From: Lophium mytilinum
Taxonomy: Eukaryota > Ascomycota > Dothideomycetes > Mytilinidiales > Mytilinidiaceae
DNA: 64,000 nt
NCBI GenBank assembly: GCA_010093605.1
Contig: MU004198.1
Span: 1,060,456 to 1,124,455, forward strand
Direction: 5' to 3'
The notes beneath the pieces are model-generated. The model was not told where the DNA came from, did not search any database, and was given only the letters and a program-made list of their open reading frames with translations. Of this stretch, positions 1 to 64,000 are shown in pieces. The stretch's first letter is position 1. The number at the start of each line of letters is the position of its first letter. The position numbers and the translations under genes were made by a program.

Positions 1-1975
1 CAGGGTTATCGCAGTTCATGTTCCGTAATTAGAAATATGGTTGCCTCGTCTTGAACAGCTCATGCATTAGGACGCGGCATTAGTACGCGATGGCACTGCC
101 CCTCAGGCTACATATTCAGCAGACGAAGTGGAGTGGCATATCACTTCCGGGTCTATTCAGGGGCCTGCCCTGTGAGGCTGTGACTGCCATTTGCTTTTTG
201 AACTAGGATGGTGCGTATTCTATCTGAACCAGGTAGCCGTCTAAGGTGATTGAACACCCCAGTTTTTCTAGTTCAGATACAGCAGTCTTCCCGTGAGCCT
301 AAGCTAATGAAAGAGACGGAGTCTATAGCGCCAATTCTATCACAGCATGACTGTCAGCGTTAGAACAGTCGAGAGCTAATAAGGTCTCGCTCATCTCCAA
401 GAATAATGCGATAGATCGTCAACAACCGGTCTGGTCACACAAACGACAAGGAAACTTTACTCTTGAGACTGATGGAACAACATGCATGCAGCATGTGAAT
501 GCATGCAATGGTTTGCGTATCTCGTCAATGCTGCGCGAAAAAGGATTTTCAACCCTGCAAAGGTTATTCCGGCCAATGGAATCCCTTTAATCCGCTTCCA
601 GAGTCTTAATATACCCTTGCAAGCACCTCCACACAAATCACTGCATGCGTCCATATGCTGTAGAAGGCCAAATGGGACATACTCGAAAATGTGATGATCA
701 GCATCAGTCCTTCTTTGAAGACGTGTCACAGAGTCTACCCGCATGAATGCCTGTGACAGATGATCAGCAAGACTAAATATAACGCGACTGTGAGGCTCGG
801 GGTCACAAAAGTGGCAGTCTTCCATACTATAATTAACTTAAGCGAACTGCCAGCTTCTGTGACCCCGAGCCTGACTGTTCACCGGTCTCACTTGCTGGTA
901 GATTGGACGCCAAAGGAAACAGATGGGAAGCCGGGCGTAATGCTGAGTGTAGATTCGTTCTTAGCGGTCAAACCTATGAAATTTTGCACGGACTAGATCG
1001 CTGCGGTGCGGCCCGGGGAGTAAGCCGTGGTTGGACGATGTGGGGTAGCATGCATGTGGGTGTCTCAGCCTTGTACTTCGACTTTCTTGATATGCATGTC
1101 AGCGCCGGATTTGGGTATGATTATCGGACTGCGGTCTTTTTCGATTGTCAAGCGACTGGAGGAGCCCTCCTCAACACCACTTTTTGGATCCGGCCGAGGT
1201 CCTGTTGTACCCTGTCACCCACTATCAGGCGTAAACTTATGCAGACTTATCGTAAATTTGACGCTAAAAGGGCAAGACTTCGAAGATTGATAGCCTTCGG
1301 AGACCTTCGCGTGGCCAGATTCGTCAGATCCTGCACTAATCCACGGTTGATAAATGGAGATCGTTGGCATGCGGCAATGTGCGCAAGGTGTACGCTGGAG
1401 CGGCATCGGATGACCATGCAATGGTGAATGATCGGCGGGCACCAAAATGTATGCGTCAAAACGAGGCAAACGTACCAAGGTGGTAGACCATGTCCTTCAG
1501 ATGTTCGCGCTCTTCTGCAGTCTCATCCTCTTGCCACAAGGCTGCATTGAGTCGTTAGCGCTGGCTAGGAAATGACATCACAATGAGCTCCCATGTCTCT
1601 CCCCGTTTCCTTATACCCAAGCTCGAGATGATATGAACATTCCGTTTGACAACGATGGATATCACCGAGCTTTGTCACGGTTGTGCAGATGTCGAAGTCG
1701 TGAGGATGACAGGTGCGTAAGCCCAATCAACAGGCTATGATCTGGAGGCTGTGAACAATCTAACGAGTCTCCAGGTGATAAAGAATGGTCGTGTACTAAA
1801 TTGAAACCAGGCGTTTTCCGATCACAGGGCGCGAGCGAGAATTCGGTAGAAATACTGTATGTGTTTGATCAGTCGCTCAATCCGGGAATTCAACTGAGAA
1901 ACATGCAGTATCTTGAAAGCAGACGCCATTCGAAAGTGTGAGAAGTGTCGAGAGTACTTTACGTAAACTTTCAAT
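1..1975. other. Left end with no confident gene
   Basis: I cannot support a gene here. A minus-strand frame at 457-825 (122 codons, ATG start) and a plus-strand frame at 903-1427 (174 codons) are open, but they carry no motif I recognise, and the first begins inside an inverted repeat. Part of the 5' end of the CorA-like gene may lie in 1500-1975, because its first in-frame ATG at 1976 gives a rather short N-terminal domain for that family. Confidence 0.4.
791..874. repeat. Imperfect inverted repeat, about 27-bp arms
   Basis: The left arm at about 791-817 (core GGCTCGGGGTCACA) is matched by its reverse complement at about 847-874 (core TGTGACCCCGAGCC), with a few mismatches and a loop of roughly 29 bases. 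It could be a foldback fragment or a small hairpin; nothing else identifies it. Confidence 0.5.
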
Positions 1976-3115
1976 ATGCCCGAGCTGTGGTGGAGTTCTT
2001 GGTGTCGGAGATCGAATGGATATTTTGGCAGTGAAAGAGGAGATGGCAGAGGGAATTTCGATGCATACCGTAGCTACTCCCTAGCCCCAACGTCAAACTT
2101 ATGGCTAATGTTTGCTGCAGAAACGTGGTTTCGATTCCAGATCAAGCCGACGTGGGTAGACAAATCCACAGGAAAAGCGCACTATGCCTGGCACAAGTTC
2201 AACATCTTTACCCAATGGATGGAGAGTACCAAGCAAACCGTCATTCTGCTATTTGATCCGCATCGAGATATCAAAGTACCTCTCTTAAATCATTTATCCC
2301 ACAAGCTGTACAGTAGCACTGTCGAAGTCCCGTACACGATGCACGTCTACTTTCTCGAAGAGCTTGTTCGTCTCCAGAACGACGCAGTGTGGTCAATTCG
2401 GGACCTCGTCCGAAATGCCGAGAAGATACGGGCAGAAGAGAACGGCATGGTAACGCAATCCGATTACGCCCGATTACACGACGTAGCGAGACACGCCATC
2501 CACGTTTCAGAAACTCTTGACGTTGCGATAGACACCGTAGAGGCTATGAGGAAAGCGTGCAGTCAGTTCCTATTTGACTATAGAGATGGCGTTGCAGGAA
2601 TTCAGGCCTGTAGCAACTTTGAGTTCTTCCAGAACGTCCTTCGTGGCCTACGTTCACGTTCAGCCTCCAACAAAGACCGACTGTTGAACGAGATCCAGTT
2701 TTCGTTTAATGTGATTGCGCTCAAAGACTCTGAACTTGCTCGCTATGATTCTGAAGTTAGCGTTCGGATTGGTCGAGAGGCGCAGACGGACGGCAGAGCC
2801 GTGAAAACATTGGCATTTCTTACTCTTGCGTTCCTGCCTGCTACTTTCATTTCCGCTGTCTTCAGCATGTCGTTCTTCAATTTCAACCCACAAAACGGAA
2901 AGTGGACGTTATCAAGCAAATTCTGGGTCTATTGGGCGGTCACTATTCCGGTCACTTTGCTGACGATACTGCTGTGGTCTCTTTGGTCTCGGTCTCCATT
3001 GCCTGACGTACAAGCCTCTAGTCAAAGCCAGAAGGGCGGGGTCCAAAGTAGTCAAAGACCCATGAGATTTGTCTCAACTTCAAGGGATGAGGAAAAAACC
3101 ATTGAAGGTGTTTGA
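1976..3115 (+). CDS. CorA-like two-transmembrane protein
   Basis: Predicted membrane protein of 379 residues that resembles the fungal CorA/Mg2+-transporter-like class. The N-terminal two thirds are soluble and probably helical, with a long charged stretch at about residues 125-275 like the CorA stalk helix. Two hydrophobic segments follow at about 278-301 and 315-337, separated by a short loop, and then a polar Ser/Gln tail. The GMN signature of true CorA channels, expected just after the first membrane segment, is not present; the sequence there reads FSMSFFN. Such GMN-less relatives are common in ascomycetes, often with unknown roles. The start is the first ATG of the frame, but an upstream exon may be missing because the cytosolic domain is short. 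The gene converges on the phosphorylase-ankyrin gene with a gap of only 88 bases. Confidence 0.7.
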   Translation: MPELWWSSWCRRSNGYFGSERGDGRGNFDAYRSYSLAPTSNLWLMFAAETWFRFQIKPTWVDKSTGKAHYAWHKFNIFTQWMESTKQTVILLFDPHRDIKVPLLNHLSHKLYSSTVEVPYTMHVYFLEELVRLQNDAVWSIRDLVRNAEKIRAEENGMVTQSDYARLHDVARHAIHVSETLDVAIDTVEAMRKACSQFLFDYRDGVAGIQACSNFEFFQNVLRGLRSRSASNKDRLLNEIQFSFNVIALKDSELARYDSEVSVRIGREAQTDGRAVKTLAFLTLAFLPATFISAVFSMSFFNFNPQNGKWTLSSKFWVYWAVTIPVTLLTILLWSLWSRSPLPDVQASSQSQKGGVQSSQRPMRFVSTSRDEEKTIEGV

Positions 3116-3203
3116 GTCCTTGCTGCGTCTAGTAATCCATATCTAAAGAGTTTTGACCAAATGCGATACTTCATGATCAGCGCTTACCAAGTTACCTGGT
3201 CCC

Positions 3204-5661
3204 TCAACTTTCTGTCCGATTGACCAATGCTCTTACCGTCACCTGATTTTCACTTGACCTGTGTGGCAGTGGAGATGGTCTTTCGCGGCCCAACTTTGCT
3301 CCTCCTCGAATGAGTAACTGTACGAAGCCATAGTCTGGATACTTGTCCACAGTAGTGTAGTATAGTGCAGTGCGGCCGTTCGAGTCCGTACCATTGATAT
3401 CCACATGCCGACCAATGAGACGTATCGCAGCCTCTCTATTGACCGTTTTAGCACAGTAGTGGATAGCCCGGACACCGGAGTTGTCCGCTGCGTTCACATC
3501 GATGCCGTTATCACACAGAAGATCGATAATTTCTGCGATGATACCCATTTTAGAGATGTTGGAGATAACTCTGCCAGTACCGAGCGCAACGTGAAGCATA
3601 TTGCGTCCTTTTGAATCGGTTGCTGCGATGTCGATAGTGGTGGGGTCCTGGAGGAGATGTTTGACAGTCTCCAGATTGCGTTCCTTACAAGCTTGTAGTA
3701 ACTCATTTGTCTTCTCCGGGTTCGTCTAGGGTTCAAGTTAGTATGCCTATTTCAAAGGGCAAAATTAATTGCTCGACCTGGGAAGGGATTCTGACCTGGG
3801 GAATGCTGACTGTTGGTGTTGTAGGCTCGAGCAAAATTTCTGTGACGTTGACTTCAACTGTGACTAGTGGTTTATCTACATCTGGCAAGCAAATTTCCAC
3901 TTCTCCTCTAATATTCACCACTTTTTCGATTACGCCGAATGGCCCATCATCAGCGACCACTTTTGAAGACGGAATTTTAGATTCGCTTTTGCCGGCGATC
4001 GTGATCACTTCCGTACAAGTTGTAATTGGGACAACATCGTTGGGCCTAAGCGCTACGGCAAAGAGTTGCTGGATAGGTGAAGTGAAAGTGTTTCTTGATT
4101 GCACCGGCAACGGCCGTTCACCTTCTGTGTTCGAAGATGAAAGTAAAGTGGGGGAACAAATTTGAGGAGCGGATGATCCCGGATCAAATCTATAATTGAC
4201 ATCACGTCCCGAAACTTCCTCGGCATTTGAACCGTCTTCGATGGTATCAACGAGGGTATCGACGAGAGAGGGCTGAGACCCATAGCTGGAATCCTGTGAG
4301 CGCCCCACTGGTAATGATCTACTATAGGGTGATTCGAGCTGGCGATGGGCTGTAACTGTTTCCTCTGGGGGTTGAGATATCACAGTAGTCGCGCGTTTAT
4401 CCTTTCGTGCGATGTCGTACTCCTGCGTGTCCCTTTCCGATTCCGAAGGCTCTGTCTCATAGCCATGGTGAAGGTCTTTTAGTCGCGAGGAAGGTTTCTT
4501 CGATGAAAAAATGCTTTTACTCCCTGTCTTTCTGGGATTCGAGCGCAAGCCCAAAGCAGCTCCCTAGACGTACGTTAGGGGAGCTCGACTAAGTACGTCG
4601 TGTCGTGGCTGACTCACTAGACGGTGTCGTTTGCGCGACGACCCTGATGCATCGTGCATCCTCCTCAAGACTGCCTTCATACACGCTGCCGCAGTCGCCG
4701 ACGCGTAAGGTTGCCATTCCTTCCGCTTATGGCTGTCTGCATAATCGCAAACGCCTTTGATAATGACCACAGAGGAGAAGCTTTCAGGAACTCCGGCACC
4801 TTCCATCTCAAACCCGATCACACTGAACTCCTTCACCTTCAAGTCTCGATCCTCTCCAGACTTCATTACCGTGTCCCCAGATGCCACTGCGCCGAAGTGA
4901 ATCAAGAGATTGGCATCTGCAGAGCTGGTCTTTACCATCTTCTTTAGTCTGTCGCGAGGCACTAGACGGGTCGGACAGCAATTCAGATCTTCGCAAGTCG
5001 CCTTTTCAGCGGCCGAGCAAACTTCACTTTGAGTCCCCCGACACTGGCAATATAGAGATTGATCGTGATGCTTATGGAGGAAGTTTGACTCGTAGAGCTT
5101 GTCTGCCTGCGGACCGGGACATTGCCAAGAAGAATGGTTGAAGCATTTTTTGAGGTTTCCGGAGCAAAGTTTTATCAGCCGCTCGCGGTCCTCTAGCTTC
5201 AACTTCCTCAGGAAGCCACCCATGTCTGGTGCTGGCACGCGACAACCTGTCGCGCGAAACCTGTCGGGATACTGCTTGCCTTCGTCGTACTTCTTCAGTT
5301 CCGTGCTGATTATGACATCTCCAAGAAGAACATCGTCCCCATCTGCTTTTGGCGCTCCGCCACAGACGCCGACGATGAAGAACTTCTTAATGTTTTTGAA
5401 GCTGAGCTTCAAATCTCGTCCTATGGCTGTTGTCGAGGTTTTGCCGTACGCGGAAGAATACACAAGGACCACGTTGGTTTCTTCGATTCGGCCTGCAGTG
5501 TACGTATTTTCATCGAATTCGTGCTTTCCCACCCCATCCTCGCCATCCTCCCCGTCCGTCCATTTGTAATCGAATATCTCGAGGACAGCTTTTGTCTCTA
5601 CTTCCAAGGCGCATAGTATAGCGATCTCGAATTCCTCGCGATCCGGGACATTGTGAGACAT
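3204..5661 (-). CDS. PNP/UDP phosphorylase-ankyrin protein (NLR-like without NTPase)
   Basis: Reading from an ATG at 5661, the first exon encodes a PNP_UDP_1-type nucleoside phosphorylase domain. Visible landmarks are GVCGGAP (about residues 98-104), HFGAVASGD (255-263), FEMEGAG (284-290) and KGVCDYADSHK (302-312). A Cys/His-rich insertion at about 165-230 is usual in fungal members. The next exon (about 4531-3778) is a disordered Ser/Glu-rich linker. The last exon (3725-3204) has about four ankyrin repeats. The second intron is good: the acceptor CTAG ends at 3726, a CTAAC branch site lies just upstream, and phase 0 is kept with a GTC donor at 3777 or 3795. The first join is weaker; a 42-base intron at 4573-4532 (GTACGT...CCCAG) keeps the frame but is very short. 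In fungi this phosphorylase domain is a common N-terminal module of NLR-like proteins, often followed by NACHT or NB-ARC and repeats. No NTPase motif is seen here. The predicted protein has about 785 residues. A further exon past 3204 is possible, since CAG/GTGACG occurs near the end. Confidence 0.75.
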
Positions 5662-6603
5662 GGCGAGTCTGATGGGCCTGGGGCCCCTCACATCAGGCTC
5701 CGCGCAGTAATCATACAAGATTTCAAAGTTCAGCTAGAGCTAGAAATGGCTGAGGCAGCCATATCTCTGGGTTTTCTTGAAGCGAGCGAGTGGGTAGTTG
5801 ATAATGGTGTTCTCAGCCTTCCTGCTTCTCAAATCCGGCCCCGCTCGGATAAGAATCATGTGGACAACGCCGATCTTTGATAAGGGCATCCAGCTGCATA
5901 TGGATACTGTGGGGGTCAGCCGTCATGCAGCTAATGCGATTGCCTGATGCCTTTTACGCCCCGTTCCCAAAAACCACTCGCTTTTAGACCCCAGTCAGGC
6001 TGTAATGCAATGCATCGAAAGAGGCCCCAGCCTTGCATATTTCCAATTTTGGTGCCCTATCATCTGCCGGGTCAGGAAACTTAGTTTGTCAGTACCGCGG
6101 GGCGATGCAGAATTTGCGGAAGCACGGAATGCTCCACCCCAAATTGAACTTCACCATCGTACATAACCGGACTCTCAGAGGGATGTTCTCGGGGAACATC
6201 CGGAAGAGCCTGGATGACCTTTCTATCGTAACATGAATCCTGATGTAGTTGTTTGAGAGGATTGGCGACCGCTCTAGGAGCTTCCATCCACCCCCTCTCT
6301 GCAACTTACCAACCAACTCAAATCCAACTCGGCCCTAAAATGCCACGTCACTAGAGGATGGCCAGAGCGGAGCCAATTCCAGCTCTTTGGTAGCGACTTC
6401 TTAGCAGGACAGGGGCTTGTGGTAACGAGGTGCCACCTAGGGTGAAGACGGAACACTGATACTGCGAAGGTAACATGGCCATTGACTACGAGAGCCATCC
6501 CCACACTGCACAAGCCTGACAAGCTATACTCGATCAACAGCGAAGCCGTTTACCAGTTGCCTTAGGAACAGTCAGAACCTTAGCCTTTCGCTACGTCTCG
6601 ACC
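5662..6603. other. Intergenic, nothing recognised
   Basis: This is the upstream region of the phosphorylase-ankyrin gene. Only short overlapping frames occur on both strands, without motifs. Confidence 0.4.
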
Positions 6604-6882
6604 TCAGGACGATCCGAAATAGACCGTGTCAGCTCTCAATCCCTTAATGACTCGATCACCAAAATCTTGACGTCCGTGGAGGGCAGCACCAAGCTCAGCA
6701 TTAACAACGCCGATGAGGTCGGTCAGTATGTGTGTACTATCATCGGCCTGGGTGCTGGACTCATCCTGGCGCATTCTGTAACCTTTTGGGCACGGTGCTA
6801 TTCTCTCCAACTCGATTTCATATCCATAAAAATTGTACAGTTTTACACTTCGTCCACCACACGATGGGCAGATAAGGCACAT
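6604..6882 (-). CDS. Possible small CxxC protein
   Basis: An ATG-started frame of 92 codons begins MCLICPSCGG, a zinc-ribbon-like start, and continues with a mixed, plausible composition; a third cysteine lies in APCPKGY. There is no second CxxC pair, no signal peptide, no visible intron and no recognised family. It may be an exon of a larger decayed gene or a chance frame. Confidence 0.22.
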   Translation of the reverse strand: MCLICPSCGGRSVKLYNFYGYEIELERIAPCPKGYRMRQDESSTQADDSTHILTDLIGVVNAELGAALHGRQDFGDRVIKGLRADTVYFGSS

Positions 6883-7073
6883 CGGCGTTCAATACGGTAC
6901 GGCTAATATAACAGATGCGACAACAGCACCAATTCTAATCTCAATCATAATACTTTACTTCTTTAACAGTAAAATCACATATGCTTCTTATTCAGGTCAC
7001 TGCTACGTATACACATATCAGTGAACTATCGCGGGCTTTAGACGTGACGTCTCCCGGCCTTGGCCTCACTTGC

Positions 7074-7195
7074 ACTCACTCAAAGCCTTACTTGCACTCA
7101 CTCACAGCCTTACTTGCACTTACTCACAGCCTTACTTACAGCCTCACTTACAGCCTCACTTGCACTCACTCACAGCCCTACTTGCACTTACCTAC
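7074..7195 (+). repeat. Minisatellite of about 20-24-bp units
   Basis: Five to six imperfect tandem units built on CACTCACTCACAGCC and TTACTTGCACT follow one another just upstream of the decayed gene at 7271. The units vary in length, alternating full copies with shorter TTACAGCCTCAC copies. It probably arose by slippage and may lie in the old promoter or 5' leader. Confidence 0.75.
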
Positions 7196-7270
7196 AAATA
7201 CCAACTTCCTTGATATCCGCTCGTCGATTGACACCCAGCATCACCATTCTACCGACGCAGACTGTTCGCA

Positions 7271-9041
7271 ATGGCATCTCCGGCCGCAGCCAGACGTCGT
7301 CCGCCGTCCGAAAATACTTCCGCTGAATCCACCAAGTGATCCAAGGTCGCCAAAGTAGCAGGTGGCCCCGAGTACCGGCAACAAGCCACAGGCCGCACGA
7401 TCCTGGAGCGGGCAGCTGAAACACCGCAGCATCGAAACCTCGTTCGCCTCGCTATCGCTCTTGCTACATCTATCCAGCGTTAGATTAAGGGTGGAGAGAT
7501 TTTTCCACCTGCAGCAATCTTCGACGAGCTGGTCAAGCTGGACTCCACAACGACCCCAAGTCCGCAGGACCCGCCTAAACAGGCAACCGAGACCTTATTG
7601 GAACGGTGTCTTTCCCCTTTAGGACTCGAACTAGCAATCCTCGGCCCGTCTGGAGCGATCGAGGAACATCAGACGCCGATCGAGACCTTCCAGCCAAAGC
7701 TTGTGTTGGAGCTCAATCGCACCTCTAACGCTTGGGCAGGCGTGGCCAATGCGAAATGGGTTGCAGATGCCGCTGATGCGCCCGAGCGTGAGAAGGACGT
7801 GTATCCCGTCAAGGCGGGCTTCCGACAGCTCCACTCCGACGCCGATATGACCACTCTCGGCCAGTGGTTTGACAAGTTTCTGGATAGTCAATCGGACGTT
7901 GCTGCGGAAAATGGAGTACCCGTGAGAGACCGTGTGATATACGCACCTGACGATCTGGCTTTGTATACGAATTTCTGGAAGGGTCCCGAAGACCTTGTCA
8001 CCTCCGCTACACGATTGCTGTAATTAGCGGTCGAATACGAAGACTTCGTTGAGGAGACAGGCTCGTATATGTCCTTGCGAGCCTTGCATTTCATCACTGG
8101 GGATTTCTGGCCGTCTCCGACTCCCAGCTAATGTGGAATGATCTTGACAGAAATCAAGTCATCGAGAAGAGGGACGTTGCCAGGTTTCATTATCAAGTCA
8201 AGCTCCTACGAGACCAAGAGATCGCCCAGTTTCCGTTCCGCCACACTCATCCACCTCCGGAGTTGCTACCTTCCACCTACAGCAAGGACAACGTCTTCCT
8301 CTTGCTGAAGAGCCAGGATGGCAAGACCGCCACATGGCGTCGCGCCACTCTCCCGAGGTCGTCGAGGTCAAAACTTTGATGAAAGAAGATTTTCCACTGC
8401 AATTTCCACTCTTCTTCGATCAGTATACCGTCCTCGTTCAAACCTGGATGGCGGAGCGCCGGTCGGAATACAAAACAGTCTGCGCCAGCAGGGTTGTCGG
8501 TGATGAACTATTGCTGAAGAACGTCAAGAAACCTTGCGCAAAGCCGCAAACAGATAACCCGGCCATCGCCAGGTTCACAGAGGAGCAGGGGCCGGGACCT
8601 CGCGTTGACTTGACACGACTAGTCACCGTAGCAACAATAGAGGATGACAAGAAGATCATCGGAGGAGTGGTGACTATATTCAGCTGGTCCGGCACGGCTT
8701 TTACCTCAATCAGAGTGGACGTCAACACGGAGGGTAAGATCGCCCAGACCCTGTATGCACGTCAGAGGAATTTCACGGCTGAGGTAACCGGCAAGTTCGT
8801 CGAGTCGATTGCCGCCTCAGCGCAAACGATACTGGCGGTACCGGATACGCCCGCCGCCGCTGCTACCGTACTCGCGTACACGATGAGATACGCCTTGGCT
8901 GGTGGAGATTTCGAGGATTTGAAGATCGTAACTAACCCTGCGATGGTTGAAGGGCAGATGGGTAGGTTCTCAGAGTTGGCGAAGGCGGAACTTCAGACGA
9001 TGGTACTCAATCTCATGGCTGACGACAGTGTCAAAGAGTAG
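7271..9041 (+). pseudogene. Decayed gene of unknown family
   Basis: From an ATG at 7271 a single frame runs with good coding character to about 8100, but it is interrupted by several in-frame stops (TGA, TAG and TAA, each next to codons that would read CGA, CAG or CAA before a C-to-T change). The reading then passes to a second frame (about 8125-8340) and a third (about 8335-9041), which ends at a TAG at 9039. The last 235 codons are uninterrupted and begin near MASRHSPEV. No family is recognised; the protein would have been soluble and rich in Asp/Glu and Ala, with no membrane segment. The stop pattern fits RIP-type mutation. An alternative is that the last two blocks are exons of a functional shorter gene. 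A solo terminal-repeat element sits directly after the stop codon. Confidence 0.6.
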
Positions 9042-9114
9042 TGTTGGCAGAAAAAGCACGCCCCGCCTAAGATCAGGGGGACCGGAAAATAAGCGATGTT
9101 ATAATACTCCTACA
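9042..9114 (+). mobile_element. Solo terminal repeat of a miniature LTR-type element
   Basis: This 73-bp sequence begins TGTTGG and ends with a related inverted end, and shares the core AAAAAGCACGCCCCGCCTAA with the two terminal repeats of the element at 23436-23960. It is flanked by the 5-bp direct repeat AGTAG (9037-9041 and 9115-9119), as expected for an LTR-type target duplication. It is a solo copy and clearly more diverged than the pair at 23.4-24.0 kb, so older. The left target repeat includes the stop codon of the decayed gene upstream. Confidence 0.65.
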
Positions 9115-9642
9115 AGTAGCACTCTTCAGCAAGCCGAGGGGACCCGTTTGCCTGAGGATCGCTCGCTATTGAGGGTACACTGATTCCATCATTGATCCCA
9201 CCTTCGAAGATCCTGAGTTTTGCTTCCCTGCAATTTTCAACAGGTTTGAGAGGCGGAAGTCCCCTCCTGGCAGTTGAGTTCCCGTGGAACATAAATTCAC
9301 CAAATGCAAGAGGGGCTCCATCACAAAGATCTGCTTCTATACTTGACTTCGCGTCATTGGTGCTATAAAGAATAGCTGCTACTCACTTCAGGAGCACTTC
9401 TTAATCGCCGATGCACGTGATATACCACAGGTATGTCCACAGCGTCACTCCTGGTCGATACTTGAATCTCTTGGGGCAAAAGACCTGACATCAGTGAATG
9501 ATTCTCGACAAACTTTCGGCACTTTCCGCCTGACTACATCCGCCGCGACGTCACACCATAAAATGCCACCGCATCCACCGCACACAACTACTTCCTCCTT
9601 TTCCTTTCACGAGTGAACCACCAAGGCTGGCACACCACCACC
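9115..9642. other. Intergenic, upstream of the tail-anchored protein gene
   Basis: I see no gene here. The last 100 bases are C-rich on the plus strand, as is common for fungal 5' leaders, and lead into the ATG at 9643. Confidence 0.4.
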
Positions 9643-11853
9643 ATGTCTCTTCACACACCCACCGATACTCACGTCGCACGTATTGCCTCCTCGCAGCAAC
9701 TAGGCCAATTCGAGAATCAATCTGCAAGAACAGCCGTGCTGCACACAATCGCAAACGCAAATACAGCCCTCCTCCGTGGGCTGCCCGTCTCCCTCAAGGC
9801 CTTCGACCTCTCGAAATTCGTCTGCCACTCTAGCTTCCAATGGCCTCAGGGCGCTGCTATGTTGGCAGCAAACAGGGCAGAACACCAACGGCCTATAGCG
9901 ACCGGTAAGAACATTACATCGCGCTTCGCTAACTGAGACAACAAATAATCCCCAGCTCTTCTTGCTGACCTGTACATAGGCCAACCCCCAATGGGCAGCG
10001 ACATGCTATGCGACCTGGACACTGGCAGTCAGATGTCCTGCATAAACGAATCCATTCACCTTCCCTCAGACGACGCGGAAAGCAACGAAGATATACACCA
10101 TGATTTTATAGCCGTGGAGGACGAGTCGTATTCAAGTAGTTCCAGCTCCAGCGGAAGTGGATCTACAGGACGAACTTCTCCAGTCTCGGACCGGGATTCG
10201 ACGAAGACGCAGGATGCCAATGTCGAAACTCCAGCCTCGAAGGTTGACGAGTGGCTCGGCGAGGTAGGAGATGGGTATGAGTCTGATGTTACTGTCATTG
10301 GCCCCGGTGCTAGACGAGCTCATCATGAGAAGATGGAGGCTCTGCCTCGAAAGGACGACGAGAACGAAATCGACGAGTACCATCAATCGAAGGAGCAACT
10401 TACAGTGTTTGGAGATGTCAATGCGTCGATCGAAGATGAGGATGAGGATGAGGATTCCGAGGATGAAGAATATGCCTCTTTCACCATCACCGCCTTGCCG
10501 AATGCCCCCTTCCACACTGGAACCCAGATGCATACCTCACCTATGACTGCTTCATCTATGTCTGCTATGGATGCAGCTCTCCTCTTTCCCAACGGATTTA
10601 CGACGTATCCCATCGTTATGCCGCCCTATCACCACGCCTTGATCCACGAATATAGACCGGACCGTGTAGACAGGATCATGAAGTACGCACAACCAGGCCG
10701 CATTCATAAAGGAGAAGTTCCCAAGCGCCCCAAATACGGTAGCATAAATGGTCGCACTCCATGGGTTTGCGAGTGGGAACCCAAAGCTGACCAGGAGGCG
10801 GAGCCTCCAAGAGCAGTTATGAAAGCTACTCTATCGCGGCCTAGGAGGAAAGCGACTGCTTCCACAACCGTACGGCCTGGGCCCGTAGTGCGTGTGAAAC
10901 CACCCTCTGCCTCATCGGCCCGGCTAATGGCACGTCTAGACGCGATCGACAAGAAGCAGTCCGCGACGAGACCGGACAGCCGCGCCCCTCGCGCCCCTAC
11001 TGGGCCTGCTAAGGAAACGTTGGCCAAACCCCTGGAAAAGAATCAAGGCGCTGGTACGCCCATCAGACCGCTAGCAAAAGTCCGAGATCGCTCTGCTAGG
11101 GTGAATGCGACTTCTGTGCCGCCGAAAGTGGTGAATGCGACCTCTGTGCCGCCGAAGGTGGTTCAGCTTGCGAAGGCTATTGCTGAAATGAAACTTGGAA
11201 ATACTGCGGAGACAAAGCTCGGCTTTCCTCTGCCGGCACCTATGCCAAAGAAGGCAAAATTTGTTAAAGCCTCTGCAAAAGATATTGAGGCTAGCAAGGT
11301 CCAAAAGGCCAAACTCCAAACGGCCAAACTCCAAAAAGTCAAACACCAAAAAGTGAAATCGGTCAGCAAGTCTGCTGTCAAACCTGTCGCGAAACCTACA
11401 CCAAAACCTGTCACCAAACCTGCGTCTGTTCAAAGCGAGAATGTCCCACAGCCTGTCTTCCGATCCTTAGCCACGCCTAGTATCGACGATTCACCTGACT
11501 CCGAGAAAGAGCGTCTAGTAGAACAACCACCGCGACTACCCAAAACGACTACGGTACAGACCCAGCCCGCAGAACCGCCGGCTACGACAGACTTGTCTGA
11601 GCACGAGAAGTGGCTCCGACTGACTACCATCCCACTACAAGGCGCCAGCGATCCCCAGCTTACCGAATATTTCGAGCAGGCTAGCCGTCAACGCCGCCAA
11701 GATATGGACCTTCGGGCCGGCCCACCCGATACCAACTACGATCGCACTATGACTGGGGGTGTGTTGTTGAAACACCCGTTGGAGACGTTCATTTTGCTAC
11801 TGCTGGTGTTCTTTGTACTTTGGTTCCTGTTTTATTACTTCGAGCTTGTTTGA
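9643..11853 (+). CDS. Disordered, tail-anchored protein of unknown function
   Basis: Two exons. Exon 1 (9643-9904) starts MSLHTPTDTHVARI and ends with one base of a split codon. The intron 9905-9955 has the donor GTAAGA, a GCTAAC branch site and a CCCAG acceptor, and joins in frame to exon 2 (9956-11853), giving about 720 residues. The middle is low complexity: a Ser run and acidic Glu/Asp clusters, then a basic Lys/Pro-rich region with short repeats (NATSVPPKVV twice; KLQ/KHQ units; KPVAKPTPKPV). The last 25 residues contain one strong hydrophobic helix (FILLLLVFFVLWFLFYYF), so the protein is likely anchored by its C-terminus with the bulk in the cytosol. I recognise no enzymatic domain. Two other genes in the window (56410-59895 and 61232-63724) share the plan of long disorder plus a C-terminal hydrophobic segment, without visible sequence similarity. 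Confidence 0.75.
11101..11160 (+). repeat. Two tandem 30-bp units inside the coding sequence
   Basis: Two near-identical 30-bp units (each starting GTGAATGCGAC) encode the duplicated peptide VNATSVPPKV in the basic region of the tail-anchored protein. The reading frame is preserved. Confidence 0.85.
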
Positions 11854-12344
11854 GTGGCCTGGTATTAGTGTTAATGACTGAGAGCATTGACTGCAACAGG
11901 AAGCCGTGCCGTTCTTACGAAAGCCTTTGCTTGAGATGCTGTCTGGTGGAACCGTCAAAGATCTGGTATGAGGTTTTTACAGTATTTACTGCATTGTCCC
12001 CCTTGATTGAAGGAAATCGAATGACATCATTAGATAGACTCTTGGTTGAGATAGGGATCTCGGTATTGTAAATCCATGTCACGAAAATGAAAGCTTGATG
12101 TACATGGATGCCCGTGTGTTGTGTTCTGTGGCCGACTTTTTGATGTTGTTATCTCCACTCTTTCGGACATCGTCCTATTGGGCTGATGCGTTCCATCGTA
12201 CACCGTGCATCGCTTCCGACTATCCGACCCATGGATCGCTACCGATATCGGCGCCCGATAGCGTTGACCTAAAAGGCTTAATCTGACCGCAGCCTTCAGA
12301 CCATAAGAAATTAGTGCCCTTTATGCCGTCACCATCCATAAACA
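11854..12344. other. Intergenic between two plus-strand genes
   Basis: I see no supported gene. This holds the 3' region of the tail-anchored protein gene and the promoter of the iron-alcohol-dehydrogenase-like gene. Confidence 0.4.
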
Positions 12345-12352
12345 TATAAATA
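12345..12352 (+). promoter_or_regulatory. TATA box
   Basis: TATAAATA lies 184 bases upstream of the ATG at 12536. It is followed by a pyrimidine-rich leader (CTTCTTTCCCTCTTC and later TCTCTCCACCTC), typical of filamentous fungal promoters. Confidence 0.5.
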
Positions 12353-12535
12353 CGAAGATGCCCACCAGATCTTCTTTCCCTCTTCAACCCACGCGCATTT
12401 CAAAAAGTCGATCGTTCAGTTTTTCAAGGTCTCAAGACATTTAACCTCAAATTTACCACTCTCGACTAACATAGAACAGGACCGCCAACTCTTCACAAAA
12501 CTTTTAATTCTCTCCACCTCTCTAAATTCTCTACT

Positions 12536-13756
12536 ATGTCTTCCATCCTAGAAAAACGCCGTACCCAACAGCTCCCAATCGACTGGAGCACTGGTCACGA
12601 CGCCATCTTCAACTCCACCATCCTCACCGATATCCCCGCGGCTCTCGCCTCCTGGTCCTCCAAGCGCGTCATCCTCGTCTACAGCAAGACCCTCGATGCG
12701 CAAACCTCTCACATCAAAAACCTCATCACCGCCCTCGGCCCCCTAGTCGCCGGCACCAAATCCGGCGTCGGCGCCCACTCCCCCTACGCCGACGTCATCG
12801 CCATCGCGCACCTGCTATCCTCCAAAAACGCCGACACCCTCATCTGCATCGGCTCCTCCTCCTACTCCGACGCCTGCAAAAACGCCGCCTCGCTGCACGC
12901 CACGCTCCCCGCCGGCTTCACGGAAGACGACATGGAAGCGCTGGTCGATAAAGACGCGGGGATTACCGCACCGATGCAGAACCCGACTGTGAAAGTAATT
13001 CTTGTGCCGACGAGTTTGAGCGCCAGCGAGTGGAACCCTATCTCCAGCGCTACGAACAAGGATCGCAAGAAGCAGCATTTCGGCACCTGGACTGGTGGCG
13101 CGGATCTCCTGTTGCTGGATCCTGAGGTCGCGAGTACGGCGCCCGAGGTGCTGTGGTTGAGTTCGGGGGTTAGGGCGGTGGATCATTGTGTTGAGACGAT
13201 TTGTAATCCGGATTCGAATGATGAGGCGAACGGGCATGCGGAGAGGGGACTGAGGGAGTTGTTGAAGGGGTTGAGGGAGTATAAGGAGGGGAAGGATGGT
13301 AAGGATCGGGGGGAGTTGCTGAAGGGGATCTCGGAGTGTCAGGCGGGCGCGCGCGAGGCAATGATTGGGTTGTTGGTGTATCGGATTCCGATGGGGCCGA
13401 GTCATGCGATTGGGCATCAGTTGGGGAGCGTGGCGGGGGTGATGCATGGGGTTACGAGTTGTGTGATGCTGGCGCCGGTGCTGAGGTATACGAAAGGGAG
13501 GAATCCGAAGGGGCAGGGGAGGGTGTTGAGAGTGTTCAATGAGGTGTTGGGGTGGCAGGAAAAGGAGGCGGCGGATGCGGTGGCGAACTTTGTGAAGCTG
13601 GTTGGGCTACCTGGTAGTTTGAAGGATGTGGGAGTTACGGAGGAGAAGGATGTTAGATTGATTGCAGATAAGACGATGACGGATGCGTGGGGAGGGAAGA
13701 AGAGGCAGTTGGAGACCGTGGAAGAGGTGATGGCGATTTTGAACATGGCAAGATAA
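12536..13756 (+). CDS. Iron-alcohol-dehydrogenase / maleylacetate-reductase family oxidoreductase
   Basis: Single-exon protein of 406 residues, the usual length for the Fe-ADH (PF00465-type) dehydroquinate-synthase-like fold. The N-terminal half has the nucleotide-binding strand pattern RVILVYS and a loop at IGSSSYSDACK (about 105-115), where the family normally has GGGS. The middle has PTSLSASEW (158-166). Three histidines at metal positions are visible: H217 in AVDHCVE, H290 in GPSHAIGHQ and H304 in VMHGVTS. The aspartate that usually precedes the first histidine by four residues is replaced by Arg (GVRAVDH), a change I associate with the maleylacetate-reductase-like branch, which does not depend on metal in the same way (inference). 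The likely reaction is NAD(P)H-dependent reduction of a small carbonyl compound or maleylacetate; the substrate is not deducible. The first half is C-rich and the second half G-rich on the coding strand, an abrupt compositional change. Confidence 0.8.
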   Translation: MSSILEKRRTQQLPIDWSTGHDAIFNSTILTDIPAALASWSSKRVILVYSKTLDAQTSHIKNLITALGPLVAGTKSGVGAHSPYADVIAIAHLLSSKNADTLICIGSSSYSDACKNAASLHATLPAGFTEDDMEALVDKDAGITAPMQNPTVKVILVPTSLSASEWNPISSATNKDRKKQHFGTWTGGADLLLLDPEVASTAPEVLWLSSGVRAVDHCVETICNPDSNDEANGHAERGLRELLKGLREYKEGKDGKDRGELLKGISECQAGAREAMIGLLVYRIPMGPSHAIGHQLGSVAGVMHGVTSCVMLAPVLRYTKGRNPKGQGRVLRVFNEVLGWQEKEAADAVANFVKLVGLPGSLKDVGVTEEKDVRLIADKTMTDAWGGKKRQLETVEEVMAILNMAR

Positions 13757-14130
13757 GCGGGTTAAAAACTCGAAAGACCTGACAGTCTCCAAAGAGGCGG
13801 AATCGGTAGTAACTTTAATAATCTACCAGTCTTGTGCCCTTCTACGTCGAAGCTTTCCATTTCATACCTTTAAATTTGCACTGCATTACACATCTAATAG
13901 TCTCTTCAAATTGTCTTCGCTATTAGCTGTCGCTTCGCACTACCCAGGGTACTCCCCATGAGTTTCGAAACTGTAGGGGCGGTGTCGAGTTTCATGCAGT
14001 GCGAATCAGACTGCAATTTGACCTGTTAGCTACTAAGTAGCTGGGCTACTCCTCGCAGTGGTGTCCAAAGAGCAAGAGTGGTGCCGAGCAGTGATAAGAT
14101 TCATGTGCCTAGACATATAGCTGGCTTGTA
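13757..14130. repeat. Intergenic with degenerate satellite units
   Basis: This interval holds two anchors of the degenerate satellite seen elsewhere: GTACTCCCCATGAGTTTCG near 13950 and GGGCTACTCCTCGCAGTG near 14043. They correspond to GTACCCCCATGAGC and GGGCCGCTCCTGACAGTG in the array at 17.5-18.2 kb. I see no gene. Confidence 0.45.
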
Positions 14131-15480
14131 TCATAAACTCTTGGGCATCTTTGTCTTCTTGCACACCGGTTCGTCTTCTCCGACTTCATCTTCTCCCTCC
14201 TTGACCTCATCCCGTTTGCGCCTGCTTGAATATTTGTGGGCTTCTGGAGTATATCCGCCGCTGGTCTGCCACTCCCCGTCCAGACACTCCTCCCCCAGGC
14301 ACCCCGGCTTCTGAGCCTCTCTCTGCTCATACTCTTCCTGCTCCGTCTCACTGCCTTGCTCTTGTTGTCGATCACGTTGATGATGGTGCTCGCTTATCTG
14401 TCGTTTGTCCGGAGCGTCTGTAGCCAAGTCTTCGGGCTTCTGTGACGGAATACCCAAACCTCCTCTCGGTGATATCGTGGGCACTTGTTCGCGGGTTTGT
14501 AGATTTGGAGTCTTCGGGTTCGTGCCGGGACCCGTACTCAACTCTTCTCTGATAGCGCCCGTAGTGATAGACAGCGCAGTTGCCCTTGATGCCCGCAAGG
14601 CTGTCCTCACCTTGTCCGTGACACGGCAAATGATCTCTCTGTCCTCTTCAAACTTATCTTTAGCCGTGTTGTTCCGCCTGCTCTGGTTCAGGAACGTCCT
14701 CAGAGTGGCATTAATCCGACGCCTGACAACGTCTGACTTGATAGAGCTTCCTAAGCCTTGCTCTGGTCTGACGATCTCTTGAGGGGTGTAGAACATGCGA
14801 AGCAGGATGAGTGTGGTTCCCGAATGCAGATGGGGTGCGTGATTGAGGATCCGCTCCATTGCACTCTCGTATTTCCGTAATCTAGTCATGTCTCCCGAAA
14901 AGAGGTCTTCGAGCAGCTCGTCAAGATCGGTTGGACTCTGAATCTGGTTGTATGGGTGTTGTTTGAGAGCTTCCATGAAACTCCAAGAATCGATATGTCC
15001 AGAAGGTGCTTCGGCTGTAGCTTGTTCGTGTGTATCTTTCTTAGGCTGCTCATCGGACTTCTTCTTGCCGCCTTTGGTGGGAACATAGATGATGCCAAGA
15101 TTCTGGAGTTGGTCGCCCGCATCCAACGTTGCCTTGAAGAGAGCTCGGTCCATCGGAAAATTGTAATGACCTGTGTGGCCACTGCGGTGCATTCCCTTCG
15201 CATGCCCAAACAAATGCTCCCCTTTGTCAATTCCGTATTGAAATATCTTGCGCAATAGCTCTTCCTCTTCCCATAGTAAGGTTGTTACGGAGGAAGGATT
15301 GCTTGCGGGAACTGGAGTATCTGAAGCGCCAATGATAGTACGAACAGAGGCGGTCTCGTGAACGGGACTCGCGCCTGTCGCAGAACTAGTTGCGTTTGCT
15401 TGGATAGGTACTTCCAGATCATGGGCACGCGGAGGAGTGTAGCTTTCCCCGCGGGCATGCGTCGATGAAGTGGCATCCAT
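14131..15480 (-). CDS. APHLH-family protein 1
   Basis: Single-exon protein of 449 residues from an ATG at 15480. It belongs to the unnamed paralogous family of this window. Shared landmarks in order are: a helix ending GIDKGEH (83-89), GHY (104-106), IYVPT (131-135), HPYN (175-178), a helical stretch, NHAPHLH (213-219) followed by TTLILLRMFYTPQEI, then LGSSI and a basic R-rich helix (RRRINATLRTF). The part after residue 300 is disordered, Glu/Gln/Lys-rich and ends KKTKMPKSL; with RRKRDEVK this resembles a nuclear localisation signal. No signal peptide, membrane segment or catalytic motif is seen. Its neighbour at 15991 is the closest physical paralogue, in the same orientation and 510 bases away. 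Function unknown. Confidence 0.7.
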   Translation of the reverse strand: MDATSSTHARGESYTPPRAHDLEVPIQANATSSATGASPVHETASVRTIIGASDTPVPASNPSSVTTLLWEEEELLRKIFQYGIDKGEHLFGHAKGMHRSGHTGHYNFPMDRALFKATLDAGDQLQNLGIIYVPTKGGKKKSDEQPKKDTHEQATAEAPSGHIDSWSFMEALKQHPYNQIQSPTDLDELLEDLFSGDMTRLRKYESAMERILNHAPHLHSGTTLILLRMFYTPQEIVRPEQGLGSSIKSDVVRRRINATLRTFLNQSRRNNTAKDKFEEDREIICRVTDKVRTALRASRATALSITTGAIREELSTGPGTNPKTPNLQTREQVPTISPRGGLGIPSQKPEDLATDAPDKRQISEHHHQRDRQQEQGSETEQEEYEQREAQKPGCLGEECLDGEWQTSGGYTPEAHKYSSRRKRDEVKEGEDEVGEDEPVCKKTKMPKSL

Positions 15481-15990
15481 GGTGGGTGGATAACTCAGAG
15501 TTGGTGTTGGTGTTGCGGCGCAGGAGGTGGTGACGGTGGCAAACGCTGTGGTGCTTGAAAGCTTGCGGCCTTTTGGCTATAGCGCGATGGCGATTCGATT
15601 CACACGTGACTGCGCACGGAGGTTGGCACCGTTACCGCTGTGAAAGTTTGTGTCCTCGAAGTAGAATTCTACGTTTATGTTGCAATAAATTAACATCAGT
15701 GCTGGCAAGTACGTGTCTAGACTCTACCAAAAGCGCCATTGAAGAAGTCAGGGATAGGACTTAAAAGTGCAATAGCCTACTGAACGCAGATTTTGGAGAC
15801 TCCAATCATGCTATCTAGAAACAACCCGACAATGATGTGAATGTCCTGCTATACTAACGATATTGAAGCATCTGCTCCATGATCCTAGACAGACAGAAGA
15901 ATGCATAGCTTCTTGGTGGGTCGAAGGTCATTAGTACGTTTTCGCCTTCTTATTCGCCAGCTTCTCACTCTTTATATACAATTCCCCCTG
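15481..15990. other. Intergenic between two APHLH-family genes
   Basis: This is the upstream region of protein 1 and downstream region of protein 2. I recognise nothing here. Confidence 0.4.
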
Positions 15991-17421
15991 CTAAGCATGG
16001 TCCCGCTTACGCTTGGCTGGAGAACTGTAGGATCGCGCAGGAGATCCGGGGGTGGAGGTGGCGCCCTGCGTCGTAGGCACATTATTCCTTGGATGTTCAG
16101 GCTGCGAGGCAGCATAGCCCTCCCTAGGGTTAGGGCCCTGACTTTGCTCCTCCAGAAGAGTTCTCGGGAACTCATCAGCCTCCTCATCCTCCGGAAACCC
16201 AGCATCCTCATCCTCACCATCAAGCTGGTCCAAGGACATTCTCTCGAGCTCATCAGGCTGCTCATCCTCCAGAAGCCCGGCCTCCTCCTCATCATCATAA
16301 TCATGAGATTCATCATCCTCGGATTCATCCTCATCAGCAGCTATTGGCGGTGGAGGCAAGCTCTTCACAAATTTCCTAACCCGATTTGCCTCATCCCGGA
16401 CAAGAGTTCTTGTAACCTCTGTCACCGATGACTTATTGACCATCTTTACCGACTTGTAAAGCCGAAACGCCACCGAAGAGCAGACTACGCTGCTCCCCAG
16501 CTTACGCTCCGCATACGTGATTTTTTCAGGGGTGAAGAACATCAACAAGAGCACATATGTAGCGTTGCAATGGAGATGCGGTGTGTACCGGAGGATATAC
16601 CGCATTGCCTCCTTGTACGGCCTCAGAATCTTCGCGTCTTCTGAGAGAACGTCTTCCACAATTTTCTCGGCGCGTAAGTGTTTGAAAGGACGTTGACGGT
16701 ATGCCTCCATGATATTCGAATACAAGATGGGCCGAAGACCTGGATCGCTGGGTGGTTGCCTAGTCGGGACGAACACCCTAGGGCCCTCCTCATTAGGCGG
16801 GTTGGTCTGAATCGGCCCATTGATTATTTCACTTTGGATTATTGCGTGTCGATAGTATCCAAGTCCCACCCTTCCCTTCCTGCGTGGGAAGTTCGAACGT
16901 TCATGTTCTCCATTGTCGATGCCAGTCTGGAAGATGTCCCGAAGCACTTCTCTCACGTATCTCACTGAGGACTGTTGGCCCGCGGATAACGTTTGCGGAA
17001 ACAGCAGAACTGGGGTAAAAGCCACGTTTACGTTGGGAGCTGGAGGATTCAGAGGGCTCGTCGCACCAAAGATTTGCGGAAAAGACAATTCAGCGTTCCG
17101 ATGAGACTGCGTGATGTTACTACGCATATTGAAGGCCTGTGAATCTGCGATCACATTTGTGACAGAGTGCTGTGAAAAGTCGTTTGCCCGGTATGGTGAT
17201 GTATATTTTGCGAAAGTACGGCCATAGTGAGTCTGTGGTGCAGCAAGCCGGGCGACAGGCACCCATCCAAGATACTGAGAGCTATACGTGCGGCCATTTG
17301 GAGCTATCGGATACCAAGAAGGGGTCTCATGAAAGTGAGTTGCGGCTGTTGCGGAGCTGGGGGCGACCCTTTGGAGAAGTACAGGAAGAAAGAGCTCCCA
17401 CCGCAGAGCCCTGGTGCCCAT
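15991..17421 (-). CDS. APHLH-family protein 2
   Basis: Single-exon frame of 476 codons from an ATG at 17421. The family domain spans about residues 150-345: DIFQTGIDNGEH (162-173), LGYY (187-190), VFVPT (216-220), RQRPFKH in place of the usual HPFN, then RYTPHLH (278-284) with Thr in place of the first Ala of APHLH, YVLLLMFFTPEKI and KLGSSV. The C-terminal third has two strongly acidic Asp/Glu runs (about 360-425) and ends PAKRKRDHA, a basic nuclear-localisation-like tail. The first 30 residues are hydrophobic (LFLPVLLQRVA), which could be a weak targeting signal or read through a 5' exon boundary. The true start could be a later ATG such as the one at about residue 99. Function unknown. Confidence 0.65.
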   Translation of the reverse strand: MGTRALRWELFLPVLLQRVAPSSATAATHFHETPSWYPIAPNGRTYSSQYLGWVPVARLAAPQTHYGRTFAKYTSPYRANDFSQHSVTNVIADSQAFNMRSNITQSHRNAELSFPQIFGATSPLNPPAPNVNVAFTPVLLFPQTLSAGQQSSVRYVREVLRDIFQTGIDNGEHERSNFPRRKGRVGLGYYRHAIIQSEIINGPIQTNPPNEEGPRVFVPTRQPPSDPGLRPILYSNIMEAYRQRPFKHLRAEKIVEDVLSEDAKILRPYKEAMRYILRYTPHLHCNATYVLLLMFFTPEKITYAERKLGSSVVCSSVAFRLYKSVKMVNKSSVTEVTRTLVRDEANRVRKFVKSLPPPPIAADEDESEDDESHDYDDEEEAGLLEDEQPDELERMSLDQLDGEDEDAGFPEDEEADEFPRTLLEEQSQGPNPREGYAASQPEHPRNNVPTTQGATSTPGSPARSYSSPAKRKRDHA

Positions 17422-17539
17422 CGTGACGGGACTAGATAGAGCTAGTGTCGAAGTGATAGTTGAGAACTGTGATGGTGGTAATGAATGTTGTGGTGTACTA
17501 CGTGGGCGGCGGTGGTGCGCGGTGGGCAGCTCCTGTCTT

Positions 17540-20440
17540 TTGGCTCAAAGGTATCATGTCACCTGGGCCGCTCTTGACAACGATGTCGACCTCCTTAAAC
17601 TTGCACTGCAGCAGTACAGTACAGGCGACAACAGCATGACTTGAGCATGATTACAGGATGATGATTTTTTTATCTAGGCACGAGTTCAATCATCGGTCTT
17701 TGCGGTGTGTGTTTGCTGAGGTGTAATATGTCAACCGGGCCGCTCCTGACAGTGAAGTCGAGCTTCCAGACCCAGCGCTCCAGCAGTAGCATATAGGTGC
17801 CCAGAGCTCTGACGTACCCCCATGAGCTTCTTTTAAAAAAGACGCGATTTCAAACATCGATCAGCGTCTTTCGAGATGTCCATTGACTAAAAGGCATTAA
17901 CTCAACCGGGCCGCTCCTGGCAGTCTTGTCCAGCGTCTAAATCTAGCACTTTGGAAGTAGCGTATTGTTGCCCAGGGAAAGAATGACCAGAAAATGATAT
18001 CCTTTCTACTATAAGCTGACTGTAAATTTCTAGTAGCATAATTTTAGGCTTTCTTTTGACTAGAAGACAGTCTGTCAATCGGGCCGCTCTCTGACGGTGA
18101 CGTGTAGCTTCTAAAGCTATACTTTAGGTAAAATAGTATTAGTGTACCAAGATATATCCCGAAATTCATTTGTTTTCCCATGGCCTATCCACAGTCACTT
18201 GCCAACGTTTAAAGTGCCCCCTTGTGAGTCTCAGAATTTGAACACACGATGTCAAATTCTAGGTAATGGCAGTCGACTTACACTTTAACAAGCTAGCTAC
18301 CTAAATACAGTAGCGCATAGCATCGAAAGATAGATCCCGGGCAGTATGATATGTATCTTAGATCCTGTTACGTTGCGAAAGGCTAGCCTACATTCGTTCA
18401 ACCACCGTTTTAGGATGCCCCCACGAGTTTTCAAGAGCCTAGACGCGGTGTTAAGATCACTGCGGTGGCAATCGAGTAACGCACTTTAAGAGGCCGGCCA
18501 CCTAGAGGTAAGGGGACTTCTAACAGTAGCATTAAGCCTCTGAGATCCTATAGAAGTAGCATACAGGTACCTAGAGCATGACAAGAGGGTAATATAAGAT
18601 GTTGCAGCCGCACGAACAAGAGGACACAAGCTTGTACATGCCATCTTTACATGTCGTCTCAATTGATCATGACGAGCTGAAGCACTACTAACAGCGGTAA
18701 GCAGGCCTACTGCCAGCGCGTGAGAGTCTTCTGAAGTAAGGCGTTAAGAGCTTTACATGATCTTCCGACTATTAAGATGCGCTGAAGCACCTCTATCCAA
18801 ACAAGTCATATCGGAGCGGGCCTCTATAAGCCTAGAAAGCTGATCATATGACGGTTTGAAAGATACAAAAGTAGAGATTAGACTGCCCTTTGCCAGGCTG
18901 GCTATCTGCTAGTCAAATAACACCTAACGGTGGCATAGAGTTGGTCGAACAGAGCATGAAATATTGCGTATCGAGGCACTCATTCTTGGGCTTCGAATGC
19001 TTAAGGTCACTGCGATGTTAAAGTTGAGGTAGCGGGGATTAAGATATGTTTTGGCTGGATAACTACCTGCTCACTGAGCGACCTCTTACAGCGGTGTTAA
19101 GCGAGTAGAAGGTAAGTTCAATCAGTGTAATTCTGGGGCGAGCACCTACGGTTGTCAAAACTCAGATCGCAACGTGTTGTCACGGTTAAGTCACTGGAGA
19201 TTAAGCTACCTTTTAGCCAAGCGGAATTATTACGGTTGGGGTACTCTTGACAGCGGCATTGAACAAGCAAAAGCTAAGATATAAAGATCCTAGTTGGAGG
19301 CTAAGTACTAATACGTTTGAAATCAAGATGTGCAGTTTTAGGCTATCAAAATTGCCCTACATCCTAACTAACCGATAACTTGTTGGTAGAGCCACTTCTT
19401 ACGGCGTTGTCATTGAACTAAAAACGAGGTCCGAGCAGCAAAACATCCGTTTAGTAGGTTCTTCAAGCCTTTCATACCATGTGAAAGCTAGGGTGTTGGA
19501 GATTGAACTGCAAGAGACTGTGTCCATTCTTTCAACTCTCACTAGTTGGAGCTACCGCAAATGGTACCAACCACATGTCGAACCCTTACTCGTAACAACC
19601 AGACACATACCTACTTGCCGGCTTCGCGGAGCTATTCGCACTCCCAATCGGCAGGTCAGTTCAGCGCCTGCAGGCCTTGAATCTTGTTTTTCTTTCTTAG
19701 ATCTCTCTGAAGCCTCTCAAACGGTACCAACGACCTATCAAACCTTCGCTCAGGAGATGCCTACACGCCTCTTACTTGCCGGCTTCAACGAGCTACTAAG
19801 CCGCCGTTAGAGTAGGCCAATGTTGCACATGTCGCCTTTGATATCGTGTTTACTATTATTCGACCCATTAAGACACTTCAGACGGTATCATCTGCCTAGA
19901 AAAGAACCGTGATTCTAACAGATTCAATATACGCTTTCCAGAACGTGGCATTTTACTTAAAACTTGGTCGCTACCATAGGGCGCCCCTGACGATGCTGAC
20001 ATACTAGAGAAGCGCGGGTATTTCGCAGTCTCAAACTTACGCTTTCCGGAACGTTACATCGTGTTGACTTCGGTTGGACCGCTATGTACACCCCAGGCGC
20101 CGTCATCCACCTGGCACACCGTCACGTACACGCCCCCTAGTGCCGGCTTAGATGAGCTATTAGACCCCCAAACACAAAAGCCTATTGCAGTACGTGCAGC
20201 TTTTGACATTGTGCTTTCCCATTTTCCAGCCCACATGAGGCCTCTCAGATAGTATCATGCACCTACCAAACCATCCTAAAATGCAATCCGTTTAATACTC
20301 TTACCCTTATCCAAGTAAAAAGGTCCAAACCTGTAACATAGCGTGGTACCGTAAACATCATTTTCAGGCACGCATAGTGATCAAGATGAGGGGCATTGTT
20401 TTATTCCACTACAGTAAAGAGGAGGGATCATAAGGACTAA
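17540..20440. repeat. Decayed satellite-like tandem array (about 160-172 bp period)
   Basis: There is no supported gene in this 2.9-kb stretch. The anchor GGGCCGCTC(C/T)TGACAG recurs at about 17565, 17737, 17908 and 18081, a spacing of 172, 171 and 173 bases. After that the units are more eroded: related anchors (CTTCTAACAGTAGC, CTCTTACAGCGGTG, CTCTTGACAGCGGC, CTTCTTACGGCGTTG) lie near 18518, 19084, 19246 and 19399. Further right, (A)CGGTACCA-type anchors recur near 19552, 19716 and 19877, a spacing of about 162. A second conserved piece, GTGCCCCC(A/T)TGAGTTTC, is seen near 17812, 18214 and 18415. The array looks old and heavily mutated and fills the space between APHLH-family proteins 2 and 3. 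Confidence 0.6.
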
Positions 20441-20512
20441 CATTGAACAGGAGACTCCACAGAACCAGTCAAACACGAAGCAAAGGGACTCATATTAACC
20501 CGGGCGCTCTAG

Positions 20513-22222
20513 CTAAGATAGAAGTAGCATTAGCTGAGCACGCACAGCCAGCAACCTGAAGGTCGCTTTCTTGGACGCGTCGACTCCTCCGAGGGCGTTA
20601 CGCAATGCCTGATCAACACGACGCGTGACATCCTCAATGGTGATCGTGTTGCCAAGATGGTGGTTAGCGTCTATGATGTCCTGCTCGGAGTGGAAGAAGA
20701 GCAGAAGGAGCAACGTGGCGTCCTTATGGAGATGCGGCGCGTAACGAAGAATCGGTATTGTCTGATCCCTGTACCTCCTTATGGTGTATCGATTCAGAGA
20801 TATAGCGCCCAAAGTGTCCGCTAGCTGTTCCTTCGGCATGTCAAAGGGATGATTCTTCCTGGCCTCCGCGAGGTGCGAGGCCAGGAATGGTATGGACACC
20901 TGCTCTGTCATCGCGTTGCTCTGAGCATGACCAGACGGGACGAAGGCAAGCATGGTCTCTCTAGGCTCTGCTCCGGCGCCGGTTGTTCTGCCAAGCATGA
21001 TGTTCACGATGGCTCGCTGTGGGGATTCCGGCCCGTTCGTAGTTATATAGTGGCCAATGCCTCCGTCTGAGTACGCCTCTGGCACGCTCTCGGTCATATG
21101 TTCATGGATGGAGAGGCCGTATTCGATGATTTGGAGGATCAAACGTGCCTGGGGGATTCGTGGCGGTGGAGCCAGAGCCGCTCCCTGAATACCGGTGTTT
21201 TCGGTAGAGGGACCAGCATTGGGCGAAGTAGGTGCGTCCAGAATCTCCTCGGCGCTGCTATGAAGAACAAGGTCGAAGGGCGCCGGTGTGCCTGGAACCG
21301 AGATCCTAGTGCGGATGTTGTCGCTGAGCTTCAACAGAATATTCCACTGGGTCGGGAAATCTGCCCGCGGTGTGATGGAGGTAAGGTAGGTCCTGACCCT
21401 ACCTTTGATCGCATTTATTGAGATGGGGGATCCGGCTTCCTTGATCCTCTCAACCATGTCATTTTGGCTGAAGAACATGAGGATTAGGCAAATAGTGGAG
21501 CGGCGCTGAAGATGTGGCGCGTATTCGATCACCTGCTGCAGGCGCGCTTTGTATCCCGTCAACACCGTAGCGTCTCCTGCCATCAAGTCTTGAAGAACCT
21601 GCTGCAGCGACTCCTTGTTGAATGGGTGTGCCAGCAATGCTTTCGCGACGTTGACAGCGTCCAAGTCAAGAGTAGTCACCAGCTCCCTCCTACTCTTTTT
21701 GTTTCCTGTGCCTTGCCGAATGAAAGCTAGCATGGTGGGTGTGGGAACTTCCTCCTCGGTAGAGGTGGAAGGAGCCTGCTGCTGTGCCGAGTTGGAAAGC
21801 TGTTGCAGAGCTGATTGGACCGCATCTCTCGGGTCATGAGAAATATGCTCGGGAGCATTAGGTATCACCTCCGCAGACGAACGTTGCGCATCCACAGTCG
21901 CAGGAAGAAGCTGCTGCACCTCTAAGCCAGGCCGCAGAATATATCGACCTACATCCAATCGTCCAGTGTTGAGAGGTATATTATTAACAGCGTGCTCCTC
22001 TGCTTTCATGCCGTCGGCGACGATGAGACCTATCACTTCCCTCCAGTTTTCCGGGTCACACACGAGTAGATTTTGTTCTTTTGATAACTTGTTGTTCGGG
22101 TGCGCTCGAGTGTACTGCTCGCCAGACCTGACAAGCTCCCAGTCTGTCGCGTTGATGGCTTTCTGGTTGCCTTGCGCCTCGGACGTCTCGGCCATGGCAT
22201 CTGCGGAAGTGTTGTCGTTCAT
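20513..22222 (-). CDS. APHLH-family protein 3 with two tandem domains
   Basis: I choose the ATG at 22222 (MNDNTSADAMAETSEAQ), giving 569 residues; the open frame continues upstream without an ATG. The family domain occurs twice. Copy 1 has GMKAEEH (71-77), VGRY, LAFIRQG, AHPFNKE (about 198-204) and EYAPHLQ (233-239) followed by CLILMFFSQNDMV. Copy 2 has GLSIHEH (369-375), IGHY, LAFVPSG, NHPFDMP (about 457-463) and RYAPHLH (493-499) followed by LLLLLFFHSEQDI and HLGNTI. A Pro/Ser-rich linker of about 60 residues separates them. The copies are clearly homologous but well diverged, so the duplication is not recent. It lies between the decayed satellite array and a gene-poor stretch with a miniature LTR element. 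Function unknown. Confidence 0.7.
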   Translation of the reverse strand: MNDNTSADAMAETSEAQGNQKAINATDWELVRSGEQYTRAHPNNKLSKEQNLLVCDPENWREVIGLIVADGMKAEEHAVNNIPLNTGRLDVGRYILRPGLEVQQLLPATVDAQRSSAEVIPNAPEHISHDPRDAVQSALQQLSNSAQQQAPSTSTEEEVPTPTMLAFIRQGTGNKKSRRELVTTLDLDAVNVAKALLAHPFNKESLQQVLQDLMAGDATVLTGYKARLQQVIEYAPHLQRRSTICLILMFFSQNDMVERIKEAGSPISINAIKGRVRTYLTSITPRADFPTQWNILLKLSDNIRTRISVPGTPAPFDLVLHSSAEEILDAPTSPNAGPSTENTGIQGAALAPPPRIPQARLILQIIEYGLSIHEHMTESVPEAYSDGGIGHYITTNGPESPQRAIVNIMLGRTTGAGAEPRETMLAFVPSGHAQSNAMTEQVSIPFLASHLAEARKNHPFDMPKEQLADTLGAISLNRYTIRRYRDQTIPILRYAPHLHKDATLLLLLFFHSEQDIIDANHHLGNTITIEDVTRRVDQALRNALGGVDASKKATFRLLAVRAQLMLLLS

Positions 22223-23061
22223 AGCGGATACGCGCTGTGGTCTGCCGTGAGAAGTTGTAGGGGAGGACTTCGAAGCAAGACGACCTTTTGTTCGCACGAC
22301 GTTGAATGGGTGTATGGGGCTGTAGGTGTCGTGGATCAGGTAAGTCAAGGTTGAGAGTTTGGTGCGGAGAAGTTGTCTGAAGTTTAGCTGTTGTTCCACT
22401 CTAAGAAACGCTCAGAAGCGAAATAAGCCGCCGGTCATTATGTAAGCGCAGCGATACTTGAGCAGATAGCGCCACCATCATCACTCCCCAGGCCCGAATC
22501 TCGCGTATATGACAGCAACATACATCTCCGTATTTTCAAACTCACTAAATCTTGCTCCATCTCCAGCTGTCCTGAGTCGCGCACTCGATTAGCAGTGTGT
22601 TCGACCATGTAAGGGGCATTGGGCCCGCGACAGGCTACCCGCCGGCGCACGGCGTCAGGACTAGTTCGAACGCCTATTGCTTGGATTAAACTGCGAATTG
22701 CCTCTTACAGATGACTAGAATGTTCTGTTAGAGCTGCTCCGGCAGACAGCCACGCCAACGGAGTGAACCTGATATAGTTCAGGTCCGACACTTCAAGGAG
22801 AACTCATGAAAGGAGGACTGTACGGCCAAGGAGCCTTTTCGCTGAGTACATAAACAATGTGGCGAGCTCACAATCGAATGATGGCTTAAAGGTGAGGAAG
22901 TTAGGTTCTCGATGTACCATACATGAGCGCTGAGCGGCAATAGCAGGGAGAGTAATCATAACCAGACGTGGAGCCAAAAGCTGATGTATTGATGAAGGTG
23001 AGGCAGGTAGCTATTTGAACAGAAGGAGGAAAGATATACTGGGGTTTTGTAGAGCAAGAAC
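22223..23061. other. Intergenic, nothing recognised
   Basis: This contains the upstream region of APHLH-family protein 3. I see no supported gene, repeat or RNA. Confidence 0.4.
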
Positions 23062-23319
23062 TCATTCCCAATACATACAAAGGAGAGGACAGTAAAAGAT
23101 GAGTCGACCTATGCTATGCTCTTTTGACTTTGACTCCCCCTTCTTTTTTCCAACTTTCTTTGCTAGCTTCTCCGCCTCCTTCGCCTCTTTCTTACCCTCA
23201 CCCTTCTTCTCTTCCTGCTTAAACTCCTTATAGGGCTTAAAACTTTGTGCGGCAGACTGGTCTTCTTTCGTCTCCAGGTCAGAGCCTACTTGGGCAGTTT
23301 CTGGCTCCTGAGTAAGCGG
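23062..23319 (-). CDS. Possible terminal exon of a Lys/Glu-rich protein
   Basis: An open frame of 85 codons without an ATG runs from a possible acceptor (CTATCTAG just before 23319) to a TGA at 23062. It reads as a highly charged helix (EEKKGEGKKEAKEAEKLAKK) with several Lys/Glu repeats. It could be the last exon of a decayed gene or a low-complexity coincidence from GA-rich DNA. No upstream exon could be placed. Confidence 0.22.
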   Translation of the reverse strand, partial: PLTQEPETAQVGSDLETKEDQSAAQSFKPYKEFKQEEKKGEGKKEAKEAEKLAKKVGKKKGESKSKEHSIGRLIFYCPLLCMYWE

Positions 23320-23435
23320 CTAGATAGGAAGGGGTCCGACACGGCGTACAGTACCAAGGTAGTCGAGGCGGTCGAGCTGTATAGGGCGAGCTGTAGTGTA
23401 AAGGTACCGGCGTTTGAGGTAATAGTGGGCGGGGG

Positions 23436-23960
23436 TGTTGGATGAAAAAGCACGCCCCGCCTAAGATTAGGGGGCCCGGAAAATAAGCGACGTTATATAC
23501 TCCAACACGCCCCGTAATGGAGCTGTGAGAAGGTTTCAAGTGGCAAAAAGCGTTGTAGCTTGATAATTGGGGTTGATTAATTGGTGGAAAGATGCAAAAG
23601 CGCACCGAGAGATGTATAATATTATGATATTTATGCATAGAGTTATGCTTGTTCCTCCTAGGAGGGTAGGGAGTGTTTTTTCCCTTTTTTTTTAGAATAT
23701 TAATTTTTGTGTAGGCGGGACGAGTTTCCATGCAGTTGCGGAAAATCGGAAATTAGTCCTGGTAAAAGACTCCCAAGCTGCCTTGTGTGCGTGTCGAACC
23801 CGTAAGTTGGTGTTCGCGCTGGCTAGTCATGGGTGTAGTCTGGTGTGCTAACCAAGTGGACCATCCGGGGGCAACCGGGCTCATAACCTGTTGGATGAAA
23901 AAGCACGCCCCGCCTAAGATTAGGGGGACCGGAAAATAAGCGACGTTATATACTCCAACA
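23436..23960 (+). mobile_element. TRIM-like miniature LTR retroelement
   Basis: Two direct repeats of 72 bp (23436-23507 and 23889-23960), each starting TGTTGGA and ending TCCAACA, bracket a 381-bp interior. The canonical TG...CA ends, the inverted 7-bp termini and the 5-bp direct flank GGGGG (23431-23435 and 23961-23965) fit a complete non-coding LTR-type element in miniature (TRIM or SMART class). The flank is low complexity, so the target duplication is suggestive rather than firm. The two terminal repeats look almost identical, so the insertion is young. The interior has no coding capacity; its minus strand holds a tRNA-like patch (about 23790-23863) with A-box- and B-box-like motifs. It looks whole for its class but depends on proteins supplied by another element. 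Confidence 0.6.
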
Positions 23961-23965
23961 GGGGG

Positions 23966-25115
23966 TCGGTTTGCGGTCGATCGGCGGAATTCAGTGATCG
24001 AGGCTGGGGAAAGGGGGTACATAAGTGCAGCGCATGGAATTGATAAGGGATGTCCGGTCATGGGGAATAACTTGCGAATAGGGTCATAGTCGTGTATAAT
24101 GTGAAGAAAGGCGGCGTAAGGATGGCGGGTGTAGACTATTAAGGTGATTGCGCGTAAGGGCGGCGTTACAGAGTACATATCTATCACTGCATGGTGTCTA
24201 TGTTGCTCAATGAAAATGGCCGTAGGGGGTAGCCCCGCGGCTAAGAACCCACCCAGTCTGGAAGCATTTTACTTTGCACTGCTTGAAACTCAACAGCCCG
24301 TGGTTCTTCAGAATCCCGTGGGGGTACCCCAAGCAATGGTGAACAGTGTGCAAGATACATATGGCCTGTCTCTGGAATGGGTATGGCAAACGCAGAGTTT
24401 TGAAGTGGGATGGTAGCAATTATCTCGGTTTACAGCACGAATATCATATAAATAAAAGTTTGTGTTCTCAGCAGTCTATGGCACTATGCACTGAAGCTCA
24501 TGACAGTATCGAGCGATGACATTTTACAGGGCACAAGTTTGGGCCGATATCCTGTTATCTAGTCCTGTTTTACAAGAAGAATCTAAGGCACCACGAACAG
24601 CGGCAAGGGGGCTGATAGTCTACGCGTGAATATTTTCTAATTCAAGCTCTCACAGGTTAGACATCTTGCTGAAACCTTTTGACCGCGTTGAGACACCTCT
24701 AACGGTTGCGAGCAAGGATACCCGGACTTTCCTCAAGGCACTGCGATACAAATCAACCACCCGGACTATTTGAGTTGCTGCTTCTTGTACCTAAGTAGCC
24801 CCATCACTCGGTAAGCCTGTTCACGTTACTCTTATTGGACACCATCCAGATTCCCCCGTTAAGCCTGAGCCTTGAAAATTAGGTAACCCTTCACTCTATG
24901 TAAACTCCTCTTCAGCCCATGTGAATTGCCTGTTCATGAAGTTGGTGTGCAGCCCCTTTCCTTAACCTAGTACCAAGTCTTCTCATTCAGCATGTACCGT
25001 CTTTTCTCACCATCTGGCTTCGTTTCTCCCTCTTCCATGCTTCCCCTTGGCCCTCTTGTGTCCTGCTATACATACCGCATAGATCCGCCCCAAGGCTTGA
25101 ACCTCAAGAAGTCAT
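23966..25115. repeat. Gene-free stretch with degenerate repeat units
   Basis: I see no gene. Eroded satellite-like units occur: GTGGGGGTACCCCAAGCAATG near 24319 (compare GTGGGGGAACCCCATGCGGTG near 44426), preceded in both places by TTTGCACTGCTTGAA-like sequence, and GACACCTCTAACGGTTGC near 24693. They resemble the units flanking other APHLH-family genes. Confidence 0.45.
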
Positions 25116-26075
25116 TCAAAAGAGCGTCGAACGGAACCACTTCTGGGGGATCCTCCCGCTCTGCGCCAAGTCCCGGAGCGCTTGGACAGCAAGCGGCGCC
25201 GGTATCGTATCGTCTTGCAGCCTTTTCCTCACCCGATACGCCCCCATGAACAGAATCCGCTTCTCTACGCGCACGTCGGGCTTTCCAAGTATCATCTTCA
25301 AGGCGCGCTCAATCCGGTTGTCTATACCAGGGCGTTCGATATAGTTCCCAAGCAAGCTCAAAGCTTGCGCAATGTCTTCAGTGTCTCGATAGAGGAGGAT
25401 GAGACAAAGGGTAGCCCCCTTCAGCATCAGGTGTGGCGCGCTGCGCAGCATCTTCCGGACGCAGGTGTCGTGTTTCTTGAACGCCGCAGCGTCTCCGCAC
25501 AACACGTCGGCGAGGAGCTTTACGGGAGACACGTCGTTGAATGGGTGTTTATCCACCGCACGCACGAGGTCTTTTGCCGCAATCGGGGCCAGATTGACGG
25601 ACATCGGTGATTTGGCGAACTTCACTGTGATAGGCGGGGTAGAGTAGAGGACGATGCCGGCCACGATCCGTCGAGTGTCGTGTGTTCCGGCCGCCCAGTC
25701 CAGAATAGCCAGAGATGCACCTCTGGGGTCGCCGCCGGTCATGCGGTAGTATCCGGCGCGGCATGCACCGTGCTGCAGATGGAAGAGTTGGTGCTCGCTG
25801 TGCTCGAGACCCCACTCAATGATCTTTGCGAGTAGCACGGCTAGGTTCTCCGGATCGACGAACTCTTCATTCTCCTCGGCCGTGTAGTGGGCCTTTCGGG
25901 TGCCTGGGGCGCGAGATCTCTTGATAGCCTTCTTGGCAGTAGCAGATTCTGAGACAGTTAGCGGATCATTGCGCCCATAGTGGGTAAGATTGTGCGTACT
26001 GTGTGTGGCTCTGCTGACCTGCATAGCCGGCACGTCGGGCTGCACGGGCAAGGAGGGGAGACCAGACGCAGACAT
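25116..26075 (-). CDS. APHLH-family protein 4
   Basis: The start is the ATG at 26075 (MSASGLPSLPVQPDV), giving 319 residues; the frame is open upstream but without an ATG. An N-terminal basic patch (KKAIKRSRAPGTRKAH) resembles a nuclear localisation signal. The family domain follows: IIEWGLEHSEH (about 85-95), AGYY (107-110), KHPFND (about 176-181), RSAPHLM (211-217) with Met in place of the last His, then TLCLILLYRDTEDI and LGNYI. The C-terminal helix KRLQDDTIPAPL is shared with APHLH-family protein 5 and with the relic at 30.0 kb, which places these three in one subfamily. No signal peptide or membrane helix. Function unknown. Confidence 0.7.
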   Translation of the reverse strand: MSASGLPSLPVQPDVPAMQVSRATHSTHNLTHYGRNDPLTVSESATAKKAIKRSRAPGTRKAHYTAEENEEFVDPENLAVLLAKIIEWGLEHSEHQLFHLQHGACRAGYYRMTGGDPRGASLAILDWAAGTHDTRRIVAGIVLYSTPPITVKFAKSPMSVNLAPIAAKDLVRAVDKHPFNDVSPVKLLADVLCGDAAAFKKHDTCVRKMLRSAPHLMLKGATLCLILLYRDTEDIAQALSLLGNYIERPGIDNRIERALKMILGKPDVRVEKRILFMGAYRVRKRLQDDTIPAPLAVQALRDLAQSGRIPQKWFRSTLF

Positions 26076-26861
26076 TGTGGAAGCAGTTGGCGGAGTTGCA
26101 GACCTTGTAGACGAGGTCGTGTAGTAGTGACAAGGATGCAGGATGGTGAGTGTCGATGTTGGTTCGAGGTTGTGGGGACAGGACGTGCAAGCGGATGAAG
26201 ATCTGGAACTGATGGTCAATTGTATCGTCAGCCACGCCACTTAAGCAAGCAGAATAGGACTAGCGATGAGGTTTTCTTGCAAGATTCCTTCACTCACCTA
26301 TCAATTGGATCGAGCCTTGAAGACTGGAGAGGGCTTGCGTCGTGCGAAGTGTCAAGAAACGCAGGGGCCTTGATCGGGCGAGACTGTGTACTGTCAGTGA
26401 CGCGCACTACAAGCATCTATAAGCAAGAGGCGTACCCAATGGCAAAATCTTGAAGTTAGGAGGGCTTTAAATGGCCTCGCTAATTTAGATATCGGTGAGA
26501 AGAAGTCCGAGCGCCCAGTAGTCACGGTTTTGCTGTCGCTTTTCCGCAGGGTAAAGCCCATCGAGCTCCTCCATCCTACACCCCACCATCCAACATCACC
26601 AATATCCAGCTTCAAATTGACAGCATCATCTACAGTACGTGAGATCCCCACCCAAATTTAGACCTTGATTTAATGCGTTGGACGACCTGCTGACACTGCG
26701 CGAAGACCTTCAGATCCTTTCCCGCTCCTCCAAGCCCCACAACCTGCCGCCACAATTTCTGCTGCCTGTCTCCAAGATCCATTTCCTGGAGCCATGTCTG
26801 AACCAAACACGTAAGCTCCTCCCTTTCCTCTTCATATCCAGGCAATTTCCCATTCCTCTGG
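26076..26861. other. Intergenic, nothing firm
   Basis: This is the upstream region of APHLH-family protein 4. A short plus-strand candidate exon at 26794-26810 (MSEPN followed by GTAAGC) could belong to the Cys-rich gene at 26862, but the splice to the CCAG at 26841 puts the next exon in the wrong frame for its cysteine motif, so I do not join them. Confidence 0.35.
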
Positions 26862-27143
26862 ATGAAAACTTGCCGGCGTCTGGGGGTCACCAACCCATCG
26901 CCGCCGACCCCGTCAAAACAACTCTACCATCTCCGCAAATCAAGCGCGCTGATAAACTACAGCCCTCCGCCCGCCAGCCCAGTCCCCCCTCCCTGCCACC
27001 ACAAGTTCAAGATCGTAGTTTCGGAGATCGGTTCGGCGGTGGTGTTCGAGTGTGCGCTCTGCCACAGCGCGCCGCACTGGTTCATCTTCAAGTGCGAGCA
27101 CTGCCAGATCAAGACGTGCCGCCCATGCACGTACAAAGCATAG
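26862..27143 (+). CDS. Small Cys-rich, zinc-binding-like protein
   Basis: The frame from ATG 26862 gives 93 residues: a Pro/Ser-rich N-terminal half and a compact C-terminal part FECALCHSAPHWFIFKCEHC followed by QIKTCRPC. The pattern C-x2-C...C-x2-C-x4-C-x2-C, with a HW pair in the loop, looks like a small zinc-binding fold, and I have the impression of similar short proteins in other Dothideomycetes (not verified). The cysteine half is convincing; the start is not, because an alternative upstream ATG with an intron exists in another frame. No signal peptide. Confidence 0.45.
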   Translation: MKTCRRLGVTNPSPPTPSKQLYHLRKSSALINYSPPPASPVPPPCHHKFKIVVSEIGSAVVFECALCHSAPHWFIFKCEHCQIKTCRPCTYKA

Positions 27144-27537
27144 ATGATTTCAGTATGTACTTCCTAGATGTGAGTAGTTCAGGGTGGTCCTAATGTGTTA
27201 TGCGTTCAGGCAAGAAGCTCGCGGGACCAGAGAGATTTGGGAGGGGAGATTCTTTAGGTTGGCTCTAGCCTTCAGTGCTGCTCAATGGAGGAACTGGTTT
27301 ACTCTATAGGCGTGTTGCGTTGGCTAGCTTCGGGGGGCGAGATTATGTGGAAGCGGCAGACCTCATAGATATCAGAATGAAAGCACTGTTCTGATCACTA
27401 CATACAATGTGCCATTAAAGCAAGCTTTTCGACGAGACCGGTGAAATTATAGCATATGACTGTGGTTTCATCCCACAGCGTCCCCCATGTACGCACTGCT
27501 GCAGTTTCGTCTCCCTCTCCCTCTGTTCCATTGTCGT
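27144..27537. other. Intergenic, nothing recognised
   Basis: This is the shared 3' region between the convergent Cys-rich plus-strand gene and the Cys/His-rich minus-strand gene. Confidence 0.4.
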
Positions 27538-28345
27538 CTAACTGATCTTCTTCTTCCTCGTCTCCCTTCGCAAAATCAGCGCACGCATTCTGGACTTCTT
27601 GTGCTCAAACTTCCCTGCCGCCAGCCTCCTCCTGAAGTCGGCCCTATACCAGTGCGGGAGAGAGCGAGGCTTGCAGTCTCCGTGGCTGATAAGACAGTGT
27701 CCGAAGCCTGTGAGATGACAAAGCCTGTGGCCGCAGTCGCACTGATGAAGTATCAAAAGGGCAGAGAAAGGCGGAATGTTTCCATGCGAATGGAAGGGGA
27801 GGAAGTCGAGCTGACGGCCCGGAGTGGCATGGCGACCGCGCCTAAGAGTAGACCTACGGTTAGCTTTGGGAGATTAATTCAGTGGGGTAGGGGGTATACC
27901 TCTGCTCCCAGCTTACTTACCGGTGCCTCCGATGGTCGCCGTAGTCCCAGCGACAAGGATGAATCAGGAGTTGTGGTATCGGAAAGGCTCCCCGTGCGCA
28001 TCCAATGTGCATGCTGTGCGGCGAAGAGGTCCTTCTACCGCAGCTGGATGGGGTAGCTGTTCCGCTCGTCGATGGCCGCAGATTGCTGCCCGCTGAAGAA
28101 GCCGGCGAGCTCGGGGTGTAGGGGGAGATCGGTTGCGGTGCGGGTGGATTGTGACTCCGCGAGCGAACGGGTAACGGAGCTGGTGAAGGAGGAGCATGCC
28201 GGCGAAGCGTCAAGCAGAGGGGACGCGGGATGCTCGAATGCTGGCTGGCGGGTGTAGTGGATGCCGTGATGGGGAGGAGAGAGGCAGGCTGGTGCGCGGG
28301 GATGAACGGTTGGTGGGGAGCAGGGAGGAGAGGATACTTAAACAT
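27538..28345 (-). CDS. Two-exon Cys/His-rich protein
   Basis: Exon 1 (28345-27921) starts with an ATG (MFKYPLLPAPHQPFIP) and is Pro/Ser/Thr-rich. The intron 27920-27842 has the donor GTAAGT, a GCTAAC branch site and a CTCTTAG acceptor, and keeps the frame into exon 2 (27841-27538). Exon 2 contains a Cys/His cluster, HQCDCGHRLCHLTGFGHC followed by ISHGDC and PHWYRADF, and a basic C-terminus ending RRETRKKKIS. About 242 residues in all. The spacing suggests a small metal-binding fold, but I recognise no family. The good intron consensus in the right phase is the main support; the low-complexity first exon could also be read in another open frame, so its extent is uncertain. Confidence 0.45.
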
Positions 28346-29530
28346 TCAGGAGTGGAGTGCACTGCGCAGATCTGGAGGCATGGATAACCAGAAACGACAT
28401 CTGTTCTTTGCAGTTTAGAACGAGCAGAATGGAGGTGGTGGGAGAGGACTTGGTTGGGAGGCGATGGTCGCCCAAAGCGGGACTGCGGGCTTCAAGTGAC
28501 GCGAATGGGACAGGAAGCAAAGATGACGAGCATTGCTACTTGAGGTTCTACTTTCATAGTTGTGAACACAAATAAGAAAGAAAGTCTCTTCTTTCTAGCC
28601 GCTTTTCGGCAGAATGCATGGACACTGCTTTGCAACGCAAGACAGCTGTCGGGCAATCCCTTTCAGGCCCTTACCACCTGATAGAGGCCTTTTGAGGCCT
28701 CCTGAGACTGCACAGTTGACCAGGGCCGAATCCTTATAGAGCCAGCCTGATGGCGTCGTGGTGGGTTAGCAATGGTGCGAAGAGCCTGCGGTACGGGGGC
28801 ACTGTTGCGAATCGCCTCACAACCGGAGGCGCCCAGCAATCTTTTTGCCCAAAAGCGCGTCTTTCGAGCCTCACCACCAACAACGCCATCAATTCCTTCA
28901 TCTAAGAGCTCAAAAAAAGCTTCCTAGACGCAGAAAAAAGCTTATAGCCTAAAGTGACATCAAAAGTGCAAAACACCACCCCGAAGGGCGTAGCCACCAT
29001 CTCAGAAATGACAGTTTCTCTAAGGATCGAACACTAGGCCTGGAGGGGGTTGTTAGCGCTATTCCGAATGGAAAGTGTGTGCACGTGTGATGACGGGGAG
29101 AAAGTAACTACAGCTACTATCTACCATCCAAGCCATCGAGGCAGCCTGGCAATGCCGTGCCTCCATTGGTGGGGATATTGGGGCTCCGAAAAATAAAAGC
29201 TTATAACGTATGAGTCCGCACTAAAAGGGTCAAGTGGGCTTACCGAGGGGAGCATAGCACTGCACAGCTACACGTGCACCTGCACACGCAGCGTGCATAT
29301 CTCGCATGCACGCCTTGCCTTCGCTCACTGAAGAACTGCTGCTGCCAGGCCGTCATCAGCACCCACCCTTCTCGCCCTGTATGAAGTCCTTCTCTTTCTT
29401 GGACCGAGCCCGCAACCTCATCACGCAGCTCCACGCCGACGCCGCCAACAAGCTCTGGTCGACGCCGCCAACAGCTCTCATCACCGTCGTCAACAGCCAC
29501 CGCCAACAGCTATCCGCCGACGCCACCACC
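28346..29530. other. Intergenic, nothing recognised
   Basis: This lies between the divergent Cys/His-rich gene and the secreted-protein candidate. I see no gene, only short low-complexity runs. Confidence 0.4.
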
Positions 29531-29926
29531 ATGCGTCCCCGGCAACACCACCCCACCGCACTCCTCCTCTTCCTCCTCCTCTTCCACTTCTTCATGGCCG
29601 CCCTCGCCCACCCGCCAACCCTCACACCACCACTCCCTCACCACGTCGCCCACCACGCCTCCCGCGCCGCCCGCACCACCAGCGACGGCAGTAGCAGCAA
29701 CAGCAGCTCCCACGCCCCCGCGCCAACAACACCAAAGCCTACAATAGGCCCCATCCCATCACCGCCGGCGACAATGGCTCTGACCAAGCCGCCCCTCACC
29801 AAGCCCACCGCGTATGTCAACATGCGGCTGAACAAGCACCTGAGCGGCACGAAGCGGCAGGAGTACGTGCGGGAGAGGGCGGCGTTTTATAGGAAGGAGG
29901 GTTATGAGGTCGAGGTTGTGTGGTAG
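29531..29926 (+). CDS. Small secreted protein candidate
   Basis: From ATG 29531 the frame encodes 131 residues. The N-terminus has a short basic head and a strong hydrophobic core (ALLLFLLLFHFFMAALA) typical of a secretion signal, with likely cleavage just after the Ala-rich end. The mature part begins Pro/His/Ser/Thr-rich (PTLTPPLPHHVAHHAS...) and ends with a charged segment (MRLNKHLSGTKRQEYV, then RERAAFYRKEG). It has no cysteine, unlike many effectors. I recognise no family. An open frame continues upstream to 29306, but the signal-like start argues for 29531. The 3' end is only about 75 bases from an APHLH-family relic. Confidence 0.5.
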   Translation: MRPRQHHPTALLLFLLLFHFFMAALAHPPTLTPPLPHHVAHHASRAARTTSDGSSSNSSSHAPAPTTPKPTIGPIPSPPATMALTKPPLTKPTAYVNMRLNKHLSGTKRQEYVRERAAFYRKEGYEVEVVW

Positions 29927-29999
29927 ACTGGGGAGCCGGGGGGGGAGGGGCTGCGGAAGGAGTAGGAAGTGTTTGGGCAAGGGGGGTTTTGCAGAAGAA

Positions 30000-30126
30000 A
30001 AGGGGGAGTTTCAGGCTTGGACAGCAAGTTCTGTTCAGGGGGGCTTTGTATCTCGAGGAGCGGCTGTGCGACGACTCTATCCCTGCGCCGTTGAACCTCG
30101 GGGAAATTGGAGGGAGTGTAGGATAG
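30000..30126 (+). pseudogene. Relic of an APHLH-family gene (C-terminal end only)
   Basis: One plus-strand frame reads FRGALYLEERLCDDSIPAPL (encoded at about 30037-30096). This matches the C-terminus of APHLH-family protein 5 (KGALFLEKRLYDDTIRAPL) and protein 4 (KRLQDDTIPAPL). The rest of the domain is missing upstream, where the DNA becomes G-rich and unrelated. It is an old partial copy in the opposite orientation to proteins 4 and 5. Confidence 0.6.
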
Positions 30127-30239
30127 GGGTAGATGTTCAATGGATCTTGATGCGTGTGAAAATGGTTTGAGGGCGCTCTGGAGGTAGTGAAGTGATGGTG
30201 TGGTGGATGTCAAGCGCGTCGGGCTGTGAATTGACTGTG

Positions 30240-30560
30240 CCTTGGATTGATCTCTTTGTGTGATGGAGGCCGGCGTCAGGGGCGCTCTGTCGAGAATTTT
30301 GAGGTATGGAGTAGCTGCTCACTCCGAGAGGCTATAGATCAGGTATGCATCGAATAATGTAAGGATGGCAGGCGCCGCCGTGAGGGGCGCCCTGGGTATT
30401 GTTTATAAAGACGGAGCAGACGTGAAGGTTGCTGGATTTCAGAGTGAAGAGGCGCCGAGTCCGTAGAGCTATATAGCAGCTACCGCCGTCAGGGGTTCCC
30501 CCTGACCAGCTTCCCAGATTAGAGTAGTCCCAAAACTGCACGGCCGTAGATCACCTTGGC
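30240..30560. repeat. Degenerate repeat units beside an APHLH-family gene
   Basis: Three related anchors recur about 105-110 bases apart: GGCCGGCGTCAGGGGCGC near 30268, GGCGCCGCCGTGAGGGGCGC near 30371 and TACCGCCGTCAGGGG near 30481. They match the reverse complement of units in the 17.5-20.4 kb array (for example GGGCGCCCCTGACGATGC near 19979). Confidence 0.5.
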
Positions 30561-30886
30561 GTTAACTCTTCAGATACTACCGGGACGCGAGAGGGTGACT
30601 TCAAACCGCAAAAGCTTAAACATCCGACAATACTCGACGAGCTTCACGGCTTTCTGATTACAGTTGGGGGGGGGAAGCTTAGAGCTGAGAATCTTGACCT
30701 CGCAAGATATGCATACCGAGAACCTTTCGCCAAATCCTTCGAAACTCACACCCGCAACCATTGTCTCTGCAAGCCCCTTTCTTCTTGATTATCTTTTGAC
30801 TCTTCTCCACGGCATACCCTGACTCCCAAAGACTGACTCACCATTCCACCACGGTCCCGAGTGTTGGCCTACCGGATTGCTTATGT

Positions 30887-31648
30887 TCAGCGGGGGATGT
30901 TGTAGGCTTGCATAGCAATTTGCAGAGATGCTAGTTCCAACGGCGCACGGATCGTATCATCATATAGTCGCTTCTCGAGAAACAGAGCCCCCTTGGACAG
31001 AATCTTCTGTTCAAGACTGACATCTGTTTCATCATAGATAGACCTTAGTGACATTCTGATTCGGTTACTGATGGCACCAGCGCCTATTGAATTGCCTTGC
31101 TGCGTGACGGCGGTCGCAATTTCTTGCGTAGTATACAGCATCCGAAGAAGACAAAGGGTGCCGCTCTTGGCTTGAAGATGGGGCGCGTACTCGAGTATGG
31201 CCTTGAGGCGATATCTATATTCGTTGACGACCACGGTGTCCCCGCACAAGATGTCTTCGACAATCTTCTCGGCACTGTAGGTATTCAGAGGGTGGCGAGC
31301 TACGGCTTTGGCAATGTAGGCCACTGGGATCGCTCGTAGTGGAGGGTCGATGCCGTCCAACACGTCCGAGGGTGAGTATTCCACAAATACCGTGGGGTGG
31401 TTGCGATAGTCATGCACAACGTCGACCGGATCCCGCCCATTGTTGCCCCCAACAATCTTGTAGTACCCGGTATCCGCGCTCGCGTGCTGCATTATACTGA
31501 CATCGTGCTCCCGGTTGTGTTTTGCGAACCGAAGTATTTTGTACAGCAAGTCAACTAGCTCCCCGGGGTTCTTCAATCTCCATTTTTGGGCAGCTGACAA
31601 TCTGGCCTTGCGGCTCGTCTCGCCAGTCTGCTGTGTATTTGCTGACAT
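30887..31648 (-). CDS. APHLH-family protein 5 (minimal form)
   Basis: Single exon, ATG at 31648, 253 residues: the shortest member, and so the best guide to the domain limits. A basic N-terminus (TSRKARLSAAQKWRLK) is followed by KILRFAKHNREH (37-48), TGYY (60-63), VFVEYSP (87-93), ARHPLNT (117-123), EDILCGD, EYAPHLQ (153-159) with CLLRMLYTTQEI, then QGNSIG, RIRMSLRSIY and the C-terminal KRLYDDTIRAPL. There are no disordered tails, signal peptide or membrane segment. It shares LCGD and the KRL-DDTI end with protein 4. Satellite-like repeats lie directly downstream. Function unknown. Confidence 0.7.
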   Translation of the reverse strand: MSANTQQTGETSRKARLSAAQKWRLKNPGELVDLLYKILRFAKHNREHDVSIMQHASADTGYYKIVGGNNGRDPVDVVHDYRNHPTVFVEYSPSDVLDGIDPPLRAIPVAYIAKAVARHPLNTYSAEKIVEDILCGDTVVVNEYRYRLKAILEYAPHLQAKSGTLCLLRMLYTTQEIATAVTQQGNSIGAGAISNRIRMSLRSIYDETDVSLEQKILSKGALFLEKRLYDDTIRAPLELASLQIAMQAYNIPR

Positions 31649-34400
31649 GGTCTTTGTAGTGTGTAGAGTTGGTTATTGGTCGTTCCCTTCTTAACACAGT
31701 GTAGACGGCTGAAGAATAACGGGGATGATGCCTGCTTTAGGCGCTGATTGGCAGGAGATCTCTATTTTTAATACGTTAGCAATGCCTTCTAAGTCGTGAA
31801 GCTGGGACGCAGAGATTTAAGGGGCAGTGTTTAAAAAATAATCGTCAAGCAGATATCACTAACCTTGGGCTGGCGCAAAGAGTAGGAAGCGCGGATCTGG
31901 GGGCTCGAGGATGCGGTCGAGGATGTAGCTACTTTTCTCAAGGGCGAGTTAGAACGGGCCGAAGTTAAAACGCTACCTAGTCACTGCAGAAGTCGCAGTA
32001 CAAACGGGGCAGTCCACCACCGCCACATCACGAGACGAATGTGTCTTCCTCTCGTCAAAGCCACAATACGACCCCGTGTTCGGTCTCAATATCAAGCTAG
32101 AAAGCGCCCCTCATTGCGGTAAAACTGTGCTTTCTAATCCATCAGATCCACGGCTTCGGATTTTAGTACTGAGGTGATTGTGTTTGGGTGTACCTTGATC
32201 ACGCTTCCAAGGCACCCTAGTCATTTCGGATACCGCAAGAGGGGATATAAGCACCTTCAATTCGAGGAGTCCAAGTTTACGGCGTCCCTAGAGCATTGAT
32301 ATCTCTTGGGTCGTCTCTGACAGTCCATAGCTGCAGCGTGTCCTGAAGCTTTTGATAATGCAACAGTGATGTCTGGAGGGCATGGCACGAATCATCAGTG
32401 GCCCGCCCAGTACAGCTGTACTTTAAGGCTAATTCATGCTCTAGTGGCGATGGCAGACGAGATAAGCCATCCGTTCTGCCTCTGTTCCTCGCGCAGCTCC
32501 GCCATTATGGAGTTTGCAGGCGTGAGCCACGATTATTACACACCCCGACAAGATGCCAAAGGCCTTCGCACAGTGGCAGGTGAAAAGGTGCAGGCATACT
32601 ATAGCGATTGGGGTCGAAGAAGGAGAAGCTCCGCCTCAAGGGGCTCTTTGAGGTTCTTGCGTCGCCCGCTCTACCGTCACCACTCTCCCACAACACCAAC
32701 CGCAGTCTCAGTATAATCGACCCGCTCCGAAGCGATGCCTATAGCGTGAGTATCGTTGAACTCTTGCAGCGCTCCATACAGTCCTCTGCCACTGCCTGGG
32801 TCCCTCCGGCAACCAGGAGGTGATGCCAGCGCCGCGAGACCGGAAAGGAAAGCCACGAGTCTACTCTCAAGACGAACTGTCCATGACCTCTACGCTGGCG
32901 ATCTTCATGCTAGAGCGCGCGCGCTGCATAGTCGTCGCCGCCTTTTGAGCTCCTCCGGCAATAATCGACAATCTGCAGATCATGTCAAAGCCGCCACTCT
33001 ACAATTCGAGGCCCAGCGGACTTAGCTCAGATTCGGAGAGCTGCGGGGCTCGTAGCATGGCCAACAGTGGCATTGACGACTATTTGAGTCCTCGTTGCGG
33101 ACATGCTAGGACGCTTACGACACCGCGACATCGTTTTCCCCAAGGCCTGACGGAGGGGGCCCAAAGCAAAACACCGACGCCCTTCCGACTGCGACAAACC
33201 TCAACAACACACCATGTTTGCTCAAATACAATCAGCGGGCAATGCAAATTTTTCATCTTTGCTGGGACATCGCCATTATCAGATCTGATACAAGGCAACA
33301 TTAAGCTCTCTCCGCCGCATTTCGATAGCGGGGCGTCTTTGCGGACCAGCATCACCTCGCCAACACCTCAGCATCAGCCACTACCATAAAGTTGTATGCG
33401 CGAACGGCTTCGAAGAGCAAGATCGGACGCGTTTCCTCCCTAATGGCCACACATACTGGCGACGATCTCCCCGCGCGAAGGACCGCGAAGTTGCAAGAGC
33501 CACAAGAGAGGAAGCGCTGGATGCTTAGACTCCTCGCAAGCAAGACGACGACCACCTCTCGTCTGCGCGAGCGCAACACAATCGACAATCAACGCCATGG
33601 CGATAGGCCTCCCCGTTAGCTATCGGAAGTGGGCAACTCCTGCGTGGATGCGGCCCCGCGCATCACCTCACCACCGCCGGGCAGCACTGGGGTCTCTCAA
33701 ACAGCCACCCCAAAAGCGGACCTGTACGCGGCATCGAAGATAATTCGTCTGGCACGGCGCCGATGGGATGTCCAACTGAATCACTCGAAAATGAAAACGC
33801 CAGTGAGAACGCCAGCCGTCACAACGAGCCACGCACCAGGAGCTCTGAAGCGGCGCAGCGCCGTGACAAGCTCGCCACCTAGGCACGATCATGAGAAGTT
33901 CGGGACGAAGAGAAGATACCGGGCTTTGATCGCAAATATCGAGCAGTTTCTGTGAAGCGGCCGATATCGAGGGGGGCGTGGCTCCCACGCATTGGATTGA
34001 ACATGGATGCAGCATTGTCCATACCAGTCGTTCGCGGGGCGGCGTTCCAGAGCCCATTCGGGTCCTGCACGAAGGGAAGTTACCCGCCGTCTACGATATG
34101 CAGCTCTGGAGAGTCTGATCAGACAGGCATACCAGTTCGAGCGCCGACTTCAAGTTGGCAATATTGAAAACGGAAACAACAATGGCGCACTCCGAGGCGA
34201 CAACTGGGCCAGGCAATCCGGCGACAAAGTGGAAGACTCGCTGGCTTCAGTTGGCATGCCCGCCAACGACAATGGCCCCAACCGACCTCGTCGTTCCAGA
34301 GCGACGCCGAAATCTTCTCGCAAGCGTAATCGAACCCGTAGCCCGCTTGATGGCGACGGCACCAACGCGTAAGTCCTTCCCCTGCTATTCCAAGCCAGCT
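31649..34400. other. Accessory DNA without a supportable gene
   Basis: Overlapping open frames on the plus strand (for example 32982-33389, 33629-33955 and 34007-34372) are Ser/Pro/Arg-rich and show no motif. They may be eroded exons of the decayed plus-strand gene that follows. Single satellite-like anchors (GCGCCCCTCATTGCGGTAAA near 32103 and GGGTCGTCTCTGACAGTCC near 32308) occur in the left part. Confidence 0.3.
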
Positions 34401-36780
34401 CCCACTCTTATATGATGAAAAAATTGGTAAAACCGAGATGTTGCGCTGGTTTCAGAGTGAACCTCCTGCGAACCGCCAACTGTCGCTGATGATACCTGCA
34501 AGAAACCGTATTCATATGGTTATTTTCTGACCTTTTGGACTCTTCTTTTGGTTGCTCTTTAGCCTTTTGAATGAACAGTGGCTAATACGCGCTTTACTTC
34601 CCAGGTCCCGAAAGCGGATTGCATACTCAACACGTCGTAACTACTCGCTGGCCAGCTCCTGTAACTTCCGAACTGTTCGAGACGATCTCGAAGATCCCCG
34701 GATCGTTGACAACAACAACAAAGTTCCCTCTTTAAACCGGAACCTTTGAGTCTTCCCTCATGGATATACCGCTTGTGCACTCCTGTTGGGAGTCTCCTGG
34801 CAAGTACTCGGATCTACCTCTTAGGCTTCGGAGTTCTGGACATACAAGCGTCGGCGAAAACACGCTTTCGGGATTGTGTTAAGTTTTCCTGCACCACGCA
34901 ATACTCTCCGATCTCGTCTCGGACGGTGCCACCAAAAGTAGTTTAGGTGACACCGAGAACTCTCGCGGTCTCTAGTAGGTGAATGACGACACCACATCAT
35001 CCATATCTGATCCGGACAACATTGGGTTTGAAAACCCTTCAACACTATCGGAGAGACTTTGGTCAATCTTTCCAATAGCTGGCAATAGTATCCTGGGTCT
35101 GGTTGACATAGCGAGAGTGGAACGTGTAACGATGTGAGTACACATTCCCCTTCTCTCCCACGTCCTTACTTTGTCATGATGGCCCCAAACTGCATGAAAT
35201 TACTTAATCCGAGATCCTCAAGATTCGTTCAATCGATGGTGATTAGTGCAGTCTGAGACTTTGTAGTTTGTACCCAACGCGCTTGAATTTTCTTCGTTCA
35301 TTTCGCCTACAACGACGACTGACGTTCATCTCTCAAATATCAGGGCTTCGATGGACCTCTGCGTAATCGGAGCAGGGCTTTGGGCACTCCTTATCGCCGT
35401 ATCGCCGACGCTATCGACTCATACACACGACGATAAGTGCTGACTGTGGCTGCTTCTACCAACAACAACGATAACAGCCGGCATTTGCCTGAGCCAAGTT
35501 CTCTTTCTGGACGAGGAATCTGGAATTTTGTCGGACAGGTGCGGCTGACCAGTATCTATATCTCCAGAGTCATATTGGTCGGGATGGCCCTTACGCAGCT
35601 CCAGTAAGCTTTTCCGGCTCGCAATATATGCGCTCTCTTACGAATGGTAGTCTAGTCGCGGCAACTAAGACCCTTCGTGGGCCCTGACGCACATCCGACG
35701 ACATTTGCCTTCTGGGTCTTCCCGGGTATTTTTCAACATAGTAGCTAAGCACATCAAACAGTGGCAGGCATCCTGCGCGGCTGCGCATGACTCGATTGCC
35801 AGTACCCTGAGGGCTGACACATCTCTAGACGGCTCAACATCATACGACAGTTCGATGCAGCAATAACGATTTAGGAAAGATTTGAGTTTCGAGGAAACAA
35901 TCCTTGAGATGATATATGAGACGCAAGCCGTGCAGGGCGGTACCACTTTTGACAAAATAGGTGCGAATTGAGAAGAGCTGGACGATGAAGTGAATGAGAT
36001 ACAGAGCAAACCAAGAAGGGTTTGGAAGTCCAAGCAGAGATGCCACGAGAACGGATGCCAGCGTTACGTTAATGCAGCATAGGAAGCGAGCCGGCCGAAA
36101 GAAAAGCCAAGACGACAAAGCAAGGCATCTACCATTTGGAAGCAAACGAGATAGAGATCGTGATAAGAAATTCGCATTGACTGATCGGACTCGAAATGAG
36201 ACGAATGCCACATTAGGACACCGCAGCCTGGCCACGAAGGAAGAGCCAGCCGGCAAGACAGAAGACTAAGAACGATGAATGACATTAGCATGGAAGATTC
36301 CTGCCTGGTCTGAGCATAAGGAAGAACTATCATGGCCAAGGAAGATACCAAGCAGCCGAGGAGGAGACAGCGAAACCTAAAGTGGAAAGCGGAGTCTGTA
36401 GGAAGAGGACCGAGACTTGGAGAGACTACGGGGACCTGGAGAAACGACTGAGACTTTGAGAAACGACTCAGACAGAAAGAAAATTGAATCGACAAGCTCG
36501 AGTGAGAGGTCTACAAGCAGAGTATGAGACCACCCACCTACCTGGCGTTGTGCCTACGGATTATTGCGAATTCTACCGAGCGAAGACCTCTCCGAGACCA
36601 GAAAGTGGCGATGATCTACAGTCCCTACATATTGTGATCCCCAATAGGGTCGTTGCTCATCATGCATGGATTGGCATTGACGTATTCGGCATGACCTGCG
36701 ATCGGGAACCACGATATCCGACCTCACCAGTCAGGCATCGCGACATCCAAGCCGGACAACCACCATCATCCTCCTAGCCC
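34400..36780 (+). pseudogene. Decayed plus-strand gene, possibly a membrane protein
   Basis: Plus-strand reading shows blocks with clear coding character. One near 35000-35135 reads LSERLWSIFPIAGNSILGLV and ends at a GTGAGT donor. One near 35352 begins MDLCVIGAGLWALLIAV. One near 35870-36060 contains EETILEMIYETQAVQGG. The frame is broken many times, and the stops seen are of the TAA, TAG and TGA types that C-to-T change of CAA, CAG and CGA would give. I do not recognise the family. The hydrophobic stretches hint at a membrane protein or a membrane-anchored regulator. Confidence 0.4.
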
Positions 36781-38500
36781 TGTCCGATTCGTATGTTCCT
36801 GTGCTCTTCTCTCTTCAGGTTTAGGCTATCTGAGTCGTGGTTTGCTGGTGCGAAGGATCCAGTGGATGCGGGGTTCGGCAAGATCGTGGGCACATACCAC
36901 CACGACGAGAAGATGCTTTCTAAAGTCCGAATCGGCATAGCCGCAACAACGGTATGCGATCTCCTCTCGTAGGAGACTATGTGTTCTACGAGAGCTGTCT
37001 ACTGCTGCTACTGCTTGGCGGCTGCGAATGGCTTGTCGATAGAGTTGACACTGGAGTGCCGACTGCAGCTCCAGCAGCATTCGATCGACCACCCCCAATG
37101 AGGATCTCGAGGCATAGGCCACCGAGGACTTCTCGGAGGTTTATGGGGCTAGGTGGGGGCGGGTGTAGTCGTTGCGTACAGGCACGAACGACGATGGCGA
37201 GTCGTCGTGGCTGTTTGAAGGCGCCGGACGAGTACCGACCCCTCTCGGCCATTGAAGAGCTTCGTCTTTGCCCACTGGCCGTCTAGGGGAGGTTTACGAG
37301 CAGGCTCGAGTATCGTCGAGGCCTAGAGGGAGTCTGATGATGTTGTTGTGGAGTATCGTCGTCCGTGGTAGTTGGAGGGGATCGGCGGCGAGTTTGGACC
37401 GCCCGTCGCCGGCATAGTAGCTGCTAAGCTTCCGAGAACTGGAGATGGGATTGCCCAACATGAGGAGAGGGAGAGGAGACGAGTGTCGAAGTGGATGGGT
37501 TGACCAGGAGGCGGTGGTGATGTCGAAGGAAGGTGTTCGGATGAGGTCGAAAGAAAGTTGTGATCGCCAAGGAGAAGTCGGGGTCGCCCTTCCCCCCTGT
37601 GGCGGCCATGTCAACATCAACACCATGGCCACGAATATGATACGCCGGAGGGCCAGCTACGACGACGAAGCAGTAGTAGAGTGAATATAAAGCTCTATCA
37701 GTCGTCTACTACCCGGTCTGCAGTGTATTCGGGTGCAAAAGGAAGCTCGACCGGCTGTTGTTACCTCCGCCTCACCTCCGCCCTCCGCGTTCAGGTAGGG
37801 ATCCTTACTTGCACCATCAGGCCACGCACGACTATCCGGGCTGAATATCGGTCACTCGGAGCTCTAGAATCAGGAATGTTCTCCCATGATAGTCTTACAA
37901 ATAGGATGAATTAATTAGCTACTACCTCATCCATGTAGACTCCAAAATGGCCGGCCCAGTCACCCCTGCTACACCCTCTGCCCATCAAGCCTCACAGCCC
38001 TACCACGATGCGCCTCTCTGCCGATCTCCCATCTCAGGTATACTCCTCACACTAGATTTAGATAATTAGACACTCAAGCTCGCATTTCAAGGATTGATCC
38101 TATCATGACAATCAGCTGAAAATTAAAGAGCGCCTCAGAGAGACATACTCGAACGGCGGTTTGCACAACCGTTTTGGTGTATGCGAACATTAGCCTCGAT
38201 TAGTAAAAGAACGCATCTCCGGCAGTGGTAAAGTGGTCTGTGGACCTTCTGACACTTATTCTGGCCTTTGGTACATCAGCAGATTGAGATGGTTATTTAT
38301 AATAAAAGATTGACGACATTATGGATCGATAGAGGCCGAGGGGAATATAGTTGCATAATAGCAATTACTAGTTGTAGAACCTTTCCCCTACCGCCGATTT
38401 GTAATAAGATCGAAAGTCAGCAAGTACAGAAAGAGAGAGCTTATAGCCAAAACGGAGGACGGATTACGCAAAGCGATTAATTACCTTCGGGTTAATTTAA
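36781..38500. other. Degraded DNA, nothing recognised
   Basis: Short open frames exist on both strands in 36.8-37.7 kb without motifs. From about 38.05 kb the sequence becomes AT-richer with many stops, consistent with further decay. Confidence 0.35.
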
Positions 38501-40745
38501 ATCCTGCGGAAGATGCCGTTATTAAGGCTATTGCAATACTAACGGGCCGAACAGGGTACAATAAACCGCGGCACCAAACATTCAAGATTCCCAACAAGGA
38601 GAGGGTGAGGCTCCGGGAGAATCTAGTCGCCGATGCCCGCTATAATGTTTACTTGGGTTCACCGTCCCTTTACTATAGATACGAAGAGACCACCAACTGT
38701 TCCCTCTACGCCTGTCTTCCTATGTCGGAGGCCAACATATCTGCTTTTAGTAGTGCATATGTATATATAGTTAGGCAAGACGATTTAGGGTACAACAGTA
38801 CCGCTGAGGCTCGCGCGGTGTTAAGGATACCGGAGAACAACATAAGACCAAAGATTCCGGGGATGCAGAGCGGCATGTATCTGATGGGTCACCAGATAGA
38901 TAGCGTCGCCTAGCTCTTGGAGAGGCTATACCAGCTCGCAGGTTGTATCCTTGCTGATGGAATTGGGGCTAGGGAAGTCCATTCAGCTTCTGGCCATAAT
39001 CGTGGAACCGGTGCTGCGCCGAGATAACCGAACAAAATCTGACAAGCTCGGAAGTCGTGCCGCCGGGGGCGGTAAAGATGTGGGTGGAACAGGCCAGCAA
39101 GATCTTGCCCGCGGATTGTGAGATCAAGGAGTACTCGAATACAGACGCCACTACCTGGACCCCTTCCGATTCAATGTTCGACGGGTCGGAGGAGTCGTGT
39201 AAGATTGTCCTCATTTCTTCCTGGACCGTCCTTCAAACTCGGCATTCCTATATCGCCTGGAAAAACGATATGTGTGGCAAGCTTTGGCCGCAATGGCGAC
39301 ACAATCTCACGGACTGTTACTTTTATATCAAATTCTTTGACGAAGCTCATCGGCTGAAGGACCCGAAAGGAATCACGAATGATGTCGTAGGGTTGGCAAC
39401 CTAGGATCAGGGATTCCAGACAATCCAGGAGGAGTTTAATATACCTCCTCCAGACAAGGACCCCTTCGACTATGCAGACGACGAGCCGGAGCCAGATGCC
39501 ATATGCAATGAATCAGCGATCGTGAACTACCCCAGTGGTGGCAAGAAGGGAGCAGCTGCTGTCCAGGAGAAGTCGGACCGGCTGTTTCGCGTCTTCAAGA
39601 AGATGCTGCTGGCAAGGTCCTTTGCCAGCGTCGTCAATGGGCGGAAAATAGGAATCGGAATACCTGCGCTGTACGGGACAGGTTGTTGTCAAAGCAGAGG
39701 GCAATGCTGAGGCAAAGTTGCACGAATATATGGACCAGCCCAAAGAGGAGCTGTTTTCATTCAAAGTTTACAAGAGACGTGGGCGAAATAGCGACTATGC
39801 TTCAGAGGAGCCCGCGCTGACTTTCTCTCCGCCTTCAATCCGATCCGTCAACCAGGGAAGTTTCTTCTTCCCGTTGTTTCATCTCCCGTCCGTCAATGGC
39901 ACGAAAGCTATCGCTACACTCCGAGCTGAGATGCGGAAGTCCGGGATGCTTGGGACCCGCCGACTTCGACATGTTATGAAGTTCATATTTGACGCAATCA
40001 AAAAAGATGCTCCTCGTGGAAGACCGGCAACAGCCGTTGCACTAACTACTCTAGCCATGGGGTTCAATCCGAGGAATCTTTCCGACGCCGACCTGCTCAA
40101 AGAGGTCGTTGATCAATCACCTAAGCTGAAACAGTTGGCGTTTGAGCTAGGCATCAAGACGGTCGTCGAGAGATGAAATTGTTGTCTGGACTCACTGGTC
40201 TTGGGTCCAGTTGCTGACCGAAGTCTTCCTAAAGCAATCGGGATCATCGTGCTTTCTCTCCACGCAGGGAACAAAGACCAGCAGGCGACCATCGAAGCGC
40301 GATTCACGACTGACAATGAGCACATGGTCCTAACGTCCCACATGGTCGCTGCCGAGGCAGGCAAATACCGTCTCTGTTGTGCTGATGTGATTTGTCTGGA
40401 ATCAGCAGACAGTGATCCCAGGTTCTGGCAGGCCGTCTATCGCGTTCTTGGGATTAGATAAGAGCTCCGTCGGCATCTCAGTATTCACGTGCAGGCCAGC
40501 ACTAACGACACTGCATTCATATCAAATATGCTCGTGAAAGACTTCCCTAGGGCGATCACCATCGTAGCAGACGACGCAGTTGTCAAAGCGATGCTGAGGA
40601 AGCCCTGATGGAGTCACATGAATAGGAAGATTATGAGAACATTGCCGATATCAACGCCACTGTCACTGACGAGCTCAGGGCTAGCATCCTGGCCAAGGTT
40701 CAGACTTACATGAGGCGCATCGTAATACCCAGCGTGGTTAGTAGA
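38500..40745 (+). pseudogene. Relic of a SNF2-type helicase/ATPase gene
   Basis: Three helicase signs appear in order on the plus strand. A degenerate ATP-binding motif I (GCILADGIG, then in another frame GKSIQLLAIIV) lies near 38940-39010. FFDEAHRLKDPKG, a DEAH motif II, lies near 39340-39370. Between them comes VEQASKILP and SCKIVLISSWTVLQ. Downstream blocks (EEFNIPPPDKDPFDYADDE near 39430, then EMRKSGMLGTRRLRHVMKF and KQLAFELGIKTVV) fit the tail of a fungal SNF2-like protein. The reading changes frame several times and contains several stops, so it cannot be functional. It may be a degraded host paralogue; no transposon ends were found around it. Confidence 0.55.
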
Positions 40746-42049
40746 CCGGCCAATCCTCAATCGGATTAATGACCGGTTTGATAATATGACTTTATAGTTA
40801 GTCTAATTAGATTAATGCCAGAACCAAAATAAAAATTTAATTTTACATTATCCAATTAGTCTAATTAGCTATACGAAATAGGAAGGATAACGTTAGGGGG
40901 AGTACTAAGGGGGGCGCATCCTTAAGGCCTAGAAGACTTAGTAGCTCGCCTTATACGCAATTTAACCTGTAGATATAGATTCCTGTTGTCCGTTAAGGCT
41001 CATATTGTCATGGTGTTGTGCTAGAGGGGTGCTGGACCTATGGTAAATGAGGCTGGCGATGTATACAACGCGATTCAAGCTCTTTGACAACCTACCCGTC
41101 CCGACATCCAATATTCGCCAAACAGTTGAAGTGGCTGGCAATCTTTCACGTCCAGAATGCGCAAATCCAGTGCGGGCGACCAGGAGGCTTGCCAATCTCT
41201 ACTAAGACATGCGCGGCATCATATCCGACAATATCGACCGCACTACCCGCGCCGCTTGCGCGTCACTTATCGATATTTGAAACACAAAAGGAGAGCCAGA
41301 GAGGATGAGGTGTGGGGATCCATGGCTTGAAGGTCCACTGTGGCATTCTTCGGTCTCGGTGTAAGCGAGGCTACATTTCCCAAAATCTCAGATTTTGGGA
41401 AATGTAGCCTGGCTTGAACCTTCTCTTCTCCCAGAGACCAACTCAGCCCCTCCATCAAAGCGCGCCAGGTTGCGGACAAGACAAGCAATGCTCACTCTCA
41501 ACGACGATATTCAGTTGCAGCGTTTACAAGTCGCACAGATAAGTCTGCGCACACGGATCTGTTACCGTTCGGCTCTAACCTTGTTCACTTCACACCACTG
41601 AGAGGGGCACCCCAGCCAGTCACTACGCAGTGAGTTAAGTAGATGTCTGATTTCCACTGCCAGGAACTTAACATCGCGCCTAGAGGTCCAGACTTTTATC
41701 GGGGTGCCCCAAGCAGTGCCAAATTGAGCTCATCTAGAGGAATGTACCCAAGTTTGCCAGCGTGAATGCTTGCTATAGTAATGATCATCATGATCCTACT
41801 ACTTCAATATGAGGATGTTTTGTTGGGGAAAAAGTACTTAGATTCGATGATTGAACTCATACTTGAATCTATCTACCGGTCAAGAGAGACCCGGGATATC
41901 CAAAATTTCTCGCCCAATCAGATTGAATAGCCCACGTAGCGCATCGATTCAATTACTAAAGTCACAATATGATCATTAGAAGCCTGCAGTCTCGTAAAAG
42001 AGGTGATGTCGAGGCCATGTTCACGCTCCCCGAGCATGCTTCATACCAT
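40746..42049. other. AT-rich remnant and spacer before the J-domain cluster
   Basis: 40.75-41.0 kb is AT-rich (repeated CTAATTAG-type words), as in strongly RIP-mutated DNA. No gene is supported. A perfect palindrome lies at 41368-41410, and satellite-like pieces GAGGGGCACCCCAGCCAGTC and GGGGTGCCCCAAGCAGTG occur near 41602 and 41702. Confidence 0.4.
41368..41410. repeat. Perfect 43-bp palindrome
   Basis: Twenty-one-base arms (41368-41388 and 41390-41410) are exact reverse complements around a single central C at 41389; the core on one side reads TACATTTCCCAAAATCT. The arms stop matching immediately outside. It would form a very stable hairpin with almost no loop. No coding or terminator context is seen, and no second copy was noticed. 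Confidence 0.9.
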
Positions 42050-42919
42050 TCAACCATTGCACTCGTTTCGCCAGGCCTAAATCAATTTCTCAACTTCCTC
42101 AGTCCACGCCTTCAAAATTGCAAGAGCCTTCTCAATCTACTTCACTTGCTTGTCCAACTTTTCAGCAAGTTGCATAGCGGACGCTTCCTTTTCCTTGTAT
42201 GTTTGTCCCGTTTCATCATGCGACTCGAAGCCAGCTGCATCGAGCTCATCGTACCACTCCGCCAAATAACGTTGCCAAAGGACGGCATCTTTGGTACACC
42301 CCAACGCCACTTTCAGCTCACCAAGCCCACGCTCTCCTAGGCTAAGGGTATAGCGGTAAGCCTCGACGGTATCATGAGCGTCTATGGCATTCCACCCTCC
42401 AATAGGATGGTCCTCGTCAGGATGGGCAGCCCGCTCTGGCCTAGCAAAGCTTGCGCGGATCAAGGTCTTCACAGCCCTATGACGAGCTTTGCGGGACTTC
42501 CTGTGGGCATAGCGCGCCTGGCTTGCCGTGACCCAAGCCCAACTGTCCGGACCGCCCGGCATTCTCGTGGTAAAGCACCTCGGAGCGAGTAAGGGGTTGG
42601 ACGGATCGCGTTCGGGCTGATGGGGTGGACGCTTAAAGGGGGGCCATTGTGTGACGGGGGTGCTGTAAGCTCGCTGGGAGTTCTCACGGGCGGTGTGCTG
42701 CGCGTGCTGTCTATCAAAGGCAGCGCGCTTCTCGTCATCGGAAAGGACTTCGTACGCATTCTGTAGGTTTTTGAATTTTTCTTGGCCGGCTGCCTACTTA
42801 GAGGGGTCACGGATCTTGTCCGGATGATAGACGCGGGCGAGATGATAGTAGGCTTTACGAATAGTAGCCACATTTGCATCTTGTGGGACGCCCAGGATTT
42901 GGTATGGGTTTGGCTCCAT
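42050..42919 (-). pseudogene. J-domain protein gene with three TAG codons
   Basis: From ATG 42919 (MEPNPYQILGVPQDAN) a single frame of 290 codons runs to a TGA at 42050. It is interrupted only by three TAG codons, at codons 42 (42794-42796), 261 (42137-42139) and 281 (42077-42079). The first stands where the intact neighbour has Gln (DPSK-TAG-AAGQ against DPTKQAAGA), so a CAG-to-TAG change is the simplest explanation and fits RIP. The N-terminal J-domain keeps the HPD tripeptide (VYHPDKI). The C-terminal part is helical and charged, similar in plan to the two neighbouring paralogues. Read as three TAG stops the product is lost; readthrough or an intact allele elsewhere cannot be excluded. Confidence 0.75.
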
Positions 42920-43262
42920 CTGTAGTGATGGGCCGGCAAGGTTGCTTTTGAGAGTTGTGAAGGTTGTGCAGGATTCTGTAGGGTGGTCTTGTGATGTGCG
43001 ACTCGACGTAGTGTGGCGAGTTGAGGCTCGAACGAGCTGTGACACTTGGTATCATTTTACGCTGGATTTTGTATGCATTGAGGGCGCAGATAGGCGGTGA
43101 AAGTGGAAGCTGATGATGCAATAGCAAAGGGGTGACGGCAACTCTTCAGCATTGTGTGAATTGGCACACCTGATTCCCTGGACAGGCATGGCCATCACGG
43201 GACTGCAGATCGCTGCTAAATGGTCATTCACCTAGATACTGAGGTAATGAGTGACAATCATG

Positions 43263-43270
43263 TATATAAG
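43263..43270 (+). promoter_or_regulatory. TATA box of the intact J-domain gene
   Basis: TATATAAG lies 86 bases upstream of the ATG at 43356, a good distance for a fungal core promoter. A CA-rich leader follows. Confidence 0.55.
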
Positions 43271-43355
43271 GAACTATTCCACGCCACCAAACCACTCCAC
43301 TTCCAGGCTTATACACACCACACGCCACCATCACAACACACTTCTTGCTATCAAA

Positions 43356-44201
43356 ATGGCACCATCCCCATACTCAGTCCTCGGTGTTTCTCATGACGCA
43401 AATGCTGCTGATATTCGGGCCGCCTATCACCGCATGGCGTTAAAATGCCACCCCGATAAGATCCAGGATCCCACCAAACAAGCTGCAGGGGCTGAGACAT
43501 TTAAAGACGTCCAGGCTGCATACGAGGTTCTGAAAGATTCTACAATGCGTTCTGCCTTCGACCGCGAATACGCAAGCAAACACCAACCCCGACAATCCCA
43601 GCCCTTCAAAACCAACAAAAAGCGCTCGGACAGCTACAAGGCCTACGGAGACAACCCGATCATGTACGCTACTTACCAAAGCACCGCTATGTCCGCGCTA
43701 CGAACTGCGGATGCGCTCGTGGCAGCCTCGCTCCTCAGCTATGCTCTCGCGAAAATGGCTTTCGAACGCGCCTTAGCAGTTGTCCCAATACATTCCGGCC
43801 GCCCTAGTGACTACAGGCACCTTTTCGATCAAATGCCAGTCAAGGACTTTCATGAAGCAACGCGCACGACTGCTTCAGCGTGGATTAGGGCTATTGGATC
43901 GGGACGCGTGGCCGTTGAGAAAGCGGTCCTCACCTCGAGGCAGCAGAAGCAGGCGGTGATGGCACTCGAGCTAGCCTTGAAGAGCTTCAGATGGTGTGCA
44001 GAACATAGTCAGGGCTTGGAGCAGACGGAAATGATAGCAAAGAAGCTTAGTTGCACGGCGAAGATAGAGGAGATGAGAGCGAGCGCAAGGCAAAGCAAAA
44101 ATCAGCGGAAGGCGTGGGAGGAGAGCGTGCGGGGTTGGGAGGCTGTGAGAAATGAGTGGTTGTGTGAGCGAGCTAAGTTCACGCCCTTGAGGCCTTTGTA
44201 A
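43356..44201 (+). CDS. J-domain (DnaJ-like, class III) protein
   Basis: The ATG at 43356 begins MAPSPYSVLGVSHDANAAD, and 281 residues follow. The J-domain occupies about residues 4-70, with the HPD motif in KCHPDKI and the usual helix IV region AAYEVLKDSTMRSAFD. No Gly/Phe region, zinc-finger or canonical C-terminal DnaJ domain is present, so it is a class III type that would stimulate an Hsp70 ATPase through the J-domain only. The rest is an Ala/Glu/Lys-rich helical region of unknown role. No signal peptide or membrane helix is seen, so it is probably cytosolic or nuclear. It lies between two minus-strand paralogues, both with damaged frames, and is the only intact gene of the three. A good TATA box precedes it. 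Confidence 0.8.
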   Translation: MAPSPYSVLGVSHDANAADIRAAYHRMALKCHPDKIQDPTKQAAGAETFKDVQAAYEVLKDSTMRSAFDREYASKHQPRQSQPFKTNKKRSDSYKAYGDNPIMYATYQSTAMSALRTADALVAASLLSYALAKMAFERALAVVPIHSGRPSDYRHLFDQMPVKDFHEATRTTASAWIRAIGSGRVAVEKAVLTSRQQKQAVMALELALKSFRWCAEHSQGLEQTEMIAKKLSCTAKIEEMRASARQSKNQRKAWEESVRGWEAVRNEWLCERAKFTPLRPL

Positions 44202-45205
44202 GTACATGAAGGGGAGAAGATGTTCGGTGTTTCGAATTTCGATTAGGCTACAGTACTAAGCCACAAGTCTGGGCACATATATTCATTACAGCTTGGCCTC
44301 AACTTGCTCACTCGACACTACTGTTGGGGGTACCCTGGCTGTTGAGCAGGCAATTTGTCAAGAGGTAGTCCAATCTGCACTGCTTGAACCTCGACATCAC
44401 CCTTGGATCTTCGAAATCCTGTGGGGGAACCCCATGCGGTGTCGAGCTAGTGTGCCCAGACTTGTGGCCTGTCACTGTATGTGGTCTTTGAGATTGATGG
44501 ATGCATCATATATCGGCTGAGAGTAAGCCGATGACATACAAAGCTGGACAGGCCTATACAGCCAGCATTGACGATACAGATCCGGCAAATAGTTTGCAGT
44601 CTGGGGCGGTTGCTTGAATTTCATAGCTTACAAGATACTCTATACTCAGCTCAACATGAGCTGTCTAGCTTCATTTTCCTCGTGTATCACATGAACTTAC
44701 AGTCTTTCTCTAGTGGCTGAAGCTGAAGAAACTAACTTCGTCACTCTACACACGTGAAAACTCTACTAGAGGGCGGAAGAGAAGATGCTGAAGTGGCAGA
44801 GACCAATGGAGGATTTGGATAGACTAAGTGAATTTCGTCAGCTTAAATACTGTACGCTCGGCGATAAGGAGGAGGTGCTTCGACAAATGGGTTTCATATC
44901 AAAGGATGATTTGGGGAATCTGTGGGAGACGTAGAGGAATAATATGTTTTCGCCGCTTCTTGGGAGAAGCCACACGAACATCGTGGTTGGCCGATATCCA
45001 CGACAAACATTATGCAAATCTTTGGAGCAAGATAGAAGAAGCATTGATATCAATTTCTATGAACTTTTTCTAAGTTTTGGGTGGATGGGATCACCTCTCG
45101 GGCCTGTCATTACGGCTGGTTTCTGTTTATTCCAGGTGTTGTATAGGACTAACTGCCTACAAGGCTTGCCAGAACTAGCTACCAATACTCTACACCTGCA
45201 GACTC
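44202..45205. other. Spacer within the J-domain cluster
   Basis: No gene is supported. Around 44310-44450 it has two related palindromic words, TGGGGGTACCCTGGC and GTGGGGGAACCCCATGCGG, of the dispersed repeat seen near 24.3 kb. Confidence 0.4.
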
Positions 45206-46346
45206 CTATTTAGCCAACTCTTGATACCAAGCAGCAGAGAGATCACGCCACTTGTCACGATTGCTAGCCCACTTAGTTTCCATCTCCTTAGTCTTATCTA
45301 CTAAGTCTCGGACATGTGCCCGCTTTTCCCTGCAAATCGCTTCGTGCGTGTGGAACCCAGCTTTGTCGTGTCGGCGATCGAACACACTCTGGTTGTTCCA
45401 AAGCTTGTTGAACGCTTCTGCGGCTTTCTCTAAAGCTACGACGCATTCTGCTCTATCTTTGGCAGCAAGACGGTGGTAATTGGAGGCAGTCATCGCATGA
45501 ATTGCGGCTTTGCCATACGCATCAGCCGTCATCTTGGCCTTCTCGCGACGCCAGTCCGTTCCAGCTGCATACCTCGGCATTCCGTCTAGATACTCACGAT
45601 GCCTCGAGGGATGATCCATCAGGAGCACCCCACGGCACTTCCTCTGCTTCAGTGCGGGCTTTGCGACCTTGCCGAGCCAAGTTCTCAGCACGTTCAAACG
45701 CTTGAGAAGCAGCGTCGCGGAGCGAGAAAGCGTGGAGGACTTCTAGCTCTGGGGGCATGGCTGACGCGCTGGGCTTTGGGTCACTGTTTGCAGAATCAGT
45801 GCTCGGCTTTGGGAAGCCGAAATTGACGTTGGCCCATTGCTTTTGAAACTTTGAACCAGCTTCTGAAGGGGTATTCGTTGAAGTACCTGTTTTAGGAGCA
45901 CCTCCTTGGGAATGAAAGCTAGAGGACGCGAATCCGGAGGAAGCATTCCTAGAGACTTTCTCCTTAGGTGGTGCATGAGATTTGGTCCCAAAAGAAGCGA
46001 ATCGTGAGGGGCGAGGGTCTGGGCTAGCTGGCCTGGGAACTCGTGGGCTACCCCCAGTCTGGGATTCGGAAGAATCGTGCTTAGAAGCTGTCTTTGCTGA
46101 AGCCGCTGATGTATGGGGTGCTGGGGTACGGTTGAGCTCAGCGCGTTCGGTGTCGTCCTTCAGCAAATCATAAGCGGCCTGCACTTGCCGGAACCTTTCT
46201 TGTCCCTCTGCACGTTTAGCCGGATCTTGTTTCTTATCTGGGTGATTGAGGAGCACCAGTCGCTTATATGCTCTTCGAATGTCGTTTTGGTCGGCATTGC
46301 GCGGGATGCCTAGGACGGCCCAGGGGTCGGAAGAGTGAAAGGGCAT
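45206..46346 (-). pseudogene. J-domain protein gene with a frame change
   Basis: ATG 46346 begins MPFHSSDPWAVLGIPRNAD. The J-domain (about residues 5-72) keeps HPD in LLNHPDKKQDP. A Ser/Pro-rich linker (about 73-190) follows, then a helical segment (ASQAFERAENLARQGRKA). The first frame ends at 45594. Coding character continues without break in another frame (HREYLDGMPRYAAG from about 45600 to the stop at 45206: WRREKAKMTADAYGK, then CVVALEKAAEAFNKLW). The two frames overlap by about 100 bases, so a one-base indel near 45600-45640 is likely. A GTGAGT next to the first stop could instead be a splice donor, but I found no convincing acceptor. It may be a genuine pseudogene, an assembly error, or two exons. 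Confidence 0.65.
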
Positions 46347-46414
46347 GGTGGTGTGGGGGCTGACGTTGCACTTCCGCGGCGACGAGGCGATCAGGAATGA
46401 TCGACTTGAAGGCG

Positions 46415-46422
46415 TCTATATA
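46415..46422 (-). promoter_or_regulatory. TATA-like box of the third J-domain gene
   Basis: TATATAGA on the minus strand lies about 70 bases upstream of the ATG at 46346. Confidence 0.45.
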
Positions 46423-46879
46423 CGTTGCTTGAGCATAGGTGAAAGTAGGAATATCTATATGATCATGTGACTAAATCATGCGCATTGTGCAGAGATAGTG
46501 AGTGCTACAAGGTTGGGATGCATTTGGGATAACTTTCACTACGGCCAGAAGTGATGTATTGTTGACTATGTGGTTGAGGGTACGTCTCGCTATATTTTGT
46601 TCTATTCTAGAGCAGTATTATTCTATTCGAGACAGCAACGCCCTTTGCATCATGCTTATTTCGTAGTTACCCTGATTAAACAAGCATTCATGGCTGCCCA
46701 TTACAATGATTCAGCTAGCCATGCCGTAGAACAACTCTATGTATTGGCTGCTGTTGCGGATGCGCGAGGTGGATTCTTTCCTTCACTGGTGTCTACCACT
46801 GGCCCCACGTTACACGTGATTTTGGCGCTAGCGTGGGGCTAGCATAGCCGAATGCTGATGGGATGAAATGACCTCGGCG
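46423..46879. other. Intergenic, nothing recognised
   Basis: I see no gene here. A run near 46805 (GTGTCTACCACTGGCCCC) loosely resembles the satellite anchors. Confidence 0.35.
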
Positions 46880-47310
46880 CCAAGCCTATCAACCTCAAAT
46901 CGTAACATGTAGTCGGTATATTTTGACTCTATCAACACACTTCAGACAGTACCAACTACATGTTAATGCCCAGTGAATCAAACTTGTCATAAATGAACCC
47001 TCACGCCTTGAACATGCTTTGCAAGGTTTTCAATCGCTTTCAAGACCCCTCAGACGGTACCATCACCCTGCCAACCCCTCACAAATCACCCCTATTAGAT
47101 ATGAACCCGCGCGGTTATGAGACCCTACGCTGGATTCCGTGACACCTTCGGGACAACTCAAACGGTGTTACACAGCTGGTGAAGGCTTGGACGTGAATTT
47201 TGTAATATTTGAGTCCTCGTGCTTCTAACGTGGTGTTGTGCAGATTCTGCCTTCCAAGACCACTCCAGACGGTACTGACTCCCTGCCAACCCGTCGTAGA
47301 TTATCCCTGT
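46880..47310. repeat. Short tandem array, about 108-bp period
   Basis: The anchor (C/T)TCAGAC(A/G)GTACCA recurs near 46940, 47049, 47158 and 47263, a spacing of 109, 109 and 105 bases. Related pieces CTGCCAACCC(C/G)TC follow two of the anchors. The same anchor occurs at about 162-base spacing near 19.7-19.9 kb, so it is probably one repeat family in two period forms. Confidence 0.6.
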
Positions 47311-47737
47311 ATATATCCACAAGCCCTCGTGCTCCTAACATTATTCACTCGTGGTTTCGGTTCTTAGTTCGCAGAAATAGATTTAGTTTTTTTGGCCCTC
47401 TTCCGAAGTATCAATCCTTCGCTCCCAGTAAATCTCCAATTCCACGTGACCACGTCTACGAAGGACCTCAACTCGGTGCCATTCCGTCCGGATCCTGGCC
47501 TGGCAGCAAAGATATCAGAGCAAGTTTACTCGTGGTACGCCCATTTCACAAAGATAGTCTCGCTGTGAATTCGTGATCTGAAAGGCACGACGGCATAAGT
47601 GAGCGGGGTCTGGTCAGGGCTCTACGACAACCCCTTTTCCCTCTCTTGAATCTAGATAGCCGCAATAATGTGCCAGCCGGGGTATCGGGGCAGCATGTGG
47701 TCGTCTAACGGGTGGCGCTGAAGTACTATTCAGGTAG

Positions 47738-48004
47738 TCAAGCCACCTCTGTCGGCCTGGTCAAGTTATGGCTGCATCTGCTCCGCTCCTCATACTGACA
47801 GCGTTGAAACTCGACTTGGTATCCAGAATCGTATCGATGAGCGCTAGAGAGCCATTTTGAATAGCGCTCCGTGCAGTCTTGAGCTTGTCTTTGCCACTTC
47901 ATCAAGCCGGCGCTGACGGTGGCAACTAGCAGCCAAAATAAGTTGAAGTTAGGTCGACTTCGTAGCATGATGCCTTGATGCTGACGATCGCGCCTCCAAT
48001 TCAT
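47738..48004 (-). CDS. Possible small membrane protein
   Basis: ATG 48004 opens 88 codons with a varied composition rich in Trp, Tyr, Arg and Gln and one hydrophobic stretch (FNLFWLLVATVSAGLM). A palindromic TATA-like word, GGCCTTATATAGGCC, lies about 20-35 bases upstream; it reads equally well on the other strand. No family is recognised. It may be a chance frame. Confidence 0.2.
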   Translation of the reverse strand: MNWRRDRQHQGIMLRSRPNFNLFWLLVATVSAGLMKWQRQAQDCTERYSKWLSSAHRYDSGYQVEFQRCQYEERSRCSHNLTRPTEVA

Positions 48005-48525
48005 GTAACCGTGCGAGCGTGGCCTATATAAGGCCGCCTTTAATGCAGCCGTGAACAATTCCTTGCACACTCAACCCAGCTCCAAAGCGGCAAGCAGGAC
48101 CCATAGCAAGACCATACTTCGTCGGATTCACGCTCCCGTGGCTGCTGCCTTCAGACAGGTGGCCTCGATGAGAGCGTAGGACTGAAACGGCCCTCTTCTT
48201 GACCTATCTCCGAAGGGGGGTGAGTCGGACGTTCACGTGCGTGACTTTCACACTGCACGGACTCTCTCCCGACGTCCTCTTAACTCTTCATCCTCCTCGC
48301 CCTCGCAACCTCCTTCCTCCAACAACCACCACCGCCCGCACAGTAAGTCAACAACGATCCTCTTCGTCTTCACCAAGCCCTCGTCTTTGTGAAGCTGACC
48401 CCCCCTCGCAAGCAAGCTCTTCTTCGCCCAGCAGACTCTTCTGCGCACAAAAAGGTTCTTCCTCACCGAACGAACACCACAACACCACAACACCACCCCA
48501 TCTCACCGCCACACCATCACCAACA
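48005..48525. other. Upstream region of APHLH-family protein 6
   Basis: This contains the palindromic TATA-like word at about 48022-48036 and, near 48345, a GTAAGT that could start an intron in a 5' leader. The frame stays open through here without a better ATG than 48526. Confidence 0.4.
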
Positions 48526-49401
48526 ATGCCTCCCAAGAAACAGAAGACCCAGCATACCCAGCATACCCAGCAGAGGGTAAGAACGGTCGTCGACAGAGCG
48601 AAGTTCCACCCCCTCCTCGTCGACATCGTCGCCCGCATCGTTCAGATCGACCAGCTCGGCGGCTCCTGTGTCCCCATGGACGCAGACAAGTGCCACTACG
48701 AGTTCTGTACACCGGCCGACCGCAACAAGGCCCGCGACGCCGGCTTCCCCACCGCCCGCCTCGCCATCACCCATACCCTGTACCCGCACACCAAGCCGAG
48801 CAACGAGACCGAGGAGCCCCCCAAGCAGCCGCCGCCAGACGTGCGCGTCATCTACATCCCCGAGCGTCGACGCGAGGACTACAAGAACCTCGACAGAAGC
48901 ACCCTCGCCCCGCGCCAGATCGGCACCATCGGCATCGCTCTGCGTGCCTCCCCGTTCGTCCAGTTTCCAGCCGGCCTGTTCGCCGACGCGGTCTGCATGG
49001 GGCACAAAGTCGTCCGCACCATGTTCGAACCGTTCGCCCGCATGGTCCTCGAGGCCGCGCCGCACTTGCACATTGATGCCATGTTGCTGTACATACCACT
49101 ATTCGTCCCAACCACGGACGTCGCCAGCACGGCCGACAAGAATGGGTACGGGTTGGAGAAGGATGTGTGGGTGACGAGGCGGGACGATGCCCTCAAAGTA
49201 ATCCGCGATACGGTCGCCGATGCAGGGAGCGAAAAGGCCAAGAAGGAGCTCTTGGAGAGGAAGGACACGCTGCAGGCGCTAAGGCGCTACATTGGGGAGA
49301 TTCTTGCTGCGCCGGTGGAGGAAGAGGAGGACTCCGACGAGGAGAAGGAGAAGGCAGCGGAGAAGAATGAGGACGTGGCAATGAAGGACGTTGCCGAGTA
49401 G
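48526..49401 (+). CDS. APHLH-family protein 6 (divergent)
   Basis: The ATG at 48526 begins MPPKKQKTQHTQHTQQRV, a basic, nuclear-localisation-like start; 291 residues follow. It is the most diverged member: the E-H helix is altered (VARIVQIDQLGGSC), GYY becomes CHYEF, the VPT segment reads VIYIPERR, and HPFN becomes ASPFVQF. The core AAPHLHIDAMLLYIPLFVP (APHLH at 178-182) is unmistakable. The C-terminus ends in an acidic run (EEEEDSDEEKEKAAEKNED). It is the only family member on the plus strand apart from the relic at 30.0 kb. Degenerate satellite arrays lie on both sides (46.9-47.3 and 49.9-51.5 kb). Function unknown. Confidence 0.65.
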   Translation: MPPKKQKTQHTQHTQQRVRTVVDRAKFHPLLVDIVARIVQIDQLGGSCVPMDADKCHYEFCTPADRNKARDAGFPTARLAITHTLYPHTKPSNETEEPPKQPPPDVRVIYIPERRREDYKNLDRSTLAPRQIGTIGIALRASPFVQFPAGLFADAVCMGHKVVRTMFEPFARMVLEAAPHLHIDAMLLYIPLFVPTTDVASTADKNGYGLEKDVWVTRRDDALKVIRDTVADAGSEKAKKELLERKDTLQALRRYIGEILAAPVEEEEDSDEEKEKAAEKNEDVAMKDVAE

Positions 49402-49919
49402 GTGGAGATACAGAGCCCAAATCGCGCCTGTTTCGCCTTCTCTTTGCCTGTTGGAAGGGAACGTGTGGGTGGCGTCGATGTGGTTTGCGGCATGGCAAAT
49501 AGATCAAGAGCACGGTTTGATTTGGAGCGTCTGATAAATTCCTTCGGTTTTTGATTGCGATTCCGAGCCGATTTCCGGGGTTTTTGGAGTGTCGATAAGG
49601 ACGCCGGGGGCCTCGCGATTCGTAGACTAGCAAGCAGAACGACCGCAATCAAAATCTGATTCATGACCCGCCCGTCCGAGCGTGGTGTTTTGGTAGTGCA
49701 TAAAGCTGTCGTTTGGATGCGGCATGCCGAACCCAGATAATCCGTATAATGTTTTTGGGTGCGTCCATCACGTGTTGAGAGCCTCGATATGTTGCAAGGA
49801 GCTCCACGTTCATGCCTCTTGATGGTTGTTTTAGTCCTCTTTATTTTCTAAACGCTGAGCAATACGCGGCTATAGGCAATGATGTTTGTTGACAATAACG
49901 GTGCCTGCCAAATGTTAGC
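49402..49919. other. Intergenic, nothing recognised
   Basis: This is the 3' region of APHLH-family protein 6. I see no gene. Confidence 0.4.
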
Positions 49920-51490
49920 CTGGAACTTCTTAATTTCAATATGCCTGCCGGTGCCTGAGGTGCTCCTTTGAGTTAAACCAGAGCCGAACAAGATGTCATG
50001 TTCTACAGCATCAAGACTGGACCAATGGTGGATCCGATATGTTCTCTCCAGCTTTTAGGCTAATGCCCCAAGCTTGGTAGTACGGAAGATTTGTTCTTCG
50101 AAGTGCTTGCCAGTTTTTGGGGTACCCCCATGAATCGCAACGAAACTGGACAAAATGTAACATTCTGTAACGTTGAGATTGAACCATTCGTTATTTTGAC
50201 ATGTTGTTTCTAGCATTTCAAGCTTACAGCCAAGATCGGTAGCAAGGAGGCTTCGTTCTTCGAAAAGTTTGCCAGCGTTTGGGGTGTTCCAACTGGCCGC
50301 CACAAAGTCGAACAAGACGTAAAACCTAAAACCTTCAAATTAGACCCGTGCTTAAATTGCCGGCCCCTGGCGGGTCTGTAGCATGAGTGTTCCGGGGCTC
50401 TATAAGTCATCGGATTGATATGTTCCTTTTGAATAAGGGATGCCACTGTGCGAGGTGTTCCGACGGGCTGCCGCAAAATCGAAGATAATGTAAAAATTTG
50501 GAACCTTTAAATTGGACCTGTGCATAGACTTTGGCTTCCACTCGATTTCTTGCATGGGAGCCCGAGACTATAGATATTGACGGCCTCGGATGATACTTTT
50601 GAATGAGGGTTGCCAGCGTCTGGGGTGCTCTTCAAGGCCGCCGCAAATTGGAACAATTTGTAATAACCTACAACCTGTAAACCGGACTTGTGCTAAGATT
50701 TTCGTTTATAGACGGCTGTTTTTTATCAGGAGAAGCCCGGTGCTATAGGTATCGTCGGGTTGGAATGTCTCTTTTGAATGGGGTCCGGCAGTGTTTGGGG
50801 TGTTGCTACAGGCCGCCGCGAAACGGAATAATATGTTGTACCCTAACTATGTAAATTAGACTGTTATTCAAGTTCTCGTCTTTGAGGTCTCCTACTTGAC
50901 GATTATGAAGAACATAGGGTGGCTCGCGGTGAGAGCCTTAAAGATCGCCAAGGCAGCCATCCGCCATAATCTCTACGCGGAAAAAGAGATTGACACCGCC
51001 ATCCGCACAATCCTCAACCAGATGTTGCGCGCCTATAAGCTCGACGAGGGTGAAGTGGCTGTCATTGGCGACACTATTGCTAGTCAGCTCAATCATGTGG
51101 AGCGCGAGTATCGGAGTGTACGTTGATACCCTCATTTGCGTAGGTCGCGCTAACCAAGGGTCATATAGCTATCTGAAGAAGTCGAAGAAGTCTTGCGAGA
51201 GTTCACCTAGGGACGACACCACACATGTTATCCGGAACCACTCGTCGGCGCCACGATGACATCAGACCAATGTCTGTCTGCCTGATCAAGAACTGAGAGA
51301 GGAGGATTCAGAGTCATAGCTAGTTGGGGACGGAATCGTATTTCGCAAGAGAGCTGACTAGCTGTAGACACTGCCGCCTTGAATCGTGCCGTTTGGAGCA
51401 GGATGCCAGCGTTAGGGGTGCTCCGATGGATGACCTAGAAATTGGCCAAAACGTTACGGTCCACCTATAAGTCTAGTATGGAACTGGTGA
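49920..51490. repeat. Satellite-like tandem array, about 171-bp period
   Basis: The anchor TTGCCAGCGTTTGGGGTG(C/T)TCC and close variants recur near 50108, 50270, 50441, 50611, 50786 and 51404. The first five are spaced 162, 171, 170 and 175 bases apart. Each is followed by GGCCGCCGCAAA-like sequence, AA(T/C)(A/G)T(G)TAA and ACC(T/C)(G/T)TAAA(C/T)(C/T)(G/A)GAC. The gap between the fifth and sixth units contains a small two-exon gene. The period and the CGT(C/T)(A/T)GGGG core link it to the array at 17.5-20.4 kb. Confidence 0.65.
50905..51210 (+). CDS. Small two-exon gene inside the satellite array
   Basis: Exon 1 (50905-51117) starts MKNIGWLAVRALKIAKAAI. The intron 51118-51168 (51 bases) has the donor GTACGT, a CGCTAACC branch site and an ATATAG acceptor in phase 0. 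Exon 2 (51169-51210) adds LSEEVEEVLREFT and a TAG. The 84-residue product is helical and charged (EKEIDTAIRTILNQMLRAYK), with no cysteine, signal peptide or membrane helix. No family is recognised. The intron signals and clean codons make it likely genuine, but it could be the 3' end of a gene whose upstream exons have been lost in the array, since the frame is open for a few codons before the ATG. Confidence 0.45.
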
Positions 51491-52662
51491 GGCTCATTCT
51501 GGACACTTGAGGCGCTGAGTTGCTTGTGAGGATGACGGTATGAGGGCTCCAGGTACAAGGCTCTTGTCCAATACTCATCTGTCAGTTTTGAAGGACAGTA
51601 GCGTGAGGTTTAGACACACCTATACTTAGCGCTCCGCTCAACCCTTGTATCTGGACCAACGAAGTTTGAGGCCGCTTTCTTGTGGGCATGGCGACGTTCG
51701 ACAGATCACGGTTCCGTTTCTTAGTGGTCAGACCAGTCCCCCTTCTGTGGGATATGAGGCTGTGATGTGACGTGTAGACGTACCTGCCCTCAGCTCCTCT
51801 CGGGGGAAGTCCTTGTTTATTATATCACCCAAATCAACGACCCTCAGCGGGGGGGTTTTCGGGAGTATACCAGCTTACTGGAGTCGCATAGGCCGCCTAG
51901 CTGCTTGCCTGCAGTATTTCGCTTTCGATCAGGCTTGGGTTGTCGGTCTAGCGAGTCAATCTGGCTGTCCTCAGTCAGCCATAGTCTCGGCCAATCCAAG
52001 GACAGGCCATTGTTTGCCGGGGTTGCATTTGTCGGGGTCTTCTTGACTGTGAAAGTTCATGTGGGTTGTATCGGGCGTTCCGGATCGTTCAGTGTTCGGC
52101 GGGCTAGAGGCGGAGAGGCGCACGATCAGGAGAATCGAAATCAATATCGCGTCCACTCGGAGGCGGCCAAGAAGCGCATAAGAAATAGGTCATGTAGAGG
52201 ATCTCTAGGTATCAGTACTGGTCAGTGGGGTAAAACAATCGCCCTCGCTTTGGTGGTAGATCTACTTACTGGCCATACCCACGAGTCGCGACGTCGCGCT
52301 TATCGGCTTCAACTGCTCCTTTTCGTGATATCAGCAGCGTGGATGAACTCATTCATGAATGCGCTGCGTCTATGGAAGCCTTGTTGTCCTTCTGAGAGAG
52401 CCGCGAAGTTGTGCAGCCTCGTCGGAGCAAAGACGAGGCTTGACTCGAAAGCCGAGTAGAAGGCTTTGGATGAGGGGGCAGCAATGGCAGAGAAGGGCCC
52501 GAGAGCGTGCGACGATGCTCGAAACTACTAGAGCAAGCACTCTGGCTATGCGATGCCGTGATCGCGTGAGGGAGTGTTGCTTTGTTGATGATCAAGCTTT
52601 ACAATGCGCTTCAAGCGGGGCCCAAGTAGAAGGCGGTCGACGACAGATACGTCGCCGATTCT
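51491..52662. other. Intergenic, no confident gene
   Basis: A plus-strand frame of 230 codons (51767-52459) is open but mixed in composition and without motif. I do not support it as a gene. Confidence 0.3.
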
Positions 52663-52893
52663 CTAGCTATCGTCCGAATTTCCTAGAGTAATGAGTAGAT
52701 CATAGGCATTGCCAGACCGAGACGAGGTGCCAGGCGGGAAGGAGTTTTTCTGAGCAGCTGTCGCGGGGATGGGGAACTTTACGTTTTCTCGCAAGGACGA
52801 TCTACAACCTTGAGTTGGTACGCCCAAAACTCCATCCCCGTCTTCCATCCCTGATCCAATCTCAATCGATTTAAAGTCGAAGCTGCCTGCCAT
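52663..52893 (-). CDS. Possible short protein or first exon
   Basis: ATG 52893 begins MAGSFDFKSIEIGSGMEDGD and the frame continues for 76 codons with a plausible Ser/Gly-rich composition. Coding-like sequence may continue downstream in other frames, so this could be the first exon of a larger or decayed gene. No family is recognised. Confidence 0.3.
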   Translation of the reverse strand: MAGSFDFKSIEIGSGMEDGDGVLGVPTQGCRSSLRENVKFPIPATAAQKNSFPPGTSSRSGNAYDLLITLGNSDDS

Positions 52894-53154
52894 AGCAATT
52901 TAAAGCAATTCACGAAGACTTGACGATATCAGCTCACAGGAAAGACAACTTGCACACTTTTTGTGTATTTGAGGTTTGTTATTGTTACTATTATTCATTG
53001 GGACAATCTCGGAAAAATGACAACATTGCAAGCTATCGTATAACATCCTCAGATGCCGAAATAGAGTGCTCATGTGAACGCGACTAGCTGAATATCAGCA
53101 GATCACGGGACGCTATGAGCCACTGAACTGGAAGAGTCAGGAGAGAGAAGATAC

Positions 53155-54990
53155 TTACGGAAACAGTGAGTCTGAATCGCTATCAGCTTCATCGTCATCA
53201 ACGGCATGTCTATTCCGCTTCGCCGGCGCAGCATCGAGAGGATCTTCGACGATATTAGCACCCGCTTTCTTTGCTTCGCATATTGCTAGCGCCCAAGCTC
53301 CTACATTCGCAACTGCATCCGTCATGTTCTTATGTTGGAGGAGAAAGTTCTGCAGTTCAGCAGGCGTAATCTCATCTTCTGGAATGCTCTCGGCAAAGAG
53401 ACGAGCGGCCTGTCGCAGCTTGACATTTTCGCCATCGTTATCAATGAGAATGAGTGGCCCGTCTTGCGCCCGGTGGAGGTCCTCTGCGGACTTAGCGAAC
53501 ATGCGTATGAAGATGCTAGAAGCCACTTTCCGATCGACATGGCCGAAGTAGACTTGGCGGTCGATACGACCGGGGCGTATCAACGCGGCATCGAGGCTTT
53601 CGGGGGTATTGCTAGTCATGATCAGTAGCCTACCTTCTGGAGATGAGGCTCCGTCGATGGCATTAAGAACACCGCTTAATGTGAGGAAGGTGTTCTTTCG
53701 CTTAGTCGTCTTATTGTCCTTCATGTCTTCCCGCTGGATGCCTGCAGAGTCAATGTCCTCCAACAAGACGATACACCGTTTTGGAAGCTGCTCAAAGGCA
53801 CTCATGAGCGTCTCGTCGTCCATCATAGTGCCAAGAATCTGGATGACGTACATATCCAGCTTGAAGTTTGCTGCTAAGGCGTTGGCGAAAGACGTCTTGC
53901 CAGTTCCTGGAGGCCCGTAGAGTAGATAGCCACGGCGATGTGGTATACCCCGTTGTGCGTAGTACGGGGGGCTCCTATCTGAAAGATAGTCAGCGATCTC
54001 GGCTACGACAGACTCCTTAGCCTTTTCATTCAGATCAACTGTGGCTAGTGATCGAGCGGGCCGAACTATTGTCTTGCACCACGACATTTCGCCATTGAAG
54101 GTCCGCGGAGTTTTCTGCAAGAAGTGGATCCTGGTCGTTTTCGAGGTGTCCGGGCCGCTGAATTGCACGCATTCGTCCAGAAATAGTCGCAAGTGCTCTG
54201 GATTCCTGCCGAAGCATGAAACTGTCAGTGTCTCTTCATTAAGGTGGGCACTCTGGGCGGACATCCCGGTCACCTCATTCTTGAACCGGAAGAGGCAACC
54301 TCGGTGCCAGAAGTATTGGCGGCCACCTTTGACAGGAAGGAAATGCACCTGACTGCGCGTTGTTTTTTCGGGTGTGGTGATATTTTCGGACTCATCTGAG
54401 TCAACGTCTTCCTCGCCATTCCTGCTATTTTCTCCGCGGCCATTGTAAGTGCGAGCGGAGAAGTGCTTTGTGGACTTGGTGCCTACATTCGTCGACACCC
54501 ATTTAGACACATGGTCATACAGTGGATCCAGGTTGGTCACTGACACGGACGTCAAGAGATGTTTCTCCGCAAAAGGCCCCATCGTTTGCCATAGATGCTT
54601 ACCCATCGTGTAGATCCCGCCAGCGAAAAGTGCTTTGATGACCCAAGGGGTGATGTCATGTTTGAAGTATCGCATGGCTACAACTCGCATCGCTAGGAAG
54701 CCGGGTATCATTTGCTCTGCTAGACGAGCCGGATCAATCGAGTGAAGCACTTGCTCGGTTGCTCCTAAGGAGCTACTGCGCATTTTGTTATCTGCGAGCT
54801 TAGCGGCAAGCAATGCTGTTGTTCCCAGACCTACCTTAGGCATTAATCCAAGTCCTGCCGCCCGTATCATAGGTTGTGACGCGAGGGAAGAACCATCTTG
54901 GCTCAACGTCGTCTCGCTTCGAGCGTCGGCCTCAAGAGCGGGGTTCGCAGAGTTCGCAGGAGCCATGCTTTCAGATGTTGTAGGAAACAT
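53155..54990 (-). CDS. BCS1-type AAA ATPase
   Basis: Protein of 611 residues from ATG 54990. It resembles the mitochondrial BCS1 family: an N-terminal region with a possible membrane helix (about 114-131, PWVIKALFAGGIYTMG), a BCS1-specific domain (about 140-330), then an AAA module with Walker A GPPGTGKT (359-366), Walker B CIVLLEDID (406-414), sensor-1 LLIMTSN (455-461) and the arginine-finger region RPGRIDR (472-478). The C-terminal tail is acidic and ends SDSDSLFP. True BCS1 translocates the Rieske Fe-S protein across the inner membrane. Ascomycetes carry many longer paralogues with N- and C-terminal extensions of unclear role, and this one, with an extension of about 100 residues and an acidic linker at 185-205, fits that group better. 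A GTAAGT overlaps the stop and may be a splice donor, with little effect on the product. Confidence 0.85.
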   Translation of the reverse strand: MFPTTSESMAPANSANPALEADARSETTLSQDGSSLASQPMIRAAGLGLMPKVGLGTTALLAAKLADNKMRSSSLGATEQVLHSIDPARLAEQMIPGFLAMRVVAMRYFKHDITPWVIKALFAGGIYTMGKHLWQTMGPFAEKHLLTSVSVTNLDPLYDHVSKWVSTNVGTKSTKHFSARTYNGRGENSRNGEEDVDSDESENITTPEKTTRSQVHFLPVKGGRQYFWHRGCLFRFKNEVTGMSAQSAHLNEETLTVSCFGRNPEHLRLFLDECVQFSGPDTSKTTRIHFLQKTPRTFNGEMSWCKTIVRPARSLATVDLNEKAKESVVAEIADYLSDRSPPYYAQRGIPHRRGYLLYGPPGTGKTSFANALAANFKLDMYVIQILGTMMDDETLMSAFEQLPKRCIVLLEDIDSAGIQREDMKDNKTTKRKNTFLTLSGVLNAIDGASSPEGRLLIMTSNTPESLDAALIRPGRIDRQVYFGHVDRKVASSIFIRMFAKSAEDLHRAQDGPLILIDNDGENVKLRQAARLFAESIPEDEITPAELQNFLLQHKNMTDAVANVGAWALAICEAKKAGANIVEDPLDAAPAKRNRHAVDDDEADSDSDSLFP

Positions 54991-56409
54991 AATCTGTGAG
55001 TGTGAGCTTGGATCCAGAGCAGCAGAAACGCGAAGCTAAGTGTCTGATATGGTGTTCCTGAGCTTGGGAATCTGTATTCTGTAATCTGTGATGCATCAGG
55101 AGGTGCGAATTGTGCTTAAATACCTCTCTACGCTGGTGCACAATGCACAACAATGTAAGAGTAGTTAAGCTTACCTGATTGTGAAAATGGTTTCCAAAAC
55201 GCCTATCATCACAATGACCTTGAAGTTGAATAGACACTGTTTAGTAGGTAGTGGGTGGTTCCCTAACGACTAAGGTAATTCATTATTGTTTCGGCAATTT
55301 TCACAGGATTAATAAGAGCCACTTAGAGTTTATCACCATAAATCAGACTCCTTTATAGCCTCAGAAATTTGATGTATAATGTCAAAAGCCCGCTGAGCTT
55401 TTTTCCCCGTGACCGCCCCTCTCTCTTAGAGAAACGTCTCGCAATGTTCTCTTGAAAGCCTAGACTTATTTCTGGAATGTTCTCAAGTTCTCTGAAGTTG
55501 CTATTGAAGAAGTTCCGTACGTCCACGTAGGCGCCTGGATCTATTGACCCACTCTAAGCGTAGCTATTATGTCTTCCTTCAGGGGAAGGCTTGCCTCCCC
55601 TCTCCCGAGCCATCCATGCTGCCAAGAGAAACCTGAGACCCCCGAATCACCACCTCCTCAAATAACAGAAGGTGGCGCCCGCAAAAGCGGATGTACTAGA
55701 GGGCTTTACACAGGCTGGCACTTAGTTGACTTCCAGGCGGCAGTCGAATAAACTTGGAAACGAAGACCTGCTATATCATGTATTTTTCGTTTAGGATTTC
55801 TCTGGCATGTGTTTTCGAGTTTTCTGATGCATTTATATCTTCTATTGGCCTCGCCAGCTCACGGAGAAACGTACTTTCTTCTCAATCGATCCACTTCAGA
55901 ACCTCTGAATGTATCGTTGAATCAATTAAGATATGCCTGACTGCTGTGCCTCGGTTTGATACATGTTCGAGCATTACCCAGCTATCACTTAAACTTCAAG
56001 AACTTTCCCGCAATCTTCCCAGGAACCGTAACATCGTATTTACATATCTAGCGGTACATCGTAAGTCTTCACCACGCAGCATTTGAAGGGCCTCTGAAAC
56101 GTCTTGCTTGGGCATTCGTATGGATTAGTGCACTTCACCAAGGTGTAATGCCAAGCAAGGTATATCACATTATTTCGATTTGTTTCAATTCTTAGAATGC
56201 TAATGTAGCTAGTAAAACCTGTGCAAAATCACTGTCCCTTGCGCCAAAAATCCAACCATCAGAAGTCGATCTATCATAATCCCGCAGTTAGACTTCCTCG
56301 GAGGGCTAACCAACATCGCCTAAACACTTACTATGCCGCAATGATAATAATACAAAAGAACAAAACAAGAGCAATGAAAGAAACTGGAAGGTGAAGATTT
56401 GCTAATCCA
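54991..56409. other. Intergenic, nothing recognised
   Basis: This is the upstream region of the BCS1-type gene and the downstream region of the large repeat protein. It is AT-richer than the genes. Short frames only. Confidence 0.4.
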
Positions 56410-59400
56410 CTACGCGTTCTCTTGTTGGGGAGAACCCCCACCCTGCAGTGCTTCTCCAGATCCAAGGTCTCCACGATATCTCCCTTCACCATCAGCCGCT
56501 GTGAGATCAATAACCTTCATTCCTTTGTCGACTTCTCTTCGCGTGGCAGCCCTGGAAAAATAACGCGCAAAGAACACTAGGAGCAGGGCAATACCGATGT
56601 TGTGGATCTCCGGCCATGACACTGTAAGTGCAAGGCAGGTGAGGATCATGAGAAAGGCGAATGCATCCCAGACTGAGTCTTTTTCATTTGCTGACACGGA
56701 GCACGGCTCAATCTGGAATGTTGTCTCCGGGAAATAATCCGATAGAGTCTCAGAGGAGTTTTCCAGCACTGTGAGGACTTGAGATTCATGTTCGCCGTCG
56801 TCGTCGATCCCGGCTTGCTCCTCGTAACCGAAAGTGTCATCAGAGGCCTCATCCTCGCCCGGGTTCAGTGTTGCTTGGATGATACCACCATCTGCCAAGA
56901 GAGTATCACGAGCCGAAGCCTCGTTCCCCTTCTCGGCCTCCTGGGTCCCATTATAACCACGGTCCATCTCATTCTCCAGTTGAATTAATGACATCTCTTT
57001 GGTGTCATTTCCGGCAGAACCATCGGCGGAGAGGTCGCTAGCACTAGGCGAAGCGACAGTCATGCTGCCCTGACCTTCGTCCGCAAGGCAGTCAAACTCG
57101 GCACTACCTGTCTCCGCGGCGTCACCGACCTGGAAGTCGGTTGGAAGAGCGCTGGCGTCCCATTCTTCTTCGTCGATGTCTTTGCCATTCTCTTCTTCCC
57201 AAATCTTGCAATTGTTTGTCTCGCCGTCTGTCGGTCCGATTTCTATCGCTTGTGGCTCCTCTTCTTCTCCATGTAGAGAACCACCATCATGTGCATCTAC
57301 TCGGAATACGCCATGAGACTTCTCATCGTCGCCGATAGATGAGTCTCCAATGTCTAAGTCGTAGTATTCGTACTCGAAACGGCCGAGATCGAAGGTAGTT
57401 GACTGAACCATCGAGACGCAGACTGAGAAAATAGAGTGGCCTAAGGGCGTAGGAGAATCCACAGAGTCTTGAGACCCTGGCATACCTTCTGATGGGTCGG
57501 ACTCAATCCCACCATCTGCTAGCTTGATTACGTCCTGGGACAGATCCATAATTTTCCGAGCTTCGACAGTGTTCTCGCTAAGATCCGCGGAAGTGCTAGC
57601 CTCGCTAGTCGAGTTTGAGAGCGTCCCCGTAACCCCGTCGTTGATTTCAACGTCCGTGTCGGAGCTCGTGCTTGCAAGAGACTCTGATGTCTCACCCGGG
57701 ATGCCTTCAGAGTTTGCCAATTCTCCGGTCGTATCGGGAGAGACTGCCCCTTTGGACTCTGTGGTGTGGTCACCGATATTGGTTTCAACCGTCTCAGTCG
57801 TGGACGTTGGCCTAGCAGCAGTCTCAACGACAGACATTGGGGAAGAAGTAGCCATGGTATGGTCATCGGACTCAAACTGCTTGGAGTTAAATGAAGACTC
57901 CTCGTTAGCTTGATGCACGTCTTCGGACTTTTGGAACGTGCTAGGCGTGCTGCTAGATTCAACACCCTTTACTTCTTGATCGAGGTCAGCACAGCTCTGG
58001 CCGGGCTCTTCGGAGTTTACACTCTCGTTCGTTTGCGACGATGCTGAAGATCCATGTTTCGGATAGTAAGCCTCAAAGTTTTGGCTGAAGCGACTGCGTT
58101 TCTGCGAACGAATGCTCGATTTCCGCGAGCTAGAGCTTGATGAGCTAGTGCTCGATGTACTGATACCAGCGGGAGTAGACGCTTGGCTTCCGGTTTGCGG
58201 CTCATCAAAAGATGAGGAAAACGAGTTTGCTTCGGTTGTCGTACGTTGATCCTGAGGATTCCTCTCGTTGTGGGTCTCGTTGGAGTTGCTGGATGCTTCT
58301 TGGGTTGACGAGGAGCCGAAGGTGCCACTCGGTTTGGTAGCTGCGAACGCCGCGGCCATGCCTTTCGCGAATGCCTGGGGATCTGGGAGGCGAGGAGTAA
58401 CTCGGTTCCTCGACCACGCTGTCATTCCTGCGCTGCTATCAGGGATGGAGCATGCATGAACCGAACCTGGCTTTAGTGGGTCAAATCCCGGAGGGTACGC
58501 ATAACGTCCTGGTGGATTCCCCTGCAGGATAGGCCGCAGTAAATGATCATACATCGCATATCCCCTTCCGCAGCGCTTCCGGAAGCAGCCCGAGAACGTA
58601 TCCCAATCCAGGACCCATATTGGCGAGACATCTCCCGGACCGAAGAAGAACAACGCTCCTTGCGACATATCGGTGTAGACGTTGCTGCGCTGGGTCTTGT
58701 ATAGATTGTACTTGAAATGTTGAGTGAATGAAACAGGGAGCTGATACGGATCCTGTGCGGGGCCCCAGGGGTTTTGTCCGAGGTCCATGAATACGCCATG
58801 ATGGATATAAACGTGCCAAAACTCCTGGGTATTGACATTGATCAAGGACCCAGTGTTTAGATGCCAGCGGTGTACCGACATCTGCGCAAAGCCATTGGTG
58901 TCCTTTTCAGCACGAATATAGAAGCCTCCACGATTCGTCCAGAGGCCTCGTGCTCCTGCGACAGGGGTCAAGATGTCGGACTCTTGTCGAACCGGCCTGA
59001 ATTCGAAGGGAAACTCGTATCTGTGCTGTTCGAGGAATCCAGGGGGCTCTCCATCGATAGCTTCTAGATCTAGTCCATAGAATCTCGGATCTTCTTGATT
59101 GCGGTTCCGGAAGCACCCGGCAGCTCTATCCCAGTCGAGTAACGTAGAAGGCCGGTCGAGCTCACGGCCGGAGAGGCATACAGATTCCTTCCCGTTGGTT
59201 GTGACTCCAGGGAATTGGGTGTATAGGAGATCGTCTTCTTCCTCGTCAGTCATCCGCGGTGGCAGCCGGGAAGGATCAGACTGGGGCCCAAAGTGAAACC
59301 CGTTTGGATCGAGTGTATAGTTCAGGTACCGGGAGTAGTACTCCTCCGTCTTGATGTTGTATAGACAACCCTTGGCAGTATCCCACCGTAACGCCAATTT

Positions 59401-59895
59401 GATGAAGTCGCCGGCCGATGCTTTGAGGTAGCAGTAAGAGCCGCAGCAGTCCGTATAGAGGCCAACGGTGCCACTGACTGGCTGGAGGTTGCCTACAAAC
59501 TGTGCGAGCCTATGCTCTTCCTTAGTGAATGCCAAGTTGAGCTCCCATAGGAATGGATCAGGGTGGTATGCGGTGCTCTTCTCGGCTTCGTTGAAATCTG
59601 GGAACGTTTCTTTCCCTTCAATCGTGTGGAATACCGCCTTTGCCTCGCCATTGCCGGTTGTCGCACGGGATACAAGCAATCCCAGTGTTGTGTCCCAATG
59701 ATATTTGACCCCGAATCCCTGGCTTGACAGGCCGTAGATGCCATCGCCAGTTGTGTACACCCCCGGCTGGGGTGTTTTCAAAAGGCCATATCGCTTCGCC
59801 AACGCGTCATGCTCCTCGTCTAGTAGATCTTGCCGATGGACTATCTCAATTGGACCCGTGGGGATCGCTTTCGAAATCGGTGGTGCTGCAGACAT
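56410..59895 (-). CDS. Large protein with five copies of an unfamiliar repeat and a C-terminal membrane hairpin
   Basis: Single-exon protein of 1161 residues from ATG 59895. The first 480 residues contain five modules about 85-100 residues apart. Each starts with a G-aromatic-T motif (GVYT 45, GLYT 145, GVTT 230, GLWT 317, NVYT 405) and has a Trp-Asp/His motif about 20-25 residues later (HWDTTLGLL near 65, RWDTAKGCL near 170, DWDRAAGCF near 254, RWHLNTGSL near 343, DWDTFSGCF near 430). I do not recognise the module; the pattern suggests a beta-rich repeat, perhaps a propeller or a binding array. A Ser/Thr/Glu-rich disordered stretch of about 550 residues follows, then two close hydrophobic segments near 1075-1113 (FAFLMILTCLALTVSW and IGIALLLVFFARYF) and a short polar tail. 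It is likely membrane-anchored, with the repeats in the cytosol or a lumen. Confidence 0.75.
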   Translation of the reverse strand: MSAAPPISKAIPTGPIEIVHRQDLLDEEHDALAKRYGLLKTPQPGVYTTGDGIYGLSSQGFGVKYHWDTTLGLLVSRATTGNGEAKAVFHTIEGKETFPDFNEAEKSTAYHPDPFLWELNLAFTKEEHRLAQFVGNLQPVSGTVGLYTDCCGSYCYLKASAGDFIKLALRWDTAKGCLYNIKTEEYYSRYLNYTLDPNGFHFGPQSDPSRLPPRMTDEEEDDLLYTQFPGVTTNGKESVCLSGRELDRPSTLLDWDRAAGCFRNRNQEDPRFYGLDLEAIDGEPPGFLEQHRYEFPFEFRPVRQESDILTPVAGARGLWTNRGGFYIRAEKDTNGFAQMSVHRWHLNTGSLINVNTQEFWHVYIHHGVFMDLGQNPWGPAQDPYQLPVSFTQHFKYNLYKTQRSNVYTDMSQGALFFFGPGDVSPIWVLDWDTFSGCFRKRCGRGYAMYDHLLRPILQGNPPGRYAYPPGFDPLKPGSVHACSIPDSSAGMTAWSRNRVTPRLPDPQAFAKGMAAAFAATKPSGTFGSSSTQEASSNSNETHNERNPQDQRTTTEANSFSSSFDEPQTGSQASTPAGISTSSTSSSSSSSRKSSIRSQKRSRFSQNFEAYYPKHGSSASSQTNESVNSEEPGQSCADLDQEVKGVESSSTPSTFQKSEDVHQANEESSFNSKQFESDDHTMATSSPMSVVETAARPTSTTETVETNIGDHTTESKGAVSPDTTGELANSEGIPGETSESLASTSSDTDVEINDGVTGTLSNSTSEASTSADLSENTVEARKIMDLSQDVIKLADGGIESDPSEGMPGSQDSVDSPTPLGHSIFSVCVSMVQSTTFDLGRFEYEYYDLDIGDSSIGDDEKSHGVFRVDAHDGGSLHGEEEEPQAIEIGPTDGETNNCKIWEEENGKDIDEEEWDASALPTDFQVGDAAETGSAEFDCLADEGQGSMTVASPSASDLSADGSAGNDTKEMSLIQLENEMDRGYNGTQEAEKGNEASARDTLLADGGIIQATLNPGEDEASDDTFGYEEQAGIDDDGEHESQVLTVLENSSETLSDYFPETTFQIEPCSVSANEKDSVWDAFAFLMILTCLALTVSWPEIHNIGIALLLVFFARYFSRAATRREVDKGMKVIDLTAADGEGRYRGDLGSGEALQGGGSPQQENA

Positions 59896-61231
59896 GTTGG
59901 CAGACTGCTAATGAACCAGTCAGCTTTATTTCTCAAACTACGCGCAATGACAAAGGTCTCTCCAACAGGAAGAATAATAGCTTACCAACACCGAATTCAA
60001 GTTAGGAAGGGTTGAGTTGTAGAGGAAAGGCAGGCTTGCTGTGGTGGAGAGTCGATTCAAGGTGTGGTGGTATGTGTTGGTGTGGGGGTTCGACGAGCAA
60101 GTTGGTGGAAAGTTTGAGTTGTTGTGATCGAGCTTAAATGGGCGACTGGAACAGTTTCACTGGTCTGTGCGTCAGTTGGTGCCTGTCTTCTTCCACTCGC
60201 CGCAAATGTTCAGACTGCGCTAGTGTAAAGATGGTGAATGTAGGGGATGACGATATCATGTCCACAATCCCCGTCTTCTCTACCAACAAGAGGCTGCAGA
60301 ACATGAGGCAATGCGTATGATAGATCGTGCTTTTGATTGTCTACACGAGTCAGATCTCCACGATCTGTATATGTTTCTCAGACGCAGTAAATAATGACTA
60401 ACAGTCAAAAGAATCCCGCTGCTTGCAGGTCGTGACGGTCCGAACATCTGAGGGTATTGACAGTCCGTGTGCATAACATCTTCACGACGTCTCCTAGAAT
60501 TTAGAGGCTTGTACAGTACGTTAAGTTAAGTAATAAGTTGCAATTCTGGAGGGCGCGCGCAAGATTTTACAGCTGTTGGATTATGACAATCACCTTCAAC
60601 AAGCAACCAAGGTACCAAACTTGTGTGTATTTGTGTATATTAGCTCGTCTTTGTCTAATATCAGACGCGATGTCTACAATCATCCATAGTGCAAGACCAT
60701 GTTACTGAGTAAGTATGACATAGTTGTAAACGAACAATGTTACAGCTTTGCCCTTGGGCATTATTCACAACTTGGAGACTGGGGGCGACTAAACCACCTG
60801 AAAAGAGCATTTAGACATGAAAGCCTGCAGAATGATAAGACGCGTTGAAGTAACCTTTTACATTTCTTCTCTTGGAACAAGCTGTCTTCGACACCCTTCG
60901 CTTTAGTCACTCTGACTGCAAGTTTGCCGTAAAGATGTATAAAATTATCATCTATTGGCGGCATGGCTGTTCTTAGTCGTACCATTAAGACATGCCAATA
61001 TATCGCTTTCATATCACACAACACTGACTCCTCACGTCCTAAGGCATGACGTATGTGGTTTTTGAAATTGATTATTTAAATGGTTTTAGTGGTTTGAACA
61101 AGGCTCCCCTTTGTAGGTTTGAAGTGGATATGAGCTGAAAATAGATGCTCCTACCGCCGTCAATACCTCCTTCTTGCTGCTCACCCGGTCCATTCCCTCG
61201 ATCGACCCAACGCTGCTTCTATCAACGCTAA
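59896..61231. other. Intergenic, nothing recognised
   Basis: This holds the upstream region of the large repeat protein and the 3' region of the FG-containing gene. No gene or repeat supported. Confidence 0.4.
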
Positions 61232-63724
61232 TCAGGGAGCTATAGAGAGAACATACAGAACTGATACTGCAAGTGCCACGCCTGACACGCCCGAACCTAG
61301 CTTGTCCCAGAGTGACAATACGCGATGTGCTCCAAACTGACATCGCTGCACGCGTTGCTTGCCCGTGGAAGAGTCCGAAGCTACTACTGATGTAAATTCT
61401 TCCTCGCCACCCTCGTTGCCCTCGAAGAGGGTAGCTTTGCTTGCGTTGTCTTCCACTGGGGTCTGATTGTCGGATAAAGCATACTTCTCCGGATCTTGAG
61501 ACCCGCCGTAGGTCAAAGCCGCGATGTCCTGCGCAAGATCGCATGGGTATTCCAGTAGATACTGAACTTTGGCACCAGTGGTCGTGGTGGCAGTTTCGGG
61601 GATGAAAGATCCCTCGATCTCGTACTTAGGTTTGCAGGAAGTTGGTGCTGAGCGTAGAGATTCCTTGACGACCAAAGCATAGTCGTCTTGTGGGAGGACA
61701 ACGGCGATGATATTAGCATTTTTTGGACGAGCCTTTTCGTCTACCAGCGCGCTGGTGCGCTTGCGGTTCTTTTCCGCCAACTCAGTATGCCGCTTATAAG
61801 ATGGCACTGCTCGGGTGAGTCGGGCCCACTTCCGAATAGCCCACGCGATCTCTGAAAGCGCGTCGTTGCGTGCGTCGTGGGCTTTGGTGATCTCCGTCCA
61901 TACAGCGTGATCTTTTTCGGCCATTATGCTGACCTTTCCCGCGTCCGTGGACTTCGCCCAAAAGATTGGATCCTTCTGCTCGTAGTCAAGGTAGATGCCT
62001 TTCCAAGCCTCCTGAAGGCGCTCGAGCTTAGCGTTCTCTTTTGCAAGCTTTTTCTTCTGGAGCTGGAACTCCTCCAAAACCTTGCGGTTGGCCTCCTTAT
62101 TTGCGTACTCGTAGTACGCGCGGAGAGTTTCCAGAGAGAGGACGCGGAGGTTCTCTTTAGAATTGGTGTGCAGCATATAGGACGTTTCGCCAGACTTGAT
62201 ACATTCGTCGCACCCTTGCTTGACCGCGAAAGCATTCATCTCTGCATTCGTGTACCGCATGCTATTCATAGTCTGCCCCGCCAAGTCATACCGGTCCGTG
62301 TTCCAGTCTTTGTGGAGCTCCATGACAAACTTGGGCCATGTCGATCCTTCTGGGTTGATGAGGGTTTCGAAAGATGACTTGTTCGCATATTCTTTGAACA
62401 ATGACGGAATCTGGAAGGGCTGTCCTGGCTTCTTCTGGGGCGAACTTGGCTTTGATTCTCCGTCGATTGGCTTCTCGAATGCCCCAAGCCCAAATGTTGA
62501 AGATTTTAGAGGCGCGAAGCTGCTCCCGAAGGTGTTTGATGAGCCCGAAGTGGTCGATGGAGCTTGTCCAAAGGGAAATGACTGGGGTGGAACTCCAGAA
62601 GTCGGTGAACCATCCCCAAAGTTGTGAGGTTGAGCTCCGGCTTCTGTTTCTACCTTTGTATCAAGGAAATTTGAAGGCGCAAAGCCATTCTTCGGGGCTG
62701 TCCTATCAGCCCTCCCTTTTCGGCCTCGAACAGTCTTGCGAGGCCCAGATTTGAAAGAGGGCTCGCTGAGGAGAGTGTCTACTCGTGGTGTCGTAGATAG
62801 AGGTGCCACATTGAAGCTGCCCGGAATATTGGCAGTTTCAGGAGCCCCTAGGGCTGCGGCCTTGGCCGTGGCGGTTTTTAGAGTCCCGAAAGCGACATTT
62901 CCTGTCGTCGAGGCTTCGTACTTCTCGTGAGACAAGGACTGCTCTAATCCCTTCGATGCTGAGACTCCCTGGGCGTCTTCTTGCGTCTTTTGGAAGCCGT
63001 CTGGATTGATATCTTCTTTTCTGACCCCCATTTCTCGATGGGACATGTTATATTTGGCATGGGTGGCATTCTCCAGAATGGTATCCCCCGAAGCTGCGGA
63101 CTGGGGATTTGGAGAGACTTTGACGCTTGACATTGAGGTTTGATTGTTTCGATCTGATGAGTCTTCGTTTGAGTGACTGCTACCGGAAGGATAGAACTCT
63201 CCAGAAGTGTCCTCTGGGAGGTCATCAGAGGAAGAGATGGTATGCGTGTGGATAACGGGTTCAATGTGAAGATCCTTGGCCTGCATCTTAATGTCGATCT
63301 TGGCGTCTTCATTCAAATCGACGGCGTCCTTGAACTGGTCAACGACATCCCGTGAGACAGAATGCGCAGTCCGATTCTCATTGGCCTTTGATAGGTCGAC
63401 GATATTGACTGGCACTTCTTCGACTTTGTTCTTCAGTTTGGCAAAGGCCAAGGCAAACCTCCGACTAATGGTCATCTCGGGTGTATAGTTGATTGCAGCT
63501 CGAGTAGCTTCAGGAGCCTGGGGCATGCCAGTGGCGATCATCCGCGTGACGACAGGTATTGTTGGTAGTGCTCTGAGGAAAGAAGAATGGGAACGAAACC
63601 GCAGGAAAACAGCAGGGCTCGTACGGGTGGTGGATTGGTTCACAGACATTTTGCTTGTGGTGGAGATGCCGAACTTGGTAAGAAATGTAGGTTGGTGGGT
63701 GGTGGGGGGAACCAAGGTGGGCAT
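61232..63724 (-). CDS. FG-containing coiled-coil protein with C-terminal membrane segment
   Basis: Single-exon frame of 830 codons from ATG 63724; an alternative ATG at 63649 (MSVNQSTTRTSP) would give 805. The N-terminal 350 residues are disordered. A short Phe-Gly-rich stretch lies around 365-420 (FGDGSPTSG, FPFGQAPS, NTFGSSFAP, STFGLGAF), as in FG-nucleoporins or their partners. A charged helical region at about 520-620 (ANKEANRKVLEEFQLQKKKL) looks like a coiled coil. The last 25 residues contain a hydrophobic helix (SGVALAVSVLYVLSI). A nuclear-envelope or pore-associated role is possible, but the FG count is low and the tail anchor is not typical, so this is an inference. The rest has no recognised domain. 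Confidence 0.7.
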   Translation of the reverse strand: MPTLVPPTTHQPTFLTKFGISTTSKMSVNQSTTRTSPAVFLRFRSHSSFLRALPTIPVVTRMIATGMPQAPEATRAAINYTPEMTISRRFALAFAKLKNKVEEVPVNIVDLSKANENRTAHSVSRDVVDQFKDAVDLNEDAKIDIKMQAKDLHIEPVIHTHTISSSDDLPEDTSGEFYPSGSSHSNEDSSDRNNQTSMSSVKVSPNPQSAASGDTILENATHAKYNMSHREMGVRKEDINPDGFQKTQEDAQGVSASKGLEQSLSHEKYEASTTGNVAFGTLKTATAKAAALGAPETANIPGSFNVAPLSTTPRVDTLLSEPSFKSGPRKTVRGRKGRADRTAPKNGFAPSNFLDTKVETEAGAQPHNFGDGSPTSGVPPQSFPFGQAPSTTSGSSNTFGSSFAPLKSSTFGLGAFEKPIDGESKPSSPQKKPGQPFQIPSLFKEYANKSSFETLINPEGSTWPKFVMELHKDWNTDRYDLAGQTMNSMRYTNAEMNAFAVKQGCDECIKSGETSYMLHTNSKENLRVLSLETLRAYYEYANKEANRKVLEEFQLQKKKLAKENAKLERLQEAWKGIYLDYEQKDPIFWAKSTDAGKVSIMAEKDHAVWTEITKAHDARNDALSEIAWAIRKWARLTRAVPSYKRHTELAEKNRKRTSALVDEKARPKNANIIAVVLPQDDYALVVKESLRSAPTSCKPKYEIEGSFIPETATTTTGAKVQYLLEYPCDLAQDIAALTYGGSQDPEKYALSDNQTPVEDNASKATLFEGNEGGEEEFTSVVASDSSTGKQRVQRCQFGAHRVLSLWDKLGSGVSGVALAVSVLYVLSIAP

Positions 63725-64000
63725 GATGGAAAGAAGATCAAAGTGCGGAGGCAGATGAGTTTAAGTACCCAGGGGAAGATGAGTTCATTCACCGGCCAGT
63801 GAGAATGGCACTGAATGCGCCCCTGCGGAAGCCTAGCGGCGACATGGCGTGAAAAGTGGTGAATGTTCGCCATGGTGAATAGATGTCGTCAACTCGCAAG
63901 GTTGAGGGACGCGAACGTAGCTTGGGCAAGATTGGAACCCATAAGGATATATAGCTTGAAGACTGCAATATAGGAAGGCTGTATATCTCTTGATCCCCAC
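63725..64000. other. Right end, promoter side of the FG-containing gene
   Basis: This is the upstream region of the minus-strand gene starting at 63724. No gene is seen before the window ends. Confidence 0.4.

Follow-up and report, generated by a model that had tools for sequence, protein, structure and literature searches.

Lineage-restricted protein families of unknown function are many among the fungi, and the closest described relatives of the family considered here, two proteins of Mytilinidion resinicola, are themselves uncharacterised and tell only that both genera share it. BDZ99DRAFT_479618 is the orthologue of gene D of the present work (59% over 316 aa, near gapless), and BDZ99DRAFT_572607 is the orthologue of BU16DRAFT_581832 on contig C9 (56% over 331 aligned positions); an earlier note on this DNA had suggested a lineage-specific family, and the existence of these orthologues shows that it is not private to a single species. 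No earlier description of the family or of the Lophium mytilinum genome was found in the literature searched. Our analyses of a 64,000-nucleotide stretch of the genome of this bark-dwelling fungus from the order Mytilinidiales of the Dothideomycetes (C18:1060456-1124455, hereafter the window; the genome comprises 43.18 Mb in 24 contigs, others of which are named C1, C4, C6, C9, C19 and C20) and of related loci outside it have established the homology of the family members, their clustering, the occurrence of dispersed members, the orthologues in a second genus and a confident prediction of the fold. The family, which we call APHL, represents a real, unrecognised and modest expansion, with a small chance that both its fold and the class of regulators that it would form are new.

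Six genes with seven domain copies had been claimed for the window; all six reading frames are open at the positions given in Table 1, and profile searches recover seven of the seven copies. In a leave-one-out test limited to the window copies, in which each copy was sought with a hidden Markov model profile made from the other six, E values ranged from 1.8e-41 to 1.9e-10 (A 6e-33, B 7e-35, C1 9e-32, C2 2e-28, D 7e-40, E 2e-41 and F 2e-10). The controls in this test were 200 shuffles of the tested copy per test, the best of which reached E 0.14, and 643 background open reading frames of at least 80 aa from the C18 and C19 regions (nine family reading frames having been taken out first), the best of which reached E 0.034. 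BLASTP comparisons of the 21 pairs among the seven copies gave E values from 4e-42 (D-E) to 2e-3 (C1-F). Judged by these sequence comparisons, APHL is one homologous domain family, and neither of the outcomes that the earlier note had named as telling against its reading, viz. placement in a described family or failure of the copies to align, has arisen.

The ordered set of motifs that had been listed for the family holds for its centre, the [AT]PHL core being found by regular expression in 7/7 copies, whereas each of the other motifs is absent from some copy: xEH is found in 6/7, G(Y/H)Y in 5/7, (F/Y)VP(T/S) in 4/7 (that of F being misplaced), the fuller core (Y/H/S)APHL(H/Q) in 4/7, HP(F/Y)N in 3/7, and LILxFF and LGxSI in 1/7 each. 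At this core B has TPHLH and D has APHLM, while C1 and E share APHLQ. When the comparison is widened to 13 aligned rows, among them the C9 pair, which has APNM, the invariant residues are reduced to a single proline and a single glycine. The strong divergence that had been remarked among the copies was borne out, five members of the cluster sharing 18-34% identity with gene E.

Table 1. Genes and relics of the APHL family in Lophium mytilinum. Positions without a contig name are those of the window.
Feature	Position	Strand	Characteristics
Gene A	14131..15480	-	ORF; 449 aa; single domain copy, about residues 72-265; acidic and basic stretches in tail
Gene B	15991..17421	-	ORF; 476 aa; single domain copy; acidic tail, KRKR stretch at end
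Gene C	20513..22222	-	569 aa; two HMM domains, C1 N-terminal and C2 C-terminal
Gene D	25116..26075	-	319 aa; single domain copy; BU16DRAFT_567088 locus (P0002)
Relic	29968..30108	+	Inverted partial copy of gene E 3' end
Gene E	30887..31648	-	ORF; 253 aa; tails nearly absent around domain
Gene F	48526..49401	+	291 aa; divergent member; acidic C-terminal tail
C19 member	C19:232586-233893	-	Domain region looks intact
C19 member	C19:252936-254039	+	Domain region looks intact
C19 member, third listed	C19:257871-259310	-	Domain region looks intact
C9 member BU16DRAFT_581832	C9:166026-166983	-	At least two exons; domain region looks intact
C4 relic	C4:406502-406774		67% to third C19 member; one stop
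C1 relic (probable)	C1:319335-319568		E 7e-4 to F; two stops; profile E 0.02 to 0.25

Gene F lies on the strand opposite to that of the other five genes, 17 kb off, and is the most distant member of the cluster. When codon usage was scored against a training set of eight neighbouring genes, all six open reading frames scored best in their proper frame; for gene F one antisense frame is slightly positive as well. The relic, which lies between genes D and E, proved genuine, matching the end of gene E over 56 aa (39%, tblastn E 2e-6 against the window) and, at the DNA level, over 83 bp (77%). For gene D, the NCBI model BU16DRAFT_567088 has added N-terminal residues and one residue in place of an 18-residue stretch; this model is probably wrong because the Mytilinidion orthologue aligns without gaps to the open frame across that stretch, and a gene of 319 codons without introns is probably the better reading.

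The cluster also encloses a 525-bp element (window 23436-23960), flanked on both sides by GGGGG, whose two 72-bp direct repeats have TG...CA ends and agree at 99%, and which we take to be a miniature LTR retroelement-like element (TRIM). Among the 28 places listed for this element in the genome, 4 are near full length (73-100%) and the other 24 cover nothing but the repeat, over about 44-75 bp, one of them at window 9042-9114. A second local family is spread around the cluster (window 42140-46415, and in the flanks at C18:1055736 and C18:1127280), comprising two DnaJ-domain genes and a minimum of three other reading frames or pieces of them that resemble these genes by BLASTP.

The family, described earlier as locally expanded, is not strictly local: a search of the genome with nine protein queries (gene D not being one of them), together with profile scans of selected regions, has identified members on C19 and C9 and relics on C4 and probably on contig C1. 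A profile made from the seven window copies alone retrieves the three C19 rows at E 5e-10, 3e-6 and 2e-6, the C9 row at E 8e-11 and the C9-type row from Mytilinidion at E 3e-6. The C9 row was weak at first (E 1.56, 0.002 and 0.49) and was accepted as a member only after the profile test; weak matches at C1:1735015 (E 0.33) and in two C6 rows (E 4.85 and 0.66) were left out. The genome thus counts at least ten genes, which together hold eleven domain copies, and at least three relics, these searches setting lower bounds. Situated among the C19 members are two reading frames, L021 and L022 (C19:247646-248848 and C19:255817-256587), that show C2H2-like CxxC...H motifs by eye and are 49% alike over 39 aa. 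On C20, the reading frame L058 (C20:19917-20024), unrelated to the family by eye, has a short acidic tail 58% alike over 36 aa to that of the Mytilinidion C9-type member (P0005), so that the two may have a motif or an exon in common; the single profile row of L058, at E 2e-6 to A4, can stem from this tail, because the P0005 row of A4 has it.

In a tree of the 13 rows (200 bootstrap trees), the firm groups are the C9 pair (100/99), gene D with its Mytilinidion orthologue (100/99), gene E joined to this D pair (98/95), and two of the C19 rows (99/96). Support is middling for the three C19 rows together (85/85) and for the group that unites A to E and the D orthologue of Mytilinidion (87/89). Gene F stands on a long branch beside the C9 pair, where its placement is unsure, and all of the C18 rows are grouped in only 10% of the 200 bootstrap trees. 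The local expansion that had been proposed is thus upheld at a middling level for A to E, but the tree gives no proof that F arose within it. The overall pattern is what one would expect of a family of old origin that underwent tandem expansion on C18.

Beyond Mytilinidion resinicola, three protein searches yielded no further species; these searches are insensitive and cannot prove absence elsewhere, because two of them missed gene E, which is present in the same database. The search with gene E alone returned gene E only; a second, which scored just the 7,996 candidates with the most shared words, failed to retrieve any of A, B, E and F; and a third, with A, B, C1, C2, E, F and the three C19 rows as queries (D and the C9 pair omitted; 6,504 candidates), gave zero matches, E included. 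Of the members missed, E alone is a known database entry. The insensitivity of a word-based search follows from the small number of 5-letter words that the members have in common: in 8 of the 13 rows, the words common to the core of that row and all other rows together number 0 to 3.

The characterisation of the family as unrecognised has held, and assignment to a known family was dropped, since no accepted match was found in Pfam, NCBIfam (searched with three consensus pieces only), PHROGs (13 members and consensus pieces), PDB sequences or, among the fold matches listed, the PDB and BFVD. No Pfam family matched more than one of the 13 members (best E 0.022). A saposin-like family (PF20825) has a weak overlap, at E 0.022-0.057, with the core in gene B and was rejected, the likeness being restricted to this one member of 13 and scoring 13.9 bits against a curated cut-off of 27. 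Helix-turn-helix families were sought with Pfam and PHROGs on the 13 members and with Pfam, NCBIfam and PHROGs on the consensus pieces, and none matched; the nearest, TerS_N (E 0.095) and FUR (E 0.12), both fall below the cut-off.

The check by AlphaFold and Foldseek that had been proposed for the 253-residue member, gene E, gave a confident model (pLDDT 85.3, pTM 0.82) and no accepted PDB fold match, none being found at E <= 0.001 for either the whole model or a sub-domain; the best E among predicted viral structures (BFVD) was 0.86. The model begins with N-terminal helices, continues with three short strands and ends in some ten helices, of which two are single turns; that of the sub-domain is all-helical. 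The helix at E190-205 has a positive mean charge. The nuclear-localisation-like basic ends that had been described are present as NLS-like basic stretches in A, B (KRKR at residue 470), D and F; the stretch in C lies within its core, and E has none. For the strongest hydrophobic 11-residue stretch near the N-terminus, A, C, D and E have low values (0.0 to 1.0), and secretion of these four was set aside on this measure; the values are moderate in B and F (1.7 and 2.0), which by the same hydrophobicity measure alone may be secreted. An enzymatic role was dropped as unlikely because none of the polar residues is invariant in the 13 rows.

The explanation that we favour, with a probability of about 0.35, is that APHL is a binding domain of the nucleus, helical for the most part and perhaps similar to a helix-turn-helix, that has been multiplied by tandem duplication. 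The proteins would form a taxon-restricted fungal family built on a single non-enzymatic, mostly helical domain, the genes of which were duplicated in tandem in the Lophium lineage or in an ancestor and then diverged. The domain would serve as a binding module within the nucleus, where we infer a DNA- or protein-binding role for the family. Its C-terminal part, which in most rows follows approximately the pattern T-x-x-[ED]-I ... G-x-x-I ... R ... L, may contain a helix-turn-helix-like unit with basic last helices that may touch DNA or an acidic partner, and the variable acidic or basic tails would confer localisation and the choice of partner.

It is possible, if doubtful, that the domain is instead a helical protein-protein interaction bundle that does not bind DNA, i.e. 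an adaptor whose divergence results from self/non-self recognition (e.g. heterokaryon incompatibility) or from scaffolding, and whose acidic and basic tails act as docking parts. The all-helical sub-domain model, the weak structural rows, which are mostly to helical proteins (e.g. HEAT types), the tandem cluster with its low identities to gene E and the variability of every polar residue are consistent with such an adaptor. However, the C-terminal helices are basic and are accompanied by NLS-like stretches, no HET, NACHT or HeLo incompatibility domain was reported in the six window proteins or in four C19 reading frames, and the D orthologues of the two genera align near gapless, which is atypical of recognition genes under balancing selection.

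A very distant branch of a described family (e.g. winged-helix or Fur/LuxR-type regulators), lying beyond the reach of profile and fold tools, is unlikely; a resemblance in pattern to helix-turn-helix segments (by eye), the FUR and TerS_N rows and weak VIA rows speak for it, but Pfam families fit at most one of the 13 members and Foldseek returned nothing at its threshold for the whole model or the sub-domain. Derivation of the members from a mobile-element or virus gene, domesticated or carried as cargo, would account for their dispersal, the relics and the missing known relatives, and agrees with the scattered members, the relics on C4 and contig C1, the small LTR-type element within the cluster and the chromodomain-like partner on C19 (chromodomains occur on some retroelement integrases too), but it is quite improbable in view of the ten other window proteins scanned, in which neither a transposase nor a reverse transcriptase domain was detected at E <= 0.01 (a weak clamp_Gag1-like row, E 0.0046, lies in a DnaJ gene), the predicted viral structures, which gave no accepted match, and the codon usage, which resembles that of host genes.

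A bolder form of the nuclear binding domain that we favour, to which we give only a slim chance, is that both the fold of APHL and the class of eukaryotic nuclear modules, binding DNA or chromatin, that it would represent are new and do not extend beyond the Mytilinidiales or near relatives; the domain would once have been coupled to a chromodomain-like reader (as in the C19 type) and later have been released from it, its copies multiplying in tandem as independent regulators. In either form, a protein family without a Pfam, NCBIfam or PDB match found is now available for study, and its compact 253-aa member is an easy target for structural work. If the proteins are nuclear regulators, the C19, C9 and cluster members illustrate on a small scale the origin and spread of a regulator family specific to one lineage; if they are not, APHL is an ordinary lineage-restricted fungal family whose function is unassigned.

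A YLIRWKDSW-type stretch in two of the C19 members resembles the chromodomain (PF00385), with cpSRP43 chains at E 0.0029-0.59; Pfam Chromo itself gave no row for the window members, none at E <= 10 in segment scans of the C19 members, and none at either of the two C19 places in a whole-genome scan read exon by exon. The spacing of the last helices of the APHL domain is similar, by eye and with weak VIA rows, to that in the helix-turn-helix domains of sigma-70 region 4, LuxR/GerE and Fur; in contrast to these, to which it has no significant sequence or fold match, the APHL domain is longer, since it has a further bundle of helices as well as three short strands.
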